Origin: an uncultured Lachnospiraceae bacterium
Lineage (GTDB): Bacteria; Bacillota; Clostridia; Lachnospirales; Lachnospiraceae
Reading direction: 5' to 3'
Assembly (NCBI GenBank): GCA_947644545.1
Contig: CANRZW010000002.1
Location: 62,001 to 126,000 of the forward strand
Length of the DNA: 64,000 nt
Part shown: positions 1-64,000 of the stretch, piece after piece
Position numbering within the stretch: the stretch's first letter is position 1
How the letters are laid out: each line of letters opens with the position of its first letter
The notes under the pieces: model-generated
What the model was told of the DNA's origin: nothing
Seen by the model: the letters and a program-made list of their open reading frames with translations, nothing else
The model's database searches: none
Position numbers and translations under genes: made by a program

Positions 1-3000
1 ACCTGTTCCACCAACTATTTCAATAAGGCGGCCCACGAGAACGGCAAGCGGAAGCTGACCGGCTATATCCGCTGCAAGACCGGGCGCGAGAACAGGCCCT
101 ATGAGCGGACCGGAGAGATCAGCGCCCATGTGGCGCTGGAATTCTATGAGGAGAAGCGGCAGAAATATTTTATCGTCGGTGCGGTGGTGGACTCCGCGTC
201 GGAAGGACAGGAGAAGACGGTGCGCTATCTGATGGACGGGGAGCGGCTGGAGGACGGACTCTTTTTTCAGGGAAAAGTGCCCAGATCCATTGCCCAGTTC
301 CGGGCCGGTAACGGGAAGAAGATCAAGACCTGGTGTACCACGGAGAAGGATGCGAAGCAGATGATCAAGAATCGTTTCGGCCGTCTGGAAGATAAATTCT
401 TTAAGCTGATCCCCAAGGCCATGGCTTTTCGGCCCATCGATGATATCAAGGATTTCGTCTACTCGTATGTACTGGACGAGAAGGAAGTGAATATCGACAT
501 TCTGCGGGAGAATGTACGCACGTATCAGGATCTGCAGCGCACGCTGGATAAGATCAAGCTGCGGATGGGGAGGCTGGAAAAGATTGAAGGATTCTACAGG
601 CAGGTGGAAGACGGCACGCGGAAAGACCGGATGTACGAGTATTTTCTGGACCGGATAGAAGTGGACATTCTGGAGGAGGAGATCAGGCAGCTGGAGAGTG
701 CCATCGTGCACGATACCTACAGGCTGGAGCGGTGGAATCAGGAGATCGCGGAATCCCAGAAGGAGAAGGAAGAGAGACAGGCCATCCGGGACAACCTCTA
801 TGCGGAGCTGGCCAGTGACAAGGATTTTATCGCCAGAGACGAACAGCAGAAGAAACTGCTGCTTTTGGAGGAACGTGAAAGGCAGCTGTCCGGGGAGCGG
901 CAGCAGCTGCTTGCAAGTGTGAATATGGCGAAAGCCAAAGTTAACCGGCTGTTGCAGGTGCCGGACGCAGACGATTGCATCCGGTCATACGGCGAACAGC
1001 TGGGGCAGCTGGAGAAGACGGTGCGGATCGATGACTTCAAGGATACCCTGCAGAAGGTTATCGCCTATAAGAATCATATGAGCGACCGGGTCTATAAGAG
1101 GCGTGCGGAACTGGATATGAACCTGCGGGAGCTGTCCGGGCAGAAGAAGGAATGGGACTTGAAGATCGAGAACCTGATGAAGAAGAAGCTTTCCTATCCG
1201 GAGGAAGTCACCCGGGTGATGAATGCCATAAGGGAGGAATTCGTCCGCATCGGCAGGACGCCGGAACCGCGGATTCTGTGCGAGATGTTGGAGATCACGG
1301 ACGATTCCTGGCGCAATGCGGTGGAGGGGTATCTGAATACGCAGCGTTTCTATATTCTGGTGGAGCCGGATAATTTCGATATCGCCCTCGGCACTTATGA
1401 CAGACTGCGCAGGGAGAAGAAGACTTACGGCGTGGGGCTGATCAACACGCAGAATCTGGAGGGGTACGATACCGCGCCGGAAGGAGCTCTGGCCACGGTG
1501 GTTACGTCCGGCAACAAGTACGCCAGACGTTACATCAATATGGTGCTGGGCAAGGTGACCATGTGCGAGCATTACAGCCATCTGAAGAAATACAAGACGG
1601 CCATCACCAGAGAGTGTATGCGCTATCAGAACCATGTAGCAAGCGCCATCAAGCCTGCCATCTTCGAGACGCCCTATATCGGCAAAAACGCCATCCGGGT
1701 ACAGTTGGAGCAGGCAAAGCATAAGAGTAAAGAGCTGGAAAATCAGATCAAAGAGAAACAGAATGTGCTGCAGAAGCTGGAAGAACTGCAAAAACCCCTT
1801 TCCACGGAGACGGATACCGATATCAAATACCGCGTGGATGTGCTTGTGGAACTCAGGAACACGGCGCAGGAGATCAAGAACTGCCGGGCCAACATCGCCA
1901 CGCTGGAGAAAAATTCTAATATGATCCTCAAGCAGATCCAGCTGTCGGAGCTGGAGAAGATCATCCGGGAGAAGGAGGAGCAGATCGCCAGAGACAACCG
2001 GCGGGTGGGACAGACCGAGCAGAACATCGAGAATACCAGAGGAAGGCTGGCCGACCGGCAGACCTCCCTGGTGGGGCAGAAGGCGCGCTGTGCGGAGTTT
2101 GCCGCCAGACAGGAAGAAGATATCGTGCTCTGGGATCATGATTACGAGAAGCAGCTAAAGGACAAAAGCCACGAACAGTTCAAGGAGAACTTCGCCCGCA
2201 GAAGGAAGGCCAACCAGACCACCATAGCCAAATGTACGGAATCCATGACAAATGCCATGGTGGAATACAAGACCGCCCACGACTTCGGTGCGGCGGCCAC
2301 GCTGGAAGGATATCCGGATTTCGAGGCGGAATACAGCAAGCTGAAAAGTTCCGAACTGCTCAGCTATGAGGAGAAGGTGGAGAGCGCAAGGCAGTCCGCC
2401 GAGGAGGAATTCCGGGAGCAGTTTCTGGCCAAGCTGCAGGAGAATATGAAGAATGCTCAGACGGAATTCAAGGAACTGAACAGGGCGCTTCGGGATATCC
2501 GTTTCAGCAACGAGAAGTATGAATTTCTGTTTATGCCCAGCAAACGTTACCGCCATTATTATGAGATGATCATGGATGACTTTAACGCCGTGCAGGGAGA
2601 GTCCATTTTCAGCGGCCTTTTCCACGAGAATCATAAAGAGGTGATCGACGAGCTGTTTGAGCGGCTGGCGCTTGATCATGAGAACAGCGCGAAGGCACTG
2701 GACGAGTTTACGGACTACAGGACCTATATGGATTATGATATCCGCATCCTGCACAGCGACGACAGTTATTCGCTGTATTCCAAGGTGTGTGAGGAGAAGA
2801 GCGGCGGGGAGACCCAGACGCCCTTCTATGTGACCGTGGCCGCCTCCTTCGTGCAGCTATACCGCAACGGTATCGGCGGCGAGGCCGTGGGGCTGGTGAT
2901 GTTCGACGAGGCTTTTAACAACATGGATGACGAGCGGATCGGCGGGGTGCTGGAATTCCTGCGCAGGCTGCCGCTGCAGATCCTGATCGCGGCGCCGCCG

Positions 3001-3102
3001 GATAAGATCCAGTATATCAGCCCCTTTGTGGAGGAGACACTTTTGGTGATGACGGATGAAAAGGTGAGCTTCGCGGAGAGGTATTACAATGGTGCAGTAT
3101 GA
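1..3102 (+). CDS. jetC: Wadjet SMC-like ATPase JetC, 5' end outside window
   Basis: The frame is open from base 1 to a TGA at 3100-3102, so the start codon and Walker A motif lie before the window. The GTG at 130 is internal: codons before it read as the same protein. The product is an SMC/MukB-like ATPase with a long coiled-coil middle (about 500-2450). It ends in an ABC-type head with the signature KSGGE near 2797-2811 and the Walker B motif GLVMFDEAF near 2893-2916, with Asp at 2905 and Glu at 2908. In Wadjet, JetABC form an SMC complex that extrudes loops of circular plasmid DNA, and JetD cuts it. The overlap with a clear jetD supports jetC over mukB or sbcC. jetA and jetB should lie upstream, outside the window. 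The visible part shows no frameshift. Confidence 0.85.
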   Translation, partial: TCSTNYFNKAAHENGKRKLTGYIRCKTGRENRPYERTGEISAHVALEFYEEKRQKYFIVGAVVDSASEGQEKTVRYLMDGERLEDGLFFQGKVPRSIAQFRAGNGKKIKTWCTTEKDAKQMIKNRFGRLEDKFFKLIPKAMAFRPIDDIKDFVYSYVLDEKEVNIDILRENVRTYQDLQRTLDKIKLRMGRLEKIEGFYRQVEDGTRKDRMYEYFLDRIEVDILEEEIRQLESAIVHDTYRLERWNQEIAESQKEKEERQAIRDNLYAELASDKDFIARDEQQKKLLLLEERERQLSGERQQLLASVNMAKAKVNRLLQVPDADDCIRSYGEQLGQLEKTVRIDDFKDTLQKVIAYKNHMSDRVYKRRAELDMNLRELSGQKKEWDLKIENLMKKKLSYPEEVTRVMNAIREEFVRIGRTPEPRILCEMLEITDDSWRNAVEGYLNTQRFYILVEPDNFDIALGTYDRLRREKKTYGVGLINTQNLEGYDTAPEGALATVVTSGNKYARRYINMVLGKVTMCEHYSHLKKYKTAITRECMRYQNHVASAIKPAIFETPYIGKNAIRVQLEQAKHKSKELENQIKEKQNVLQKLEELQKPLSTETDTDIKYRVDVLVELRNTAQEIKNCRANIATLEKNSNMILKQIQLSELEKIIREKEEQIARDNRRVGQTEQNIENTRGRLADRQTSLVGQKARCAEFAARQEEDIVLWDHDYEKQLKDKSHEQFKENFARRRKANQTTIAKCTESMTNAMVEYKTAHDFGAAATLEGYPDFEAEYSKLKSSELLSYEEKVESARQSAEEEFREQFLAKLQENMKNAQTEFKELNRALRDIRFSNEKYEFLFMPSKRYRHYYEMIMDDFNAVQGESIFSGLFHENHKEVIDELFERLALDHENSAKALDEFTDYRTYMDYDIRILHSDDSYSLYSKVCEEKSGGETQTPFYVTVAASFVQLYRNGIGGEAVGLVMFDEAFNNMDDERIGGVLEFLRRLPLQILIAAPPDKIQYISPFVEETLLVMTDEKVSFAERYYNGAV

Positions 3103-4330
3103 CAAGATGATCCTGAACAGGCTGCTGGACACTTATGAGTCCAGCCTGCTTTCTACAGGAGAGAACAGAAGGAATATTCATATCGAGTTCCGTTTTACGA
3201 AAAAGGCACTGCCGGCTTACTTCGACGAAAGCTCTTCGGAATATGAGCGGATCCACTTTTTCATGGAAAGTCTGGAGGAAAAGCAGCTGATACGGATCTG
3301 CTGGCAGGGAGGGCGCAAAGGGCATATCATCGCCAGGGTACAGCTGCAGACGGAAAATCTGGAGACGGCCTATGCTTTTGTGCGCCGGGTGCCGAAGCAG
3401 GATCTGGCGGCAGGACACAGACAGCTGCTGAAAGAGTGCCTTGCGAAGGAGCCGACGCCGGTCTGCCGTGCTTTTGCGGCCCATGTGCTGGAACGTCTGG
3501 CGGAACATAAATCCGTGAAGGAATTCGTGCAGCTGGAGGATATCGCGTCTACCAGGCGGCTGCTTGCCGTGATAGAGGCCATCGAGAAGAATGAAGAGCC
3601 GCTGTACCTGCGGGAATTTTCGATTCGGCATTTCCAGGATTCCAAGGCCTTCGAGAAGATGGAAGGCAGGATCGCCCATATTTTCAGGCGGTTTCAGGCA
3701 GGATGTGAGGAGGCGGCAGTGGAGGAGATCCTGGCGGAATACGGCATCTACCATACGCCGGACTATGTTTATCTGAAAGGGAATGCGACGCTCTTAGTGG
3801 GAGCGGAGAAGATAGATCTGTCGGTGTTAAAGCAGGGACTTGGCATCTCCGGGGAGGATATCGGCAGGATACGGTTTGCGGGTACGGCGGCGGTGAAGCA
3901 GGTGATCACCATCGAGAATCTGACCACCTTTTTCCGCTGGCAGGAGGAAGACAGCCTGCTTGTATATCTGGGCGGTTATCACAACAGCGTTCGCCGCGCC
4001 CTGCTTATGGAACTCCATGCGGCCTGCCCGCAGGCAGCGTATCGTCATTTCGGGGATATTGACGCCGGCGGGTTCGAGATCTACCGTGACCTGCGGGAGA
4101 AGACGGGCATTCCCTTCCGGATGTACCGGATGGAGCTGGAGACACTGCAGACCTATGAACAGTACGGCAGGCCGCTGACGGAGAACGACAGGAAACGGCT
4201 GCAGAAGATGCGCGGCCGGGAAGAGCTGCGTGAGGTGATTGACTATATGCTGGCGCATGATGTGAAGCTGGAACAGGAGTGTATCAGGGGAGATGTAGTA
4301 TCAGACAATTGCCCTGATCCCCATCTTTGA
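3089..4330 (+). CDS. jetD: Wadjet Toprim-type nuclease subunit JetD
   Basis: 413 residues. The ATG overlaps the end of jetC by 14 bases and has a GGAGAGG site 7 bases upstream, so the two are translationally coupled. The N-terminal half matches the DUF3322-type part of JetD. The C-terminal half is the DUF2220 Toprim-like nuclease domain: the segment ITIENLTTF carries a conserved Glu (E276) and FGDIDAGGFEI carries the acidic pair D323 and D325. JetD cleaves plasmid DNA held by the JetABC motor. The last nine or so codons (from about 4301) are antisense to the 3' end of the arr remnant on the other strand, so the native C-terminus was probably replaced when the two loci were joined. Catalytic residues are present, so activity may survive. 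Confidence 0.85.
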   Translation: MVQYDKMILNRLLDTYESSLLSTGENRRNIHIEFRFTKKALPAYFDESSSEYERIHFFMESLEEKQLIRICWQGGRKGHIIARVQLQTENLETAYAFVRRVPKQDLAAGHRQLLKECLAKEPTPVCRAFAAHVLERLAEHKSVKEFVQLEDIASTRRLLAVIEAIEKNEEPLYLREFSIRHFQDSKAFEKMEGRIAHIFRRFQAGCEEAAVEEILAEYGIYHTPDYVYLKGNATLLVGAEKIDLSVLKQGLGISGEDIGRIRFAGTAAVKQVITIENLTTFFRWQEEDSLLVYLGGYHNSVRRALLMELHAACPQAAYRHFGDIDAGGFEIYRDLREKTGIPFRMYRMELETLQTYEQYGRPLTENDRKRLQKMRGREELREVIDYMLAHDVKLEQECIRGDVVSDNCPDPHL

Positions 4331-4560
4331 TAGTTTCCTAAGATTTTCTGTCATAGTGTTTAACGTCGCAGGAGAATGTCCTTCCCATAGGATTACCTTT
4401 GCAACAACTTTCAGAGGCTGCTTCGATCGATAGGATTTTGTAGGATTTCCGGGGAATTTTTGGTCTGTAAGATTGGGGTCATCTTCAAATTCTCCGGTTG
4501 GCTCGACGACATAGATTCTTTCCTTACCGTCGCCTTCGGCCGCTTTGACGGCCGGAAAAC
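4301..4560 (-). pseudogene. arr: Decayed rifampin ADP-ribosyltransferase (Arr), C-terminal part only
   Basis: The minus strand reads YVVEPTGEFEDDPN, then KFPGNPTKSYRS, then VILWEGHSP. These are the hallmark C-terminal segments of Arr, the enzyme that ADP-ribosylates rifampin. Family members are about 140 residues. Here homology begins only at about 4552 and covers some 83 residues. The N-terminal third, which carries the first His and Tyr of the NAD site, is missing. The sequence before it is unrelated and runs into the end of the ABC permease gene. An apparent start at 4612 inside that gene is not credible. It is therefore a remnant and should confer no resistance. Its 3' end overlaps that of jetD by 30 bases. 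Confidence 0.8.
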
Positions 4561-4586
4561 TGTGTATACGGCCGGCGTCCTGTTTG

Positions 4587-5387
4587 TTACAGGTGCAGGT
4601 CCTTTCTGTCAAAGATTATGATCCCCAGGGCATATAAGATAATGGCGCCTGCCAGCAGTATGAGGCTACTCACAGCTGCCTGGCTTTCGCCGGCAATGAT
4701 GCCGTCGGGATGGAACAGAGTAAAGAACGTAAAATATTTTGCCGTTTCCGCATCGCCGCCCACATTTGCCAGCATCTGTAATACGTACATAAGGATCGGG
4801 ATCCCGGCTCCAAAGCCAATGCTGTATTTTGTATCCGAAAACAGACAGGAAGAGAGGAAACAAATGCTGCCGATAAACAGGTGCAGGCACAGGAGACCAC
4901 CATTGAGCATAATCAGCGATGTGATATCAAGTTCCCCCGGGAAACCGCTTTCGGCACAGATGAATTCCAGGATCGTGCTGTAAAGAATAAGCAGCAAAAT
5001 GCCGCTTACGAGCACTTTCATCTGCGTAAATGCAATGGTGCGCCGTTTTACAGGCGCAGCAGTTAACAAAGCCATAGAACCTTTATCCACATATTTTGCG
5101 ATCAGAGCATTTCCGCGCAGGATGCAGAATAGCATCGGAAAGATCAACAGGATAAATCCGTAAAGGTAAGATACCATAAATCCCAGAAGCGTGGCCGCAT
5201 CTGCCTTCATACCAACAGAGGCCATCAATTCCGGCATGGCTTCCACAAAACCGTCTAAGGTTTTCATCAGCTCAGGGTCGTACATACCAATGATAATGGA
5301 AACATACAAGGTGATGACCGCGCTGAAAATAACCAGCAGTTTTATGCTTCCTTTCATTTCGCGTTTATACAGCGCCATGTTCGTCAT
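4587..5387 (-). CDS. ABC-2 type exporter permease
   Basis: 266 residues from an ATG at 5387, chosen because GGAGG lies 8 bases upstream; an in-frame GTG at 5396 sits directly on that site. The protein has about six hydrophobic membrane segments and a short cytoplasmic N-terminus, as in ABC-2 permeases of drug or peptide exporters. It overlaps the upstream ATPase gene by 23 bases, so the two form one transporter. The substrate cannot be told from sequence. The stop codon is followed within about 30 bases by the arr remnant on the same strand. Confidence 0.8.
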   Translation of the reverse strand: MTNMALYKREMKGSIKLLVIFSAVITLYVSIIIGMYDPELMKTLDGFVEAMPELMASVGMKADAATLLGFMVSYLYGFILLIFPMLFCILRGNALIAKYVDKGSMALLTAAPVKRRTIAFTQMKVLVSGILLLILYSTILEFICAESGFPGELDITSLIMLNGGLLCLHLFIGSICFLSSCLFSDTKYSIGFGAGIPILMYVLQMLANVGGDAETAKYFTFFTLFHPDGIIAGESQAAVSSLILLAGAIILYALGIIIFDRKDLHL

Positions 5388-6198
5388 GCTTCTCACCTCC
5401 GTAATAATTCATAAAGATTTCTTCCAGACTTTGTTTTGTTGTAACGGTGACCTTTAATCCCTTGCGCATACCATTGAAATCTATGGCAAATGCTTCGGCG
5501 GCGGACTCGCTTTCAAGGGTTACGGTATAGCTGCGTGTATGGCGTTCCCGCAGCGACGCGGCAGCATCCACGGCAACCATTCTGCCCTTTCGGATGATCC
5601 CAATGCGGTCACAGGTCCGTTCAACTTCCTCAAACATATGACTTGACATCAGGATTGTCTTGCCGTGCTTTTTTTCTTCCGCAATTAAATCGATAAATCT
5701 GTTTTGCATCAATGGGTCAAGGCCGCTGGTCGGCTCGTCAAGGATCAGAATATCCGGATCATGCATAAAAGCGGCAACAATCCCCAGTTTTTGCTTCATT
5801 CCCTTGCTCATTTTTTTGATTTTATTCCTGGGGTCTAACTCAAAACGTTCCAGAAGCTCTTCCCTGCGGTTCTGGATACCGATCTTACGGTACTCTGCGA
5901 TAAATTTCAGGAATTCCGTGCCGGACAGGTCCTCGAAAAAGCTGATCTCACCGGGTATGTAGCCCAGATTTGCCTGCACCTTGTCCCTTTCGCGCCAACA
6001 ATCCAGGCCATTGATGCTGCATTCTCCGGATGCCGGCTTCAGAAATCCCATTAGATGGCGTATTGTTGTTGTTTTGCCAGCCCCGTTCGGCCCCAGGAAT
6101 CCAAACGCTTCGCCCTGGTCAACATGGAAGGATACATCGAATACACCTTTTCCGCCGCCATAATCGCGGACGAGGCGCTCAACTTTAATAATACTCAT
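5365..6198 (-). CDS. ABC exporter ATP-binding protein
   Basis: 277 residues. Visible motifs in order: Walker A GPNGAGKTTT (about residues 35-44), a signature degenerated to MSKGMKQKLG, Walker B ILILDEPTSGLDP, and the switch His in SSHMFEE. The C-terminal 70 residues resemble the regulatory tail of ABC-2 ATPases such as the bacitracin or Na+ exporters. The start ATG overlaps the stop of the preceding small membrane gene (ATGA) and has GGAGGAAC 6 bases upstream. It energises the permease encoded immediately downstream. The signature begins MSKG instead of LSGG, which is common in this subfamily. Confidence 0.9.
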   Translation of the reverse strand: MSIIKVERLVRDYGGGKGVFDVSFHVDQGEAFGFLGPNGAGKTTTIRHLMGFLKPASGECSINGLDCWRERDKVQANLGYIPGEISFFEDLSGTEFLKFIAEYRKIGIQNRREELLERFELDPRNKIKKMSKGMKQKLGIVAAFMHDPDILILDEPTSGLDPLMQNRFIDLIAEEKKHGKTILMSSHMFEEVERTCDRIGIIRKGRMVAVDAAASLRERHTRSYTVTLESESAAEAFAIDFNGMRKGLKVTVTTKQSLEEIFMNYYGGEKHDEHGAV

Positions 6199-6554
6199 AG
6201 ATAGTTCCTCCTTATAGATTTTCTCGCAATAAATGAGGTGATCAGCATGGCAGTATATCCCAGCAGAAGATAAACTGCCGCATAGAGAATAAATGCCGGT
6301 TCTCCCATATCAAAGAAAAGGAATGTTCCCAGTAGAAAAAAGCTGGCCGATAGTCCGGGTTGGAACCATGATGTACGAATACTTCGACCGGATACTATTC
6401 CAATAGCTACTGATGCCAGAGGATTTATTGCGAAAAACAGCAGAAAACATGCCGCCATAGCGCCATCAGCGCTTATAAAGGTTACTGCACACCAGGGAAA
6501 AATGAGCATAACCAGTACTGAGATCAATATACTGATGATGTTTTTGTAACGCAT
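6195..6554 (-). CDS. Small four-helix membrane protein of the ABC operon
   Basis: 119 residues, almost wholly hydrophobic, with four predicted membrane segments (about 7-29, 33-55, 66-84, 87-110) and a basic tail. AAGGAAT lies 9 bases before the ATG. It is the first gene of the exporter operon and overlaps the ATPase gene by four bases, which suggests an accessory membrane subunit. I do not recognise a family. Confidence 0.65.
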   Translation of the reverse strand: MRYKNIISILISVLVMLIFPWCAVTFISADGAMAACFLLFFAINPLASVAIGIVSGRSIRTSWFQPGLSASFFLLGTFLFFDMGEPAFILYAAVYLLLGYTAMLITSFIARKSIRRNYL

Positions 6555-7199
6555 ACTTTAAGATTCCTTCCGAAGCTGTTAATTTGCCGTGCCCGATGCT
6601 ATGATGCGAGGTTTTTAAAGTCATCAAATTGCCGATAAGCGAGTAATAACACGGTTTATGACTTTTGCCCCGGTATCATGGATATTGAAAGTATAACACA
6701 GGTATAACGGATTCACAATGTGTGCCTTGTTTTTGATCAGACCTGATCTGTGTCGGAATTGACCATGGGCATTGGAACATTATGACCGCTCATCACATTA
6801 TTGCATCCGGCGTGGTCGAAGGGGAAAGGGCATCAGAACTGGCGGTATATGACGAAATATCCCATGTGTTGACAGTGGTGCATGGGATGTTCGCAATAAG
6901 TAAATAAGTATGATAGTGCTAAATAGAATACAAAAGGAATCGAAATAGATGAAATGGTATGTGCAAAGATGAGATATTAGTAAAGCTATTAGTAAATAAG
7001 GGATCAATGATAAAGAAGGTTGTGAATAAATGAAACAGCGGATATAATAATAGTGAAACAGATTCAAAGTTTTTTGTATTTGGAAGAAGGTAAATCGCAT
7101 GGACGCTGCAGTTAGGAAATTTATGCGGAAACCTTAGAGCAACAGCAGGTAGAAGTAAGGCAGAGTGCAGAGGTGTGTAGAATTTGTGAGGGTATGAAA
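6555..7199. other. AT-rich intergenic region with gene debris
   Basis: No convincing gene over about 640 bases. The left part should hold the promoter of the minus-strand ABC operon. An open stretch around 6793-6905 gives a short peptide with no start. At 7100 there is a 12-codon frame, ATG to TAG, behind AAGAAGG; it may be a leader peptide or the head of a lost gene. Base composition is clearly more AT-rich than the core to the right of 10200. Confidence 0.5.
7020..7048 (+). promoter_or_regulatory. Sigma-A type promoter before the acetyltransferase gene
   Basis: A -35 TTGTGA (7020-7025) and a perfect -10 TATAAT (7043-7048) separated by 17 bases. It lies 150 bases upstream of the acetyltransferase start, leaving a long leader. 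Confidence 0.5.
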
Positions 7200-7694
7200 A
7201 TGGAGTATAGAAAACTATCCGTGGATGAAGCGGAACAATTCTGGGGTCTGATGAATCAATTGGATTATGAAACAAAGTATATGCTGTATGAACCGGGTGA
7301 GAGGGCAAAGAATCTTTCTATAATTGAGTCTGTAATTCGAGAATCCGTTGAAGGAAAAGATTTCCTTCTCGTTGCCGAAACAGATCATAAGCTTATAGGA
7401 TACATATCGGCACAAAAAGGCAATTTGAAACGGATCGCTCATTCTGCATATATCGTTGTTGGTATCTTAACGGATTATCGTGGTAAAGGGATTGGAACAG
7501 AGTTTTTTAAAAGATTGAATGTCTGGGCGGAAGAAAATAAAGTTGACCGTCTGGAGTTAACTGTAATTTGTGAGAATGAAGCTGCAAAACACCTGTATAC
7601 AAAAAGTGGTTTCGAGATAGAGGGCATTAAACGAAAATCGGTTTGTGTAGATGGAGAGTATTTGGATGAATATTATATGGCAAGAGTAAGATAA
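7200..7694 (+). CDS. GNAT family N-acetyltransferase
   Basis: 164 residues from the ATG at 7200, chosen because GAGGG lies 7 bases before it; the ATG at 7194 is too close to that site. The fold is GNAT: the acetyl-CoA loop appears as LTDYRGKGIGTEFFKRL (about residues 92-108), followed by LELTVICENEAAKHLYTKSGF, the usual beta5/alpha4 segment, and a tail typical of RimI/RimJ-like proteins. The substrate is unknown (an amine, drug or protein N-terminus). It stands alone in AT-rich accessory DNA. Confidence 0.8.
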   Translation: MEYRKLSVDEAEQFWGLMNQLDYETKYMLYEPGERAKNLSIIESVIRESVEGKDFLLVAETDHKLIGYISAQKGNLKRIAHSAYIVVGILTDYRGKGIGTEFFKRLNVWAEENKVDRLELTVICENEAAKHLYTKSGFEIEGIKRKSVCVDGEYLDEYYMARVR

Positions 7695-7797
7695 TTTCAT
7701 GTTTGCAGAGCATTTGTAGAATTTATGTATGAGGAGCAGGTATGAGAGAAGTGGTCTGTACACCAGGATAATATGAATATGATGGAGGAAAACAAGA

Positions 7798-8130
7798 ATG
7801 GCAATTACAATAAATATTTATTATAGCGGCAGAAACGGTAATGCAAAAAAATTTGCAGAGGAAATGATTTCCAGCGGGATAGTGGATGACATTCGTGCAG
7901 AAGATGGAAATATCAGATATGAGTACTTTTTTCCAATGGCAGATAAAGAAACGGTTCTTTTAGTTGACAGCTGGAAAGACCAGCACTCGATAGATGTCCA
8001 CCACGCTTCCCCCATGATGGGTAAAATTACGGAACTCCGTGAGAAATATGACCTGCATATGAAAGTAGAGCGTTATAGATCTGACGAGGATGGAATGTCT
8101 GTAGCTGATAAAGCGTTTATAAAGGAGTAG
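7798..8130 (+). CDS. Antibiotic biosynthesis monooxygenase (ABM) domain protein
   Basis: 110 residues, a single ABM/YgiN-like ferredoxin-fold domain of about 95 residues. The family signature is visible: YEYFFPMADKETVLLVDSW followed by HHASPMMGKI, where the conserved His stands before the second helix. Members are small dimers acting on quinols or haem-like substrates without a cofactor. GGAGG lies 14 to 10 bases before the ATG. Its role here is not evident from the neighbours. Confidence 0.75.
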   Translation: MAITINIYYSGRNGNAKKFAEEMISSGIVDDIRAEDGNIRYEYFFPMADKETVLLVDSWKDQHSIDVHHASPMMGKITELREKYDLHMKVERYRSDEDGMSVADKAFIKE

Positions 8131-8139
8131 TTTTATATA

Positions 8140-8352
8140 TTGACGTTTGTTAAATATATGGAAAAACCGAAAGGCAAAAACAGGGTTTGGAAGCGCTTTA
8201 AGTTGATCGAAGAAACAACAAAACAGTTGGAGGAACGTTCCAAAGTTGAAAATATGAATGAATCAGAATATATCCGTTATCTGTTCTTAAAATCAGTCGG
8301 AACATCCAAGGAGCAAAGAGCTGGAACTGGAAGTGATGCGGTTACGGAATGA
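8140..8352 (+). CDS. Small basic protein, possibly ribbon-helix-helix
   Basis: 70 residues from a TTG at 8140, preceded at 12 bases by AAAGGAG inside the end of the previous gene. An ATG at 8158 is in frame but has no site. The N-terminus is basic (KPKGKNRVWKRFK) and is followed by a helix and the segment MNESEYIRYLFLKS, which looks like the second helix of ribbon-helix-helix DNA-binding or mobilisation accessory proteins. With relaxase debris nearby it may be left from a mobile element. Function unproven. Confidence 0.45.
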   Translation: MTFVKYMEKPKGKNRVWKRFKLIEETTKQLEERSKVENMNESEYIRYLFLKSVGTSKEQRAGTGSDAVTE

Positions 8353-8543
8353 AATAAGCACAATCGGCGTGAATGTCAGATGTAGGGCATTCGCTTGTTG
8401 TTGGATTGGTTAATAGTAAGGATGCTATTAGATTGATCCCAATTTAGATGATTTATGCGACAAAAATACAGATTCCTGAATTGGTGGGATAATGGGCGGA
8501 AATGTTTGAACTAATCATAGAAGATGATTAATAAGAGGTGCAT

Positions 8544-9263
8544 ATGGGGAATAGTTGCTATTTACTGGCAAAATATGGTAAGAAAGAACATTTAGAAGAA
8601 TTGAAGAATGGAAAGATATTTTTTAATTCTATTAAAAATTACAGAAATGATGGAACAGACTATCGGGGAGATTCTATGGAAGGGAAAATACCAATAAATC
8701 CTTCAACAATAGCTATTTACGATAAAAGTGGAAAAAATATGTTTGATTATTTACCACGACCAAATACCGTAACGCAAATACTATATAATGATGATAATTT
8801 TCTTATGTTTTGCGCTTCAGCTATAACAAAAGAGATTATGGAAGAAAAAGAAAAGAATCGTTGGATATTGTTAGAAGAATACAAAAAGGAAATGAAACAA
8901 TTTGGTGACTATGTGTTAACATTCTGGTCTTCTGAATTCCTTGAAAAAATAAAGTTGGCAAAAAAGATACATATTCCACAGTTTGGATATGATGCAGGCA
9001 TTGTAAAGTATCGTGATTTATTTGATTTTTCTAATAAGTCGGCATATAGTACCATTGGAAGCATAACCGATAGGTATTTTGTTAAAGGGATGCAGTATAA
9101 GATGCAAAATGAATGGCGTATGGTTATTGGTGGTGAATACAAGCCATTAGAATTAAATTGCTTTGATGGATACTTTATTAATTCAACACCTTTTCAATAT
9201 GCAATGTTAATGAAAACGGAAGAATTTATGGAAGGAATAAATTTAGTAGAAAGAGAAGAATAA
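8544..9263 (+). CDS. Hypothetical protein, DUF2971-like
   Basis: 239 residues from the ATG at 8544, with AAGAGG 5 bases upstream. It is strikingly AT-rich with A/T-ending codons, unlike the core genes. The opening LLAKYGKKEHLEELKNGKIF followed by FNSIKNYRND recalls DUF2971-type proteins found in phage and defence contexts, which begin with a Y-x-LEELxxGxIFF-like pattern. No catalytic motif is evident. Composition and neighbours suggest horizontal acquisition. Confidence 0.5.
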   Translation: MGNSCYLLAKYGKKEHLEELKNGKIFFNSIKNYRNDGTDYRGDSMEGKIPINPSTIAIYDKSGKNMFDYLPRPNTVTQILYNDDNFLMFCASAITKEIMEEKEKNRWILLEEYKKEMKQFGDYVLTFWSSEFLEKIKLAKKIHIPQFGYDAGIVKYRDLFDFSNKSAYSTIGSITDRYFVKGMQYKMQNEWRMVIGGEYKPLELNCFDGYFINSTPFQYAMLMKTEEFMEGINLVEREE

Positions 9264-9283
9264 TTTTTAACAAAATATATGTT

Positions 9284-9547
9284 TTGTTTGGTTTATTAAG
9301 GAGGAAGTCAATCGCAATCACCAAGCTATCCTGTATCTATCGGACAGGAAAAAAGTATATGGCTATGTACTTTGCAAATGCCATTTCCTATATTACAGAC
9401 GAAGAGAAGATGCAGAAAGGTTCACTGATGGGAAGCTATAACTGCAACGCAGATACCGCTCTGCAGGAGAAGCTTTCTTCCAAGCGGAAGTATGGAAAAA
9501 CAGATAAGCGGCAGGGCTGCCACTTTATCATATCTTTCAAAGAGTAG
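9284..9547 (+). pseudogene. Truncated MobA/relaxase N-terminus
   Basis: The frame encodes the first 85 or so residues of a Firmicutes mobilisation relaxase. AITKLSCIYRTGKK is followed by AISYITDEEKMQ, then MGSYNCNADTALQEKL and KRKYGKTDKRQGCHFIISF. The family then continues for several hundred residues with the HxH metal site, but here a stop falls right after SFKE at 9545. Only the head is left, so it cannot nick DNA. No clear start codon with a ribosome site was found; an ATC or the upstream TTG would be needed. Confidence 0.75.
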
Positions 9548-9752
9548 GAAGTAATAATAAAGATATAGAAAAATATCAGGAGAGCGTGGCAGTGGGGCTT
9601 AGTGCAAAGCAGCTTGTGTATTCCATCCTTGCCCTTGGCAGCGGATGCTGAGGGAGAATATGTAAATTATGTGAAAGATAGCAGTTTGGGGAAAATCCCT
9701 GCCTGGAAGATTAAGAAGTATCACTTTGATGATTTTATCCGTATCTTGACAA

Positions 9753-9880
9753 ATGGAACAGTCGTTTATTCATACCTGCAGAAGAAGCTATGTGACTAAT
9801 TGTCTGGATAAAGGCATGAAGCTGGCATTGGTTTCAAGAAATGTAGGACATAGGAATGAAAGTACAATTTTAAATCCCTT
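9753..9880 (+). pseudogene. Tyrosine recombinase C-terminal fragment
   Basis: The frame reads IHTCRRSYVTNCLDKGMK, then LVSRNVGHRNESTI. This matches the catalytic Arg-box II of phage-type integrases (H-x-x-R, then GH). The fragment lacks the first catalytic Arg upstream, and the nucleophilic Tyr is lost because the frame continues into unrelated sequence. With the relaxase head 200 bases upstream it marks the decayed ends of an integrative or mobilisable element. Confidence 0.6.
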
Positions 9881-10045
9881 AAACATAGCGGAAGCCCCCA
9901 AAACCGCGGATTCCGCAGCTCTGAAGGCTTCCTTAGGGGAGGATAAGTATTTCCTTATCTTTTGACTATTATCATTGTACCCTCTTTTTTCTTTCTTATA
10001 CACGGCAGTATCTTTTTTTAAAAAATTTTTTTCAAAAAATCTATA

Positions 10046-10074
10046 TTGCTCCGGCATCCCTTTTATCCTATAAT
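10046..10074 (+). promoter_or_regulatory. Promoter of the threonine aldolase gene
   Basis: -35 TTGCTC (10046-10051), 17-base spacer, perfect -10 TATAAT (10069-10074), preceded by an A/T-rich tract resembling an UP element. The leader to the start codon is about 140 bases. Confidence 0.6.
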
Positions 10075-10220
10075 CGAATGCAGACAGGCTGCTGCCTGTG
10101 TGGCAGCTCCATGCGATCCTGCAGGAGACAATAAGAGAGAAAGAAATACTGTTATAAGAATCCAGGAACAAGAATCCGTGAAAAGAAAATCCGTAAAAAG
10201 AAAATCCGGAGGATAATGCT

Positions 10221-11246
10221 ATGTTGTATTTTGCCAACGACTACGCCGAAGGGGCGCATGAGAAGATCCTGCAGAAGTTGTCAGACACTAACCGGGAAAG
10301 TATGCCGGGGTACGGGAACGACCGGTATTGTGCATCGGCGGGAGAGAAGATCAGGGAGGCTTGCCAATGCGCGGACGCAGACGTGTATTTTCTGGCCGGC
10401 GGTACCCAGACCAATCAGGTAGTTATCGATGCCATGCTGCAGAAGCATGAGGGCGTGGTCGCCGCTCACACAGGCCATATCAGTGTGCACGAGGCGGGCG
10501 CGATTGAATATACAGGCCATAAGGTACTTGAACTTCCGCACAGAGAGGGCAAACTTGCAGGGGCACAGATCGAGCGGTATCTGGAGACGTTTTACGGGGA
10601 CGTGAATCATGAACATATGGTGTTTCCCGGCATGGTTTATATTACCCATCCGACAGAGTATGGTACGCTTTATACGAAACGGGAATTGCAGGATATCTCT
10701 GCGGTGTGCTCGAAATACCGTGTGCCGTTATACTTAGACGGCGCCCGGCTGCTCTACGGGCTGGCCGGTGAGGGTACGGATGTGACGCTGCCGGATATTG
10801 CCAGGTACTGCGATGTGTTCTACATCGGTGGAACGAAGGCGGGTGCGTTGTGTGGAGAGGCGGTTGTATTTACAAAGAAAAACAGGCCGCCCCATTTTAT
10901 GACGCTGGTCAAGCAGCACGGAGCGCTTTTGGCGAAGGGACGGCTGATGGGCATACAGTTTGATACGCTGTTTACAGACGGACTGTATATGGAAATCGGC
11001 AGCCATGCGGTCCGCATGGCGGGTATGCTGCGGCGTGCATTTATACAGAGAGGTTATGACTTTTATCTGGAAACGCCCTCCAATCAGATTTTTATTGTGC
11101 TGGAGAATGAGAGGATGCGTAAACTGCAGGAGAAGGTAGTATTTGATTTCTGGGAAAAGTATGATGCGGAGCATACGGTGGTGCGGTTTGCCACAAGCTG
11201 GGCCACGCAGGAGGAGGCCGTGGAACAGTTGATTGCGCTTCTATAA
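10221..11246 (+). CDS. ltaE: Low-specificity L-threonine aldolase
   Basis: 341 residues, a full-length PLP fold-type I enzyme of the beta-eliminating lyase/threonine aldolase family. It cleaves L-threonine or L-allo-threonine to glycine and acetaldehyde. Visible: FANDYAEGAHEKIL near the N-terminus, the HTGHISVHEAGAIEYTGHK segment that stacks the cofactor, LYLDGARL with the Asp that binds the pyridine nitrogen, and YIGGTKAGALCGEA with the Schiff-base Lys at about K206. GGAGG lies 8 bases before the ATG. It is transcribed alone. Confidence 0.9.
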   Translation: MLYFANDYAEGAHEKILQKLSDTNRESMPGYGNDRYCASAGEKIREACQCADADVYFLAGGTQTNQVVIDAMLQKHEGVVAAHTGHISVHEAGAIEYTGHKVLELPHREGKLAGAQIERYLETFYGDVNHEHMVFPGMVYITHPTEYGTLYTKRELQDISAVCSKYRVPLYLDGARLLYGLAGEGTDVTLPDIARYCDVFYIGGTKAGALCGEAVVFTKKNRPPHFMTLVKQHGALLAKGRLMGIQFDTLFTDGLYMEIGSHAVRMAGMLRRAFIQRGYDFYLETPSNQIFIVLENERMRKLQEKVVFDFWEKYDAEHTVVRFATSWATQEEAVEQLIALL

Positions 11247-11300
11247 GGTGTCAGATGCCGCGTGGAAAATTCCATGCGGGAATTCTTAAGGAAATATAAA

Positions 11301-11329
11301 TTTACTTTTGCTAAAAAATGTTATATACT
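11301..11329 (+). promoter_or_regulatory. Promoter before the SEC-C gene
   Basis: -35 TTTACT (11301-11306), 17-base spacer, -10 TATACT (11324-11329). It lies about 90 bases before the start codon. Confidence 0.5.
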
Positions 11330-11420
11330 AGGCAATGGATATGGCAAAGAGCCTGTGAATTCAGGAAAGACAGGGGATTTTGCCGGTATTTTAATTACAG
11401 GATAAAGGTGGTATGAAGCA

Positions 11421-11927
11421 ATGGCATTATTGAAACAATGGCGTGATATGGCATATTCTGAGACGGCGAACAAAGGCGATCTGCAGAGATTATGGTCTGA
11501 TTATTTTATGAAAGAAAAGGAAATCTATGCACAGCTTTTGAAGGAGCCGGATGTAGTAGTGGAAGGAACCGTGAAGGAGCTTGCCGAGAAATACAGTATT
11601 GATATCATGACGATGACGGGATTCCTGGACGGGATCAATGACAGCCTGAAAGAGGCGAATCCGATCGAGGAGATGGAGGAGGATACGAAGGTAAATCTGG
11701 GCTTCGACAAGGAACTTCTCTATAAGAACATGGTGGCGGCGGGAGCTGACTGGTTATATAATCTGGAAGAGTGGAACGATATCTATGACGAGGAGGCCAG
11801 GAAGGCCTTGTACAAGGAGCAGAAGGCGTCCACTACGATTCACAAGGGACCGAAGGTATATCCGAACGATCCCTGTCCTTGCGGCAGCGGCAAGAAATAT
11901 AAGAAGTGCTGCGGTAAGAATGCATAA
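11421..11927 (+). CDS. SEC-C motif protein
   Basis: 168 residues. The last 20 residues carry a SEC-C zinc-binding motif, PCPCGSGKKYKKCCGK (Cys-x-Cys-x8-Cys-Cys), the module that ends SecA and several unrelated bacterial proteins. The first 140 residues are helical and acidic and contain no motif I recognise; close relatives in Clostridia are annotated only by the SEC-C tail. GGTGG lies about 9 bases before the ATG. Role unknown; binding to ribosomes or SecB-like partners is only an analogy. Confidence 0.75.
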   Translation: MALLKQWRDMAYSETANKGDLQRLWSDYFMKEKEIYAQLLKEPDVVVEGTVKELAEKYSIDIMTMTGFLDGINDSLKEANPIEEMEEDTKVNLGFDKELLYKNMVAAGADWLYNLEEWNDIYDEEARKALYKEQKASTTIHKGPKVYPNDPCPCGSGKKYKKCCGKNA

Positions 11928-11994
11928 TCATGCCGTGAAGGGTAATAATCGGTAATAGCAGTAATTAAGAACAGATACAGGATCAGGATTATCT

Positions 11995-12468
11995 ATGGAA
12001 AAGAGCAAATTTGAATCCCGCACAGACAGAGCAGTGGCGACTTTTGAGGAGGGCTATAATTGTGCCCAATCCGTCTTTTCCACCTATGCGGACTGTTTCG
12101 GTATGGACAGGGAGACGGCGCTGCGGATGTCAAGCGCTATGGGCGCAGGTGTGGGCAGAATGCGGGAAGTATGTGGTGCGGTGTCTTCCATGGCTATGCT
12201 GGCCGGCTTGAAGGAAGGAAACAGTGATCCTGAGAACGAGGAAGCCAAAGAGCATATCTATGCATTGGTGCGGAAGATGAGCGCCCGTTTTCGGGAAGAA
12301 TACGGTTCGATCATATGCAGGGAACTTCTGGGACTGGAGGAGGGCGCGGAGGAAAGCGCAAAACCGTCCATCCGGACGCCGGAATACTATGCATCGAGGC
12401 CATGCCCGGGCATTATTGCCTGTGCCTCACGGATCATAGAAGAAGTGCTTCTGGATACAGAGGCATGA
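11995..12468 (+). CDS. C_GCAxxG_C_C family redox-type protein
   Basis: 157 residues of the C-GCAxxG-C-C family. The conserved cysteines are visible: EEGYNCAQSVF, then GAGVGRMREVCGAVSSM, then IICREL and SRPCPGIIAC. The family is common in anaerobes, often beside redox or metal genes, and presumably binds a metal or cycles disulfides; its activity is not established. The gene follows the SEC-C gene by 67 bases and may share its transcript. The next gene is separated by a promoter and a T-box. Confidence 0.8.
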   Translation: MEKSKFESRTDRAVATFEEGYNCAQSVFSTYADCFGMDRETALRMSSAMGAGVGRMREVCGAVSSMAMLAGLKEGNSDPENEEAKEHIYALVRKMSARFREEYGSIICRELLGLEEGAEESAKPSIRTPEYYASRPCPGIIACASRIIEEVLLDTEA

Positions 12469-12510
12469 CCTGGTTAATATTTTATTTAAATATTTTTTTG
12501 AAAAAGCCTC

Positions 12511-12539
12511 TTTACTTTTCTGCCCGCTTGGCATAGAAT
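12511..12539 (+). promoter_or_regulatory. Promoter of the T-box/thrS transcript
   Basis: -35 TTTACT (12511-12516), 17-base spacer, -10 TAGAAT (12534-12539), directly upstream of the T-box leader. Confidence 0.6.
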
Positions 12540-12589
12540 ACGAATAAAGCAGGTGGAAACAGCGTTAAGCGCCTCGGGTTTACGAGGCT

Positions 12590-12850
12590 GCAAAATAAAT
12601 TCAACACGTTGACGAGAAGAGTAGAATGTGGAACGTAACAGAGAGAGACGCCCCGTGCTGCAAGCGTCTTTGCCGGAAGCATTTGAAAACTAACTCCGAG
12701 TGGCCCCAATCCGGTCCGTTGACACACGTTACAGTCGAATGAGAGGTTTCGGTAAGTCGTTATCAGCGCACGAAACAAGCGAGGTGGAACCGCGTAAGTA
12801 GATACGTCCTCTGCATTGTCGTAATGGCAGTGCAGGGGATTTTTTATATT
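12590..12850 (+). promoter_or_regulatory. Threonine T-box riboswitch
   Basis: The canonical T-box AGGTGGAACCGCG is at 12782-12794. The bulge TGGA pairs with a tRNA ending UCCA, as expected for tRNA-Thr of Firmicutes. Stem I is closed by GTAAC (12635-12639) and GTTAC (12728-12732). Its left side carries the AGAGAGAGA S-turn. The right side of the specifier loop is GACACAC (12721-12727), which contains ACA, a Thr codon. Uncharged tRNA-Thr should stabilise the antiterminator and switch on the downstream genes, including thrS. The exact specifier register is inferred. Confidence 0.9.
12808..12845 (+). terminator. T-box controlled intrinsic terminator
   Basis: A 13-bp stem (12808-12820 with 12826-12838, three G-U pairs) with loop GTAAT, then a T tract from 12840. 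Its left arm overlaps the antiterminator region after the T-box, as usual for transcription-attenuating T-boxes. Confidence 0.9.
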
Positions 12851-12872
12851 TTTTCATAAGGAGGAAGAAGAT

Positions 12873-13118
12873 ATGACGACAACAGAATTAAAGCAGAAGG
12901 CAGCTGGCTTTACGAAAGGCGAACTGACTCTTACCAGATTGGATTTTATCTTAATCGGCGCGGTCCTGCTGCTTGCGGGAATCTGCATCGGTTTGCTGAC
13001 GGCGCCGTTTACGCATGGGTTCAGCCTGTTCAGCAATAATGGCAATTATAACGGCAATAATTGTGGAAACACCGAAATGCAGGATGGCGTTGAGGAGCAG
13101 TTTAGTTCAACAAACTGA
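12873..13118 (+). CDS. Small single-span membrane protein between T-box and thrS
   Basis: 81 residues behind a strong AAGGAGGAAG site. The N-terminus is MTTTELKQK, with three consecutive Thr codons (ACG ACA ACA), then a basic stretch, one membrane helix (about residues 27-48) and an Asn/Gly-rich outer tail with one Cys. No family recognised. It sits directly under threonine T-box control ahead of thrS, so it may have a role when threonine is short, or the Thr run may make its translation sensitive to charged tRNA-Thr. Both ideas are inference. Confidence 0.6.
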   Translation: MTTTELKQKAAGFTKGELTLTRLDFILIGAVLLLAGICIGLLTAPFTHGFSLFSNNGNYNGNNCGNTEMQDGVEEQFSSTN

Positions 13119-13344
13119 ACAAGTTCGGTTAAAAATTCTGTTCACGTCCTCGGCGCAAGGCGCTTCGGAATGGAAGAAATAGCGAAGTGATCGGTGGGAC
13201 GGTCAGGGAAGTAATCAAGTAAATTGAGAATAGGAAAAGGCAAAAGAGAAGTGAGTTTGTGCCGGAGCGCAAACTCGGAATCGCAGGCTGAGATTTGAAG
13301 TAGGCTTGCGGACTTCGCAAACATGCTCCGGTATGGAGGGAATC
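13119..13344 (+). other. Structured leader between the small gene and thrS
   Basis: 226 bases without a gene. It contains a 10-bp stem with a CGGA tetraloop (GAGTTTGTGC with GCGCAAACTC, 13251-13274) and a smaller TTGCG/CGCAA hairpin near 13305-13319. The word GCTCCGG or its near complement recurs. No T tract follows either hairpin, so these are not simple terminators. They could be a dispersed repeat or an RNA processing site. Confidence 0.45.
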
Positions 13345-15309
13345 ATGAAAATTACATTAAAAGACGGATCATGCAAAGAGTATGCACAGGCAATGAGTAT
13401 TTATGATATTGCCCATGATATTTCGGAAGGACTGGCCAGAGCAGCCTGCGTCGGCGAAGTGGACGGTGTCGTGGAGGACTTGCGGACTATAATCGACAAA
13501 GACTGCAGCCTTAATATTCTGACAGCCAGCGATCCGGAGGGACTTAAGGCGCTTCGGCATACGACATCTCATATTTTGGCGGAGGCGGTGAAAAGGCTTT
13601 TCCCGGAGGCAAAAGTGACCATTGGGCCGGCCATCGAGGACGGATTCTATTACGACTTTGATGCGGCGCCTTTTTCCAGAGAGGATCTGGATAAGCTGGA
13701 AGCAGAGATGAAGAAGATCATCAAGGAAGGTCACAAGATTGAGAGATTTACCCTGCCCAGAGCGGAAGCAATCAAATTCATGGAGGAAAAGGGAGAACCT
13801 TATAAGGTGGAGCTAATCCAGGATCTGCCGGAGGATGCAGAGATTTCTTTCTATGACCAGGGCGGTTTCGTGGACCTGTGTGCGGGTCCGCATCTGATGA
13901 GCACGAAGAATATCAAGGCTTACAAGCTGATTTCTTCTTCCATGGCCTACTGGCGGGGTGATTCTGACAGGGCGCAGCTGCAGCGTATCTATGGTACGGT
14001 ATTTCAGAAGAAAGAGGAGCTGGAGGCGCATCTGGAACATCTGGAGGATATCAAACGCCGCGACCACAACAAGCTGGGGCGGGAGATGGAGCTGTTTACC
14101 ACGGTGGACGTGATCGGGCAGGGATTGCCGCTTCTTCTGCCAAAAGGCACGAAGATGGTGATGAAGCTGCAGCGCTGGATCGAGGACCTGGAGGACAAAG
14201 AGTGGGGATATGTGCGGACGAAGACGCCGCTGATGGCTAAGAGTGATCTGTATAAAATGTCCGGCCACTGGGATCATTATAAAGAAGGCATGTTTGTGTT
14301 GGGAGACGAGGAGAAAGACAAAGAAGTGTTCGCCCTGCGCCCGATGACCTGCCCTTTCCAGTATTACTGCTATAAGAATACGCAGCATTCTTACCGGGAT
14401 CTGCCGATCCGTTACGGTGAGACTTCCACTCTTTTCAGAAATGAGGATTCGGGCGAGATGCACGGTCTGACCCGCGTGCGCCAGTTCACGATCTCTGAGG
14501 GTCATCTGGTGGTGAGGCCGGATCAGATGGTGGAGGAGTTCAAGGGTTGTATTGCTCTGGCGAAATATATTATGTCAACCTTGGGGCTGTTGGATGACAT
14601 TACCTGGCATCTGTCAAAATGGGATCCGGAGAATCCGGGCAAATATATCGGTGAGCCGGAAGTGTGGAACGAGACGGAGGAACACATCCGCAATATTTTG
14701 ACCGAGCTGGATCTTCCTTTTGTGGAAGATGTGGGCGAGGCGGCGTTCTATGGGCCAAAGGTGGATATTAATGCCAGAAACGTATACGGCAAAGAGGATA
14801 CCATGATCACGATCCAGTGGGATGCGCTGCTGGCGGAGCAGTTTGATATGTACTTTATTGACCAGAACGGCGACAAGGTTCGTCCCTGCATCATCCATAG
14901 GACATCGCTTGGCTGTTATGAGAGGACGCTGGCGTGGCTGATCGAGAAATACGCAGGTAAGTTCCCGACCTGGCTTTGCCCGGAGCAGGTGCGTATCCTG
15001 CCGATCTCCGAAAAATATGAGGACTATGCGGAAGAAGTACGCAAGGAGCTGGCACGAAGCGATATTGACGTGACCTGTGACAATCGATCCGAGAAGATCG
15101 GTTTCAAGATCAGGGAGGCGAGACTGGCGAAAGTACCTTATATGCTGGTAGTCGGCGCACAGGAGGCGGAGGATAAGACCGTATCCGTGAGAAGCCGTTA
15201 TGCTGGCGACGAGGGCGTGAAGCCGCTGCAGGCGTTTATCGATCAGATCTGTAAGGAGATCCGGACAAAGGAGATCAGACAGGAAATGCCCCAGGATGAG
15301 AAGAAATAA
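13345..15309 (+). CDS. thrS: Threonyl-tRNA synthetase
   Basis: 654 residues from the ATG at 13345, with GGAGGG five bases upstream; a TTG at 13306 in the same frame lacks a site. Order: TGS domain (1-62), tRNA-editing SAD domain with HTTSHILAEAVKRLFP, class II core with motif 2 (RYGETSTLFRNEDSGEMHG) and motif 3 (IHRTSLGCYERTLAWLIEKY), and C-terminal anticodon-binding domain with VRILPISEKYEDYA. The zinc ligands are in PMTCPFQYYCY and nearby His residues. It charges tRNA-Thr in the cytoplasm. Expression is set by the upstream T-box. Confidence 0.97.
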   Translation: MKITLKDGSCKEYAQAMSIYDIAHDISEGLARAACVGEVDGVVEDLRTIIDKDCSLNILTASDPEGLKALRHTTSHILAEAVKRLFPEAKVTIGPAIEDGFYYDFDAAPFSREDLDKLEAEMKKIIKEGHKIERFTLPRAEAIKFMEEKGEPYKVELIQDLPEDAEISFYDQGGFVDLCAGPHLMSTKNIKAYKLISSSMAYWRGDSDRAQLQRIYGTVFQKKEELEAHLEHLEDIKRRDHNKLGREMELFTTVDVIGQGLPLLLPKGTKMVMKLQRWIEDLEDKEWGYVRTKTPLMAKSDLYKMSGHWDHYKEGMFVLGDEEKDKEVFALRPMTCPFQYYCYKNTQHSYRDLPIRYGETSTLFRNEDSGEMHGLTRVRQFTISEGHLVVRPDQMVEEFKGCIALAKYIMSTLGLLDDITWHLSKWDPENPGKYIGEPEVWNETEEHIRNILTELDLPFVEDVGEAAFYGPKVDINARNVYGKEDTMITIQWDALLAEQFDMYFIDQNGDKVRPCIIHRTSLGCYERTLAWLIEKYAGKFPTWLCPEQVRILPISEKYEDYAEEVRKELARSDIDVTCDNRSEKIGFKIREARLAKVPYMLVVGAQEAEDKTVSVRSRYAGDEGVKPLQAFIDQICKEIRTKEIRQEMPQDEKK

Positions 15310-15321
15310 AGGGACAAAAGT

Positions 15322-17019
15322 ATGGAACATAAAGGAAGGCGTCAAAAGAAATACTGCGCGTCAGGCAGGGATATCCTGGGATATCTCCTGCTTGGCATCA
15401 GCGTAGTCCTGCTCGGCAAAAGCCTGATGCTTTGTTTCAGTAATGATATCTGGTACGACGAGCTGTTTACCGTGGGGCTGATCGAACATTCCTACGGTGA
15501 GCTGATTGGATTGACGGCGCAGGATGTGCATCCGCCGTTGTACTATATGATCACTAAAGTCTTTGTGGACTTATGTAAACTGATACTGCCGGGGGTAAGC
15601 ACTGTCGCGGCAGCGAAAATGGTTTCGGTGCTGCCATACTTTGTTCTGCTGCTTTACAGTGTGACTTTTGTACGAAAAAGATTCAGTATTTTTGCCGGCG
15701 GTCTGTTTCTGTTCTGTGCGGCCGCCATGCCGCAGCTGAGCGGATATACGGTGGAAATGCGGATGTACAGCTGGGCGTTTCTGTTCGTGACGGCGGCTTT
15801 TCTACATGGCTATGGGATGGTGTGTGCGCCGGATGGTAAGGATGTGGATCCGCAGGATGATCCTGGCAGGACAAAGGGCGTTTTCGGAAAGGTAAGCGTA
15901 CGGAAACTGCACGGCGCCGCGATGGCCTGTTACGGTTTAGCGGCGGCATATACGCAGTATTTTGCGGCGGTATCGGCGGCTATGGTCTATCTCTATGTAC
16001 TGGTTGAGCTGTGGCGCAGGGACAGGAGAAGAATCCCGGAATGGGTTCTCTGGGTGGTAGTCTCGGTGATCGGTTATGCGGCGTGGCTTGTGATCCTGTA
16101 TCGACAGATCACGGCAGTGCATGCCAATTATTGGATTCTGCCGCTGAGCTGGCGGAGCCTGGGCGGGTGTGTGAAGTTTCTGATGAAACCGGCTTTTACG
16201 AATGAAGTCCTGAATGTGGTATTGGCTGTCGCGATGACGGGGATCTATACGGCAGTAGTCCTGTATAGTGTGATTCGTATGATAAAATGCTGCCATCAGG
16301 GGAGAGTTAAGGACGGAAGAAACGCTGGCAGCTTGGTATGGACGGAGCTTTCAGCACAGGCTGTTTTTCTGGCGGCAGGTGTGGGCGTGCTGGCGGGACT
16401 TGTGCTGTTCGGTTTTGCTGCTTCCATATTATTACGGCCGGTCTTTGTATACCGCTATATGATTCCGGCGATGGGGTGCTTCTGGCTGAGTTTTGCGGTG
16501 GGATTGGATTATCTGTGGAATATGGCGCAGGCGGATAATAAGCAGATCAGAAGCAGAAGAATAGGATCCGGCATCGCGATGGGAATAACAGTATTTATGG
16601 TGATCGTCGGTCTGCGTGATTACCAGGCTTTTATGGGAGAAGAGGAATATAAGATCCGGCTGATGAAAGAGACGGAAGCGGCATTATCTTCCATTGCGAA
16701 AGAAGACGTTGTACTCTATAATTTTGACCAGGTACAGGCGGTGACAGCTTATTATCTGCCGGTGGAAACAGAAAGCTATCTGTGGTGCGGAACACCGGAA
16801 ACGTTGATCCAGGATATCATCAGGCCTTTTGATGCATTGGAAGAGACTGCAGAAATAAAAAAATGGTGTAAAGAGGGCAGGAATGTCTGGTTTCTCGGCA
16901 GTTTTAACAGTCGCGACGCTGTGGTGGAGGAATGGGAAGCGGACGGATTGCAAATTGAGGAGACAGGCAGTTATCTTCTGGAGAGATACTGGTTTAATCT
17001 GTATAGGATTTCTATTTGA
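15322..17019 (+). CDS. GT39-like polytopic membrane glycosyltransferase
   Basis: 565 residues with about ten membrane helices. The first outer loop shows the motif IWYDELFT, followed by DVHPPLYYMI. The acidic pair and HPPLYY are hallmarks of the PMT/ArnT (GT39, GT-C) family, which transfers sugars from polyprenyl-phosphate donors to outer-surface acceptors. The final 120 residues form a soluble outer domain. The gene starts 12 bases after thrS and could be co-transcribed. Acceptor and sugar cannot be inferred. Confidence 0.8.
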   Translation: MEHKGRRQKKYCASGRDILGYLLLGISVVLLGKSLMLCFSNDIWYDELFTVGLIEHSYGELIGLTAQDVHPPLYYMITKVFVDLCKLILPGVSTVAAAKMVSVLPYFVLLLYSVTFVRKRFSIFAGGLFLFCAAAMPQLSGYTVEMRMYSWAFLFVTAAFLHGYGMVCAPDGKDVDPQDDPGRTKGVFGKVSVRKLHGAAMACYGLAAAYTQYFAAVSAAMVYLYVLVELWRRDRRRIPEWVLWVVVSVIGYAAWLVILYRQITAVHANYWILPLSWRSLGGCVKFLMKPAFTNEVLNVVLAVAMTGIYTAVVLYSVIRMIKCCHQGRVKDGRNAGSLVWTELSAQAVFLAAGVGVLAGLVLFGFAASILLRPVFVYRYMIPAMGCFWLSFAVGLDYLWNMAQADNKQIRSRRIGSGIAMGITVFMVIVGLRDYQAFMGEEEYKIRLMKETEAALSSIAKEDVVLYNFDQVQAVTAYYLPVETESYLWCGTPETLIQDIIRPFDALEETAEIKKWCKEGRNVWFLGSFNSRDAVVEEWEADGLQIEETGSYLLERYWFNLYRISI

Positions 17020-17102
17020 GGCCATAATAATAGTGTATTGTGATACCGCGAAAGCGGCATGGCAGAAAACACGAGGCGGTATGCCAAGAGCAGGAGGTTA
17101 TT

Positions 17103-17417
17103 ATGGCGGAATTAAAATGTGGTGTGGAAAACTGTTCCTACAACAAGGATAAGTGCTGCTGCAAGGGTGATATTATGGTAGGCGGCAAACATGCAGACTG
17201 TTGTAATGATACATGCTGTGAGAGTTTTGCGCAGAAAAGAGATGATTCTTATACCAGTTCCCTGGAGCATCCCTGCAGAACGATCAGTATTGATTGCGAG
17301 GCGGTCAAATGTGTGTATAATAGTAACTACAAGTGCCACGCGGAGCATGTGGACATCAAAGGCGGCGGCGCTAACAGCAGTGCCGGGACAGAGTGTTCCA
17401 CTTTCAAGGAGATGTAA
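17103..17417 (+). CDS. DUF1540 double-repeat cysteine-rich protein
   Basis: 104 residues made of two DUF1540 units, each with a C-x4-C-x6-C type pattern: LKCGVENCSYNKDKCC near the start and IDCEAVKCVYNSNYKC from about residue 61. Each ends in an acidic C-x-S/T-F motif (CCESFAQ, ECSTF). The domain probably binds metal. It is frequent in spore-forming Clostridia. AGGAGG lies 6 bases before the ATG. No partner gene is evident. Confidence 0.85.
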   Translation: MAELKCGVENCSYNKDKCCCKGDIMVGGKHADCCNDTCCESFAQKRDDSYTSSLEHPCRTISIDCEAVKCVYNSNYKCHAEHVDIKGGGANSSAGTECSTFKEM

Positions 17418-17516
17418 CAGTTATTAGGAAAAGCGGTGTCTGCGGCAGGCGTTTATGATCTGCTGCGGGCAGCACGCATCAAATAGAATCGTGTTAAGGG
17501 CGATAGGGAGGAAAGA

Positions 17517-18248
17517 GTGAAGAGAAGAAAGGAAAGACGGTTTTCGCTGTTTCTGGCGGGGGTATGCACGGCGCTGCTTCTGACAGGGTGCGGTGAGGGC
17601 GAATCAGTACATACAGGTGCGGAGGCACCGACCGGAGAACAGGTAACAGAACCGGCAGAAGATACAGAAACAGAAGGGGAATCCACAGAACAGGCGCAGC
17701 AGTCCGGACCGTGGAATAAAGGCTCCCGGGACCAGATGGAGCTTGACGAGGAGACCCGTAAGGAACTGACGAAGGAGCTTCTGGAAGAGGAGAATATGGA
17801 TACATCGGTAATGGAAGAGGGACGTACCACTACCGGATGCAGCTTCGATATCCCGGAAGGGTTTGCGGAATCGGAGGAAGAAGCCAATCTGTATGTGCGG
17901 AAACGCTATCCGATCGATGCGTCCACGATTTATTACGCGGAGATGGAAGAAGACATTTCTCTGCAGCTTTTGACAAAAGAAGCCTTTACGGAGCAAATGG
18001 AGGTGGATCTGCAGGATGTCTACGGTGAGGATGTGGAAATTGTTGTTGACAGTTTCGAGCATGTAGAGATCAGCGGTTATCCGGCATTCCGCATCCTGTG
18101 CCATTATACGGTGGGCGGCGTGGAGATTACGCAGCTGCAATATGCCATTAATGCGGACAGAAGCTATATGATCACCTATTCGCAGACCAGCGACTATGAT
18201 TATATGGAGTTGTATGAGGCCAGCGCGGCTACGATTGAAGTAAAATGA
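17517..18248 (+). CDS. Putative surface lipoprotein
   Basis: 243 residues from a GTG at 17517, behind GGGAGG. The N-terminus MKRRKERRF is followed by a hydrophobic stretch and the lipobox LLLTGC, so Cys23 should be lipidated. A Glu/Thr-rich linker (about 24-95) leads to a folded C-terminal domain with a GCSFDIPEGF start and a long beta-rich region. That pattern is seen in uncharacterised lipoproteins of Lachnospiraceae. No enzyme motif. Confidence 0.75.
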   Translation: MKRRKERRFSLFLAGVCTALLLTGCGEGESVHTGAEAPTGEQVTEPAEDTETEGESTEQAQQSGPWNKGSRDQMELDEETRKELTKELLEEENMDTSVMEEGRTTTGCSFDIPEGFAESEEEANLYVRKRYPIDASTIYYAEMEEDISLQLLTKEAFTEQMEVDLQDVYGEDVEIVVDSFEHVEISGYPAFRILCHYTVGGVEITQLQYAINADRSYMITYSQTSDYDYMELYEASAATIEVK

Positions 18249-18276
18249 GATGAAGTAAAATTTTTATAAAATGCAG

Positions 18277-18305
18277 TTGACACAGCCGTCATCCTGTGTT
18301 AGAGT
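18277..18305 (+). promoter_or_regulatory. Promoter of the infC-rpmI-rplT operon
   Basis: -35 TTGACA (18277-18282), 17-base spacer, -10 TAGAGT (18300-18305). It is followed by a leader of about 200 bases that ends in an attenuator. Confidence 0.7.
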
Positions 18306-18311
18306 GTTAGA

Positions 18312-18500
18312 GATGCGATAGCATAGGACTGATAATCAAGCAGAGTATCCACTCTCACCTTGCAACGATGGGGTTCGCAAGTGTTCATATTTCAGGAGTT
18401 ACGCTGTTATGTCTGCCATTATGGTAGAGTATATATGGCAGTGTGATTTAATTGAGATGAACCGACAAGTGGATAGATATGCTATCCACTTTTATTTTTT
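18312..18500 (+). promoter_or_regulatory. L20-type autoregulatory leader of infC operon
   Basis: In Firmicutes the infC-rpmI-rplT leader is bound by ribosomal protein L20, which causes premature termination. Here the leader contains a segment with GAGTATCCACTCTC (about 18343-18356) that can compete with the terminator arm, a hairpin CTTGC...GCAAG near 18359-18380, and the terminator itself. Gene order and layout match that mechanism. L20 binding is inferred from the family. Confidence 0.75.
18467..18500 (+). terminator. Attenuator terminator ahead of infC
   Basis: A perfect 10-bp stem (18467-18476 with 18482-18491), 5-base loop ATATG, and the run TTTATTTTTT to 18500. It ends only 21 bases before the infC initiation codon. 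Confidence 0.9.
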
Positions 18501-18521
18501 ATGGGTATGGAGGGTAGAACC

Positions 18522-19028
18522 ATTAGCGATTTATTCATTAACGAACAGATTAGAGACAGAGAAGTGCGCGTGATCGGCGTAAACGGAGAGCAGCTTGGCG
18601 TTATGCCGACGAGGGATGCCATGAAGCTGGCGGAGGAGGCCGGTGTGGATCTGGTGAAGATTGCACCTACAGCGAAACCGCCTGTCTGCAAGATCGTAGA
18701 TTACGGCAAGTTCAAGTACGAACAGACAAGAAAAGAGAAGGAAGCCAGAAAGAAACAGAAGACTGTGGAGATCAAGGAGATTCGTCTGTCTCCCAATATC
18801 GACACCAACGACCTGAACACGAAGGTGAATGCCGCCAGGAAATTTATTACCAAGGGCGACAGGGTGAAGATTACGCTCCGTTTCCGCGGGCGCGAGATGG
18901 CGCATATGAACAACAGCAAGCATATCCTGGATGATATTGCACAGGCGCTTTCCGACGTTGCGGTTGTGGATAAGGCGCCGAAGGTGGAAGGCCGGAGTAT
19001 GGCCATGTTTTTGGCTGAGAAGCGTTAG
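18522..19028 (+). CDS. infC: Translation initiation factor IF-3, AUU start
   Basis: 168 residues. I place the start at ATT 18522: GGAGGG (18509-18514) stands 7 bases before it, and translation from there gives (M)SDLFINEQIRDREVR, the normal IF-3 N-terminus. The ATG codons at 18501 and 18507 abut or overlap the terminator T run and the ribosome site and lack a site of their own. IF-3 itself discriminates against AUU starts, which gives autoregulation in other bacteria. Both IF-3 domains are complete: the linker is rich in Lys (EKEARKKQK) and the C-domain has FRGREMAHM. Confidence 0.93.
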   Translation: MSDLFINEQIRDREVRVIGVNGEQLGVMPTRDAMKLAEEAGVDLVKIAPTAKPPVCKIVDYGKFKYEQTRKEKEARKKQKTVEIKEIRLSPNIDTNDLNTKVNAARKFITKGDRVKITLRFRGREMAHMNNSKHILDDIAQALSDVAVVDKAPKVEGRSMAMFLAEKR

Positions 19029-19117
19029 CTGCTTAGTTGAAATAAACTGATATCTTAGTTTGTTATCTCAGACTGATATCTCATAATGGAAGAATATAGC
19101 ACAGGAGGAATGTTAAC

Positions 19118-19315
19118 ATGCCAAAAATGAAGACAAGCAGATCGGCTGCAAAACGTTTTAAAGTAACCGGAACAGGTAAACTGAAAAGAAATAAAGCTTA
19201 TAAACGCCATATCTTAACGAAGAAGAGTGCTAAGACTAAGAGAAATCTCAGAAAACCTGCTATGACGGATGCGACGAATGTTAAGAATATGAAGAAGATT
19301 TTACCGTATCTGTAA
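19118..19315 (+). CDS. rpmI: Ribosomal protein bL35
   Basis: 65 residues, starting [20 protein letters not shown], the bL35 signature, and ending [10 protein letters not shown]. Very basic. AGGAGG lies about 10 bases before the ATG. It sits in the conserved place between infC and rplT and is assembled into the large subunit. Confidence 0.97.
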
Positions 19316-19398
19316 GAGTGTGAGAAGATTTTCCTGGAATGTTTGTGCTGTAAAAGCAGCATGACGGGAAGTTTGAAGTCATAAGGAGGAAAATAGAC

Positions 19399-19755
19399 AT
19401 GGCAAGAATTAAAGGCGGTGTAAACGCTAAGAAGAAACATAACAGAGTATTAAAACTTGCGAAAGGATACAGAGGCGCAAGATCCAAACAGTATAGAGTA
19501 GCGAAGCAGTCCGTAATGAGAGCGCTGACTTCTTCTTATGCAGGAAGAAAAGAGAGAAAGCGTCAGTTCAGACAGTTATGGATCGCTCGTATCAACGCGG
19601 CGGCAAGAATGAACGGACTGTCTTACAGCAAATTTATGTATGGCCTGAAGAATGCAGGCGTTGAGATGAACAGGAAGATGCTGGCAGAGATGGCTGTTAA
19701 TGATGCGGCAGGATTTACTTCTCTGGCAGAGCTTGCTAAGGCAAATCTGAAATAG
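19399..19755 (+). CDS. rplT: Ribosomal protein bL20
   Basis: 118 residues with the full bL20 pattern: [20 protein letters not shown], then [28 protein letters not shown] and [13 protein letters not shown]. It is essential for early assembly of the 50S subunit and in Firmicutes also represses its own operon by binding the infC leader. AAGGAGG lies 9 bases before the ATG. Confidence 0.97.
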
Positions 19756-19790
19756 AGCAGGCGGCAGGAAATCTGAATATACGAAAATGT

Positions 19791-19826
19791 AGAAGAGATG
19801 GGATGAGAAGTTCTGTCTCTTCTTTC
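19791..19826 (+). terminator. Probable terminator after rplT
   Basis: An 8-bp stem AGAAGAGA (19791-19798) with TCTCTTCT (19816-19823), 17-base loop, followed by TTC. The T tract is short, so termination may be partial. Confidence 0.5.
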
Positions 19827-19894
19827 AATAGGAAGCAGGAATCTATAGACAAGTATTGACAGGCAGTGTCTGAATAGTTTGGAGGGAAGAAAAC

Positions 19895-21367
19895 ATGGGT
19901 GTATTAGATGGGTTAAAGCCGGCGGGCGTATTCCGTTTTTTCGAGGAGATCAGCCGTATTCCGCGGGGATCGGGCAATGAGAAACAGGTCAGCAATTATC
20001 TGAAAAAGTTCGCCGAGGACCGGGGGCTTGCGTGTATCCAGGATGAGCTTAACAACATTATTATCGTAAAGCAGGCGACACCTGGCTATGAGCAGGAAGC
20101 GCCTTATATCCTGCAGGGTCATATGGATATGGTCACGGTGAAGACGCCGGACTGTGATATCGATCTGCAAAAGGATCCGCTCCGTCTGTGTGTGAAAGAC
20201 GGCAGGGTCAGTGCAGAAGGGACAAGCTTGGGCGGTGATGACGGGATTGCGGTTGCCTATATTCTGGCGCTGCTGGATGCGCAGGAGATCAGCCATCCCC
20301 GGCTGGAAATGGTAGTGACCACCGAGGAGGAAACCGGACTTACGGGTGCGCATGGCATCGATCTTTCCATGCTGCATGGCAGACAGCTGATCAATCTGGA
20401 TAATGAGGAAGAAGGCGTTATCATCACGAGCTGCGCCGGTGGCGCCAGGGTGGATGTGGAGATGCCTCTGCAGTGGGAGTCGATCGCAGCAAAAGAAAGC
20501 AGCGTTCTGGAGATCAGCGTTCAGGGACTGCAGGGAGGCCATTCCGGCATGGAGATTGATAAAGGCAGGGGAAATGCCAATTGTCTGTTGGGACGGATCC
20601 TGATGGCAGCGGCGAAGGAGAATACGGTTCGCCTGGCAGCGCTGCAGGGAGGCCAGGCCGACAATGCGATTCCACGGGAGGCAGGCGCCGTTATTGTGGT
20701 TACGGCCAAGGAGCAGGAACAGGCGCTTGCCCGTATCGAGAAAGAGACAGATAAGATCAAAGAAGAATTGAAGGCTGTAGATCCCGGTTTCAGTGTTGTC
20801 TGCACGGAAAACCCATGTTCTGAGGGCGGGCAGACGAAGGCGGACAGGTGTCTGACAGAGACATGTACAAAGCAGGCGCTGTCCTGTCTTACATCACTGC
20901 CAAACGGTATTATTGCCATGAGCCGCGACGTGGATGGATTGGTGCAGACATCTCTCAATCTGGGTATCATGAGGCTTGGACAGGAGACTTTACAGCTCAG
21001 CTATGCGGTGAGAAGTTCCATCGATCAGGAGAAAGAGGATCTGTGTAAACAGATGCAGGAGACTGCCGGAAAGACAGGGGCGGCAGTGCAGGTCAGAAGT
21101 GCATATCCGGGCTGGGCATATCGCAAGGAGTCTCCTCTGCGGGACAGGCTGGCCGCTGTCTATGAGAGAATGTACGGCTGCAGGCCGCAGCTGCAGGCAA
21201 TCCACGCAGGATTGGAATGCGGACTGCTGGCGGCAAAGATTCCGGGGCTTGACTGCGTTTCCATTGGGCCGGACATGTCTGATGTGCACACAACGGAGGA
21301 AAGCTTAAGCATCGAGTCTGTGGGCAGAGTGTGGGAGTATCTGCTGGCGGTTTTGGCGGAGAAATAG
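19895..21367 (+). CDS. pepD: Aminoacyl-histidine dipeptidase PepD (M20 family)
   Basis: 490 residues, full length for PepD/carnosinase-like M20C metallopeptidases. Metal and catalytic residues are visible in order: LQGHMDMV (His and catalytic Asp), SLGGDDGIAVA (bridging Asp), TTEEETGLTGA (catalytic Glu pair), and near the end AIHAGLECG with the last His. The middle lid domain has QGLQGGHSGMEI. It hydrolyses Xaa-His and other dipeptides in the cytosol. GGAGGG lies about 10 bases before the ATG. Confidence 0.93.
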   Translation: MGVLDGLKPAGVFRFFEEISRIPRGSGNEKQVSNYLKKFAEDRGLACIQDELNNIIIVKQATPGYEQEAPYILQGHMDMVTVKTPDCDIDLQKDPLRLCVKDGRVSAEGTSLGGDDGIAVAYILALLDAQEISHPRLEMVVTTEEETGLTGAHGIDLSMLHGRQLINLDNEEEGVIITSCAGGARVDVEMPLQWESIAAKESSVLEISVQGLQGGHSGMEIDKGRGNANCLLGRILMAAAKENTVRLAALQGGQADNAIPREAGAVIVVTAKEQEQALARIEKETDKIKEELKAVDPGFSVVCTENPCSEGGQTKADRCLTETCTKQALSCLTSLPNGIIAMSRDVDGLVQTSLNLGIMRLGQETLQLSYAVRSSIDQEKEDLCKQMQETAGKTGAAVQVRSAYPGWAYRKESPLRDRLAAVYERMYGCRPQLQAIHAGLECGLLAAKIPGLDCVSIGPDMSDVHTTEESLSIESVGRVWEYLLAVLAEK

Positions 21368-21415
21368 GAAAGTGGCCTGCCCAAGCGCGGCAGGCTGAGC
21401 ATGATGGGGGTTATT

Positions 21416-21841
21416 ATGAAGTGGTACAGACATCAGACACAGTATTATGAGACAGATCAGATGGGGATCATCCATCATTCTAACTATATCAGATGGTTTG
21501 AATCCGCGCGGATCTGGTATATGAAAGAGATCGGGGTGGATTATGCCGATATGGAGAGGCAGGGGATCATCAGCCCCGTTCTGGAAGTGCACTGTGCCTA
21601 TAAATCCATGGTGCATTTCGGCGATGTGGTCGAGATCCTGCCGAAGGTTGAGAAGTATAATGGCGTGACATTGGAGTTGTCTTACAAGATTCTGGACCAG
21701 GTGTCGGGGGAATTGAGGACTACAGGGAGCAGCAGACATTGTTTCCTGAACAGGGAGGGCAGACCGCTCTCCCTGAAAAAAGAAAGTCCGCTGTTCGACC
21801 AGGCATTTCGCCAGGCGCTGACAGAGCAGGAATGCGGATGA
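21416..21841 (+). CDS. Acyl-CoA thioesterase, YbgC/4HBT hot-dog family
   Basis: 141 residues from the ATG at 21416, which follows GGGGG by 5 bases; ATGs at 21401 and 21404 have no site. The N-terminal RHQTQYYETDQMGIIHHSNY is the 4-hydroxybenzoyl-CoA thioesterase signature, with the catalytic Asp and the following MG-(I/V)-(V/I)-HHxNY. It is a single hot-dog domain, cytosolic, expected to hydrolyse short or aromatic acyl-CoA. It follows pepD by 48 bases and is probably in the same transcript. Confidence 0.88.
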   Translation: MKWYRHQTQYYETDQMGIIHHSNYIRWFESARIWYMKEIGVDYADMERQGIISPVLEVHCAYKSMVHFGDVVEILPKVEKYNGVTLELSYKILDQVSGELRTTGSSRHCFLNREGRPLSLKKESPLFDQAFRQALTEQECG

Positions 21842-21942
21842 TAAGAGACTGTGTGAACTGGACTAAGAGGGATTCTGGTTAAGGAAAATACATTAACGAG
21901 GGTGCGAACAAAAAAATAAATTGAATAAAGAAAAACGGGAAT

Positions 21943-21986
21943 AAATGATTGTCCAAATACAAATACTGTTTGCGACAATCATTTTT
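21943..21986 (+). terminator. Hairpin terminator before the coat protein genes
   Basis: An 11-bp perfect stem AAATGATTGTC (21943-21953) with GACAATCATTT (21974-21984), extended by CAAA/TTTG around one bulged C, then a T5 run. It ends 22 bases before the next start codon, so it could end the pepD transcript or act as an attenuator for the coat genes. Confidence 0.65.
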
Positions 21987-22007
21987 AATTTCAGGAGGTA
22001 AAATCAT

Positions 22008-22193
22008 ATGGCAAACTTATCAGAGTTGGATTTACAGAATCTTCGTCATCTTATGGGTGGCTATGACGTGACGCACTGCAAGATGAAAGAGTACGCAGAA
22101 TGCGCATCCGATGCGAAGGTGAAGCAGTTCTTCGAGAAAGGCGCGCAGTCGGCAATGCAGAACAAGCAGCAGCTGATGGAGTATTTAAGATAG
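22008..22193 (+). CDS. Small helical protein paired with CotF-type coat gene
   Basis: 61 residues, helical, with HLMGGYDVTHCKMKEYAEC in the middle. AGGAGG lies about 10 bases before the ATG. It is followed 64 bases later by a CotF-like gene; such pairs recur in Clostridia, where the shorter protein looks like a half ferritin-like bundle. A role in the spore coat is inferred from the neighbour. Confidence 0.65.
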   Translation: MANLSELDLQNLRHLMGGYDVTHCKMKEYAECASDAKVKQFFEKGAQSAMQNKQQLMEYLR

Positions 22194-22257
22194 TGTAAGG
22201 CACAAAACCGTTAAGATGTGCACTATAACATGAATGAATCAATAAAGGAGGCCTATA

Positions 22258-22518
22258 ATGCAGATGGAAGAGAAGACAATGGTAGCAGATACACTGACCG
22301 GGATTAACGGAGAACTGGTACGTTTTGGGGAGATGATAGCCCAGACAGAGAATAAGGAATTGAAGCAGACATTGCGGCAGTTCCGGAATGCCTGTGAGCA
22401 GTCTCAGGAGGAGTTGTATCAGATCGCACGTGAGAAATCCTACTATGTGCCGGCTGCGAAAGCGACTCAGGAAGAGATCGCACATGTGAGATCTTTGTTT
22501 ACGTCCAATACGATCTAA
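22258..22518 (+). CDS. Spore coat protein, CotF domain
   Basis: 86 residues matching the CotF (COG5577) bundle: EKTMVADTLTGINGELVRFG for the first helix, then a Gln/Glu-rich helix, and the ending KSYYVPAAKATQEEI, equivalent to the W/Y-Y-x-P-x-x-A tail of coat F proteins. Expected in the outer layers of the endospore. AAGGAGG lies before the ATG. Its presence implies a sporulating host. Confidence 0.8.
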   Translation: MQMEEKTMVADTLTGINGELVRFGEMIAQTENKELKQTLRQFRNACEQSQEELYQIAREKSYYVPAAKATQEEIAHVRSLFTSNTI

Positions 22519-22531
22519 TCCAAAGAATGAT

Positions 22532-22573
22532 CCCCGTAAAGAACATGCTGCCCTGGACAGGCGCTTTACGGGG
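22532..22573. terminator. Bidirectional hairpin between coat gene and rqcH
   Basis: Perfect 10-bp arms CCCCGTAAAG (22532-22541) and CTTTACGGGG (22564-22573) with an inner CCTG/CAGG pair. It lies between two convergent genes and can form in both transcripts. T tracts are poor on both sides. Confidence 0.6.
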
Positions 22574-22583
22574 ATTACATATG

Positions 22584-24392
22584 TTATTTGTTGATCTGCC
22601 GGATGGCCGAGATATCCGAATCGATGGCCATCGAATAATTGGTGTAGTAAACTACGAATCCGGGCTTGGAGCCGGCAGGTTTCTTGACGTGTTTCTTCTG
22701 GATATAGTCAATCTCCACCTTGGCCTGCTCGCGGCCCTTGGAATAGTAGGCAGCCAGCCGGGCAGCTTCCTCGAAGGTGCGGTCGGGCAATTCCTGTCCT
22801 TCTGTTTTGACGACCACATGGGATCCGGCCTTCTTCTTGGCGTGGAACCACCAGTCGTTGCCGGTAGCGAATTTGAAGGTCAGTTCGTCGTTCTGGAAGT
22901 TGTTCTTGCCCACATACATATGAAAGCCGTCGCTGCTGATATAGTGAAAAGGCTTACTGGTGATTTTGGCTTTCTTCGTGCCGCCTTTTCTGCGGATGTA
23001 GCCGCTTTCGATCAGTTCTTCCTTGATCTGTACCAGATCTTCCTCCTGCATGGCGATATCCAGGGCGGTCAGAACGGATTCCAGATGTTCGATCTCTTCT
23101 TTTACCTGCACAGTCAATTCTGAGAGTGCCTCATAGGTACGCTTTAGTTTTCCGTATTTCTCGAAATATTTCTGTGCGTTCTCCTGAGGAGTGAGGGTCG
23201 GGTCCAGCGGAATGGTGATCATCTCGTTTGTATAGTAATTCAGGGCCTCCATGGATTTGGAGTCGGGTGTTATGTTATAGCCATAAGCGTTGATCAGCTC
23301 TCCATAAACTTTGTACTTGTCCTTCTTCTCCGTATCCTGCATCTGTTTTATTTGCAGATCGTACTTTTTAACGTTGCGTTCGAGGGCTGTCTGAACGATC
23401 TTACGCAGGTCTGCGGATTTCTGACGGATACGGGTCACTATGCTTCGTTCGGCATAATATTGCTCCAGAACGGCGCTGATGGAATCATAGGTCCTGGCGG
23501 TCTTGTCTGCATATAGCGTCAATGGCAGGGATGCAAATTCGATCGGTTCTCTGCCGTTATAGATGATGGAAGGAGTAAAATCACCTGTTATTACCTGCTG
23601 CAGCATAGCGGTGAATGTATCATACAGTGTATGAAGGACAGCCTCTTCCAATACATTGGCAGGCAGATCGGCGTCGATTCCGGCGCGGAAGCATATCTCC
23701 TGTGCCATAATGGGGGAGAGGCCGGTATAGGAGGTATAAAGCGCCTTATAGGCTGCCATGGGCTTCGTGCGCATAGCATCGCAGAAGTTTACATAAGTCA
23801 GAAGACTGTGATCTTCTTCTGTTTTTACAGAAGCAGTATCATGGAGATCTGCTGTATACTGTATGCAGAAACGGAGCGGATTCAGTTTATTCTGTGTCTG
23901 AGGGATGAAATAATCTCGTCCGGGCAGCACTTCGCGGACGGAGCTGACCATACCGGAGATGTGCTTGATGCTGTCAATGATCCTGTCCTGATCGTCGCAG
24001 AAGATGATATTGCTGTGTTTGCCCATTACTTCAACGATCAGCTTCTTACGGCACAGGTCGCCCAGTTCATTCAAATGTTCCAGCGTAAGCTGTATGATCC
24101 GTTCCAGGCCAGGCTGCGTGATGCTAAGGATACGTGCATTCTGCAGGTGTTTGCGAAGCAGCATACAGAAGCCTGGCGCTGTCATGGGGCCGGGCTTGTT
24201 AGTCTGTGTCAGATAGACCAGGGGCAGGGAGGCGTCCGCGGACAAAAGAAGCCTGTATTGGGCGCCGTTATTCTTTATGGTCAGCAGAAGCTCGTCGTTC
24301 TCAGGCTGGGCGATCTTATAGATGCGTCCGCCTGAGAGATTCTTCTCAAGCTCCGATACGATATTTGCAATGGTAATGCCGTCAAAAGCCAT
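22584..24392 (-). CDS. rqcH: Ribosome quality control factor RqcH (NFACT)
   Basis: 602 residues, formerly annotated as fibronectin-binding FbpA. Order: NFACT-N (MAFDGITIANIVSEL with the glycosylase-like half), coiled-coil middle (about 300-430), and C-terminal NFACT-R with HMYVGKNNFQNDELTFK, then NDWWFHAKKKAGSHVV, which is the ASDWWFH-like motif. RqcH binds obstructed 50S subunits carrying peptidyl-tRNA and recruits tRNA-Ala to add C-terminal Ala tails. GAGGA lies 7 bases before the ATG. It is divergent from yicC. Confidence 0.93.
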   Translation of the reverse strand: MAFDGITIANIVSELEKNLSGGRIYKIAQPENDELLLTIKNNGAQYRLLLSADASLPLVYLTQTNKPGPMTAPGFCMLLRKHLQNARILSITQPGLERIIQLTLEHLNELGDLCRKKLIVEVMGKHSNIIFCDDQDRIIDSIKHISGMVSSVREVLPGRDYFIPQTQNKLNPLRFCIQYTADLHDTASVKTEEDHSLLTYVNFCDAMRTKPMAAYKALYTSYTGLSPIMAQEICFRAGIDADLPANVLEEAVLHTLYDTFTAMLQQVITGDFTPSIIYNGREPIEFASLPLTLYADKTARTYDSISAVLEQYYAERSIVTRIRQKSADLRKIVQTALERNVKKYDLQIKQMQDTEKKDKYKVYGELINAYGYNITPDSKSMEALNYYTNEMITIPLDPTLTPQENAQKYFEKYGKLKRTYEALSELTVQVKEEIEHLESVLTALDIAMQEEDLVQIKEELIESGYIRRKGGTKKAKITSKPFHYISSDGFHMYVGKNNFQNDELTFKFATGNDWWFHAKKKAGSHVVVKTEGQELPDRTFEEAARLAAYYSKGREQAKVEIDYIQKKHVKKPAGSKPGFVVYYTNYSMAIDSDISAIRQINK

Positions 24393-24479
24393 GATAATTC
24401 CTCACAATCCGTTATGATTTCCATTAGAGATTTGTTTGTTTATTTATTTTATAATATGTCGGTGAAATTTTCAACTTCC

Positions 24480-24508
24480 TTGACTACTACGGGTAATTAT
24501 TCTATAAT
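24480..24508 (+). promoter_or_regulatory. Promoter of the yicC-remA-gmk-rpoZ operon
   Basis: -35 TTGACT (24480-24485), 17-base spacer, perfect -10 TATAAT (24503-24508). It leaves a leader of about 145 bases before yicC. Confidence 0.75.
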
Positions 24509-24659
24509 GAAATCTGTACGCACAGGCAGTTTGCAGCGCTCTCCGGAACGGGAACCGTCCGTCATGGCAGATCATGAAGACAGACGGGAGAATACGGAGG
24601 ATACAGGGCGGCTGCAGAATATTGTGCCTGCACAACACAGGAAAGGCAAGTACACGATT

Positions 24660-25538
24660 ATGATAAAGAGTATGACCGGTTTCGGCAGATGTGAGATCGC
24701 CAGAGGGGAACGTAAGATCAGCGTAGAGATGAAGTCCGTCAATCACAGATATCTGGATGTGAGTATCAAAATGCCCAAGAAGCTTAACTTCTTCGAGACG
24801 GCGATACGCAGTGAACTCAAGAATCATATCCAGCGAGGGAAGGTTGATCTGTTCATCGCTTATGAAGATCTTACAGAGTCTAACGTGTGTGTGAAATACA
24901 ATAAGGAACTGGCTGCAGAGTATATGATGTACTTAAGCAGGATGGCGGAGGATTTCTCGTTGGAGAACGATATCCGTGTGTCGGCTCTGTCACGGTATCC
25001 GGAAGTGCTGAGTATGGAGGAGCAGACGCCAGACGAAGAGGAACTGTGGCAGCTACTGGCGGAGGCAGTCAGGGGAGCCGCAGAAGGATTCGTGGAGACG
25101 AGAGTCAGGGAAGGCGAGAACCTGAAAAATGACCTGCTCGGCAAGCTTGACGGTATGTTGGAGCATGTGGATTACATTACGGAGCGGTCACCGCTGATCG
25201 TTGCGGAGTATAAGCAGAAGCTTCGGGACAGGGTGAAGGATCTTCTGGAAGATGCGAATGTGGACGAGAACCGTCTGTTGATGGAGGTAACGATCTTCGC
25301 GGATAAGGTATGTGTGGATGAGGAGCTGGTGCGTCTGCGGAGCCATATCGAGACGACGAAGGAGAGTCTGCAGCAGGGCGGCAGTATTGGGCGCAAGCTG
25401 GATTTTATTGCTCAGGAGATGAACCGCGAGGCGAATACCATTTTATCCAAGACAAGTGATCTGGCGATATCGAACCGTGCCATTGAGTTAAAGACGGAGA
25501 TCGAGAAAGTACGCGAGCAGATTCAGAACATTGAGTAA
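24660..25538 (+). CDS. yicC: YicC family endoribonuclease
   Basis: 292 residues from the ATG at 24660, giving the family N-terminus MIKSMTGFGR. The frame is open upstream to 24414, but that would include the promoter and is not used. Other motifs: SVEMKSVNHRYLDVSIKMP, and the C-terminal DUF1732 segment GRKLDFIAQEMNREANTILS followed by KSSD-type helices. YicC proteins are oligomeric ribonucleases that act on small RNAs and mRNA. The gene leads the conserved yicC-remA-gmk-rpoZ order. The ribosome site is weak. Confidence 0.92.
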   Translation: MIKSMTGFGRCEIARGERKISVEMKSVNHRYLDVSIKMPKKLNFFETAIRSELKNHIQRGKVDLFIAYEDLTESNVCVKYNKELAAEYMMYLSRMAEDFSLENDIRVSALSRYPEVLSMEEQTPDEEELWQLLAEAVRGAAEGFVETRVREGENLKNDLLGKLDGMLEHVDYITERSPLIVAEYKQKLRDRVKDLLEDANVDENRLLMEVTIFADKVCVDEELVRLRSHIETTKESLQQGGSIGRKLDFIAQEMNREANTILSKTSDLAISNRAIELKTEIEKVREQIQNIE

Positions 25539-25631
25539 AAGGTATAGCGGTCCGCCCTTTCTTACAGTGTGGAAAGGCAAAGAGCGGACACGGACGGGAC
25601 AGGACGCAGTGAGAAAGAGGGATATTTGGAC

Positions 25632-25892
25632 ATGGGAAGGCTGATTCATGTAGGATTCGGCAACGTGGTCAATACGGGAAAGATCATCGCGATCGTCAGC
25701 CCGGACTCTGCGCCGATCAAGCGTATGGTGCAGAAGGCGAAAGAGACAGGAACAGCGATAGACGCTACACAGGGGCGTAAAACGAAAGCAGTGCTGGTGA
25801 TGGAAAACAACCAGATCGTGTTGTCGGCTTTACTTCCGGAGACCATTTCCGGCAGAGCACAGATGGAAGGCGGAGAGGCAGATGAAGCGTAA
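25632..25892 (+). CDS. remA: Extracellular matrix regulator RemA
   Basis: 86 residues from the ATG at 25632. It is a DUF370 protein: MGRLIHVGFGNVVNTGKIIA, then PIKRMVQKAKETGTAIDATQ and MENNQIVLSALLPET. In Bacillus, RemA is a DNA-binding octamer that activates matrix and osmoprotectant genes; in Clostridia it is kept between yicC and gmk. Its end overlaps the gmk start by 11 bases. Confidence 0.92.
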   Translation: MGRLIHVGFGNVVNTGKIIAIVSPDSAPIKRMVQKAKETGTAIDATQGRKTKAVLVMENNQIVLSALLPETISGRAQMEGGEADEA

Positions 25893-26505
25893 AGGTATTT
25901 TGATCATTATTTCCGGATTCTCTGGAGCGGGGAAGGGCACCCTGGTTAAGAAGCTTGTGGAGAAATATGATGGGTATGCATTGTCCATTTCTGCAACTAC
26001 CAGAGAACCCAGGTCGGGAGAAGTGGACGGCCGTGAATATTTTTTCCTGAAAAAGGAGGAGTTTGAGCGTAAGATCGCCGAGAACGGGCTGATCGAGTAT
26101 GCCTGCTATTGTGATAATTATTACGGGACGCCGCGGGAATATGTGGAAGAGCAGTTGACGGAAGGCCGTGATGTGATCCTGGAGATCGAGATCCAGGGGG
26201 CACATAAGGTAAAGCAGCAGTATCCGGATGCGCTGACGCTCTTTGTTATGACGCCCGATGCCGAGGAACTCAGATACAGGTTAGAGAGCCGGGGCACGGA
26301 GACGCCGGAAGTGATTGAGAAACGTATGCAGCGCGCCGCCAAAGAGGCGATGGGCATCGAGAAGTATGAGTATATCGTGGTGAATGATAATCTGGAGAAG
26401 TGTGTCGATGAGGTACACAGGATCATCATGGCGGCTCACAATGCGGCGCACAGAAACAGGGAATTTATCGATAATATCAGAAAAGAACTGGAAGGAGAAA
26501 TGTGA
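25882..26505 (+). CDS. gmk: Guanylate kinase
   Basis: 207 residues. P-loop SGFSGAGKGTLVKKL near the N-terminus, the GMP-binding SATTREPRSGEVDGREYFF, then VILEIEIQGAHKVK and the lid region with Arg residues. It phosphorylates GMP to GDP. It overlaps remA by 11 bases and its TGA overlaps the rpoZ ATG, so the three are coupled. Confidence 0.97.
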   Translation: MKRKGILIIISGFSGAGKGTLVKKLVEKYDGYALSISATTREPRSGEVDGREYFFLKKEEFERKIAENGLIEYACYCDNYYGTPREYVEEQLTEGRDVILEIEIQGAHKVKQQYPDALTLFVMTPDAEELRYRLESRGTETPEVIEKRMQRAAKEAMGIEKYEYIVVNDNLEKCVDEVHRIIMAAHNAAHRNREFIDNIRKELEGEM

Positions 26506-26765
26506 TGTTACATCCATCTTATGCAGATTTGATTAATGTAGTTAACAGCGGAGTTGAGGAAGGGGAGGATCCGGTAGTAAACAGTAGATATTCTATCGTG
26601 ATGGCTACTTCCAAGAGGGCGAGACAGATCATCGCCGGTGACGAGGAACTGGTAAACGGCAAAGGAAAGAAGGCTCTTTCCGTGGCTGTGGAGGAGTTGA
26701 ACCAGGGCAAGATCAAGATTCTTGGCGAGGAAGAAAAAGAAGAGCAGGAAGCGGAAGAAGCATAA
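26505..26765 (+). CDS. rpoZ: RNA polymerase omega subunit
   Basis: 86 residues from the ATG at 26505, which shares bases with the gmk stop (TGATG). It carries the omega core NSRYSIVMATSKRARQI and KALSVAVEELNQGKI, then an acidic Glu-rich tail. It assists assembly of RNA polymerase and stands in its usual place after gmk. GGAGA lies 9 bases upstream. Confidence 0.94.
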   Translation: MLHPSYADLINVVNSGVEEGEDPVVNSRYSIVMATSKRARQIIAGDEELVNGKGKKALSVAVEELNQGKIKILGEEEKEEQEAEEA

Positions 26766-26767
26766 CA

Positions 26768-28111
26768 ATGAAAAAGAAAATATTGTTCGTATCTCTCGGG
26801 TGTGACAAGAACCTGGTGGATTCCGAGATGATGCTGGGACTGCTTGCAAAGAGCGGTTATGAGTTTACCGACGACGAGCAGGACGCAGATGTTGTGGTGG
26901 TCAATACCTGCTGCTTTATCAATGATGCCAAGGAAGAAAGTATCAATACGATCCTGGAGATGGCGGAGCTTAAGAAGAGCGGCGCTGTGGAAGCGCTGAT
27001 CGTGACGGGATGTCTTGCCCAGCGCTACAGGGAGGAGATTCAGAGAGAAATTCCCGAGGTAGATGCCATTCTGGGAACAATGGCGATCGATGAGATTGTA
27101 AAGACCCTGGAGGAAGTAGGGCAGGGCATAAAAAACAACTGTTACAAGAATTTGGACAGGAAGCCTCTGACAGGCGTTGACCGCGTGGTTACCACGGGCG
27201 GCCATTATGCTTATCTGAAGATCGCGGAAGGGTGCGATAAGCGCTGTACCTACTGTATTATTCCCAGGGTGCGGGGCAGTTATCGCAGCGTGCCGATGGA
27301 GAGTCTGGTGCAGGAGGCGGAAAGACTGGCGGATCAGGGGATCAGGGAGCTGATTCTTGTGGCGCAGGAGACGACGCTGTACGGGATGGATCTGTACGGG
27401 CAGAAGGCACTGCCGGAATTGCTGCGCCGGTTATGCGCGATCAGCGGGCTGTACTGGATACGGATCCTGTACTGCTACCCGGAGGAGATTGATGAGGCAT
27501 TGATCAAGACGATCCGGCAGGAGAAGAAGATCTGTCACTATCTGGATCTGCCCATTCAACATGCATCCGATGCGATTCTGCGCAGAATGGGGCGCAGAAC
27601 CAACAGGGAGCAGTTGGAGCGGACGATCGCCAGACTGCGCGAGGAGATTCCGGATATCTGTCTGCGGACTACGCTGATCACTGGTTTTCCGGGAGAGACG
27701 CAGGAGGATCATGAACAGCTGCTTGACTTTATCGACCGCATGGAGTTTGACAGACTGGGTGTCTTTACTTACTCTCAGGAGGAGGATACGTCGGCGGCGC
27801 TGATGGAAGACCAGATCGCGGAGGAGGTTAAACAGAGACGGTTTGCGGAACTGATGGAATTGCAGCAGGAGATCGCTTTTGCGGCGGCGGAGGATATGGT
27901 AGACAGCGTGGTTACGGCGGTGATCGAGGGCAAAGTTGTCGATGAAGATGCCTATGTGGCACGGACTTATAAAGACGCACCCGGCGTGGATGGGCTGCTG
28001 TTCGTGAATACGGGACGGGAGCTGATGACCGGCGATTTTGTGAGAGTGAGAATCAATGACGTTTATGAATATGATCTGATGGGAGTGTTGGAAGATGAAT
28101 TTACCGAATAA
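26768..28111 (+). CDS. rimO: Ribosomal protein S12 methylthiotransferase RimO
   Basis: 447 residues, complete. An N-terminal UPF0004 domain with three Cys for the auxiliary cluster (SLGCDKNLVDSE, NTCCFI, TGCLAQRY). A radical SAM domain with C156-x3-C160-x2-C163 in EGCDKRCTYCIIP. A C-terminal TRAM-like domain (about 380-447). It adds a methylthio group to an Asp of uS12. The gene begins 2 bases after rpoZ and overlaps pgsA by 17 bases. Confidence 0.96.
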   Translation: MKKKILFVSLGCDKNLVDSEMMLGLLAKSGYEFTDDEQDADVVVVNTCCFINDAKEESINTILEMAELKKSGAVEALIVTGCLAQRYREEIQREIPEVDAILGTMAIDEIVKTLEEVGQGIKNNCYKNLDRKPLTGVDRVVTTGGHYAYLKIAEGCDKRCTYCIIPRVRGSYRSVPMESLVQEAERLADQGIRELILVAQETTLYGMDLYGQKALPELLRRLCAISGLYWIRILYCYPEEIDEALIKTIRQEKKICHYLDLPIQHASDAILRRMGRRTNREQLERTIARLREEIPDICLRTTLITGFPGETQEDHEQLLDFIDRMEFDRLGVFTYSQEEDTSAALMEDQIAEEVKQRRFAELMELQQEIAFAAAEDMVDSVVTAVIEGKVVDEDAYVARTYKDAPGVDGLLFVNTGRELMTGDFVRVRINDVYEYDLMGVLEDEFTE

Positions 28112-28628
28112 ACTGACAATGTTTCGTGTGATCCTGATCCCTTTCTTTGTAGTGTTTCTTTTGATTGACATAACATCTGTTGACAAATGGATAGCACTTG
28201 CTATCTTTGCTGTTGCCAGCCTGACAGACCTGCTGGACGGCAAGATTGCCCGTAAATACAACCTGGTGACGAATTTCGGAAAGTTTATGGATCCACTGGC
28301 GGATAAGTTGCTGGTATGTTCCGCGTTGATCTGCCTTGTGGAGCTTAGCAGAGTTCCTGCCTGGATGGTGATCGTCATCATCGCCAGAGAGTTTATTATC
28401 AGCGGTTTCAGACTGGTGGCTTCGGACAATGGTGTCGTGATTGCGGCAAGTTATTGGGGAAAGTTCAAGACTACGTTCCAGATCATCATGATCTGTCTGA
28501 TGATAGCAGATCTGGAGGCGCTGCAGCTTGTGACAGTGATTGTGACCTGGGTGGCGGTAATCCTTACAGTGGTGTCGCTTGTGGATTATCTGGTGAAGAA
28601 CAAGGACGTTATGAAGGATACGAAATAA
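28095..28628 (+). CDS. pgsA: CDP-diacylglycerol-glycerol-3-phosphate 3-phosphatidyltransferase
   Basis: 177 residues, polytopic. The CDP-alcohol phosphatidyltransferase motif D-x2-DG-x2-AR-x8-G-x3-D-x3-D is complete: TDLLDGKIARKYN followed by GKFMDPLADKLL. It makes phosphatidylglycerol-phosphate at the membrane. The start overlaps the end of rimO, within the frequent rimO-pgsA-cinA order of Clostridia. Confidence 0.95.
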   Translation: MNLPNKLTMFRVILIPFFVVFLLIDITSVDKWIALAIFAVASLTDLLDGKIARKYNLVTNFGKFMDPLADKLLVCSALICLVELSRVPAWMVIVIIAREFIISGFRLVASDNGVVIAASYWGKFKTTFQIIMICLMIADLEALQLVTVIVTWVAVILTVVSLVDYLVKNKDVMKDTK

Positions 28629-28658
28629 ACGCAGAGAGAGCATAGAAGGATAAAGCAT

Positions 28659-29930
28659 ATGATCGTAGAACTGATTTCAGTAGGAACAGAGATTCTATTG
28701 GGCAATATTGTGAATACCAATGCAGCCTTCCTGTCCGAGAAATGTGCCGGGCTTGGCCTTTCCTGTTATTATCAGGATGTAGTGGGTGACAATGAGGACA
28801 GGCTGTATGATACGATAAAGACAGCTCTTGGCAGGGCTGATATTCTGCTCTTGTCAGGAGGACTTGGGCCGACTCAGGACGATCTGACGAAGGAAGTGGC
28901 GGCCAGGGTAATGGGAAAGACATTGTATCTTCATGAGGAGAGCAAGGCGGCCATTCAGAGTTTTTTTGAAAAAAGAGGGATGGAGATCACGGACAATAAC
29001 TGGAAGCAGGCCATGGTGCCGGAGGGCTGCATTGTGGTGGACAATCCAAACGGCACGGCTCCGGGTATTATCATGGCGGAAAACGGTAGACATGTGATCC
29101 TGATGCCGGGCCCGCCGAATGAAATGATTCCCATGTTTGAGACATCGATCATGCCTTACTTAAGCAGTCTGCAGTCCTGTGTGATCTATTCGCAGACCGT
29201 GAAGATCTGCGGTGTGGGAGAAAGCAAGGCGGAGACGATGGTGGCGGATCTGATCAATGAACAGACCAATCCGACGCTGGCTACCTATGCCAAGACCGGT
29301 GAGGTGCACCTGCGTGTGACTGCCAGAGCCGAGGATGAGAAGGCGGCCAGAAAGCTGGTGAAGCCCATGGTCAAGGAATTAAAGGGAAGGTTCGGCAACC
29401 ATGTCTATACAACGGAAGATGATGTGACGTTAGAGAAAGCGGTGGTGGATCTGCTGCTGGCCAATGAGCTGACAGTGAGCACGGTGGAATCCTGCACGGG
29501 CGGTTTGGTGGCGGCCAGACTGATCAACGTGCCCGGTGTGTCCGAGGTCTTTAAGTCAGGGTATATCACATATTCCAATAAGGCAAAGCGCAGGCTTCTG
29601 GGAATCAAGAAGAACACCCTCTCGAAGCATGGGGCAGTCAGCGAAGAGGTGGCAAGAGACATGGCGAAGGGTGCGGCCATGATGTCGAAGGCAGATGTAG
29701 TGGTCAGCGTTACCGGCATAGCCGGGCCAGACGGCGGTACGGAAGAGAAGCCGGTCGGACTGGTATATATCGGGTGTTATGTATGCGGACGGTATACTGT
29801 CAAGAAGTGTCTTTTCAGCGGCGACCGCGCCAAGATCAGGGAGAATACGGTTTCCGCCGCATTGGCGTTAATGCGGGAATGCATTTTGAAGTATTATAGC
29901 GAAGTAACCTTTGGCGGGAAAAATAAATAA
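28659..29930 (+). CDS. cinA: CinA family nicotinamide-nucleotide amidase
   Basis: 423 residues. The N-terminal MoCF-like domain has SVGTEILLGNIVNTNA and LLSGGLGPTQDDLTKE; the C-terminal CinA deamidase domain (about 255-415) has VESCTGGLVAARL, SGYITYSNKAK and SVTGIAGPDGG. It deamidates NMN in pyridine nucleotide salvage and is linked to competence in some species. It follows pgsA by 30 bases. Confidence 0.94.
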   Translation: MIVELISVGTEILLGNIVNTNAAFLSEKCAGLGLSCYYQDVVGDNEDRLYDTIKTALGRADILLLSGGLGPTQDDLTKEVAARVMGKTLYLHEESKAAIQSFFEKRGMEITDNNWKQAMVPEGCIVVDNPNGTAPGIIMAENGRHVILMPGPPNEMIPMFETSIMPYLSSLQSCVIYSQTVKICGVGESKAETMVADLINEQTNPTLATYAKTGEVHLRVTARAEDEKAARKLVKPMVKELKGRFGNHVYTTEDDVTLEKAVVDLLLANELTVSTVESCTGGLVAARLINVPGVSEVFKSGYITYSNKAKRRLLGIKKNTLSKHGAVSEEVARDMAKGAAMMSKADVVVSVTGIAGPDGGTEEKPVGLVYIGCYVCGRYTVKKCLFSGDRAKIRENTVSAALALMRECILKYYSEVTFGGKNK

Positions 29931-29963
29931 AATAGCAGGAGTTGTGAAAAGGGAGAAGAACGA

Positions 29964-31250
29964 ATGGGCCGACCGGAAGAGTTTGACGAGCATAATAACG
30001 GCAACAAGGAAGAAATGGGTGTTATTGAGGAGAAGACGGTAGAGCCTGATCTGCGAAATACCGATGTCAATCCTTACACAGACGGATCATATAACAGCAA
30101 TCCATACAAGGATGGTCCGTACAATAACGATCCGTATGGAAGCTGGCAGAGCCAGGGCGGTTCGCATAGCGATGGCCCGTATAACGGTAATCCGTATCAA
30201 CATGATCCTTATGGAAACTGGCAGGGTCAGGATCAACATGATCCTTGTGACAGTCCGTATAACAATAACCCCTACAGTCCATATGCTGCACCGGCAAAGA
30301 AGAATAATATTGCTTTGATCATCGGTATTGTGGTTGGCATCATTGTCCTGTTTTTGATTGCCGTGTTTGCACTGACATATAAGGCAGTGTCTTTGTTTGC
30401 GGAAGAACGGGACCGCCGTCGTCGTGACAGTTATGAAGAACATGAATTCCGTGATGACCGGGAGAAAAATCGGGAAGAGCGCAGAGAAGAGGACGACCTG
30501 GATGACTACTTTGATGACTCTTACGATGATTATTTTAATGATGATTATTATGACTATGATTACGACGATTACTTCAATGATGATTATGATGCCTACGACG
30601 ACTATGATTATGATAATGAGCAGTATTACACCCTGCATGATGATATCAGGCAGGATCTGTCGTATTCGGTAGAGTTTGATTATTTTGAATATGAGTCGGA
30701 CGATGAAGATGTGGCGATTCTGGTGTCTTACCCTGTGATAGAGGGCGAAAATGTGCCGAATCTTGCGCATCTGAATGATGTGATCCAGGAGGAGGTTGAC
30801 CTTTTCAAGGATTATTATGAAGAAGAGTACATAGAGTATATGGAAGACGAAGACAGCTATTTTACCGCGCTTTCTTCCGGCTATGTCACTTATATGGATG
30901 AAGAGAAGTTAAGCATTGTATTTTCCGAATATATCTATTCTGACTATTATGATTCGGCATATTTATATTGCATTAATATTGATATGGAGAATGGCGTCAT
31001 TCTGGATAATGAGAATATTCTCAGTATAGATGATGCGTTTTCCGTAGAATTTAGAAAGCAGAGTGATATTCAGAATGGTGAGATCGTATATGTGACCGGT
31101 ATGACAGATCAGGAGATCACAGGACTGTTTAATTCTCCGGATGTTATCGTCTTCTATACGCCGAAAGGGATGGAGATTGGATTTAACTATGAGGACGGCT
31201 GGGTCACGGTTACTTATGAGGAATATGAGAAGTATCTGAAAGTTTTCTGA
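29964..31250 (+). CDS. Membrane-anchored protein with PY-rich repeats and Asp/Tyr tract
   Basis: 428 residues. The N-terminal cytoplasmic part (about 35-110) has imperfect repeats of the type YNxNPY, DPYGxWQ and DGPYN. One membrane helix follows (about 115-137), then an Arg/Glu-rich charged stretch and an exceptional Asp/Tyr/Asn tract of some 45 residues (about 172-218). The C-terminal 200 residues form an outer acidic domain that resembles the DUF3298/RsiV-like family by its layout. Function unknown; a cell-envelope stress or calcium-binding role is possible. GGGAGAAG lies before the ATG. Confidence 0.65.
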   Translation: MGRPEEFDEHNNGNKEEMGVIEEKTVEPDLRNTDVNPYTDGSYNSNPYKDGPYNNDPYGSWQSQGGSHSDGPYNGNPYQHDPYGNWQGQDQHDPCDSPYNNNPYSPYAAPAKKNNIALIIGIVVGIIVLFLIAVFALTYKAVSLFAEERDRRRRDSYEEHEFRDDREKNREERREEDDLDDYFDDSYDDYFNDDYYDYDYDDYFNDDYDAYDDYDYDNEQYYTLHDDIRQDLSYSVEFDYFEYESDDEDVAILVSYPVIEGENVPNLAHLNDVIQEEVDLFKDYYEEEYIEYMEDEDSYFTALSSGYVTYMDEEKLSIVFSEYIYSDYYDSAYLYCINIDMENGVILDNENILSIDDAFSVEFRKQSDIQNGEIVYVTGMTDQEITGLFNSPDVIVFYTPKGMEIGFNYEDGWVTVTYEEYEKYLKVF

Positions 31251-31294
31251 TTCGTGACGGTATTTGGATCTGCCAGGAAAAGAGATAGCAATGA

Positions 31295-31326
31295 GCCCCG
31301 GAATGTGACAGTTCCGGGGCTTTTGT
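31295..31326. terminator. Bidirectional terminator
   Basis: A perfect 9-bp stem GCCCCGGAA (31295-31303) with TTCCGGGGC (31312-31320), 8-base loop, then TTTTGTTG. It separates the convergent membrane-protein gene and eutH. Confidence 0.85.
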
Positions 31327-31362
31327 TGTACCTGCCAGGCGCGGTGTACTGGTTGCCCTGGG

Positions 31363-32421
31363 CTATTTGATCAAAAAGGCGGTCAGGATGACGGCGGCCG
31401 CTGCGCCGCTCAGTTTTCCACACACCAGAGCGGAAAGAAGCTCAGGCTCCGTGGCCAGCGTGAATCCCATGTGAGCGGCTAAGAGGCTTGCTCCGCTTAC
31501 GAGAAAAGCGCTGAGGGCGATTTTGCCTTTCTGATCCAGGTTGTGATATTCGGCGAGAGCAGGGAGGGCACTCACCAGTCCGATCAGCATCCCGGTAAGG
31601 CATTGCGGGCTGATGTCAAGTTTGCCGCCGAGTCTTGTGAAAGGCTTAGTCAGGAGCCGGCGAAACAGTTCCGCCATAGGCAGACTGCCCAGCATAACGA
31701 TGCCAATGGAGGCGACAACGGCCATGGCATCTTCGAGCGGGGCCATGCCGGGCAGAAGCCGGAAGCCACAGAGGAATTCAACGGCGGCAAGCATCAGGCC
31801 GACAGTGATCAGGATTCGGATGCCGCCTGCCAGTATGCAGAATCCTCTTACCATCCGGTCAGGGATTTTCCACAGACCAAGGAGAAGCAGCAGCGCGGCG
31901 GCAAATACAGGCAGATTTTGGATCAGGCATTCCGGGAGGGAGAGACCGGCCATTATGCCGCCCACAAGCAGTCCTGCCGGCATGGCTGCTAATCCCAACA
32001 TGATTCCTTTGGCGAAATAAGGCCTGTCTTCTGTGGGAATCATGCCCATGCCGACCGGAATGGTGAAGACAAGGGTACAGCCGAAAATGGCTGATACTAC
32101 GATGCCGGCATAGCTGCCAACCCGGCTGTCTATAGCCAGTTCCTCAGCCAGCTGATAGCCGCCCATATCAATGGCCAGTATGCTGCCGAACATGGCCGGG
32201 TCTGCGCCGATCAATTGATAGAGGGGAACGATTATCCGTCCAAGGACGTTGGCCAGTACCGGCGCCAGACAGATCATGCCGGCCATGGACAAGGCGGTGG
32301 AGCCCAGAAGACGGAAACCTTCCTCGAATTTGTCTCCGTAGCCGTATTTATTCCCAAGCAGTCTGTCTGTTCCGCCAAGCACGACACCGGCGGCCATGAT
32401 TATCATCAGTATCCGATTCAT
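31363..32421 (-). CDS. eutH: Ethanolamine permease EutH
   Basis: 352 residues from the ATG at 32421 (MNRILMIIMAAGVVLGG), which has AAGGG about 11 bases upstream; the longer frame to 32472 adds an unlike charged stretch. It is highly hydrophobic with about ten helices. EutH features include LLGNKYGYGDKFEEGF, ILAIDMGGYQLAEELA and LLAAHMGFT near the end. EutH helps take up ethanolamine at low concentration. No other eut gene is in the window, so this is an isolated copy. Confidence 0.85.
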   Translation of the reverse strand: MNRILMIIMAAGVVLGGTDRLLGNKYGYGDKFEEGFRLLGSTALSMAGMICLAPVLANVLGRIIVPLYQLIGADPAMFGSILAIDMGGYQLAEELAIDSRVGSYAGIVVSAIFGCTLVFTIPVGMGMIPTEDRPYFAKGIMLGLAAMPAGLLVGGIMAGLSLPECLIQNLPVFAAALLLLLGLWKIPDRMVRGFCILAGGIRILITVGLMLAAVEFLCGFRLLPGMAPLEDAMAVVASIGIVMLGSLPMAELFRRLLTKPFTRLGGKLDISPQCLTGMLIGLVSALPALAEYHNLDQKGKIALSAFLVSGASLLAAHMGFTLATEPELLSALVCGKLSGAAAAVILTAFLIK

Positions 32422-32505
32422 TTTACGATTATCCCTTCTGTCCTTTCTAAATAAATATGAGAGTTCTCCCAATTACAGGTATGCAGCAAGCGGGTGCGTC
32501 AATGC

Positions 32506-32832
32506 TTAGAAAATATACTGCACGAGAAGCATATAGCAGATCGTGCCGCCTGCGATTGACAGGAGCATCTGGCGTTTCCACAGATGCAGTCCTACTACAA
32601 CAAGGATAGCAGCAAACTCCGGCAGGCCATGGCTGCCGGAGAGAATAGATACATTTTTCAGGCAGTAGACGATCAGCATACCGAAGATGGCTGCCGGAAG
32701 CGCTTTGCCCAGATACTGTATGTACCTTGGGGTCGGTTTCCTGGAGGAAAACAGCAGGAAAGGAAGAAATCTTGTGGCCATGGTGCCAAGCGCACAGAGC
32801 GCGATCGTGATGATCTGTTGTGTCAATGTCAT
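32506..32832 (-). CDS. azlD: Branched-chain amino acid exporter subunit AzlD
   Basis: 108 residues, four hydrophobic helices, with [15 protein letters not shown] and [20 protein letters not shown], typical of AzlD. Together with AzlC it forms an exporter for branched-chain amino acids or their analogues. Its start overlaps the end of azlC by four bases (ATGA). Confidence 0.9.
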
Positions 32833-33605
32833 GCCATGTCACCTGCCTTTTCAATGGGGTTGCGAAATATGGTAAGAAGGCATAGGATGCCGGTCATCGT
32901 CGGGATCATAAAGGAATCCGGTCCGAAGAGCAGAAGGCAGACGACGGAGACGGCAATCCCTGCGACAGCGGTATAGTGACTCTTTTCTTTGAGCCATTGT
33001 TCGAGGAAGATAACCACGAACATTGCCGTCATGACAAAGTCCAACCCTTCCGTATCGAAGGAGATCAGGGAGCCGAGCAGTCCGCCGAGCACGGCGCCCG
33101 TAACCCAGTAGATCTGGTTGTACAGTGTCACAAAGAACATGAACCAGCCCCGGTCTGTGCCTTCGGGAACCCGGGCAGAGCAGTTGATCGAAAAGCTTTC
33201 GTCACACATGCCGAAAATAAGATAGATCTTTTTGCATCCGAGGCCCTTAAATCTGTCCAGCATGGCGATGCCGTAGAATAAATGTCTGGCCTGTATCATC
33301 AGCGCCATGACAAGCGTCTGCACCGGGGCAAAGGCGGAGAGCAGCATCTCCACCGCCACAAATTCGAGAGAGCCGCCGAAGATCGTCAGGCTCATGAACA
33401 GTGGATAGAGAAAACTGAAACCGGATACATTCATATAGATACCGTAGGTGATGCCCAGGAACCAGAAGCCGGCAAAGATCGGGATGGTGTGAGGAAAGGC
33501 ATGGCGGGCGGCCTGCCTGATCTGTTGACTTTTTGATGGGTGATTATTCATGGATTCTGCTTTTTTCATAGTACTGTGTTCTTTGTCCTCGCTTCTGTAT
33601 TTCAT
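32829..33605 (-). CDS. azlC: Branched-chain amino acid permease AzlC
   Basis: 258 residues if read from 33605; in-frame ATGs at 33569 and 33551 are as likely, since none has a strong site. AzlC family motifs: [35 protein letters not shown] and [17 protein letters not shown]. It is a polytopic inner-membrane protein that works with AzlD. It starts about 30 bases after the WYL gene stop on the same strand. Confidence 0.9.
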
Positions 33606-33635
33606 GTCTTTACTATTTTGAGCGTCGTTGTGTCG

Positions 33636-35147
33636 TCAAATGGCGCCTGTATTATGGCCGGCAATTGTCGGCAGGTATTGCTTCAGGGCCTCTTCCCAAT
33701 TAGACTTTAGTTGATCGGCAAGCGCCGGGTTCGTGTCCCTGTCAACCACGGCACAGGCCCCGAAGCTCCGAATCCAGGGGACGAGTTCCATCTCGTTACA
33801 GGTATCAACAGTGAAATCAACCTTTCCGTTACCAAGTTCGGTTATGGCGCCGTGCCGCCTGGTTGCCTGTAAACGACTGAAAAGCTTGGGATATTCATCT
33901 TTCGGGAAGGAAAAATGAATCGTTACGGTGGAGATCGTGTCTCCGAGCGCAATGTTCCATACATTTTTAATCTGTGTTTGATAGATACGATGATATGCGG
34001 AATGAATGTCCTTCAGATCATTGTCCGATAAAGCCTCATATATCCGTTTCTTATCAAAAGATCTTATCATGGTGACATCTGAGACAGCCGAAATTCTTGG
34101 CATATAGTATTTCTGATCGCTGTAGTTGTAACAAAAGAAATACTGTCTGCCGTATTGTTTGTCGATCACTACTTTCATTGGAAGCACATCAAATCGAAGC
34201 AGTTCCTCGTTCTTAGTCTTATAGGAATATCTGATAGCCGACTTGTTATGGATAGCGGTGATAATTTGCCATGTCACATCATCATCAATTACATTCTGCA
34301 GTCGATGATTCTTGTAGAAGAAGACAGGATTCTCCTGTTTGTTGAAGAAGCTGTCGGTTTCCTTGGAATATACTGACTGTAAATAAGCCTCAATTGTTGA
34401 AGATAAGTAAAATCCAGGAATTGTAAGGAAAGTACAGTTATAGAAGAACTGTGTCATAAGCTGGATATCAGATAAATCCGCAGATTCGACAGTGGCAAAG
34501 ATGTCTGTTGACAGGACATATCTGTTCTTGCCGGATTCTATCAGGATTCCAAGATCCACTAAATCTTCAATGCGTGATTTGACACGGGCCCATGTGAATA
34601 ACTTGTTGTTGTGTTCCATGTTGGGAACGATATTATTAAGTTCGTTAAGGACAGACTGGTTATTTTTGTATATGTTTTTGACAATGGTAACAAGGTCCGC
34701 TACGGCTACGGCATCATCGGTCTCAATTACTTCGTCGTCATCCAGAATCCCGCTGTCCTCTAGGTATTCATATGGATCCTCAGGATAAACCGGGTCTACA
34801 AAAGCCTGCATAAGGCAAAAGTAGAAAATAATGTCTTCTGTTGTATAGGAGCAATTCTGATAGGTTTCTGCGAGATAATTTGCCGGACAGCGAAAGGGAT
34901 CATACATAAAGCGGAACATCTTATCGGTTCCTTTTTCAGTTGCTTTGTGTACTTGCAGATATTCACCGTCAATATAGTTTTTTATGCGGTGAAGCATATT
35001 GTAAAAGGTACTGATACTGCTCACCAGTTTCTTTTCGACGAGTTCTTCTTTTGAAGAGCTTCCAAACATATACAGATAGCGGAGAATTTCACGGATTTTA
35101 TCGTAATTCATGATATTGTTTTGGAAAGTATGAGTATCTTTTGGCAT
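33636..35147 (-). CDS. WYL-domain transcriptional regulator
   Basis: 503 residues from the ATG at 35147; the frame extends to 35237 without a better site. The N-terminal part has a winged-helix segment (YDKIREILRYLYMFGSSS and following). The centre-to-C-terminus has a WYL ligand-binding domain, RYSYKTKNEELLRFDVLP then KQYGRQYFFCYNY, followed by a WCX-like tail. WYL proteins such as BrxR and CapW repress anti-phage operons and sense nucleic acid ligands. It is transcribed away from the seven-gene operon at 35422-50635 and shares its 274-base control region, so it is the likely regulator of that operon. Confidence 0.8.
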   Translation of the reverse strand: MPKDTHTFQNNIMNYDKIREILRYLYMFGSSSKEELVEKKLVSSISTFYNMLHRIKNYIDGEYLQVHKATEKGTDKMFRFMYDPFRCPANYLAETYQNCSYTTEDIIFYFCLMQAFVDPVYPEDPYEYLEDSGILDDDEVIETDDAVAVADLVTIVKNIYKNNQSVLNELNNIVPNMEHNNKLFTWARVKSRIEDLVDLGILIESGKNRYVLSTDIFATVESADLSDIQLMTQFFYNCTFLTIPGFYLSSTIEAYLQSVYSKETDSFFNKQENPVFFYKNHRLQNVIDDDVTWQIITAIHNKSAIRYSYKTKNEELLRFDVLPMKVVIDKQYGRQYFFCYNYSDQKYYMPRISAVSDVTMIRSFDKKRIYEALSDNDLKDIHSAYHRIYQTQIKNVWNIALGDTISTVTIHFSFPKDEYPKLFSRLQATRRHGAITELGNGKVDFTVDTCNEMELVPWIRSFGACAVVDRDTNPALADQLKSNWEEALKQYLPTIAGHNTGAI

Positions 35148-35421
35148 CGAATCACTTCTTTCAATAAAATTTGCAGGTTTTTTTGCAGGGGGCTGTTCCG
35201 TATTGTAGTAAGATAATCTTAACAGCAAATAAGACAAGAAAACAGCCGTGGAGATGATAAATAATACGGATTTCAGTATAGCAAAAGCAAGGCGATAAAT
35301 CTACACGAAATTTGATTTTCTACCAGGAAATTGCTATAATTTCAAGTGGTATTTGCACGATTTGACAATATTTTTGATGATTTTTTGCGAGGAAATAAAC
35401 GACCAGATGGAGGAGAGAAGG
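35148..35421. promoter_or_regulatory. Divergent control region of the island
   Basis: 274 bases between the WYL gene and the operon. GGCTGTT (from 35191) is matched by AACAGCC about 50 bases on. GAAATT and AATTTC flank the promoter spacer at 35308-35346 and could be an operator for the WYL protein. No small gene was seen. The operator assignment is a guess. Confidence 0.45.
35312..35340 (+). promoter_or_regulatory. Promoter of the seven-gene island operon
   Basis: -35 TTGATT (35312-35317), 17-base spacer, perfect -10 TATAAT (35335-35340). It lies about 80 bases before the vWA start and is the only strong promoter noted in the operon. Confidence 0.7.
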
Positions 35422-36111
35422 ATGGAAAATGAGTTTGAAGGATTTGTAATGCCAGGGGCCAGGATTCTGCCGGTGTTTTTGCTCTTGGATGTAAGCGGTA
35501 CAATGTCGCTTGATAACAAGATGTATGAATTGAACAGGGCGGTAAAGGAAATGATTGAGACGTTTAAGCGTGAGCAGGCGGTGCAGGTGGAAATCTACGT
35601 TTCCATCATTACCTTTGGCGATCAGGCTGAGATGATATCGGAGTTAAGAGCAGTAAGTGAGATTGCCTATTCGGATTTGGTAGCAGGCGGAGAGACTTGT
35701 ATGGGTCAGGCTTTTGCTATGGCAAAGGAGATCATCGAGGACAGGAATAAATTACCGCCAAATTCATACAGGCCGGTAGTGGTTCTCGTGTCCGATGGCT
35801 GGCCTCAGGATCGTAATGATCCTGGAAATAAGAAGTTTGAGAGCCAGTTGGATCAGTTTATTGCAACCGGCCGTTCGGCAAAGTGCGACCGTTGGAGTCT
35901 TGCTATTGGAGCTGATGCGGATATTACAATGATGAAGCGTTTTATGAATCATCCGGAAAAGGAAGTATGCTATGTTGAGGATGCTGCAGACATTCATAAG
36001 TTCTTCCGCTTTATCTCGTCAAGCACTGTTCAGCGCAGCAAGAGTATAACGCCTGATGTGATTCCGGCTGAATTAGTGAGTACAGACATTTTGGATCTTA
36101 ATTTTGACTAA
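35422..36111 (+). CDS. vWA domain protein, TerY-like
   Basis: 229 residues from the ATG at 35422, with AGGAGA five bases upstream; the longer frame begins at a TTG without a site. A single von Willebrand A domain: RILPVFLLLDVSGTMS supplies the MIDAS residues D23-x-S25-x-T27, GGETCMGQAF gives the second Thr and VVLVSDGWPQD the Asp. The layout resembles TerY, which in other conflict systems pairs with a protein kinase. The next gene here is a kinase. It probably acts as a metal-dependent adaptor. No membrane segment or signal peptide. Confidence 0.85.
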   Translation: MENEFEGFVMPGARILPVFLLLDVSGTMSLDNKMYELNRAVKEMIETFKREQAVQVEIYVSIITFGDQAEMISELRAVSEIAYSDLVAGGETCMGQAFAMAKEIIEDRNKLPPNSYRPVVVLVSDGWPQDRNDPGNKKFESQLDQFIATGRSAKCDRWSLAIGADADITMMKRFMNHPEKEVCYVEDAADIHKFFRFISSSTVQRSKSITPDVIPAELVSTDILDLNFD

Positions 36112-36208
36112 GGAAGTAAAGGCTGCATTCCGCTCATGGCTCGAAAGCGGTAGTGAAAGCGGTAAACGCAGCAGATGACAGAACTCTTATGTGCTATAGG
36201 AGGAGATA

Positions 36209-37780
36209 ATGATGGAAGCAGATAATAAGGTATTGAAATATGTTATAGATGAGAATGGCCAGAAGCATCAGCTGACAGAAAAAATGGGCCAGGGCGGACT
36301 GGGAGCCGTGTGGAAGACTTCTGATCCTAATATTATTGTGAAAATGAAAATCAATTCTGTGACCGGAGAGCCGGTTATAGATGAGGCTGAATATGAAAAA
36401 TACAAAGAGTGTCTGAACGAAGTACGTACGCTGGATCTTCCCCAGGGAATACATATCGCAAAAGTTGCAAGTATTCTGCAGAAGCCATATTGCGGCTATA
36501 CCATGAGAATGCTTTCCAATATGAAATCGGTAAAGTACTGGATCAGATCTTTCGGTGAGGTAACTGTTCCGCCTGCCTTTTACAGAGATACGGGAGGATT
36601 AAGGGACAGGCTCAGATTACTTTCAAAGGCAGCAGGTATATTCGCAAAATTGAATTATCATTCTATCGTCTATGCAGATCTGTCTCCGGATAATTTATTT
36701 GTATCCGTGGATAAACGGGCCAGAGAAGTGTGGCTGATTGATGCGGATAATATGCGATATTTCTTCCAGGGGAACAGACGGATCATGACTCCGGGGTACG
36801 GAGCGCCGGAAGTTGCTGCAGGTGGAATGAATACCTTAGAAAGTGACGAATATACTTTTGCGGTTCTCGCGCATGAGATATTGACATTAAATTCTCCGTT
36901 TCAGGGAAAAATGGCAGCAAAAACCGGCAATAGCTGGGATGACGAGGATCCCTGGGATACGTCGTCCAAATCGGGAGAGACAAAAGAAAAAGCAGAGTAT
37001 ATTCCGTGGATTTATGACCAGGATGATACCAGGAACGCAGTTGCGCCAGGGACAGGCTTCTCTCCGGAGCTGGTGATGACCGGTAAGATGAAAGAATTGT
37101 TCTACCGTAATTTCAGTGAAGAAGGACAGAAGAACCCGGCCTCAAGACCGACTATGCGCGAATGGTTCGAGGAACTCAGAAGAGCCGAGAGTCTTCTGAT
37201 TACCTGTGAACATTGCAACAATACCTATTATATGAGATCGCAGAAGAAAGTAGAATGTCCCTTCTGTAAAAAGATGAGAACAAGATCCGTTTATTATGCG
37301 CAAATTGTAGATCAATATGATCTTGACAGCATTATGGATGCAGAAAATCATGCAGTGGACGAATTTAACAGGAAAGGTGATTTTCATATCGCGCATTTAA
37401 CAAAGGAGGAAGTTAATTCCATAAAACAAGTAGGCAAAAGAATTTTCGATGACGCGCAGGGGACATATGCACTTTATAATTATCAGACAGATGATCTATG
37501 CGCGCTTGCGGAGGAAGAGGCCACAATCGGCATTAAGATCAAGGACGGTAAATATTATGTTGGGAACCTTATGGCGGACAGGGATGTCGAAATGTCGTTG
37601 GCTGCTGAGAAGATCGGAATGTTAAAGGCCAGAGGCGTCCATAAATTTGATGAGATAGATGGTTTGATACTTACGATACCGGTATCTTATGGAAGGAAGA
37701 CGTTATCCGACGATGAAGCTCATGTCGTTGATGATATTTCCGTGCTCAAGAGGAGATATATTAAGTTTTATAAACTGTAG
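36209..37780 (+). CDS. Ser/Thr protein kinase with zinc ribbon
   Basis: 523 residues; ATGs at 36209 and 36212 are both served by AGGAGGAGA. Kinase motifs: Gly-rich loop MGQGGLGAVW (26-35), Lys in IIVKMK (45), catalytic loop YADLSPDN (D157, N162) in place of HRDLKxxN, metal Asp in LIDADN (D178 or D180), GAPE (199-202), and RPTMREW. A four-Cys zinc ribbon follows (C333, C336, C350, C353). The last 160 residues are unassigned. It resembles the kinases that accompany TerY. The key Asp and Asn are kept, so activity is likely. Substrates may be the other island proteins. Confidence 0.85.
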   Translation: MMEADNKVLKYVIDENGQKHQLTEKMGQGGLGAVWKTSDPNIIVKMKINSVTGEPVIDEAEYEKYKECLNEVRTLDLPQGIHIAKVASILQKPYCGYTMRMLSNMKSVKYWIRSFGEVTVPPAFYRDTGGLRDRLRLLSKAAGIFAKLNYHSIVYADLSPDNLFVSVDKRAREVWLIDADNMRYFFQGNRRIMTPGYGAPEVAAGGMNTLESDEYTFAVLAHEILTLNSPFQGKMAAKTGNSWDDEDPWDTSSKSGETKEKAEYIPWIYDQDDTRNAVAPGTGFSPELVMTGKMKELFYRNFSEEGQKNPASRPTMREWFEELRRAESLLITCEHCNNTYYMRSQKKVECPFCKKMRTRSVYYAQIVDQYDLDSIMDAENHAVDEFNRKGDFHIAHLTKEEVNSIKQVGKRIFDDAQGTYALYNYQTDDLCALAEEEATIGIKIKDGKYYVGNLMADRDVEMSLAAEKIGMLKARGVHKFDEIDGLILTIPVSYGRKTLSDDEAHVVDDISVLKRRYIKFYKL

Positions 37781-37792
37781 GAGGGATTTCTT

Positions 37793-40700
37793 TTGTTTGT
37801 ACAGGATATGCAGAATGCCTGCATGAAAGAGATTATTGAACTGGATCGTGCAGATTATGATAAAACAGTAAATTTTAAGGTGAATGAAGCGGTTAAGCTT
37901 CTTAGCCAGGGGGAGTATGTCCTTGTCAGAACCTGTGATAATGTGAAATACCAGAGATTTGTTCCGGGGAATGAGCATACCAGAAATGTTGTGGAACATA
38001 TTATGGATAATTTGGAGCTGTGTTTATGTGAAGTCGTTAATGATAAGAAAGATACGATCACTATTTTGGTCAAGCAGTATCCGGTCTGTAACGAGATGGA
38101 TGTGTCCGTTCTTGTCAGGGATGAATTTATCAGAACAAAACTGGGAAAACAAAAGCAGTTTCGCAATATCCTGAAGCCATATGAGGAATTGAAAGAAGAT
38201 GCAGTTTATTCCCCGGATGATAAGTCGGAATACTTTATTGTCGGCAGGCATATCAGGAAGGACGAAAATGATAACGAGGAGTTTGTAATTGCAGCCAGCG
38301 AGTATTATCTTTCCGTGCGTAAGAGATTTGAAGACGGCAAAGATTACTATGAGGCTGAGAAATTTTGCCGGGGGATCAGGGTCGAACAGTACTGTTTTAT
38401 CCTTGTGAGGGGAAGCTTGCGGTTTTCTGATGAAAGAGCGGAAATAAAGGATAAAATAAGAGCGATTCTTCCGGATCGGGATGATCTGTATATTGGAGTC
38501 TGGAACCAGTATGGGCAGATTGAGGCGGAAGTTATACTGGACAGGATCAGAAAAGCCGGGGCCGTCCGCTTCGATTCGTACGAATCAGCCGGAAGGGTAA
38601 TTCACTTTTACATAAGGGAAGGCAAGGCAGAAAATCAGTTAACCAAATTCGCATCCTGTGTAAAAAAGGGGGATATGATCAGTATTCTTCCGCTTAATCC
38701 TTTTCAGGATGTCAGAGATGTCGTTGAACTTAGAAATGTTTTTGAATCAAAAGAAGTAAATGCCAATATAGTGGATGGCAAGGTCGCAGAAGCGATCAAT
38801 CCACAGTCCGGAAGAATGGTAATAGAGATAAACGATGAGAATTTTGCGCGATTAAGAAAATGTAACACTGGTTATATTTTTATCTCTTTCAAAGGAGATA
38901 AACGTCGGCTTGAAAGACGGGAAAATGCCAGAATGAATATTGAGAGAATGGCATGTCCCATGCCTGAACTTGGTGCAATCATGGAGGGAAAGAGAGCGAC
39001 AAAGCCCAGGAAAACCAATCTTCCTGCACTTTCTCCGGCGCTCCTGGAGGATCCTGCATTCTCTAATCTGACCCCTAATCAGATCGAGGCAATTCGGATT
39101 GCTTTAAATACACCTGATATGGCGATTATTCAGGGACCTCCGGGAACCGGTAAAACAACGGTTATCACGGCAATCATAAAGAGGCTTGAAGAGGAGGCTG
39201 ATACTGCAGGCGGCATGTTCGGAAGAAGCTTAATTACTGCATTTCAGCATGATGCTGTACAGAACGCTACTGACAGACTGCGAATTCTCGGCCTGCCTGC
39301 GATTAAGTTTGGGAGAAAATATTCAGATCTGGAAGATGATTCCCTGGAAATAAATCTTACCATTCAACAGTGGATCAATGAGAAGTTGATCGATCTGAAT
39401 GGAAAGCACGCCGATGTCAAAGACATTGAGTATATGGCAGAGTTTGACAGACTTTACGTGAATTACTTAAATTCGGCGGTTTCTCTGGATCAGACATTGG
39501 AAATCCTGGAAAAGGTCAGAAATGAAGTTGCAGTGAATCTGTCTGTAGAATTGAATGCCAGATTGTCATCACTGATCAATGGCATCAAATTTCAGATTCA
39601 GGATAAGAGTAATGATTCTGACACATTGATCAGAGCAGTCAGACGGATTCCTACGAATGAGATTGCAATGACGGATAATGGCAGGGGCGTATTGAGAATG
39701 GCAGTTATGCGCCTGGAAAAGGAACAGGATGATTATCTGATGGAGTATGTCAGGGATCTGAAAGAGATATTGGAGCAGGGTGATTATGATTACGCAAAGC
39801 TGAATGTAATCAAGCGGGAGATTCTGGCACATATTATTCCTCTTGACAGAATCTTCACAAGTCAGGGAAGGCGAGATGAAGTGGATACTCTCTTATGCGA
39901 TATTTCCGATTATCTTCAGAAACAGATCAGGGAGAGCAAGAAAGGAGAGGACCTTATTTTCCTCGAATATATGCAGACACTCGAGGAAGATCCCATGGCT
40001 GTAAAGAAGGCCATCCTGGACTATTCGGTGGTCAACGGTGCAACAAATCAGCAGGTAATGAGCAGGGAAATCAGTCAGCTGAAGAACAATGATATTATTT
40101 ATGATAATGTTTTAGTGGACGAGGCCGCCAGAAGTAATCCGCTGGATTTGTTTATTCCCATGTCGGTAGCGAAAGAGAAAATAATTATGGTAGGTGACCA
40201 CAGGCAGCTGCCGCATATTATTGATGATGAGGTGGTCCGTAAAATGGAAGGAGATAATGCGGAAGAGGAATTCAGAGACGAAATTGAGGATAAGCTGAAA
40301 AAGAGTATGTTCCAGCAGCTATTCTATAAATTGCAGCAATTGGAAGAGCAGGAACCTAAGATCACGAGAGTTATCACACTGGACAGACAGTTTCGTATGC
40401 ATCCATCCATAGGAAGCTTTATCAATAGGAATTTTTATCAGATTCACGGGGAGAATGTGGAGAATGGCATCACAAATGTCAGACATTTCGAGCATAATCT
40501 TCCGGGATTATCAAACAAGGCGTGTATCTGGTACGATCTCCCCTTAAATCTTGGAAGAGAACGTGGGGATAAGAGTAAGACCCGGCCTATTGAAGCAAAG
40601 AAAATTGCAGAGAACTTAAGGGATCTGTTAAACAGTCCGGGCGGAAGGGAATTAAGTTATGGAATTATAACCTTCTACAGAGATCAGGTTGATGTCTTAA

Positions 40701-41146
40701 ATGAAGCGCTGGCATCCAAAGAAACAGGTATTTTATGGAAGGATGAGAATGGCCGTTACCGCATTGCCCCCGAGTATTGGAATAATAAGTTCGGTGATGA
40801 AGAATATATCAGGGTTGGAACTGTCGATGCTTTCCAGGGACGTGAATTTGATGTTGTATATCTTTCAATGGTCAGATCTAATGTGGAAAAGGTCAGGCCC
40901 AGACCAAAAGATGAAAGGGCACGTCAGGAAATTTTGGAGCGGGACCACGAAATGAGGAAGCGGTATGGTTTTCTTATGTTTGAAAATCGACTTTGCGTTG
41001 CCATGAGTCGTGGCAAAAAGTTACTGATCTGCGTAGGAGACAGTGGAATGCTGAAAGATGATTCGGCGCAAGATGCGATTCCTTCCCTGATTGATTTCTA
41101 TGACATGTGTAATGGAGGAGACGAATATGGTGGCATCCTTAAGTGA
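37793..41146 (+). CDS. Upf1-like superfamily 1 helicase
   Basis: 1117 residues from a TTG at 37793, chosen because AGGAGGG stands 7 bases before it and the next ATG (37808) has no site. Motifs: I GPPGTGKTT (448-456), II VLVDEAA (D776, E777), III GDHRQLPHI, IV DRQFRMHPSIG, V DAFQGREFDVVYLSM (from D1012), VI RLCVAMSRGKK. Between I and II lies an insertion of about 300 residues that may be helical. The N-terminal 400 residues, rich in beta strands, are unassigned. COG1112-type helicases occur in anti-phage systems such as Mokosh. Substrate (RNA or DNA) unknown. Confidence 0.88.
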   Translation: MFVQDMQNACMKEIIELDRADYDKTVNFKVNEAVKLLSQGEYVLVRTCDNVKYQRFVPGNEHTRNVVEHIMDNLELCLCEVVNDKKDTITILVKQYPVCNEMDVSVLVRDEFIRTKLGKQKQFRNILKPYEELKEDAVYSPDDKSEYFIVGRHIRKDENDNEEFVIAASEYYLSVRKRFEDGKDYYEAEKFCRGIRVEQYCFILVRGSLRFSDERAEIKDKIRAILPDRDDLYIGVWNQYGQIEAEVILDRIRKAGAVRFDSYESAGRVIHFYIREGKAENQLTKFASCVKKGDMISILPLNPFQDVRDVVELRNVFESKEVNANIVDGKVAEAINPQSGRMVIEINDENFARLRKCNTGYIFISFKGDKRRLERRENARMNIERMACPMPELGAIMEGKRATKPRKTNLPALSPALLEDPAFSNLTPNQIEAIRIALNTPDMAIIQGPPGTGKTTVITAIIKRLEEEADTAGGMFGRSLITAFQHDAVQNATDRLRILGLPAIKFGRKYSDLEDDSLEINLTIQQWINEKLIDLNGKHADVKDIEYMAEFDRLYVNYLNSAVSLDQTLEILEKVRNEVAVNLSVELNARLSSLINGIKFQIQDKSNDSDTLIRAVRRIPTNEIAMTDNGRGVLRMAVMRLEKEQDDYLMEYVRDLKEILEQGDYDYAKLNVIKREILAHIIPLDRIFTSQGRRDEVDTLLCDISDYLQKQIRESKKGEDLIFLEYMQTLEEDPMAVKKAILDYSVVNGATNQQVMSREISQLKNNDIIYDNVLVDEAARSNPLDLFIPMSVAKEKIIMVGDHRQLPHIIDDEVVRKMEGDNAEEEFRDEIEDKLKKSMFQQLFYKLQQLEEQEPKITRVITLDRQFRMHPSIGSFINRNFYQIHGENVENGITNVRHFEHNLPGLSNKACIWYDLPLNLGRERGDKSKTRPIEAKKIAENLRDLLNSPGGRELSYGIITFYRDQVDVLNEALASKETGILWKDENGRYRIAPEYWNNKFGDEEYIRVGTVDAFQGREFDVVYLSMVRSNVEKVRPRPKDERARQEILERDHEMRKRYGFLMFENRLCVAMSRGKKLLICVGDSGMLKDDSAQDAIPSLIDFYDMCNGGDEYGGILK

Positions 41147-43376
41147 TTATGCTGATTTATTATATTTTGAGCCGAAAATTCCGGAGGGTTATTTTAGAGC
41201 GGGGTACGAGAAGCAGGCAGTGTTACTGCCGATGAAGGCGTGTAAGGTTTTGGTTCCTTATCCGAAGGAGGATGTTTTGAACCTTTTTCAGGAAACGATT
41301 CTTAAGCTGCTGAATTGTGGTGCGAAAGAGGTGAAATGGCTTGCCGAAAAGCTTTCCTTGAACAGCTCCCTGGTAGAGGTAGTGATCAAAGAGTTATACG
41401 AAAGGAAATTAATAACAAAATCAAGAAATATTACAGAGGAAGGAAGCAGAGTTCTGGAAGAAGAAGCGTTATCCTATGATATGAAGACCGGATACGTGTT
41501 TTATGATTATGTGTCAAAATCATATATGGATGCATTTATCCCGGACGGGAAATTCTGTCCGGCAGAAATAAGGTCAAGAAAGAAAGGCAGCAATATCATT
41601 CAATTCTTTTTTGACAGTACGGATCCTGATTCGTATTATGAGTCGGCTGTTGTGATCAAAGCCGACAAGCCGGAAAAGGATATAACCCCGTCAATCTATG
41701 ATGTATTAAAGGTATGCCGTAAACAGAGAAATCGTGAAAGAATGTTGTTTTCCGGGAATCATACCGGGGAAAAGGAAGAGGATGTCGTGCGGTTTGCGCA
41801 CAGCGACAAGGTATCCTTATTAAATGATAATAAAGACGTATATGTAGCAACCTATTTGGTTATTCCGACCGGAGATATCCTGAATAAAAGTAATATGCAG
41901 GTTCTTTATCCATTTGGCGAAGGATTGGCTCCCCAGCTTATCGATCCGATCAAGGAGATTGCAGAGTATCCGGAAAACAATCCATTGAAGAATACGATGG
42001 ATGAACTGAAAAAGAGGCAGACTGGTCTGACAGACAGTGAAAAACGCGGCGTAAGAAGGTACAGCGGGGAAATAATAAAAAGAGTTGACGTTATTTTGTC
42101 GAAAAACATACAGAATTATCCGTATGTTAATAAGAGAGCGTTGGAAGTGGAGAGTAAAAGGGAAAACATTCTTCATCTGATGAAAGAGAATAAGGGCAAG
42201 AACTGGGAAACGATCAACAGCAATATCAATGATTACATTATTGCTGTCTATCGCCTGCTTGCAGCTGCGTTGATCGATGTCTCTGATCAAAACGATTATT
42301 TTAAGAATCTTCTGAACTCCGATCCCAAACATAATGCGGATACACTGAAAGAAATCGCATTACAGTGCGGGTTCAGAGATGATAATGTGTTTGAAAGGTA
42401 CTTCAGGGTGAAAAAGGGAAGAGTAACAGGCGCCTATGGCAATGCGGGAGCAAAGTCAAGTGAAGAAGTATGTGCGTTAGTTGCCCTGAATTTACTTGAG
42501 GCCCGGGATAACATAGAGCATCCGTTTTACAGGCTGGCACAGAGGGAGCCTCTGTTCATTGTGGAGACATTCAAGCTGACTCATTATCGTAATGAAGGGA
42601 TGCATGGAAATGATATTGAGTATAATTTCAAACATGTCGAGAACCTGGGACGGAAATTTTTCAGGGTGGTCTCGATCCTGTTGGATGGCCTTAGTTTTGA
42701 CGAGGATCAGTTTCAACTTGATGCTGCTGCTGTTATGGATGAAAACTCGATCAGGCACAGAAAAGAAGCCGAATATCAGATGGAGCGTTTGTTTACCAGA
42801 GGGATAAACAGATACCAGGGGCTGGCCAATAAGCTGGTTGAGCTGCTGGAAGAACAGGCTTACGGAGAAGAGGCTATGAAAGATGCCTGTCCTGGAAATA
42901 TGTCAAAGACAGGAGAAAGCTATCCTACCTATGTGGCCGGAACATTGGAATTTATTCTGAAAGAATTGTGTAAGAGACGTATTGAAAAAGGCGCTTTAAG
43001 TAAGCTTGAGGAGCACAGCGATGAATATCGTGAGAAATTGATGCAACAGATGCGGAATCAGGGATTTCGTGTAAGCTCGATACCGTATTATACGTTATCG
43101 AATGTCACCAAGTCGTTTCGTAATTATGAAATGGGTACCATGCAATCCAATTTCTATGCGTGGTATTTTTCGGAATTAGAGCAGCCCGACAGTATGATTC
43201 CGGAACTTGCGCAGGTATGCCCGGATTTTGTGCAGGTAATAAGTGATGCCGTAGAAGTGAGAAATCACGCAGGAATCATGGCATACACAGACAAGAGTCT
43301 TGATTTCATGAAGGAAAAGTTGATTGATTGTGTGAATCAGATGATTGATTTGATGATACGAAAGGGCTTGTACTGA
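41127..43376 (+). CDS. Large protein with winged helix and HEPN-type Rx4H motif
   Basis: 749 residues from the ATG at 41127, with GGAGGAG 6 bases upstream; it overlaps the helicase end by 20 bases. Residues about 45-100 look like a winged helix (GAKEVKWLAEKLSLNSS). From about 455 a helical region carries THYRNEGMHGND: R488-x4-H493, preceded and followed by helices, as in HEPN ribonucleases. A second, degenerate copy is near R712 (VRNHAGIMA, His not in place). No overall family recognised. It may be the RNA-cutting effector. Confidence 0.6.
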   Translation: MVASLSDYADLLYFEPKIPEGYFRAGYEKQAVLLPMKACKVLVPYPKEDVLNLFQETILKLLNCGAKEVKWLAEKLSLNSSLVEVVIKELYERKLITKSRNITEEGSRVLEEEALSYDMKTGYVFYDYVSKSYMDAFIPDGKFCPAEIRSRKKGSNIIQFFFDSTDPDSYYESAVVIKADKPEKDITPSIYDVLKVCRKQRNRERMLFSGNHTGEKEEDVVRFAHSDKVSLLNDNKDVYVATYLVIPTGDILNKSNMQVLYPFGEGLAPQLIDPIKEIAEYPENNPLKNTMDELKKRQTGLTDSEKRGVRRYSGEIIKRVDVILSKNIQNYPYVNKRALEVESKRENILHLMKENKGKNWETINSNINDYIIAVYRLLAAALIDVSDQNDYFKNLLNSDPKHNADTLKEIALQCGFRDDNVFERYFRVKKGRVTGAYGNAGAKSSEEVCALVALNLLEARDNIEHPFYRLAQREPLFIVETFKLTHYRNEGMHGNDIEYNFKHVENLGRKFFRVVSILLDGLSFDEDQFQLDAAAVMDENSIRHRKEAEYQMERLFTRGINRYQGLANKLVELLEEQAYGEEAMKDACPGNMSKTGESYPTYVAGTLEFILKELCKRRIEKGALSKLEEHSDEYREKLMQQMRNQGFRVSSIPYYTLSNVTKSFRNYEMGTMQSNFYAWYFSELEQPDSMIPELAQVCPDFVQVISDAVEVRNHAGIMAYTDKSLDFMKEKLIDCVNQMIDLMIRKGLY

Positions 43377-43412
43377 ATTGTGTAGTGCGGGAACTAAGAG
43401 GAGGAAGAAGCG

Positions 43413-46088
43413 ATGGCGAAGAAAAACATCAATCCAAATGGGAACAGCAAAAAAGAGTATACAACGCAGGTTATGGCTTCGATGAAAGCGCAACAGGAAA
43501 AAGAGAAGGCTGAAAGAGCAGACGCAGCAAGGCTGGAAGCCATGAGTGCTATGACAGAAGAAGAGAAAAGGCTTTTCATGAGTCAGGAAGAGATTCTGGA
43601 GAAAGAGAAGGAGACAGCAAGAAGAGAAGAGGAACTCCAAAAGGGGTTTGAGGAGTTAGAGACAAAGACAAGAGAAGCAGAGGCGTTACGGCAGAAAGAG
43701 GAGGAAAGGCTAAGGAGAGAGAAAGAGGAACAGTCTGAAAAGGCGAAGAGCCTTGCAGAGAGAGAAAAAGACGTTGTTTCTATGGAGAAGAAACTTTCCG
43801 ACAGGAAAAAGGAGCTTGATCAGCGCAGGTCGGATTTGGATAACCAGGAGAGAGATCTGATCGGGAGGGAGAATAATGCCGAGGCCGGTTTTACCGCACA
43901 GAATCAGCGTGCATTAGAGACATTGAGAAGAGCGCAGGAAGATCTGCAGAAGGAGATTCTTGCATTGCAGGAGAAGAAGATTTGTGCAGAAACAAAACTG
44001 GAGGACGAGCTTCAGGGGATCAGAGAGCAGAAACTGGTACAGATTACAAAGGAAATGGAGGCATATAGGCAGTCCGCTCAGGATAAAGTGGAGGTAGAAG
44101 TAAAGTTCGTAAAGGCCAGTGCAGAGGATGCGATAGAGAAAGAGAAAGCGCTTGTCGAAAATACCAGGCGTTTGCTGGAGCAGGAAAGAAAAGAAGTCAA
44201 TGATCAGAAAAACAAGCAGGATAAGGAATGGCGCCGGATTGCAGATGTCAGGGCAGACCTCGATGTTGACAAGAAGATACTGGACGAGGATCGAAAAGAA
44301 TTTGACTTAAAGGTAGCAAGTGAGGTTGAGAAACGGATTGGGTTCAGGGAATTTGAATTGAAGGAGGCCATGGCTGATAATGCAAGATTAAACGAACGCC
44401 TGCAGGAAGCACAGGACCGGATTGCAGAGTATAAGAAAAGAGAGCGTGCGGCTGACGGCTCTTCAGCTGATGAACTATTACATAGAATAGCGTCTCTTGA
44501 AGACGAAAAGAAGGCATTAGAGCGCGAACTGGCAGACCGCCCTAAGACGGACCGGCTTTTGGAATATCAGTCAAAAGCAGAGAAATATGACAAGACAGTC
44601 AGAGAGTGTGAGCAGACCAGAAAGGAACTCGAGGAATTGCGCCGCGAACTGGACAAGCGTACACAGTTTGAGATCAGGCTGGCCGATGCCCGGGAGGAGA
44701 TCGATTGTTTAAAGCAAAGGATTATAATGAAAGAGAGCATACTGCAGAAGCTTTCGGAGGAAGTTGATAAGTATAAGAGCCTTTACAGCCAGCCAAAGGA
44801 ATTGGAAAGCCGCCTGGATTCCATCTTTGAACACGAGTTTAATGCAGCGGAATATAAGGAATATGATCCCGATGGTACGGAGACGGCCTGGCTTACGGAC
44901 ATTTACGATAGGTGTATCGAGTCGGAAGTGGTCTTTAACAGGAGGCTTCTGAAGTCCTTCCATACATCGCTTAAGACCGCAGGCTGGTCTCCGCTAACCG
45001 TATTGGCAGGTGTCAGTGGCACGGGTAAGTCATTGCTGCCGGAATACTATTGTCGTTATGGCGGCATCTATTTTAAGTCCATGGCTGTGCAGCCGGACTG
45101 GGACAGTCCGCAGTCATTGTTTGGGTTTTTTAATTCAATTGATAACAGATTTAATGCGACGACACTTATTCGAGCATTGGTGCAGTTTGTTGACTACAAG
45201 AGTTTAGAGGCAAATGTGAAGAGGATTCTGCATGAGGCAAGAAGTGAGGAGGAGGTAATCGCATATCTTCAAAAGCTGGCTGTCGAAAAATACAATCTGA
45301 ATGACGCCATGTTCATGGTTCTTCTTGATGAAATGAATCTGGCTCATGTGGAACTGTATTTCAGTGACATGCTCAGTAAGCTGGAACAGAAAAAGAACAG
45401 TGACGCAGCCGTTAATGTGGAAATTGATATGGGTGCAGGCATGAATAAATTCCCACTGGAATTGTCGGATAATATTCTGTGGGTCGGCACGATGAATGAA
45501 GATGAGACCACAAAGTCTCTGTCTGATAAGGTACTTGATAGAGGTAATCTGATCAGTTTTCCGAGACCGACTGAATTTAAGAGCAGGAAGAAGATTAAGT
45601 TTGTGCCGCCTTCCAAAATGCTTCCAAAATCGGTTTGGAATAAGTGGGTTGCATCAAATGTGATTGAGAATGATGATTTTAACCGGTTAATTGATAAGTA
45701 TCGTGAGAGTCTGCAGAGAGTGAACGGCTTCTTAAGACATGGGGGAAGAGCTGTCGGCCATAGAGTCTGGCAGTCAATTGAAAGTTATATGGCGAATCAT
45801 CCGGATGTGATTGGTGTATTTACGGCTGAAAATGTTGATCTTGCCGTATGTGATCAATATATGCAGAGAGCTTTTGAAGAGGCATTGGTTCATAAGGTCA
45901 TGCCGAAGCTCAGGGGAATCGAAACGGATGGTGATCTAAGAAAGAAATGCATTGAGCCCATCAGGGAAGAACTTTTTGGCAAGGGTGGTTTAGCCAGAGG
46001 GCTTGAGAAGGATTTCAATAATGCACTTGATAATCCTTATCAAACATTTTTGTGGTGCAGTGCAGAATATCTTGACAATGAGGAGTGA
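43413..46088 (+). CDS. McrB-like AAA+ ATPase with long coiled coil
   Basis: 891 residues. The first 470 or so are charged coiled coil rich in Glu, Lys, Arg and Gln. Then a McrB-type AAA+ module: Walker A GVSGTGKS (533-540), Walker B LLDEMNLAHVELYFSDMLS (D639, E640), sensor 1 WVGTMNEDETT (N695), and DKVLDRGN as the arginine-finger region. GAGGAGG lies before the ATG. In McrBC-like systems such an ATPase forms a hexamer that drives its McrC partner. The following gene, 6 bases away, is the natural partner. The coiled coil replaces the usual DNA-recognition domain. Confidence 0.85.
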   Translation: MAKKNINPNGNSKKEYTTQVMASMKAQQEKEKAERADAARLEAMSAMTEEEKRLFMSQEEILEKEKETARREEELQKGFEELETKTREAEALRQKEEERLRREKEEQSEKAKSLAEREKDVVSMEKKLSDRKKELDQRRSDLDNQERDLIGRENNAEAGFTAQNQRALETLRRAQEDLQKEILALQEKKICAETKLEDELQGIREQKLVQITKEMEAYRQSAQDKVEVEVKFVKASAEDAIEKEKALVENTRRLLEQERKEVNDQKNKQDKEWRRIADVRADLDVDKKILDEDRKEFDLKVASEVEKRIGFREFELKEAMADNARLNERLQEAQDRIAEYKKRERAADGSSADELLHRIASLEDEKKALERELADRPKTDRLLEYQSKAEKYDKTVRECEQTRKELEELRRELDKRTQFEIRLADAREEIDCLKQRIIMKESILQKLSEEVDKYKSLYSQPKELESRLDSIFEHEFNAAEYKEYDPDGTETAWLTDIYDRCIESEVVFNRRLLKSFHTSLKTAGWSPLTVLAGVSGTGKSLLPEYYCRYGGIYFKSMAVQPDWDSPQSLFGFFNSIDNRFNATTLIRALVQFVDYKSLEANVKRILHEARSEEEVIAYLQKLAVEKYNLNDAMFMVLLDEMNLAHVELYFSDMLSKLEQKKNSDAAVNVEIDMGAGMNKFPLELSDNILWVGTMNEDETTKSLSDKVLDRGNLISFPRPTEFKSRKKIKFVPPSKMLPKSVWNKWVASNVIENDDFNRLIDKYRESLQRVNGFLRHGGRAVGHRVWQSIESYMANHPDVIGVFTAENVDLAVCDQYMQRAFEEALVHKVMPKLRGIETDGDLRKKCIEPIREELFGKGGLARGLEKDFNNALDNPYQTFLWCSAEYLDNEE

Positions 46089-46093
46089 TGACC

Positions 46094-49000
46094 ATGGTAC
46101 CGAAACTCGGTGATATCAGACAGCTTGAAGAATTGTCAGCCAGTGCGACGCCGTCGGCTGAGGGCGCCTGGTGGATTATGCTTCAGACAGCAGAAAGCAT
46201 TTGTAATGCTGCCAGTTTGCGTGATCCCGTTAATAATGCTTATATGGTCGAATTTTGGAGTGAAGCTGCGCCGGAAGTAGACAAATTCGTATCGCAGGAC
46301 GGGGTACGTCCTTTGCCATATGACGATTTGATGCAAATGATCTCTTTTTGTGGAGATCATTTGTATAAGATCGTTAAAGCGCCACGTCATAATCTGGTTA
46401 AAGTGGATCGAATGGTTCGCCCGGAAAAGGTGAAAGAAACAGGTTATAAAACGATCAACTGGCTGGGGAAGCAGCCTGGTAAATCTGTGAGAGAGAAGAT
46501 GGCCGGTAAGAACGCTCTTTTGACCCAGAAGAGGGAGTATAGTTATAACATCAGAGAGAATCAGGTGGCGATGATGCTGTATCAGCAGTTGATGAGACGA
46601 GTGTCAGACCGAATGAATAACGGGTTAAGTAAAGATGCTTATGATGTTACGGAAAATGCGCAGATAGATCAGATGCGTAAAATTAAGAAGTGCCTGAGAG
46701 AATCACCGCTGGGAGAAGTGAAGGCTAAAAACCAGAATCAGGCAAATAATGTGCTTTTGTCAGATGAGAATTATTCAGTCATCTGGCGTGCTTACTTGGA
46801 TATGTCCAGGTTCGATGCGCGGGTGGAAAGACGGTGGGAGAAAGCGCTTGCATTGTATATGCAGTCTGTGTTTCTGGCTGTCAATGCAGAGCTTTGCACT
46901 TATGATGATCTATATGTTATTGAGGATAGAATAGAATTATGCGATATTCGTAAACTTAGTGTTTCTTACGTTTTGGGTTATCATTACCGGTTTCCGTATA
47001 TTGTTGAACTGTCATTGGCAGGAAAGAGCATTTCGCTGCGTATCTATGATTCGCCTTTATATGGTGGCAGAAATCCGAAATATGTCAAAGAAATGAGATT
47101 TACATTTACGGATAATGTTGCAAAAGAGAAGCTTGCAGCACGCAGAGGAACACCACTGTATGTAGAAGTGAAAGAAGATGGTAAGAGCAGGAAAGAATTG
47201 TTCTACGCCGATCTGTCATGTATGAAAGAGATTGTAGCAATCTGCAAAGATGTCTGCTTTGATTTCTCAGGCATTGATCCTGTGAAACGGGAAGACCATG
47301 AATCTGTCAATCATGATCTTATTGCATCGGTCTCTTTTGATATTGTAAGCAATGGAACGCAGCTTGGCATAGCGAAAGATGAAATCCGGTGTATGGAAAG
47401 ATTCTATTCCGACAAAGCGGTGGCTTATCAGAATGAAGAAGGGTTAACTGCCGTATATCCGAATGGCCTGCAGCGGCTGCATATGAGGGCAGATGAAGAA
47501 ATCGCGGTGAGAGATGCTGTGCTGTCTGAGGACAGCAGAGGATTGAAAGCCGTATTGGACGAAATTCGTGATAAGGTTACCTTGCGCCAGGATGACTACT
47601 TTTTCTATTTGGTTCCGGATGCGCTTGAAGAAATCAGGCAGAGAAATCTTAAACAATGTGTCAAGGGTTGTTTTACGAGAACCTTTCCGGTATGGAGAAG
47701 TGTTGCAGGCCTTACAACGTGGCTGGAAAATCCGGAATCTAAATTTGACGAGGACAGTATCTGCGTATATATGGATCTGCTCGGTGATACTGCAACAGCG
47801 GGACTGATGACAATTCACTACGAAAGCAGGATTGAGAATTATACATGCAGTCATTTTCCTCCGTTTCCGCAGAATCAGGAAGGAGACGGCATAACAGAAG
47901 ATGCTTTCTGTGAATCCTATGTAAGAGAGTTTGCCAGGAAATACAAGTTTCGGATAGCTGATGAAGCCGTCAGACACCTTGTGGAGAGCGGGGATGTTCG
48001 AGAACTGCTAAGCGATAAGGCCGCATGTCCATATGCCAACTATTTCTACAACGACAGGGGAACGATCAGAATGTACCAGATCACTTACGATCAGGAAGTG
48101 GTTCATGTTTGCGTGAATGGGTGGTTGGACCGCATCTACAAATTCTGGAACAGCCTGCGAGGCAGACTGGGAGACAAAACGGTCAGTTATATTTACTTTC
48201 TTTCAAATCTTTTGTTTCAGTGTGCAACAGATGATGATTTGAAGACAGTATTTACGGAAGAGCAGTGGACGAATCTGAAGGGAATCTTTCAAAGTGATTC
48301 CGAGCGGCTTCTTGAGGGGGCTCTTATTTACAGGAAACGATTAAACAATCACCAGCCTGTCTGGACAGAATACCTTCCTAAGTTAAGCTTAAAAATTCCG
48401 GTGCAGGGTAAGTATGTGGATTGGGATCTGATTGATAAAGATATATCCATCAATGTCATGGATGAAGATAAGGAATTTCCGGTCAAGGAGCAGACACCCC
48501 TGCGGCTTCATGCAGGAGCAGAGGAATATTGCTTCGAGTTAAAAAAGGAAGATATCAGCAGGAGACCGTCAAGAATCGAAGCTTATATTCCGATGAAAGC
48601 AAAGCTGGAGAGTGATATTGATGTAAATCTATTCATTCGATATAAATATGGCTCCGATGAAAGCTATGAACTGATTCTGCGGCCTATTGATACAAGGAAC
48701 GCGCCCTTTGAAGAATTGAAGGCTGAATGGCGCAGTGGATACAGAAAAAAGAGAAATGTTGGAGGTCCTAAATTCCCGGCGCTTAAAAGCAGTGAGGAAA
48801 TTACGAGAGATACAGAGTTTATGAAAGGCAGTCTGTCAAGAACATTTGCACAGATTAGCAGGTATTTATGTGACGGGTATGATTATGATCTGGTATCTGA
48901 GAGATTCAAATTTGAACAGGCTTGTAAATATTTAACGATCAATACATTCAAATTGAGAGATACATTGAGATATTATGATCTGAACAAAGAGGTGCGGGAT

Positions 49001-49786
49001 TTTGTGAAATGGTTTTTTGACAGCAAACTTTATGAATGCTGCATTGCGTTAATGATGCTTGATAACAGCAGGCTCCTCTCAGACAAGTTTCTTGATGATT
49101 ACAAGGAGTCCGTGGAGCTAAAACGGCTTAGAAGCAGTGCGGCACAGCTGCTCTATTCGTTCGGAGCATATGTTCCCTGTGAGCTGCAGCAATATCTGAC
49201 GGATCATTATCAGGAGCTTAATCTGGAGTATAAGCAGAGCATCTTGATGAACGCAGTCTATCGCAATACAGGAAATGATTCTCTGTGGTTTTTGCTGCTG
49301 GCAATGTTTCAGAAGAACGCATACAGTGTCATGAACAATATAAGAAATCTCTCAAACCTTTGCTGGAGTGATGAAACCTTGGTGCCAAAGCTTGGGCGGC
49401 ATCCGGCTCTTGTCAGGAAAATCATACAGATATCGATAGATATGATCAAAAAAATGCCGGATCCGACACCTGATGATCCGCGATATGAGTCGATGAGAAA
49501 ACGCTATCTGTCAGTAATTGAAGTGATTCTTGCAATCTTAAGATTGAGAGAAGACCCGGAATTTGACATGCTGGCAGCCGGCACAAAGGAAGCCATTGAG
49601 CTGGCAGACCTGATCAGGGCAGTAGACGATACTATGGGTAATCCGGAATCCCGGATCAAACTGATGGTTAATAAGCCGGAAGCTTTACGTAATATGAGTA
49701 ATATAGCATATGCAATAGATATGTATTTAACAGGAAATGAGGGAGTGGATTCCATAGAGGTACTCAGTGTAGAATCCGATAAATAA
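46094..49786 (+). CDS. Giant McrC-like partner protein (DUF2357-like)
   Basis: 1230 residues from the ATG at 46094 (GAGGAG 8 bases upstream). An N-terminal half with REYSYNIRENQVAMMLYQQL near residue 150 recalls the EN-x-x-V/F-K helix of DUF2357/DUF524 proteins that partner McrB-type ATPases. The middle is beta-rich. The C-terminal 350 residues are helical and repeat-like. I could not find a PD-(D/E)xK nuclease core, which McrC would have, so the assignment rests mainly on size, position and the ENQ motif. It may be a scaffold or a divergent nuclease. Confidence 0.5.
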   Translation: MVPKLGDIRQLEELSASATPSAEGAWWIMLQTAESICNAASLRDPVNNAYMVEFWSEAAPEVDKFVSQDGVRPLPYDDLMQMISFCGDHLYKIVKAPRHNLVKVDRMVRPEKVKETGYKTINWLGKQPGKSVREKMAGKNALLTQKREYSYNIRENQVAMMLYQQLMRRVSDRMNNGLSKDAYDVTENAQIDQMRKIKKCLRESPLGEVKAKNQNQANNVLLSDENYSVIWRAYLDMSRFDARVERRWEKALALYMQSVFLAVNAELCTYDDLYVIEDRIELCDIRKLSVSYVLGYHYRFPYIVELSLAGKSISLRIYDSPLYGGRNPKYVKEMRFTFTDNVAKEKLAARRGTPLYVEVKEDGKSRKELFYADLSCMKEIVAICKDVCFDFSGIDPVKREDHESVNHDLIASVSFDIVSNGTQLGIAKDEIRCMERFYSDKAVAYQNEEGLTAVYPNGLQRLHMRADEEIAVRDAVLSEDSRGLKAVLDEIRDKVTLRQDDYFFYLVPDALEEIRQRNLKQCVKGCFTRTFPVWRSVAGLTTWLENPESKFDEDSICVYMDLLGDTATAGLMTIHYESRIENYTCSHFPPFPQNQEGDGITEDAFCESYVREFARKYKFRIADEAVRHLVESGDVRELLSDKAACPYANYFYNDRGTIRMYQITYDQEVVHVCVNGWLDRIYKFWNSLRGRLGDKTVSYIYFLSNLLFQCATDDDLKTVFTEEQWTNLKGIFQSDSERLLEGALIYRKRLNNHQPVWTEYLPKLSLKIPVQGKYVDWDLIDKDISINVMDEDKEFPVKEQTPLRLHAGAEEYCFELKKEDISRRPSRIEAYIPMKAKLESDIDVNLFIRYKYGSDESYELILRPIDTRNAPFEELKAEWRSGYRKKRNVGGPKFPALKSSEEITRDTEFMKGSLSRTFAQISRYLCDGYDYDLVSERFKFEQACKYLTINTFKLRDTLRYYDLNKEVRDFVKWFFDSKLYECCIALMMLDNSRLLSDKFLDDYKESVELKRLRSSAAQLLYSFGAYVPCELQQYLTDHYQELNLEYKQSILMNAVYRNTGNDSLWFLLLAMFQKNAYSVMNNIRNLSNLCWSDETLVPKLGRHPALVRKIIQISIDMIKKMPDPTPDDPRYESMRKRYLSVIEVILAILRLREDPEFDMLAAGTKEAIELADLIRAVDDTMGNPESRIKLMVNKPEALRNMSNIAYAIDMYLTGNEGVDSIEVLSVESDK

Positions 49787-49789
49787 TGT

Positions 49790-50635
49790 ATGGTAAAAAT
49801 TCCAGATGAAGCAATGACACATGCCGGAAGATTCCACACGGATGACGTTTTTTCGGCGGCATTATTAAAAATATTAAATCCACAAATAAAGATTGTGCGG
49901 TGTAATGTTATTCCGGAGGGCTATCAAGGACTTGTTTTTGACTTGGGGGACGGTTGTTTTGACCACCATGGAGACAGAGCGAGGTTTCGGGATAATGGGG
50001 TCCAGTATGCATCATTTGGTCTTTTGTGGAAGGAATATGGCTGTACTTTAGTCAGCGCAAAAGAAGCAAGGGCTTTCGATGAGAGCTTTATACAGCCATT
50101 GGATATTCAGGATAATAACGGCGGAAATAACCTTTTATGTCGGGCGATCACACAGTTTAATCCTAAATGGGATGAAGAAGATGCGGATCCGGGCGAAGCT
50201 TTTTCCAGAGCGGTTGCATTTGCCGGCGATATTCTTGAAAATGAGATTAAGAGTATGCATAGTACAGAAAATGCTGAGCAAATAGTGCTTGCATGTCTGG
50301 AAAAAAGGGAGGAGGGCATTGTTGTACTGCCTAAGGGAATGCCCTGGAAAGCTTTATTGATTCCGGAAGAGGTATATTATGTTGTCTATCCGTCCCAAAG
50401 AGGTGGCTATCATGCACAGGCTGTTCCGGTGTCTGTCGATTCACAGCAGTGTAAGAAACCTTTTCCGGAGGAATGGAGAGGCAAGAGTGCCGGGTTAGAT
50501 GAGATTACCGGGTTAAAAGGTTTGATATTCTGCCATATCCATGGGTATCTGTTAGGAGCAAAAGACAAAGAAACGGCAGTCAGCGCCTGTAAGCTTGCAT
50601 TGAAGCTATCCTTTTGCTGTTCGGCAGCGTTATAG
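49790..50635 (+). CDS. MYG1-family DHH-like nuclease
   Basis: 281 residues, starting 3 bases after the previous stop. MYG1/UPF0160 signature: THAGRFHTDDVFSAALL (metal ligands H11, H16, D18, D19), DLGDGCFDHHGDRARF (DHH at 58-60), YASFGLLWKEYG, and near the end FCHIHGYLLGAKDKETAV. Eukaryotic MYG1 is a 3'-5' RNA exonuclease. The bacterial role is unknown. It is an unusual member of an operon of this kind. The last ten codons coincide with an ECF-promoter-like box (50606-50633), so the C-terminus may be chimeric; the recognisable domain ends just before it. Confidence 0.85.
   Translation: MVKIPDEAMTHAGRFHTDDVFSAALLKILNPQIKIVRCNVIPEGYQGLVFDLGDGCFDHHGDRARFRDNGVQYASFGLLWKEYGCTLVSAKEARAFDESFIQPLDIQDNNGGNNLLCRAITQFNPKWDEEDADPGEAFSRAVAFAGDILENEIKSMHSTENAEQIVLACLEKREEGIVVLPKGMPWKALLIPEEVYYVVYPSQRGGYHAQAVPVSVDSQQCKKPFPEEWRGKSAGLDEITGLKGLIFCHIHGYLLGAKDKETAVSACKLALKLSFCCSAAL
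50606..50633 (+). promoter_or_regulatory. ECF-type promoter box C, inside MYG1 3' end
   Basis: 28 bases of the form CTATCYTTTTGY, five bases, GSCAGCGTTAT. It is the same as the boxes at 55787 and 57450 with equal spacing. It lies just ahead of a sigma-gene remnant and so is probably the relic of that gene's own promoter. Confidence 0.65.
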
Positions 50636-50642
50636 TTTATGC

Positions 50643-50709
50643 CTGTAAAGTACAGGATCAGGCGGTGTGAGAACTGCTGAGAGCTTATTTGGGAGCCGGT
50701 GCCAGGTGA
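50643..50709 (+). pseudogene. C-terminal remnant of an ECF sigma factor gene
   Basis: The bases read VKYRIRR, then after a one-base deletion (5 bases where 6 are expected, 50666-50670) ELLRAYLGAGAR and a stop at 50707. This equals the tail of the intact sigma gene at 56389-56449 (VKYRIRRARELLAGYLEDGE). Only region 4's last helix is left. It marks the junction at the right edge of the island. Confidence 0.75.
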
Positions 50710-50922
50710 TTGCCAGGAAGTGGGGTGGCAAATAAATTTGAATGTTGCGGAAAGATAATGATAACTGTATAATTGAATGACAGAGCCACATGCTGTAATA
50801 CATCAAATGTTGAGGAAAGTCCGGGCAGTGCCGTCATTGGATATGGTGAATGATTCTGCTCCGGGACTTATATGCCTTTGCCGGTCGAAGGCAGTCTGCA
50901 TAATTAAAGAAGGTATGGCGAA
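50710..50922 (+). other. Leader region of the ABC exporter genes
   Basis: Holds a promoter (separate entry) and, after it, a bulged hairpin GTCCGGGCAG (50819-50828) with CTGCTCCGGGAC (50856-50867) in the presumed 5' untranslated region. No gene seen. A weak GAAGG site stands before the ATPase start. Confidence 0.45.
50745..50773 (+). promoter_or_regulatory. Promoter of the MacB-type ABC genes
   Basis: -35 TTGCGG (50745-50750), 17-base spacer, perfect -10 TATAAT (50768-50773). The leader is about 145 bases. Confidence 0.6.
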
Positions 50923-51627
50923 ATGAGTTCATTTGTGGAATTTAAGAATGTCGGTAAGATATATCATATGGGAGAAGTCGATATCGAAGCGCTTAAGAAT
51001 GTCAATTTTTCTATTGAAAAAGGGGAGTTCTGCGTTGTGGTGGGGGCATCCGGTGCAGGTAAGACGACGATCCTGAACATACTTGGCGGTATGGACGGGC
51101 TTTCCTCAGGACAGGTGCTGTTGGACGGGAACGAGATCTCTGCCTATAACAAGAAGCAGCTGACGGCTTACAGGCGGTATGATATCGGTTTCGTATTTCA
51201 GTTCTATAATCTGGTACAGAATCTGACGGCGCTTGAGAATGTGGAGCTGGCGGCGCAGATCTGCAAGGATCCGCTGGATGCCAGGACTGTCCTTGAGATG
51301 GTGGGGTTAAAGGAGCGGGCCGACAACTTTCCGGCGCAGTTGTCCGGTGGTGAGCAGCAGAGGGTAGCGATTGCCAGGGCGCTGGCTAAGAATCCGAAGC
51401 TTTTATTGTGTGATGAGCCGACGGGAGCGCTGGACTATAATACCGGCAAGGCTGTCTTAAAGCTTTTGCAGGATGCCTGCAGGAAAAATGGAGTGACGGT
51501 GGTAGTCATTACGCATAACCAGGCGCTGACTGCCATGGCGGACCGGGTCATCACGGTGAAGAGCGGGACTGTTTGGAAAATGGAGATGAATGAGCATATT
51601 GTTCCGGTAGAAGATATTGAGTGGTAG
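50923..51627 (+). CDS. MacB/LolD-type ABC ATPase
   Basis: 234 residues: Walker [13 protein letters not shown] (about 42-53), Q-loop [17 protein letters not shown], signature [15 protein letters not shown], Walker [13 protein letters not shown], switch VITHNQ. This subfamily (LolD, MacB, BceA) powers mechanotransmission by FtsX-like permeases and does not move substrates through a channel in the usual way. The next gene is such a permease. GAAGG lies about 12 bases before the ATG. Confidence 0.93.
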
Positions 51628-51706
51628 AATGCGGTAATGAGTCAGTCTTATGCTATAGAACCGAAGACTGGACTGGTGACGAATATTTGTTGCAGGAGTC
51701 ATATCT

Positions 51707-54700
51707 ATGAGTAATGGAATGATCAAAACAACGATTAGAGAGATAAAGGGAAGTCTTGGGCGTTATATGGCGATTCTGGCGATCGTGATGCTGGGGGTAG
51801 GGCTGTTCATGGGATTGAAGGCAACCACACCGGCGATGATCGTTACGGAGAATGACTATCTGGCGGAACAGGACTTCTTTGATTTCCGGCTGTTGTCTAC
51901 GGTAGGATTTGACGAGGAAGCCGTGTCGGAAGTGGCGGCGCTTAACGAGATTGCCGATGTGGAAGGAGCAATCTCGATTGATGCATTGTGTGCTTTCGGA
52001 GAAGGCAACGAGTCTGTCTATAAGATGCATACGGTGCCGGATAAGATTAACCGGGTGGTGTTGACTGCGGGAAGAATGCCGGAGTCTGCAGATGAGTGTG
52101 TGCTGGATGCCGCGCTGTACGGTGAGGATGTGATCGGCAGCCGGATTACGGTGACGGACAGCAATGAGGAAGATACGTTGGAGATGTTTCGGGAGCGTAC
52201 GTTCACGGCGGTGGGGATCGTGCGTTCTCCTTATTATATTAATTTTGAGCGGGGGACTACTTCTATCGGAGACGGCAAGATCACCGCTTTTCTTTATGTA
52301 CCCAAAGAGGCGTTTGACTGTGATTATCTGACGGAAATCTATGCCACGACTAAATTAAAATATAAGGTTTATACGGACGAATATGAAGACTATATTGACG
52401 GGCTGCAGGGGAAGATGGAAGATACTGCCCACGAGCTGACTGTGGACCGGTATGAACGGGTGATCGCAGAAGCACAGGAGAAGATCGCGGACGCGCAGAC
52501 GGAACTTGATGATAAGAAGGCGGAAGCCAGGATCGAACTGGATGATGCCTGGCAGAAGATCCTAGACGGGGAACAGGATCTTGCAGACGGCGAGCAGGAG
52601 ATTGCGGATGCTGAGAAGAAGATCGCGGACGGCGAGCAGGAAATCGCAGACGGCGAGCAGGAGCTGATAGACGGTGAACAGGAGATTGCGGACGGCGAAA
52701 GGGAGATTGCGGAAAAGGAGCCGGAGCTTCTGGATGCGGAGGAGGAAGTCAGCTTTCATGAATGGGAAGTTTTTGCCAATGGGCAGGAGCTTCTGATCGC
52801 CAGGGATAAATTGGAGCAGGGCAAACGGGAACTGGAGGAGAAGGCGAATCTGCTGCATGAACAGGAGATGCAGGTACTGGGGAAGGAAGCAGAGCTGAAG
52901 GAGCAGGAGGCGCAGCTGCGTGCGCAGTTGGAGGCGCTGCCTGGACAGAAGGCGGCGCTTGAGCAGAAGGAAGCAGAAATCACATCAGGCCTGGAGCAAT
53001 TGGAGCAGTGGTATGCTTATGCACTCTCTCAGGCGCCGGATGAGGAGTCGAAGAACGCCGTTACGGCAGAATATGAACAGCAAAAGGCGTCTCTTACGGC
53101 GGCACAGGCACAGGTCTTAGCGATGAAGGCAGAGATCGAGAAGGGAATCAGTCAGCTGCAGGGCGGTATTTCACAGATACAGGCAGGTCTTGTGCAGATA
53201 CAGGCGGGTAAAGGCGAGTTTGAGGAAGGAAGACGGCAGATCGCAGAGGCAAGGGAAGAGATTGCCTTTCAGGAGAAGCTTCTTATGGAGGCAGAGGCAG
53301 AGCTTATGTCTGCCGAAGAACAGGTGGCGCAGACGCGGAGCGAATTGGAGGACGGAAAGGCAAAGCTGGCGCAGGCGAAGCTGGATCTGGAGGAAGGCAG
53401 GGCCGAACTGGAACAGGGTAAGATCGATCTGGCACAGGCCAAAAGAGACGTGGCGGATGCGAAAGTGGAACTGGAGGAGGGGAAGGCTGAGCTGGAAGAG
53501 GGGAAGACTGAGCTTGCGGATGCGAGAATAGAATATGCGGATGCGGAGAAGGAATTTGAGGAAGAGGTAGCGGATGCACAACAGAAGATCGATGATGCGC
53601 GGGATGAACTGGCGAAGATCGAAGAGCCGGACGATTACGTGCTGACCAGGGACACCAATATCGGTTATGCCTGCTATGAGAGCGATTCCAGTATCGTGGC
53701 GGCCATCGCCAACGTATTTCCCGTGTTTTTCTTCCTGGTGGCGGCACTGATCTGCATGACGACCATGAATCGGATGGTGGAGGAACAAAGGACACAGATC
53801 GGTGTCTTGAAGGCATTGGGATACAGCAATGCAGCAATTATGGGCAAGTACCTTTTTTACGCCGGATCGGCAGCGACGGTCGGCGCAGTGCTTGGATGTG
53901 CGGTCGGTACCTGGCTGTTTCCGCGCGTCATCTGGATGGGATACGGCATCATGTACAGCATGGGCGATATTCAGTATTATTTTGATATTCCGATGGCCTT
54001 GCTTTCCCTGGCGGCGGCGCTTCTGTGTTCTATGGGCGCGGCGTATTTTTCCTGTCGGCATGAATTACAGGGGGTACCGGCCGCTTTGATCCGTCCGAAA
54101 TCCCCAAAGAGCGGGAAGCGGATCTTCTTAGAGCGGATTCCCTTAATCTGGGGGCGTCTGAAATTCCTGCACAAGGTTTCGATCAGGAATATTGTGCGGT
54201 ACAAGAAGCGGTTCTTTATGATGATACTGGGGATCAGTGGGTGTACGGCGCTGCTGCTTACCGGTTTTGGCGTCAAGGATTCTGTGACGAATGTGGCAGA
54301 TATGCAGTATGATGAAGTGCAGATTTATGACATCGGAGTCACTTTTTCGGAGCGTGTACAGGAGGCGGACAGGGAGGAGCTGTCGCAGAGGGCCGGGGAT
54401 CTGCTGGCGCAGACGGCATATCATTATGAGGAGAGCGTGGAGCTTGACTTTGGGGGCAAGATAAAATCCATCTACCTTGAAGTGCCGGAAGACGAGGCGG
54501 AAATGGGAGATTTTCTGAACCTGCATACGTCGGAAGGAGAGCAGCTTTCTTATCCCGGGGCAGGGGAAGCGGTATTGACAGAGAAAACGGCCAAGAATAT
54601 GGGAATCAAGGTGGGAGACCAGGTTGTCTTCAGGGACAATGACAGGAACGGCTTTACGGTGCGGATATCGGGGCTGTGTGAGAATTTTGTCTCCAATTAT

Positions 54701-55291
54701 ATTTATATCAATAAGGAAACTTATATCGAGCAGATGGGCATGGAGCCGGAATATCAGGGCGCGTATGCGGTGGTACGGGAGGGTGTGGATGTGCATGAGG
54801 CGGCGGCCGTGCTTTCGGATATGGAGAATGTGCTGGCAGTCTCCGTTACGGCGGATATGCGGCAGCGGATTGCGACGATGATGGAGAGTATGGACTATAT
54901 TGTATTCCTGATCGTTGCCTGTGCCGGCAGTCTTGCTTTTATCGTGCTGTATAATCTGACGAATATCAATATCACGGAGCGCATCCGGGAGATCGCAACA
55001 ATCAAGGTATTAGGTTTCTACGCCAGAGAGACGGCCGATTATGTATTCAGGGAAAACCTGGTACTGACAGGCATGGGGGCGGTGGTCGGACTTGGCCTTG
55101 GAAAATGGCTGCACAGCTTTGTGATGTATAAGATCAATATTGATATGATCTCCTTCAAGACTATGATCGCTCCGGTCAGTTATGTGTGGAGCCTTCTGCT
55201 GACCTTTGTCTTCGCCATGCTGGTGAACGGGGTGATGTATTTTAAGCTGGAGAAGATCAATATGGCAGAGTCGCTTAAGTCCATAGAATAA
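51707..55291 (+). CDS. FtsX-family ABC permease with giant coiled-coil ectodomain
   Basis: 1194 residues. One N-terminal membrane helix (about 20-42), an outer MacB-type periplasmic-core-like region, then about 400 residues of coiled coil (about 250-650), then three FtsX helices, a second outer domain and a final three helices. The coiled coil begins with tandem heptads of the type DGEQEIA (52566-52720) and later has LEEGKAELEEGK-like units (53380-53545). Such permeases span the thick Gram-positive wall and are thought to move lipids or peptides, or to signal. It pairs with the ATPase 79 bases upstream. Confidence 0.88.
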   Translation: MSNGMIKTTIREIKGSLGRYMAILAIVMLGVGLFMGLKATTPAMIVTENDYLAEQDFFDFRLLSTVGFDEEAVSEVAALNEIADVEGAISIDALCAFGEGNESVYKMHTVPDKINRVVLTAGRMPESADECVLDAALYGEDVIGSRITVTDSNEEDTLEMFRERTFTAVGIVRSPYYINFERGTTSIGDGKITAFLYVPKEAFDCDYLTEIYATTKLKYKVYTDEYEDYIDGLQGKMEDTAHELTVDRYERVIAEAQEKIADAQTELDDKKAEARIELDDAWQKILDGEQDLADGEQEIADAEKKIADGEQEIADGEQELIDGEQEIADGEREIAEKEPELLDAEEEVSFHEWEVFANGQELLIARDKLEQGKRELEEKANLLHEQEMQVLGKEAELKEQEAQLRAQLEALPGQKAALEQKEAEITSGLEQLEQWYAYALSQAPDEESKNAVTAEYEQQKASLTAAQAQVLAMKAEIEKGISQLQGGISQIQAGLVQIQAGKGEFEEGRRQIAEAREEIAFQEKLLMEAEAELMSAEEQVAQTRSELEDGKAKLAQAKLDLEEGRAELEQGKIDLAQAKRDVADAKVELEEGKAELEEGKTELADARIEYADAEKEFEEEVADAQQKIDDARDELAKIEEPDDYVLTRDTNIGYACYESDSSIVAAIANVFPVFFFLVAALICMTTMNRMVEEQRTQIGVLKALGYSNAAIMGKYLFYAGSAATVGAVLGCAVGTWLFPRVIWMGYGIMYSMGDIQYYFDIPMALLSLAAALLCSMGAAYFSCRHELQGVPAALIRPKSPKSGKRIFLERIPLIWGRLKFLHKVSIRNIVRYKKRFFMMILGISGCTALLLTGFGVKDSVTNVADMQYDEVQIYDIGVTFSERVQEADREELSQRAGDLLAQTAYHYEESVELDFGGKIKSIYLEVPEDEAEMGDFLNLHTSEGEQLSYPGAGEAVLTEKTAKNMGIKVGDQVVFRDNDRNGFTVRISGLCENFVSNYIYINKETYIEQMGMEPEYQGAYAVVREGVDVHEAAAVLSDMENVLAVSVTADMRQRIATMMESMDYIVFLIVACAGSLAFIVLYNLTNINITERIREIATIKVLGFYARETADYVFRENLVLTGMGAVVGLGLGKWLHSFVMYKINIDMISFKTMIAPVSYVWSLLLTFVFAMLVNGVMYFKLEKINMAESLKSIE

Positions 55292-55339
55292 GGAATGTTG
55301 TGTAGATTTTTCATAGTTTATAGAAAGGATATTATCGGT

Positions 55340-55708
55340 ATGGGATGTTTGGGAAATTTGATCTGGTTTTTGTGTGGAGGAATCCTGCAGGGGTTGTCAT
55401 GGACGTTTGCCGGTCTGCTGTGGTGTATAACGATCATCGGGATTCCGATCGGGCGGCAGTGTTTTAAGTTTGCCTCCGTGGCGTTCTTTCCTTTTGGGAA
55501 GGAAGTACAGTATGGCGGCGGGACCATATCGCTTCTGGCGAATATCGTGTGGCTGATCGTCAGCGGGATTCCGCTGGCAGTGGGAGCGACGATAAACGGC
55601 CTGCTGCTTTGTATAACGATCATCGGTATTCCATTTGGCCTGCAGTGCTTTAAGATCGCAAAACTTGCACTGATGCCTTTTGGTGCGACGATCGTGAGAA
55701 ACAGTTGA
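55340..55708 (+). CDS. YccF-domain inner membrane protein
   Basis: 122 residues from the ATG at 55340 (AAAGGA 10 bases upstream). Two YccF repeats are visible: LWCITIIGIPIGRQCFKFA and LLCITIIGIPFGLQCFKIA, each with the conserved TIIGIPxGxQxFKxA and a following FPFGK or MPFGA. It is a small integral membrane protein of unknown function, often next to transporters. It follows the permease by 48 bases. Confidence 0.9.
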   Translation: MGCLGNLIWFLCGGILQGLSWTFAGLLWCITIIGIPIGRQCFKFASVAFFPFGKEVQYGGGTISLLANIVWLIVSGIPLAVGATINGLLLCITIIGIPFGLQCFKIAKLALMPFGATIVRNS

Positions 55709-55786
55709 GTATGAGAAGCAGTTGAGTATGTGAAGCAGCTGATCATGTGCGGCCGGATGGGGCAGTATATTTTTCATGCGCGGAAA

Positions 55787-55814
55787 CTATCTTTTTGTTG
55801 ACTGGCAGCGTTAT
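55787..55814 (+). promoter_or_regulatory. ECF-type promoter box A, upstream of the sigma gene
   Basis: CTATCTTTTTGT, five bases, GGCAGCGTTAT. It matches box B (57450) and box C (50606) with the same spacing. It sits 120 bases before the ECF sigma gene and is the probable autoregulated promoter. Confidence 0.65.
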
Positions 55815-55936
55815 ATTGATAGAAAGAGCATTTCGGGAAACGGAATGCAGAAGCGGGATGCACAAGTAGAAGGCAGGAACAGAATGCAGAAACAGAGTGC
55901 AAAGACCAGTACATACAAAGCGAGGGGATGTCCGGT

Positions 55937-56449
55937 ATGGACAGAGATTTTTTGCTTGTGCAGAAAATGCGCATGGGAGACGAAAAGGCGATCGAGATTT
56001 TTGTGGAAAAATATTATCCCCGGATTTTGTCTTACTGTCAGGTGCATATCGGGGATCATGGTTATGCGGAGGATATGACGCAGGAAACTTTTGAGCGGTT
56101 TTTCCGATCGTTGAAGCAGTACAGGCATTATGGAAAGGCGGCCAACTACCTGTATGTGATCGCCGCCAACACGTGCAATGACTATCACAGGAAGCATAAG
56201 GAGATCGCGACGGAGACGATGCCGGAGCAGGCGGATACGCGTGCGGACAACACAGAAGAGCGGTTGGATGTGCAGATAGCTTTCAAACGGCTGCCGGAGG
56301 AGGTGCGCGAAGTTGCGGTACTCTATTTTCTGCAGGAACAGAAGCAGAAGGATATTGCGGTGATGCTGGGAATCGGCCTGCCGCTTGTAAAGTACAGGAT
56401 CAGACGGGCACGGGAATTGCTGGCCGGGTATTTGGAAGACGGGGAATAG
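55937..56449 (+). CDS. ECF-type RNA polymerase sigma factor
   Basis: 170 residues from the ATG at 55937, which has GAGGGG 9 bases upstream; the ATG at 55928 touches that site. Region 2: FVEKYYPRILSYCQVHIGD and YAEDMTQETFERFFRS. Region 4: LPEEVREVAVLYFLQEQKQK, then DIAVMLGIGLPLVKYRIRRA. No anti-sigma gene is next to it, which is unusual. The same promoter-like box lies before this gene and before the ABC operon at 57625, so those genes probably form its regulon. Confidence 0.92.
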   Translation: MDRDFLLVQKMRMGDEKAIEIFVEKYYPRILSYCQVHIGDHGYAEDMTQETFERFFRSLKQYRHYGKAANYLYVIAANTCNDYHRKHKEIATETMPEQADTRADNTEERLDVQIAFKRLPEEVREVAVLYFLQEQKQKDIAVMLGIGLPLVKYRIRRARELLAGYLEDGE

Positions 56450-56574
56450 TGTTTTCCTGGGAATCGGCCGCTTTGGAGTGCTATACTTAAGGAAAGTGAC
56501 GAGTGAGCGACTCGCAGTCAGAAAGCGAAGCGAAGAAGAAAGGCAGTATTGATCAAAACGGGGGAGGAATTATT

Positions 56575-57336
56575 ATGGCCAGTGTATACGACAGGGCAGA
56601 TATTTATGATCTGCTGGAGGATGAAAGCAGATACGAGGTATACAAAAAACATTGGGAGATTGTATTGCAGGGCAAACCGGTGAAAACGTTGCTGGATGTG
56701 AGCATCGGTTCCGGTAATGTGACGCTGCCGTTGGCGGAGCTGGGAGTTCGTCTGTACGGTTCTGATCTGAGCGAGACGATGTTGGCGCGGTGCAGGCAAA
56801 AGGCACAGAAGAAAAATGTGGATATAGAAGTGAAGTGCTGCGATTTCCGTTCGGTTTCCGAACGGTTTTCGGAGAGATTTGACTGTGTCGCCAGCACGGG
56901 AAATTCCCTGCCATATGTGAGCAATGAAGATGTCCTGGCGACGCTTGGGCAGATGGACCGGCTGGTGAAGCCGGGCGGATATCTGTATTTTGACGTGCGC
57001 AACTGGGATAAGATCCTGCGGGAGCAGAACAGATTCTACCTGTACAACCCGTTTTTTGACGGGGATACGAGGGTCAATCTGATCCAGGTGTGGGATTATC
57101 ACGAAGACGATTCGATGACGTTCCACCTGCTCTATACTTTTGAGAAGGACAACAGGATTTTCCAAAAGGAGAAATTCGAGGAGCATTACATTCCGGTCAA
57201 AAGAGAACTGCTGCTGCATAAGCTGAGGGAACTGCGCTATGAAGATATTAAGATCATGAATTTTCCGGCGTGTCTGCAGAGGGAGGATGTGGATGAGACA
57301 GACTGGTATTGTGTGATTGCGAGGAAGGGCGAGTAA
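56575..57336 (+). CDS. SAM-dependent class I methyltransferase
   Basis: 253 residues from the ATG at 56575, with GGGGGAGG 7 bases upstream. Motif I is LLDVSIGSGNVTLPLAELG (DxxxGxGxxT type), motif II LYGSDLSETMLARCRQKA, post-II CCDFRSV, and FDCVASTGNSLPYV. It resembles small-molecule methyltransferases of the UbiE/Methyltransf_25 kind. The substrate is not evident. It follows the sigma gene by 125 bases. Confidence 0.85.
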   Translation: MASVYDRADIYDLLEDESRYEVYKKHWEIVLQGKPVKTLLDVSIGSGNVTLPLAELGVRLYGSDLSETMLARCRQKAQKKNVDIEVKCCDFRSVSERFSERFDCVASTGNSLPYVSNEDVLATLGQMDRLVKPGGYLYFDVRNWDKILREQNRFYLYNPFFDGDTRVNLIQVWDYHEDDSMTFHLLYTFEKDNRIFQKEKFEEHYIPVKRELLLHKLRELRYEDIKIMNFPACLQREDVDETDWYCVIARKGE

Positions 57337-57381
57337 TATTTCATTATAATAAGCTATAGTCAAAAAGATCTGATCTTAGAG

Positions 57382-57430
57382 AACCTCTGCGGCCTGAGCG
57401 AAAGCGATAACAGGGCAGCAGAGGTTTTTT
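57382..57430 (+). terminator. Intrinsic terminator after the methyltransferase
   Basis: A 9-bp perfect stem AACCTCTGC (57382-57390) with GCAGAGGTT (57418-57426) and the T run to 57430. Confidence 0.9.
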
Positions 57431-57449
57431 GCTGTTCTTTTTTATGCGG

Positions 57450-57477
57450 CTATCTTTTTGTGATTTGCCAGCGTTAT
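57450..57477 (+). promoter_or_regulatory. ECF-type promoter box B, upstream of the ABC operon
   Basis: CTATCTTTTTGT, five bases, GCCAGCGTTAT. It lies just after a terminator and about 150 bases before the operon start at 57625, as expected for a promoter of the ECF sigma factor at 55937. Confidence 0.65.
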
Positions 57478-57483
57478 TATAGA

Positions 57484-57519
57484 TATAGTAAACGAAATTT
57501 CTAATGTCATTGATTATAG
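57484..57519. repeat. Short palindromic repeat, related to 62973-63075
   Basis: 36 bases with inverted ends TATAGTAAACGA and TCATTGATTATA (9 of 12 pair). The core AAACGAAATTTCTAATGTC is identical to the reverse complement of the left arm of the larger repeat at 62973. It may be a deletion form of a MITE-like element. It lies at the expected start of the box B transcript. Confidence 0.6.
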
Positions 57520-57624
57520 AAAGCGCTTTTCAAAGAGACTGCGTCCGGCGGCTTGCTGTGTCTGCAGGAGCCTGACAGACAGGACGATCATAATCTGTCA
57601 AGAGGACGATATGGGGGTGCATGT

Positions 57625-58389
57625 GTGAAAAAAACAGACAGACAACTCAAAGAAAGACTGCGGCTGCAGGAGAATGCCCTGTCACCGCCGCACAGGGGAG
57701 AGCACTTGCAGGAGGTAGTCCGCAGTGCAAAAGCGGCATTCTATGAGGGAGAAGGCGGCGATATCCTGACGGGAGCGGAATTTCTCTACCAGCAGGCCGG
57801 CTATATACGTAAACGGTGGTGGGTGCTGCAGGGAGTGGTCCTGGTGGCTCTGTGTATGCTCATCAGATATATGGAAGGAAATTCTTATGAGCAGCGGATC
57901 ATGGGAGTCGCGGCGCCGCTGTTTGGCGTTCTCCTGCTGCCGGAGCTGTGGAAGAACCGGGAAAGGAACGCAATGGAAGTGGAGGGAGCAGCCTTTTACT
58001 CGCTGCGGCAGATCTATGCGGCCAGATTGTTCGCATTTGCAATGATTGATGTGCTGATGCTGACAGCTTTTTTTCTGGTGAATGTGGGAGGCGGGCAGCT
58101 TGTGCCGGAAGAGATCATGCTCCAGTTCTTCCTGCCGCTGACAGTGACCTGCTGCATCTGTTTCCGCACGCTGTACAGCAGGCGGGCCTGCCCGGAAGTA
58201 TTTGCCGTGTTTTTGTGCCTGCTCTGGTCCGGAATCTGGCTGCAGGTGGTACTGCTGGGGAATCTCTATGATAAGGTGTCCGTGCCGGTCTGGTATGGCG
58301 TATTGGTGACGGCATTCTGTTACCTGCTTTACTGTATTTACAGGGGGCAGAGGAATTGCAGGGCAGTCCTGGAAGAGACGGAAGGATAG
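57625..58389 (+). CDS. Membrane protein of an ABC exporter operon
   Basis: 254 residues from a GTG at 57625, with GGGGG about 8 bases upstream. A cytoplasmic N-terminus of about 70 residues with helical character is followed by six hydrophobic segments in three close pairs. It has no family that I recognise; position (before an ABC ATPase and a large permease) suggests an accessory subunit. Its 3' end, ETEG and stop, has been copied into the tandem array that follows. Confidence 0.65.
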   Translation: MKKTDRQLKERLRLQENALSPPHRGEHLQEVVRSAKAAFYEGEGGDILTGAEFLYQQAGYIRKRWWVLQGVVLVALCMLIRYMEGNSYEQRIMGVAAPLFGVLLLPELWKNRERNAMEVEGAAFYSLRQIYAARLFAFAMIDVLMLTAFFLVNVGGGQLVPEEIMLQFFLPLTVTCCICFRTLYSRRACPEVFAVFLCLLWSGIWLQVVLLGNLYDKVSVPVWYGVLVTAFCYLLYCIYRGQRNCRAVLEETEG

Positions 58390-58514
58390 AAAGAGACGAA
58401 AGAATAGAAGGAGACAGAAGGATAGAAGGAGACGGAAGGATAGAAGGAGACAGAAAGATAGAAGGAGACAGAAGAATAGAAAGAGACGGAAGGATAGAAG
58501 AAGATGGAAGGATA
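58371..58514 (+). repeat. Eight-copy 18-bp tandem repeat (minisatellite)
   Basis: Eight units of 18 bases with consensus GAAGGAGACAGAAGGATA, without gaps, at 58371, 58389, 58407, 58425, 58443, 58461, 58479 and 58497, and a decayed ninth. The first unit is the end of the preceding gene; each later unit keeps the reading frame and the TAG. Several units contain AAGGAG, a ribosome-site word. The array lies directly before the ABC ATPase gene. Confidence 0.95.
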
Positions 58515-58531
58515 AAAGGAGGCGGGGGATT

Positions 58532-59413
58532 ATGAAACTGGAAATAGAAAATCTGACAAAGAAATTTCAGGATGTGGCGGCGGTTGACGGGGTATCCTGT
58601 ACTTTGACGACAGGGGTCTATGGGCTTCTGGGCGTGAACGGCGCGGGGAAGACCACGCTGATGCGGATGCTGTGCACCCTGTTGAAGCCGACGGAAGGAA
58701 GGATCTTGTGGGACGGGAAAGATATCTTTGAACTGGACGGCGCATACCGCAGAGTATTGGGGTATCTGCCGCAGGATTTCGGCTTTTATCCGGATTTTAC
58801 GGTCAGGGATTATCTGCGCTATATCAGTTCCATTAAGGGACTGCGGCCGGTGGCAGCCAGACAGCGGACCGCGCTTTTGCTGCAGCAAGTGGGACTTGAG
58901 AAGGCGGAGAACAAGAAGATGAAGAAGCTGTCCGGCGGCATGAAGAGGCGGGTGGGAATCGCCCAGGCCATGCTGAATGATCCCAGGATCCTGATTCTGG
59001 ATGAGCCGACGGCGGGGCTTGATCCCAACGAGAGAATCCGCTTCCGCAATCTGATCAGTGAGCTTGCACAGGACAGACTGGTGCTGTTATCCACGCATAT
59101 CGTGTCGGACATCGAGTATATCGCCAATGAGATCCTGTTGATGAAAGACGGGAAGATCTGTATTGCCGGTACGACGGAAGAACTGACCGCCGGAATGCCG
59201 GAGCAGGTATGGCGGGTGAGCGTGCCGCGAAATGAGGCAGCTTCCTACACGAAACGATACAAGGTTTCCAATATCAAGACCCTGCACGGGGAAGCACAGC
59301 TGCGGATTCTGTCTGTGGAAAGGCCGGCGGATAATGCGGTTTTGGAGGAAGCCGTGCTGGAGGATGTATTTTTGCACTATTTTGGGGAAAGGGCCGGTGG
59401 CGGAGAGGAATAG
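58532..59413 (+). CDS. ABC exporter ATPase
   Basis: 293 residues: Walker A GVNGAGKTTLMRML, Q-loop LGYLPQDFGFYPDFT, signature LSGGMKRRVGIAQAM, Walker B ILILDEPTAGLDP, switch STHIVSDIE. A C-terminal 80-residue regulatory tail. Typical of ABC-2 exporters, including bacitracin-type. GGAGG and GGGGG precede the ATG. It should energise the permease at 59504. Confidence 0.92.
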   Translation: MKLEIENLTKKFQDVAAVDGVSCTLTTGVYGLLGVNGAGKTTLMRMLCTLLKPTEGRILWDGKDIFELDGAYRRVLGYLPQDFGFYPDFTVRDYLRYISSIKGLRPVAARQRTALLLQQVGLEKAENKKMKKLSGGMKRRVGIAQAMLNDPRILILDEPTAGLDPNERIRFRNLISELAQDRLVLLSTHIVSDIEYIANEILLMKDGKICIAGTTEELTAGMPEQVWRVSVPRNEAASYTKRYKVSNIKTLHGEAQLRILSVERPADNAVLEEAVLEDVFLHYFGERAGGGEE

Positions 59414-59503
59414 AATCGACGTTGGCGAGGATCAGGACCGGTGTCGGAGCGGACTAGGGCCGGCGGTGAAGCGGATTAGAACTGACAGGTATGGAGGATG
59501 GCG

Positions 59504-60805
59504 ATGAATCAGAAAATTCCATATAAAAGCATGCCGCCCAAAAGAGTGCGGCATAAGAAAATAACAGATCGACATAACGGAAAAGAGCAGATCTACTATG
59601 AGATCAGGAAGGTTTTGTCCGGGACAAGGAGCAGGATGGCATTTCTACTGCTGGCGCTGGTACTGGGCATTACGCTTTATTTCGCTCTTGGCGTGGAGTA
59701 TGTAAATGAGGCGGGTGAATCCGAAAGGGGACCGGCGGCAGTGGCCAGCCTTCGGGCAGCGCAGAAAGCGTGGAGCGGTTATCTGGAGGAGGAGACGATC
59801 CGACAGGTGATCGCGGAGAACAGGCGCATCAATGAGACGCCGGAGGGCAGATCGGAACAGATCAAAGAGAGTAATATTGCCTACGGCTGGAAACAGGGCA
59901 TAGCGGAAATACGCAGTCTGTTGAACTGTTCCTATGCGGAGGCGTTCCGCACATATGACTATTACCGGGCGGATTCTTTGACGGAAGAGGCGGCGGGAGC
60001 CTTCTATGAGAACAGGACAAGACTCTTGCAGGAGTGGCTTGCGGATGAGGCCGGTGATCAGTATTTGGAAGCGGAAAAGGTATATCTGATCGGAAAGTAT
60101 GAGAGCCTTGAGACGCCATTTTACTATGATTATCGGAAGGGGTGGACGCAGCTGTTTACATTTGCGCCGACGGTGGTGATGATCACCATGCTGTTTCTGG
60201 GCTATCTGGTGGCCGGCATTTTCTCCAATGAATTCGTCTGGCGGGCGGATGCGGTGTTCTTCGCTTCCTGCCACGGAAGAGACAGGGCGGTGGCGGCCAA
60301 GGTGTGGGCCGGAGTCGGGATCGTCACGGCGGTCTACTGGATGGTGATGCTCATCTACAGCGCTGCGGTGCTGGGCTATCTGGGTGCGGACGGCTGGAAT
60401 TGCCCGGTGCAGACGGAGCAGGGGGATTGGAAATGTTTCTATCACCTTACGGTCTGGCAGAAATATGTGTTGATCGCAGCAGGCGGCTATGTTGGATGTC
60501 TGTTTATGGCGGGCCTGTGTATGCTGGTATCTGCCAGGGTAAGATCCGCCGTGCCGGCGGTGATGGTGCCCTTTGTGCTGATCTTCCTGCCGTCTTTTCT
60601 GGGGAATCTGGAAAGTGCGGCAGTCAATAAGATTCTCGGGTTATTGCCGGACAGACTGCTGCAGGTGGGCACTGCGCTGGGTTACTTTGACCTGTATACG
60701 CTGGGCGGCCGGGTAATGGGAGCGGTGCCCATCCTGCTTGTGCTGTACGGGATTGGTGCGGCTGCGGTGCTGCCGGTTGTCTACTGGTGTTTTGTCCGGT
60801 CGTAG
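59504..60805 (+). CDS. ABC-2 type permease with large outer loop
   Basis: 433 residues from the ATG at 59504 (GGAGG 6 bases upstream). One helix near residue 45, an outer loop of about 150 residues rich in Glu and Tyr, then five to six helices from about 220. The arrangement is that of ABC-2 permeases with an extended first loop. It overlaps the convergent blaR1-like gene by 25 bases. It is probably co-transcribed from box B. Confidence 0.8.
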   Translation: MNQKIPYKSMPPKRVRHKKITDRHNGKEQIYYEIRKVLSGTRSRMAFLLLALVLGITLYFALGVEYVNEAGESERGPAAVASLRAAQKAWSGYLEEETIRQVIAENRRINETPEGRSEQIKESNIAYGWKQGIAEIRSLLNCSYAEAFRTYDYYRADSLTEEAAGAFYENRTRLLQEWLADEAGDQYLEAEKVYLIGKYESLETPFYYDYRKGWTQLFTFAPTVVMITMLFLGYLVAGIFSNEFVWRADAVFFASCHGRDRAVAAKVWAGVGIVTAVYWMVMLIYSAAVLGYLGADGWNCPVQTEQGDWKCFYHLTVWQKYVLIAAGGYVGCLFMAGLCMLVSARVRSAVPAVMVPFVLIFLPSFLGNLESAAVNKILGLLPDRLLQVGTALGYFDLYTLGGRVMGAVPILLVLYGIGAAAVLPVVYWCFVRS

Positions 60806-62469
60806 GAGGAATCGCCGTCTTCCTCCGGGGTGGAGAAGAGACTGACTACGGTGCCGTCTTCGGTTGTCGCGACGACGGTGGAGATGCAGCCGTACCGGTC
60901 GCGGTGGACGACGATATCCAGACTGCCGTTCATATTGGACTGCCAGATTTTGTTCAGCTCATCGGCGAAACTGTGGACCGGGCTGCCCTGATAGAGAAAA
61001 AAGCCGTTTTCGTTTTTGGTCAGGCCCCAGGATGCGTATTCTTCGGCTTCGGTCTCCGAATCGAGGCAGAGGGTATAGCTGGGGGCAAAGGCATTCTTTT
61101 CCACATGAAATTCTGTGGCCAGAGCTTCCCGAATCTGCTTAGCCATCAGGTCGGGATCGCCGGTGGTGTCCGCCTTTAAGACGGCCAGGATCGTGTCGTC
61201 TGCCCGTTTTCCGGGATTCCTGCCAAGCGCGATATCGCGGGTCAGAGAAACCTTGAAGGCCCATCGGGAATCGGGACTCCCGTAATAGCAGGTACTGCTC
61301 AGGCAGGAGTCAAAGGGCGCCTGCCCGCCGGTAGCGCACACCACGGTACTGCAGGTAAGCAGCAGGGAGACGGCGCACAGCATGAGGAGGGACGTCCTTT
61401 TGTAGCGCAGTACGTGCTGGATCCTTCTCTCCACCTCTGTCTTGGAAAAGGCGCTGTACAGGAGGGGAGAACGGCTGGCGCTCACGGCCATGGCAAGGAG
61501 GCTGCAGGCATAGCTTTGTCTTGCGTCTTCCTCCCGGCAGGTACGCAGTACGGCTTCGTCGCAGGCAGTTTCCAGATCGGATGCCAGGCATCCGGCCATC
61601 AGCCAGACAAGCGGGTTAAACCAGTTGAGGCAGAGCGTGGCCAGCATGGCCGCCTTAACCCAGTTATCCCGGCGTCTGATATGCATGGTCTCATGAGCCA
61701 GGATGTGGCGCAGCATCTCCGTATTCCCAAAGTCCATCCGTGCCGGCAGATAAATACGGGGTGAGAGAAGGCCGCACACGAGAGGGGAGGCGATCTCGTC
61801 ATTGGTAAAGACCAGGATATGTGCCATCTGCATCTCGCGCAGGAGCGTATTGACGGTTTCATTGTGCTCCACCAGCAGGCTTTCTCTCAGCCTCCGGACA
61901 TAGCGTTGTCTTTGCAGCAGCAGGAGGAGCGCCGTAACGATGACGCCGGACAGATAGAAGACCGGCAGCAGGGTTCGCAGTGAATCATGTCTGTAGAAGA
62001 AAGGCAGGAGGTCCGCTGACAGGACAGTGGAGTGATCTGTTGCGTTTTCCGTTGACTGGGAGATGACAAAGTCGGTATCTGCAGTCAGACGGGAATCGGC
62101 CGTGGCGGATGCACCCGGCATACTTGTGACGATGGCATCGTTTGTGCCCGCGTCTTCTGTGACGGAAGCAAGCTCCGTATCCATGGGCAGATATCCCGTA
62201 GAGGGTTCATTGTAGGCGACGGCTTCTGCGGAAACAGTGACGCTTGTGACGGCAGGCGCTGAAAGCAGGCCGGGAGCCTTCACGCTGAGCGGGCTGCTTA
62301 AGGAGAAGGGGACGAGAAAGCGGACGATCACCAGTCCCCACAGAAGGGGGAAAACATAGCCCGGCAGTCTCTTTTTCAGAAACAAGCGCAGCGCCAGCAC
62401 CATGAGCAGCAGCACACTTCCGTAAAGCATCATAAAATGTAAGGGCATGGAAAATCTGAAATGTAACAT
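60781..62469 (-). CDS. BlaR1/MecR1-like M56 membrane metalloprotease
   Basis: 562 residues. Three N-terminal helices, a long outer Thr/Ala/Ser-rich loop (about 70-160), a fourth helix (172-186), then the cytosolic M56 protease domain with zinc motif HETMH (259-263) and the downstream Glu in ETACDEAVL. One more helix (about 345-370) leads to an outer C-terminal domain of about 190 residues, which is not a recognisable penicillin-binding sensor. It should sense a signal and cleave the BlaI-type repressor encoded 1 base upstream. Confidence 0.88.
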   Translation of the reverse strand: MLHFRFSMPLHFMMLYGSVLLLMVLALRLFLKKRLPGYVFPLLWGLVIVRFLVPFSLSSPLSVKAPGLLSAPAVTSVTVSAEAVAYNEPSTGYLPMDTELASVTEDAGTNDAIVTSMPGASATADSRLTADTDFVISQSTENATDHSTVLSADLLPFFYRHDSLRTLLPVFYLSGVIVTALLLLLQRQRYVRRLRESLLVEHNETVNTLLREMQMAHILVFTNDEIASPLVCGLLSPRIYLPARMDFGNTEMLRHILAHETMHIRRRDNWVKAAMLATLCLNWFNPLVWLMAGCLASDLETACDEAVLRTCREEDARQSYACSLLAMAVSASRSPLLYSAFSKTEVERRIQHVLRYKRTSLLMLCAVSLLLTCSTVVCATGGQAPFDSCLSSTCYYGSPDSRWAFKVSLTRDIALGRNPGKRADDTILAVLKADTTGDPDLMAKQIREALATEFHVEKNAFAPSYTLCLDSETEAEEYASWGLTKNENGFFLYQGSPVHSFADELNKIWQSNMNGSLDIVVHRDRYGCISTVVATTEDGTVVSLFSTPEEDGDSSYDRTKHQ

Positions 62470-62470
62470 G

Positions 62471-62824
62471 TTATTTCGCCTCCTTGATCATACGGGAAAG
62501 CCTCTCGGCATCTTCTTCCGAGATTCCCTGATTTTTCAGAAATGATGAAAAAAACAATTCACTGGAACCGCCGAACATCTTGTCGATCAGCTGCTCGGTC
62601 TCACTGCGCGCCACTTCGTCTCTGGTGACCAGAGGCGTGCAGAGAAAGCCCGGATCTTCGCGGCTGACAGCTTCCTTTTCGATACACTTCTTGATCACCG
62701 TGTAGGTGGTGTTCTTGTTCCAGCCGATGCGCTGTGACAGTACGTCCACGATATCGCGGGCTGATTTCGTGCCCTGTTCCCAGAGCACTTCCATGACTTT
62801 CAATTCTGAGTCGAATAGTTTCAT
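62471..62824 (-). CDS. BlaI/MecI/CopY family repressor
   Basis: 117 residues from the ATG at 62824 (GGAGG 11 bases upstream; a TTG at 62831-62833 abuts the site). Winged helix: LKVMEVLWEQGTKSARDIVD, then IGWNKNTTYTVIKKCIEK, the recognition helix of BlaI. A C-terminal dimer helix follows. It represses the operon by binding the two palindromes at 62900 and 62931 and is inactivated by the M56 protease downstream. Confidence 0.92.
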   Translation of the reverse strand: MKLFDSELKVMEVLWEQGTKSARDIVDVLSQRIGWNKNTTYTVIKKCIEKEAVSREDPGFLCTPLVTRDEVARSETEQLIDKMFGGSSELFFSSFLKNQGISEEDAERLSRMIKEAK

Positions 62825-62899
62825 AGTAATCAATCCTCCATTCTGGCTTAATTTGCCGCTTGGTCATCTTCATTCTCTATTCTGTCGATTCCAGCCTGT

Positions 62900-62948
62900 A
62901 GACTATTGTAATAGTCTGCTGATTGGTTATAGACTATCACGATAGTCT
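62900..62948. promoter_or_regulatory. Twin operator for the BlaI-type repressor with promoter
   Basis: Two 18-base perfect palindromes, AGACTATTGTAATAGTCT (62900-62917) and AGACTATCACGATAGTCT (62931-62948), exactly 31 bases apart, three helical turns. On the minus strand a TTGACA (62959-62954) gives a -35, and the -10 (17-base spacing) falls inside the second palindrome. Confidence 0.88.
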
Positions 62949-62972
62949 GCGCGTGTCAAGCAGAAAATATTT

Positions 62973-63075
62973 TATAGTTAACGACATTAGAAATTTCGTT
63001 TTCGGCCTTGCAGGAGCTACCGTATATGGCTCCTGCAAGAGTTGGAAACAGAAATTTGTTATGTCGTTTACTATA
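62973..63075. repeat. MITE-like 103-bp inverted repeat
   Basis: Ends TATAGTTAACGACAT and ATGTCGTTTACTATA. About 27 of the outer 31 bases pair. The centre is a perfect 11-bp stem CTTGCAGGAGC (63007-63017) with GCTCCTGCAAG (63029-63039) and an 11-base loop. There is no coding capacity. Shares a 19-base core with the repeat at 57484. Confidence 0.8.
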
Positions 63076-63171
63076 GATACTTGTTATAGTCCGAATTTCC
63101 ACATATAATTTCAATGTGGCTGTATGGACTGTGTACAGTATGAGACTTGAAAGAACGGAGAAATGTGGATC

Positions 63172-63861
63172 ATGAACAGAATTCTGATTATAGATGATGA
63201 CCGGTCTCTTTTGGAGCTGCTGCAAAACTGTATGTGTGGGTTATATAAAGTGGATACGGCGTGGAATGGGCAACAGGGGCTTGATAAGCTGTCACGGACA
63301 AAATATGATCTTGTGCTGCTGGATGTGATGCTGCATGGTGAAAATGGTTTTGAAGTCCTGGGGGAAATACGGAAACTGTATGCGGTTCCTGTGATTATGC
63401 TGACTGCAAAAAATTCTCCGTCAGATAAGGTAAGCGGCCTGGAAATCGGTGCAGATGATTATGTAACGAAACCCTTTAATATGGAGGAACTGCTGGCGAG
63501 GGCTGCGTCCCAGATTCGGAGGAATACGGTGTTAAAGAATGGAATTTTACCGCAGGAAGAGATTTGTTTCGATAAGATTACGATTGTTCCGCAGATAAAA
63601 GGAATATTGAAAGAAAACAAAGAAGTGCTGTTGACCGGAAAAGAATTTGACCTGTTGTATTTTCTTGCCTCGTCTCCGAAGCGTGCTTATACAAAAAAGC
63701 AGATTTATAAGGCTGTATGGAAGAATGATTATGTCTATGACGATAATAACATTATGGCATTGGTCAGCAAGATCAGAAAGAAAATAGAAGATGATCCGGA
63801 AAATCCGAGGATAATACAGACAGTCAGGGGCGTCGGCTACCGCTTTGGAGGAGGGCAGTAA
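63172..63861 (+). CDS. OmpR/VanR-type response regulator
   Basis: 229 residues from the ATG at 63172 (MNRILIIDDD); the ATG at 63163 is only 2 bases from GGAG, so either start is possible. Receiver: acidic pair in IIDDD, phospho-acceptor D51 in LVLLDVML, T in VIMLTAKN and K in DDYVTKPF. C-terminal winged helix: LLTGKEFDLLYFLASSP and RTVRGVGYRFG-like ending QTVRGVGYRFGGG. Transcription regulator of a two-component pair with the following kinase. Confidence 0.93.
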   Translation: MNRILIIDDDRSLLELLQNCMCGLYKVDTAWNGQQGLDKLSRTKYDLVLLDVMLHGENGFEVLGEIRKLYAVPVIMLTAKNSPSDKVSGLEIGADDYVTKPFNMEELLARAASQIRRNTVLKNGILPQEEICFDKITIVPQIKGILKENKEVLLTGKEFDLLYFLASSPKRAYTKKQIYKAVWKNDYVYDDNNIMALVSKIRKKIEDDPENPRIIQTVRGVGYRFGGGQ

Positions 63862-64000
63862 ATGCATATGGAAATGATAGTGCTGATGATAATCTGTCTG
63901 GGTCTCATGTCATTGCTGGCAGGAATCTGCAGGCAGATTAAAAAAATCAACCAGGTATTAGATGAAATCATAAAGGGGGAAACAGATAGAAGAATCCTGA
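63862..64000 (+). CDS. Sensor histidine kinase, 3' end outside window
   Basis: 46 codons are visible, starting at the ATG directly after the regulator stop (or the ATG at 63868), with GGAGGAGG upstream. An N-terminal membrane helix (MIVLMIICLGLMSLLAGI) leads into QIKKINQVLDEIIKGETDRR, the linker seen before the HisKA domain of VanS-like or bacitracin-sensing kinases of Clostridia. The catalytic part lies past the window end. Confidence 0.8.
   Translation, partial: MHMEMIVLMIICLGLMSLLAGICRQIKKINQVLDEIIKGETDRRIL

Follow-up and report, generated by a model that had tools for sequence, protein, structure and literature searches.

The operon carried by the DNA studied here (64,000 nucleotides of contig CANRZW010000002.1, from an uncultured Lachnospiraceae bacterium; hereafter the window) is best explained as a Type III-A CoCoNuT of a small Clostridia lineage, with an added MYG1 exonuclease gene and a divergent WYL regulator (Table 1). 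We put the probability of this overall reading at about 65%. CoCoNuTs are predicted RNA-targeting relatives of the McrBC restriction systems (Bell et al. 2024, PMC11090510), and we hold with high confidence that the core of the operon is of Type III-A. Three features go beyond the main text of that paper, namely the MYG1 gene at CnuC, the divergent WYL regulator and the apparent deletion of the PP2C phosphatase gene in the window.

Table 1. Features of the operon and its regulator (positions are those of the window).
Feature	Position	Strand	Evidence or remark
WYL-domain regulator	33636..35237	-	divergent from operon
Candidate promoter TTGATT-17-TATAAT	35312..35340	+	consensus scan
TerY-like vWA protein	35353..36111	+	Pfam PF13519 E 5.5e-11
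PP2C phosphatase scar (last 15 codons)	36162..36206	+	tblastn to L014 PP2C
Ser/Thr kinase with C-terminal zinc ribbon (CxxC...CxxC)	36209..37780	+	PF00069 E 1.9e-9; motif check
CnuH, UPF1-like SF1 helicase	37793..41146	+	PF13087 E 3.3e-35, PF13086 E 9.5e-27
CnuE, wHTH and two predicted HEPN motifs	41091..43376	+	PF24409 E 4.1e-8
CnuB, predicted coiled-coil N terminus and McrB-like GTPase	43413..46088	+	NxD motif; PADLOC PDC-M26A 1.1e-24
CnuC (CnuCD), DUF2357, Hsp70-like unit and helical C terminus	46085..49786	+	PF09823 E 2.8e-10
MYG1-type DHH exonuclease	49790..50635	+	PF03690 E 4.5e-42

All eight open reading frames, seven in the operon plus the divergent WYL gene, lie where an earlier note on this DNA had placed them, and the identities it gave to the proteins were upheld by Pfam matches and, for WYL, by PADLOC (E 3.1e-12). 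Of the six operon junctions, four are overlaps or gaps of no more than 12 bp; the vWA-kinase and CnuE-CnuB gaps measure 97 bp and 36 bp. That the seven genes form one co-inherited machine is backed by conserved order and tight spacing. We searched 80 loci (fetched out of 89 confirmed in a genome contig scan) for homologues, keeping those at E <= 1e-4, a threshold that very diverged ones could escape. The gene order is kept in seven of these 80 relatives; therefore it is not chance, and the possibility that it occurs only in this strain is refuted. All seven, which are the MYG1-bearing relatives, share the order vWA-PP2C-kinase-CnuH-CnuE-CnuB-CnuC. Locus L017, a near-copy of L016, was excluded from the trees and from the count of distinct loci. 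The G+C content is 43-46% over 32-52 kb of the window versus 47-54% elsewhere, except for 42-45% at 4-12 kb. Because of this second low stretch, the contrast no more than hints that the operon was acquired from elsewhere. In G060 and G370, the two congeneric genomes of the sample, the flanking genes tried had no close counterparts: AzlC reached 22-23% identity, and the permease, in G060, at most 47% over 586 aa with a further 58% over a fragment of 109 aa. Thus no insertion site could be demonstrated.

None of the eight proteins has an NCBIfam family above cut-off and PADLOC names the operon parts only loosely, both of which would suit the earlier proposal of an undescribed system, unrelated to any named one. 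However, that proposal is refuted for the core, in which six genes satisfy the tested defining features of a Type III-A CoCoNuT, and we give it next to no credence. The opposite case, that a named system already covers the gene set, is true of the core. It does not extend to MYG1 and WYL: the main text of PMC11090510 contains no occurrence of 'MYG1' (its supplementary files may list MYG1 genes) and one of 'WYL', in a reference-list title.

As described there (PMC11090510), Type III-A combines a CnuB that joins a long N-terminal coiled coil to an NxD GTPase, a wHTH-2xHEPN CnuE and a DUF2357-Hsp70 CnuC; CnuH bears SmpB-like and RNase-toxin-like domains at its N terminus, and CnuC has lost the PD-(D/E)xK nuclease and has HEAT-like repeats. 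The McrB-like CnuB of the window, for which Pfam gives no match, shows the motif GTMNEDE in the alignment, and GTMNxDE (NxD) occurs in all 80 fetched CnuB relatives. Its residues 60-480 have a 3.5-residue periodicity (z 4.0 vs 0.5 in the GTPase part) and the region is 49% charged with 2% Pro/Gly, so by these sequence measures CnuB has the predicted long N-terminal coiled coil. In CnuE, the motifs R500x4H505 and R724xH726 are both invariant in nine of nine aligned homologues, each of which also carries the wHTH PF24409 at E <= 0.1. Pfam found no HEPN match in this protein. A structural model (pLDDT 76) had none of its 292 Foldseek matches at E <= 0.001, the best 50 being chiefly MarR-type and other wHTH folds, and VIA-align likewise matched only the wHTH. 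No HEPN family was among the matches listed by either program for this model, in which the C-terminal part of CnuE was folded together with other parts of the protein. The HEPN assignment is therefore a prediction from two short motifs and their position. The AlphaFold2 model of CnuC residues 215-1233 (pLDDT 83) gave Hsp70 as its top Foldseek match (E 4.7e-11; Hsp70/DnaK/BiP) and matched 130 PDB chains at E <= 0.001, in keeping with an Hsp70-like fold; as to HEAT-like repeats, model residues 689-970, searched together with the rest of the model, are mostly helix. Pfam found no nuclease family in CnuC, although a diverged domain could escape it. The CnuC of the MYG1 lineage is without an insert, cold-shock-like by eye, that is present in L019 and L020; a cold-shock-like domain is reported for most Type III-A CnuCs (PMC11090510). 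Lastly, CnuH matches the IGHMBP2-family helicase TIGR00376 (NCBIfam, E 1.1e-36, under its cut-off), and its N terminus, the place of the SmpB-like and RNase-toxin-like domains, has no Pfam match.

Upstream of CnuH the window differs from its relatives. The vWA protein shares 59-72% identity with those of six distinct relatives and its true start is likely nearer 35423, judged by eye. Between vWA and kinase lies a remnant, overlooked by the earlier note, that aligns by tblastn with residues 228-242 of the L014 PP2C (87% over 15 codons, E 6e-4). PP2C is present in all seven MYG1-bearing relatives, where the TerY-P triad (vWA, PP2C, kinase-zinc ribbon) is complete. Read from these alignments, the phosphatase gene is deleted in the window and not in the relatives. 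The triad, thus incomplete in the window, is frequent but non-core, and some CoCoNuTs lack it (PMC11090510); therefore the missing PP2C is no bar to membership. Its loss may, however, leave the kinase branch stuck on, or mark a system starting to decay. We consider it improbable that the copy in the window is already a remnant in decay, with control disabled by loss of the phosphatase and the rest drifting. Such decay would agree with the 15-codon scar and with the lack of a second similar PP2C elsewhere in the genome (a search made without a positive control), but the remaining frames are full length relative to the relatives, the motifs examined are intact and TerY-P is wholly absent from some CoCoNuTs (PMC11090510). 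In L018, CnuH and CnuE carry frame changes; together with the missing PP2C of the window, this suggests that some copies may be non-working. With one gene lost from the TerY-P control triad, the window also offers a naturally occurring knock-out.

The PF03690 match of the last gene spans profile positions 3-318 of 318, and the D58-H59-H60 motif and other likely catalytic residues are invariant over 35 aligned sequences. A CnuB tree built from the window and 79 of the 80 loci, with five rows flagged as long-branched, groups the MYG1 carriers in one clade (100/97). A MYG1 tree of 35 rows likewise sets the CoCoNuT copies, as one clade (100/99), apart from the 28 MYG1s taken from elsewhere in the bacterial family. 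Since MYG1 was found in only seven of the 80 CoCoNuT relatives, the trees indicate that it is an accessory of single origin. Among 397 genomes of the family, 40 have PF03690 over cut-off and 38 of these have no CnuH match at E <= 1e-40; therefore other roles of MYG1 exist. Outside genomes G000 and G067 there are 35 near-full-length MYG1 matches, 28 of which were put in the tree; the neighbours of 20 of the 35 contained no match to the CoCoNuT queries besides MYG1 and shared few genes. We also found MYG1 matches in 71 of 72,556 plasmid records (best 49%) and in one of 50,697 phage records (43.5%).

These distributions would also suit a passenger, that is, a general RNA exonuclease gene trapped downstream of cnuC in a single ancestor and retained for a general role. 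The single origin on both trees and the 38 genomes without CnuH fit such a history, as does the fact that MYG1 is the best conserved protein when the window is compared with L015, L016, L054 and L070 (in the pairs window-L014 and L015-L070 it is not). However, MYG1 lies -4 to +4 bp from CnuC in seven of seven distinct loci (first possible starts) although the genes 3' of it vary among sub-lineages. Moreover, the operon copy is the only PF03690 match in its own genome, and 14 residues are fixed in the seven CoCoNuT copies, each being shared with at most two of the 28 other MYG1s. We regard the passenger explanation as unlikely. L015-L070, the sole pair permitting dN/dS for all eight operon genes, gives 0.096 for MYG1 within a range of 0.014-0.119. 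On these sequence patterns MYG1 is quite probably a functional part of the CoCoNuT system. MYG1 and the whole word CoCoNuT have no joint mention in the open-licence papers searched, nor was MYG1 joined with bacterial defence, by title or abstract, among the matches listed there. Words beginning with 'phage' accompany MYG1 in four of these papers, the yeast study discussed below and three that, by title, deal with autoantigens.

The WYL regulator is 533 aa long when counted from the first TTG, with the true start probably later, and its Pfam scores (WCX 0.00099, WYL 0.011) are both under cut-off. A homologue was detected in seven of the 80 relatives, the identical set to the MYG1 carriers; the fetched flank reaches at most 10 kb from CnuB and in many of the 73 other loci may stop before a regulator. 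The promoter named in the earlier note is insignificant in a consensus scan (41 sites vs 36.4 expected) but recurs in relatives: TTGnnn-17-TAnnAT is found once each in six of the seven distinct upstream regions examined and not in that of L014, while 1.7-15% of shuffles of such an upstream region contain at least one match. A dyad overlaps the promoter in four of the six promoter-bearing distinct loci. L070, the locus of the cultured strain Catenibacillus scindens DSM 106146, has a 35-bp dyad with the full score of 12 out of 12. The dyad scores 10 in both L015 and L054 and 8 in the window, whereas the values for L016 (6) and L018 (4) are within chance; all six sum to 50/72 vs a mean of 25.5 under composition sampling. 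The window dyad is degenerate, extends just past the promoter and is a possible WYL operator.

In type III CRISPR systems, ring nucleases bring signalling to an end, and the substrates of several DHH enzymes are very short oligonucleotides or cyclic dinucleotides. MYG1 could similarly be an off-switch rather than an effector, destroying a short nucleic-acid ligand that keeps the WYL repressor off the promoter. Besides the known DHH substrates, the identical seven-locus distribution of WYL and MYG1 and the binding of single-stranded RNA or DNA by other WYL domains (PMC9122588, PMC9122601) are in keeping with this role. L016 has WYL, CnuC and MYG1 in common with the window while the middle genes have diverged, a pattern that equally fits one swapped middle segment. 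Given also that the ligand is hypothetical and that the fetched flank may miss regulators in many of the 73 other loci, we think such a role rather unlikely, if slightly less so than that of a passenger.

Returning to MYG1 as a working part of a Type III-A CoCoNuT, we infer an anti-phage function in which the Rx4H and MYG1 proteins destroy nucleic acid. The WYL protein would sit on the dyad over the -35/-10 region and keep transcription blocked until infection yields a nucleic-acid ligand for it to bind. CnuB-CnuC and CnuH-CnuE, controlled by vWA and kinase (normally with PP2C), would then engage translated or aberrant viral RNA. The HEPN sites of CnuE would cut this RNA and MYG1 would degrade the pieces from their 3' ends, either completing the destruction or removing fragments that turn the operon on. 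RNA is the somewhat favoured target; the two-step order from HEPN to MYG1 we advance tentatively. The anti-phage, RNA-targeting activity of Type III-A is itself a prediction within PMC11090510, and no experimental test of any CoCoNuT was among the literature matches listed.

A conserved MYG1 would equip the lineage with a second RNA enzyme, a well-defined one, and links it to a eukaryotic protein with an antiviral effect demonstrated in yeast. Eukaryotic MYG1 is a 3'-5' RNA exonuclease; L-A virus RNA and protein rise when yeast loses both MYG1 and NUC1, human MYG1 rescues the myg1/nuc1 double mutant, and L-A RNA is unchanged in the single myg1 mutant (PMC10089162). It is a doubtful idea that MYG1 serves as an antiviral RNA exonuclease across life, from bacteria to humans. 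On this view it would be a component of a bacterial RNA-targeting immune operon that, by clearing HEPN-cut fragments, controls the WYL switch and is effector and off-switch in one. The operon copy shares the Pfam family and DHH motif of the eukaryotic MYG1/UPF0160 exonucleases and matches PDB chains named MYG1 exonuclease at E 1e-18. However, it is bacterial, is the end gene of a defence-like operon and has 281 aa vs 327 aa in those chains.

The regulator resembles CapW, which binds palindromes across the -10 and represses, and the repressor BrxR (PMC9122588, PMC9122601), in having a WYL domain, adjoining a defence operon and, in some relatives, facing a promoter dyad; it differs in its length, in Pfam scores under cut-off and in that WYL binding here is putative. 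Classical McrBC is ruled out by the GTPase motif of CnuB, which is NxD and not NxxD. MkoB of Mokosh carries a PLD nuclease. The helicase matches MkoA (E 5.2e-86) and the CnuE wHTH matches MkoB (E 1.4e-9) in PADLOC, but CnuE has no PLD nuclease match in Pfam, which rules Mokosh out, and the operon has many additional genes. A Type II CoCoNuT would share the helicase, wHTH-HEPN and TerY-P genes; it has a single HEPN and an inactivated CnuC nuclease (PMC11090510), and is ruled out by the two HEPN motifs and the Hsp70-like CnuC of the operon. With Type III-A the operon shares vWA, kinase-zinc ribbon, CnuH, CnuE, CnuB and CnuC in the same order. It departs from that type in the missing PP2C, in a CnuC without the cold-shock-like insert (by eye), in having none of the three ATPase extensions given in PMC11090510, and in the 3'-end MYG1 gene and divergent WYL regulator that set this lineage apart.

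All eight ORFs of the earlier note were found in place, the seven plus-strand genes being closely packed. Pfam recognised vWA, kinase, AAA_11/AAA_12 helicase, wHTH-family, DUF2357 and MYG1 matches among the operon proteins and gave none for the McrB-like GTPase (CnuB), whilst no NCBIfam family matched any of the eight above cut-off. PADLOC assigned the divergent gene to WYL, the helicase (CnuH) to MkoA, the wHTH portion of CnuE (the Rx4H protein) to MkoB and CnuB to the candidate family PDC-M26A. This gene set matches the Type III-A CoCoNuTs of Bell et al. 2024, as set out in the main text of that paper (PMC11090510). The proposal that the system is undescribed must therefore be narrowed: its CoCoNuT core is already known, and the novelty lies with MYG1, absent from that main text, and WYL, found there in a reference title only. 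Among open-licence papers, and outside the supplementary tables of PMC11090510, we found none containing both MYG1 and the word CoCoNuT; MYG1 with phage-related words returned only a yeast L-A study and three autoantigen studies.

The GTPase motif is NxD, replacing NxxD, in the window CnuB and in 80/80 relatives, and the CnuB N terminus has coiled-coil periodicity by a sequence measure. CnuE has the III-A arrangement (PMC11090510) of HEPN-type motifs, RxxxxH with a second, RxH, at the C-terminal side, and both are unchanged in 9/9 aligned proteins. The giant partner CnuC contains an Hsp70-like unit: an AlphaFold2 model of its residues 215-1233 (pLDDT 83) matched 130 PDB chains at E <= 0.001, BiP and DnaK at E 4.7e-11. 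The FtsK-like ATPase extension described for III-A CoCoNuTs (PMC11090510) is present in L007 and L009, two family members fetched for comparison.

CnuH matches occur in 4/397 same-family genomes at E <= 1e-40. A four-sequence CnuB alignment served to scan a collection of genomes for relatives, and 80 of 89 loci were kept. The order WYL(-), vWA, PP2C, kinase, CnuH, CnuE, CnuB, CnuC, MYG1(+) is seen in seven of the 80, bearing out its conservation elsewhere, and the same seven have MYG1 and WYL matches; in the other 73, some short or cut by a contig end, a MYG1 search at E <= 1e-4 found nothing. The operon's anatomy and the co-inheritance of its genes are shown here.

Features of the window and of loci related through CnuB (each position is that of the last feature named in its row)
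Locus	Source	Position	Feature
Window	uncultured Lachnospiraceae bacterium	130-4330	Wadjet-type pair
Window		36162-36206	PP2C remnant
L014	Lachnospiraceae UBA7060	631-1308	MYG1 carrier; second vWA gene
L015	Lachnospiraceae MC2017	17718-19115	MYG1 carrier; 465-466 aa gene
L016, L017	Acetatifactor MAG and near-identical MAG		MYG1 carriers
L018	Clostridiales MAG	4242-9801	MYG1 carrier; frame changes
L054	Acetobacterium fimetarium	17726-19123	MYG1 carrier; 465-466 aa gene
L070	Catenibacillus scindens	17129-18529	MYG1 carrier; 465-466 aa gene
L019	Bacilli	15761-18745	HerA-type gene
L020	Bacilli	16605-19607	HerA-type gene
L024	Bacilli	15693-18590	HerA-type gene

Leaving out the near-copy L017 gives six distinct relatives and, with the window, seven distinct loci, in all of which CnuC and MYG1 lie -4 to +4 bp apart. 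The following gene varies. L014 continues with an amidohydrolase gene, L018 with one for an RNase_T exonuclease and L016 with one whose 247-aa product has no Pfam match. A gene of 465-466 aa (70-81% identity) is common to L015, L054 and L070; it adjoins MYG1 directly in L070, is separated from it by a small ORF in L015 and L054, and may be a further accessory. A Pfam search with the L070 copy gave no match.

In the 80-row CnuB GTPase tree these seven carriers form a single clade (support 100/97), whose nearest neighbours are three Bacilli loci and L040, a long branch (fork 96/62). Downstream of CnuC, where carriers have MYG1, the Bacilli have a HerA-type ATPase gene (Pfam DUF87 in L019; L020 and L024 homologous at 48-55% identity). 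An insert, cold-shock-like by eye and visible in CnuC of L019 and L020 (alignment A2), is missing from the MYG1 lineage. In the MYG1 tree (35 rows) the seven CoCoNuT copies likewise group together (100/99), apart from 28 other MYG1s of the family. Identity to the window protein is 41-49% for those 28 and 58-74% for the six CoCoNuT relatives. PF03690 exceeded its cut-off in 40/397 family genomes and 0/14 control genomes, the operon copy being the sole match in its own genome. In wider samples CoCoNuT-type MYG1 is seldom met with: at E <= 1e-80 the order sample yielded 3/392 genomes (the own, that of L018 and G024, at 47%) and the class sample 1/391, the own. We consider it improbable that MYG1 is a passenger gene. 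Residues H11, H16, D18, D19, D51, D58-H59-H60, D105, D108 and H249 are unchanged in 35/35 sequences and, from their roles in the DHH family, we take them to be likely catalytic. For L015-L070, the only pair measurable for all eight genes (two others were saturated at synonymous sites except in vWA), dN/dS is 0.096 for MYG1, within an operon range of 0.014-0.119.

The 97-bp gap between vWA and kinase genes in the window holds 15 codons 87% identical to the final 15 residues of the L014 PP2C (E 6e-4), the residue of a deleted PP2C gene. PP2C matches are present in 7/7 MYG1-bearing relatives, and no similar PP2C was found elsewhere in the genome in a search run without a positive control. The TerY-P triad (vWA, PP2C phosphatase, kinase-zinc ribbon) of the window strain thus stands minus the phosphatase, unless the assembly is wrong there. 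It is unlikely that the whole window copy is a decaying remnant; the remaining frames have the lengths seen in relatives. L016 is a mosaic, which resembles the window at its ends (CnuC 62%, MYG1 74%, WYL 69% identity) and is diverged in the middle (kinase 45%, CnuH 43%, CnuE 35%, CnuB 44%). Either the middle was swapped between types or both ends were.

The upstream regions of the window, L015, L016, L018, L054 and L070 each contain a single TTGnnn-17-TAnnAT promoter, 69-136 bp before the region end (set at the vWA start or shortly after), and the L014 region used contains none; when the regions were shuffled letter by letter, 1.7-15% of the shuffles had at least one match. A dyad running from -35 to just past -10 is perfect in L070 (12/12); L015 and L054 score 10, the window 8, L016 6 and L018 4. 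Under composition sampling with fixed hexamers the scores of L070, L015, L054 and the window would rarely arise (P about 0.003 or less each), the first three being non-independent because these loci are close kin, and those of L016 and L018 fall within chance (P 0.20, 0.77). CapW is a repressor that binds palindromes overlapping -10 (PMC9122588) and BrxR also represses (PMC9122601); by analogy, the WYL protein may repress the operon.

We propose a scheme in which release of WYL would be the trigger, HEPN cleavage the first cut, and degradation of the HEPN products by MYG1 would follow. HEPN targeting of RNA and recognition linked to translation are predictions for CoCoNuTs (PMC11090510), and MYG1 has been termed a 3'-5' RNA exonuclease (PMC11167044). 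Yeast MYG1 counters L-A virus when NUC1 is also absent, human MYG1 can substitute, and the single myg1 mutant has unchanged L-A RNA (PMC10089162). That MYG1 is an off-switch and not an effector seems to us rather unlikely.

Some 30 kb from the operon the contig holds another defence system, a Wadjet-type pair consisting of a JetC match (E 1.4e-294) and, next after it, a JetD-like protein (E 2.9e-120); the JetC-like protein may begin before the window, since its frame is open to the edge.

L018 has two frame changes in CnuH and one in CnuE, reflecting either a pseudogene or assembly errors; odd reading frames are reported for Helicobacter III-A systems (PMC11090510), a different bacterium. L014 has an additional vWA gene ahead of the main one; it shares 60% identity with the vWA of the window, and the pair is like the duplicated vWA of some III-A systems.
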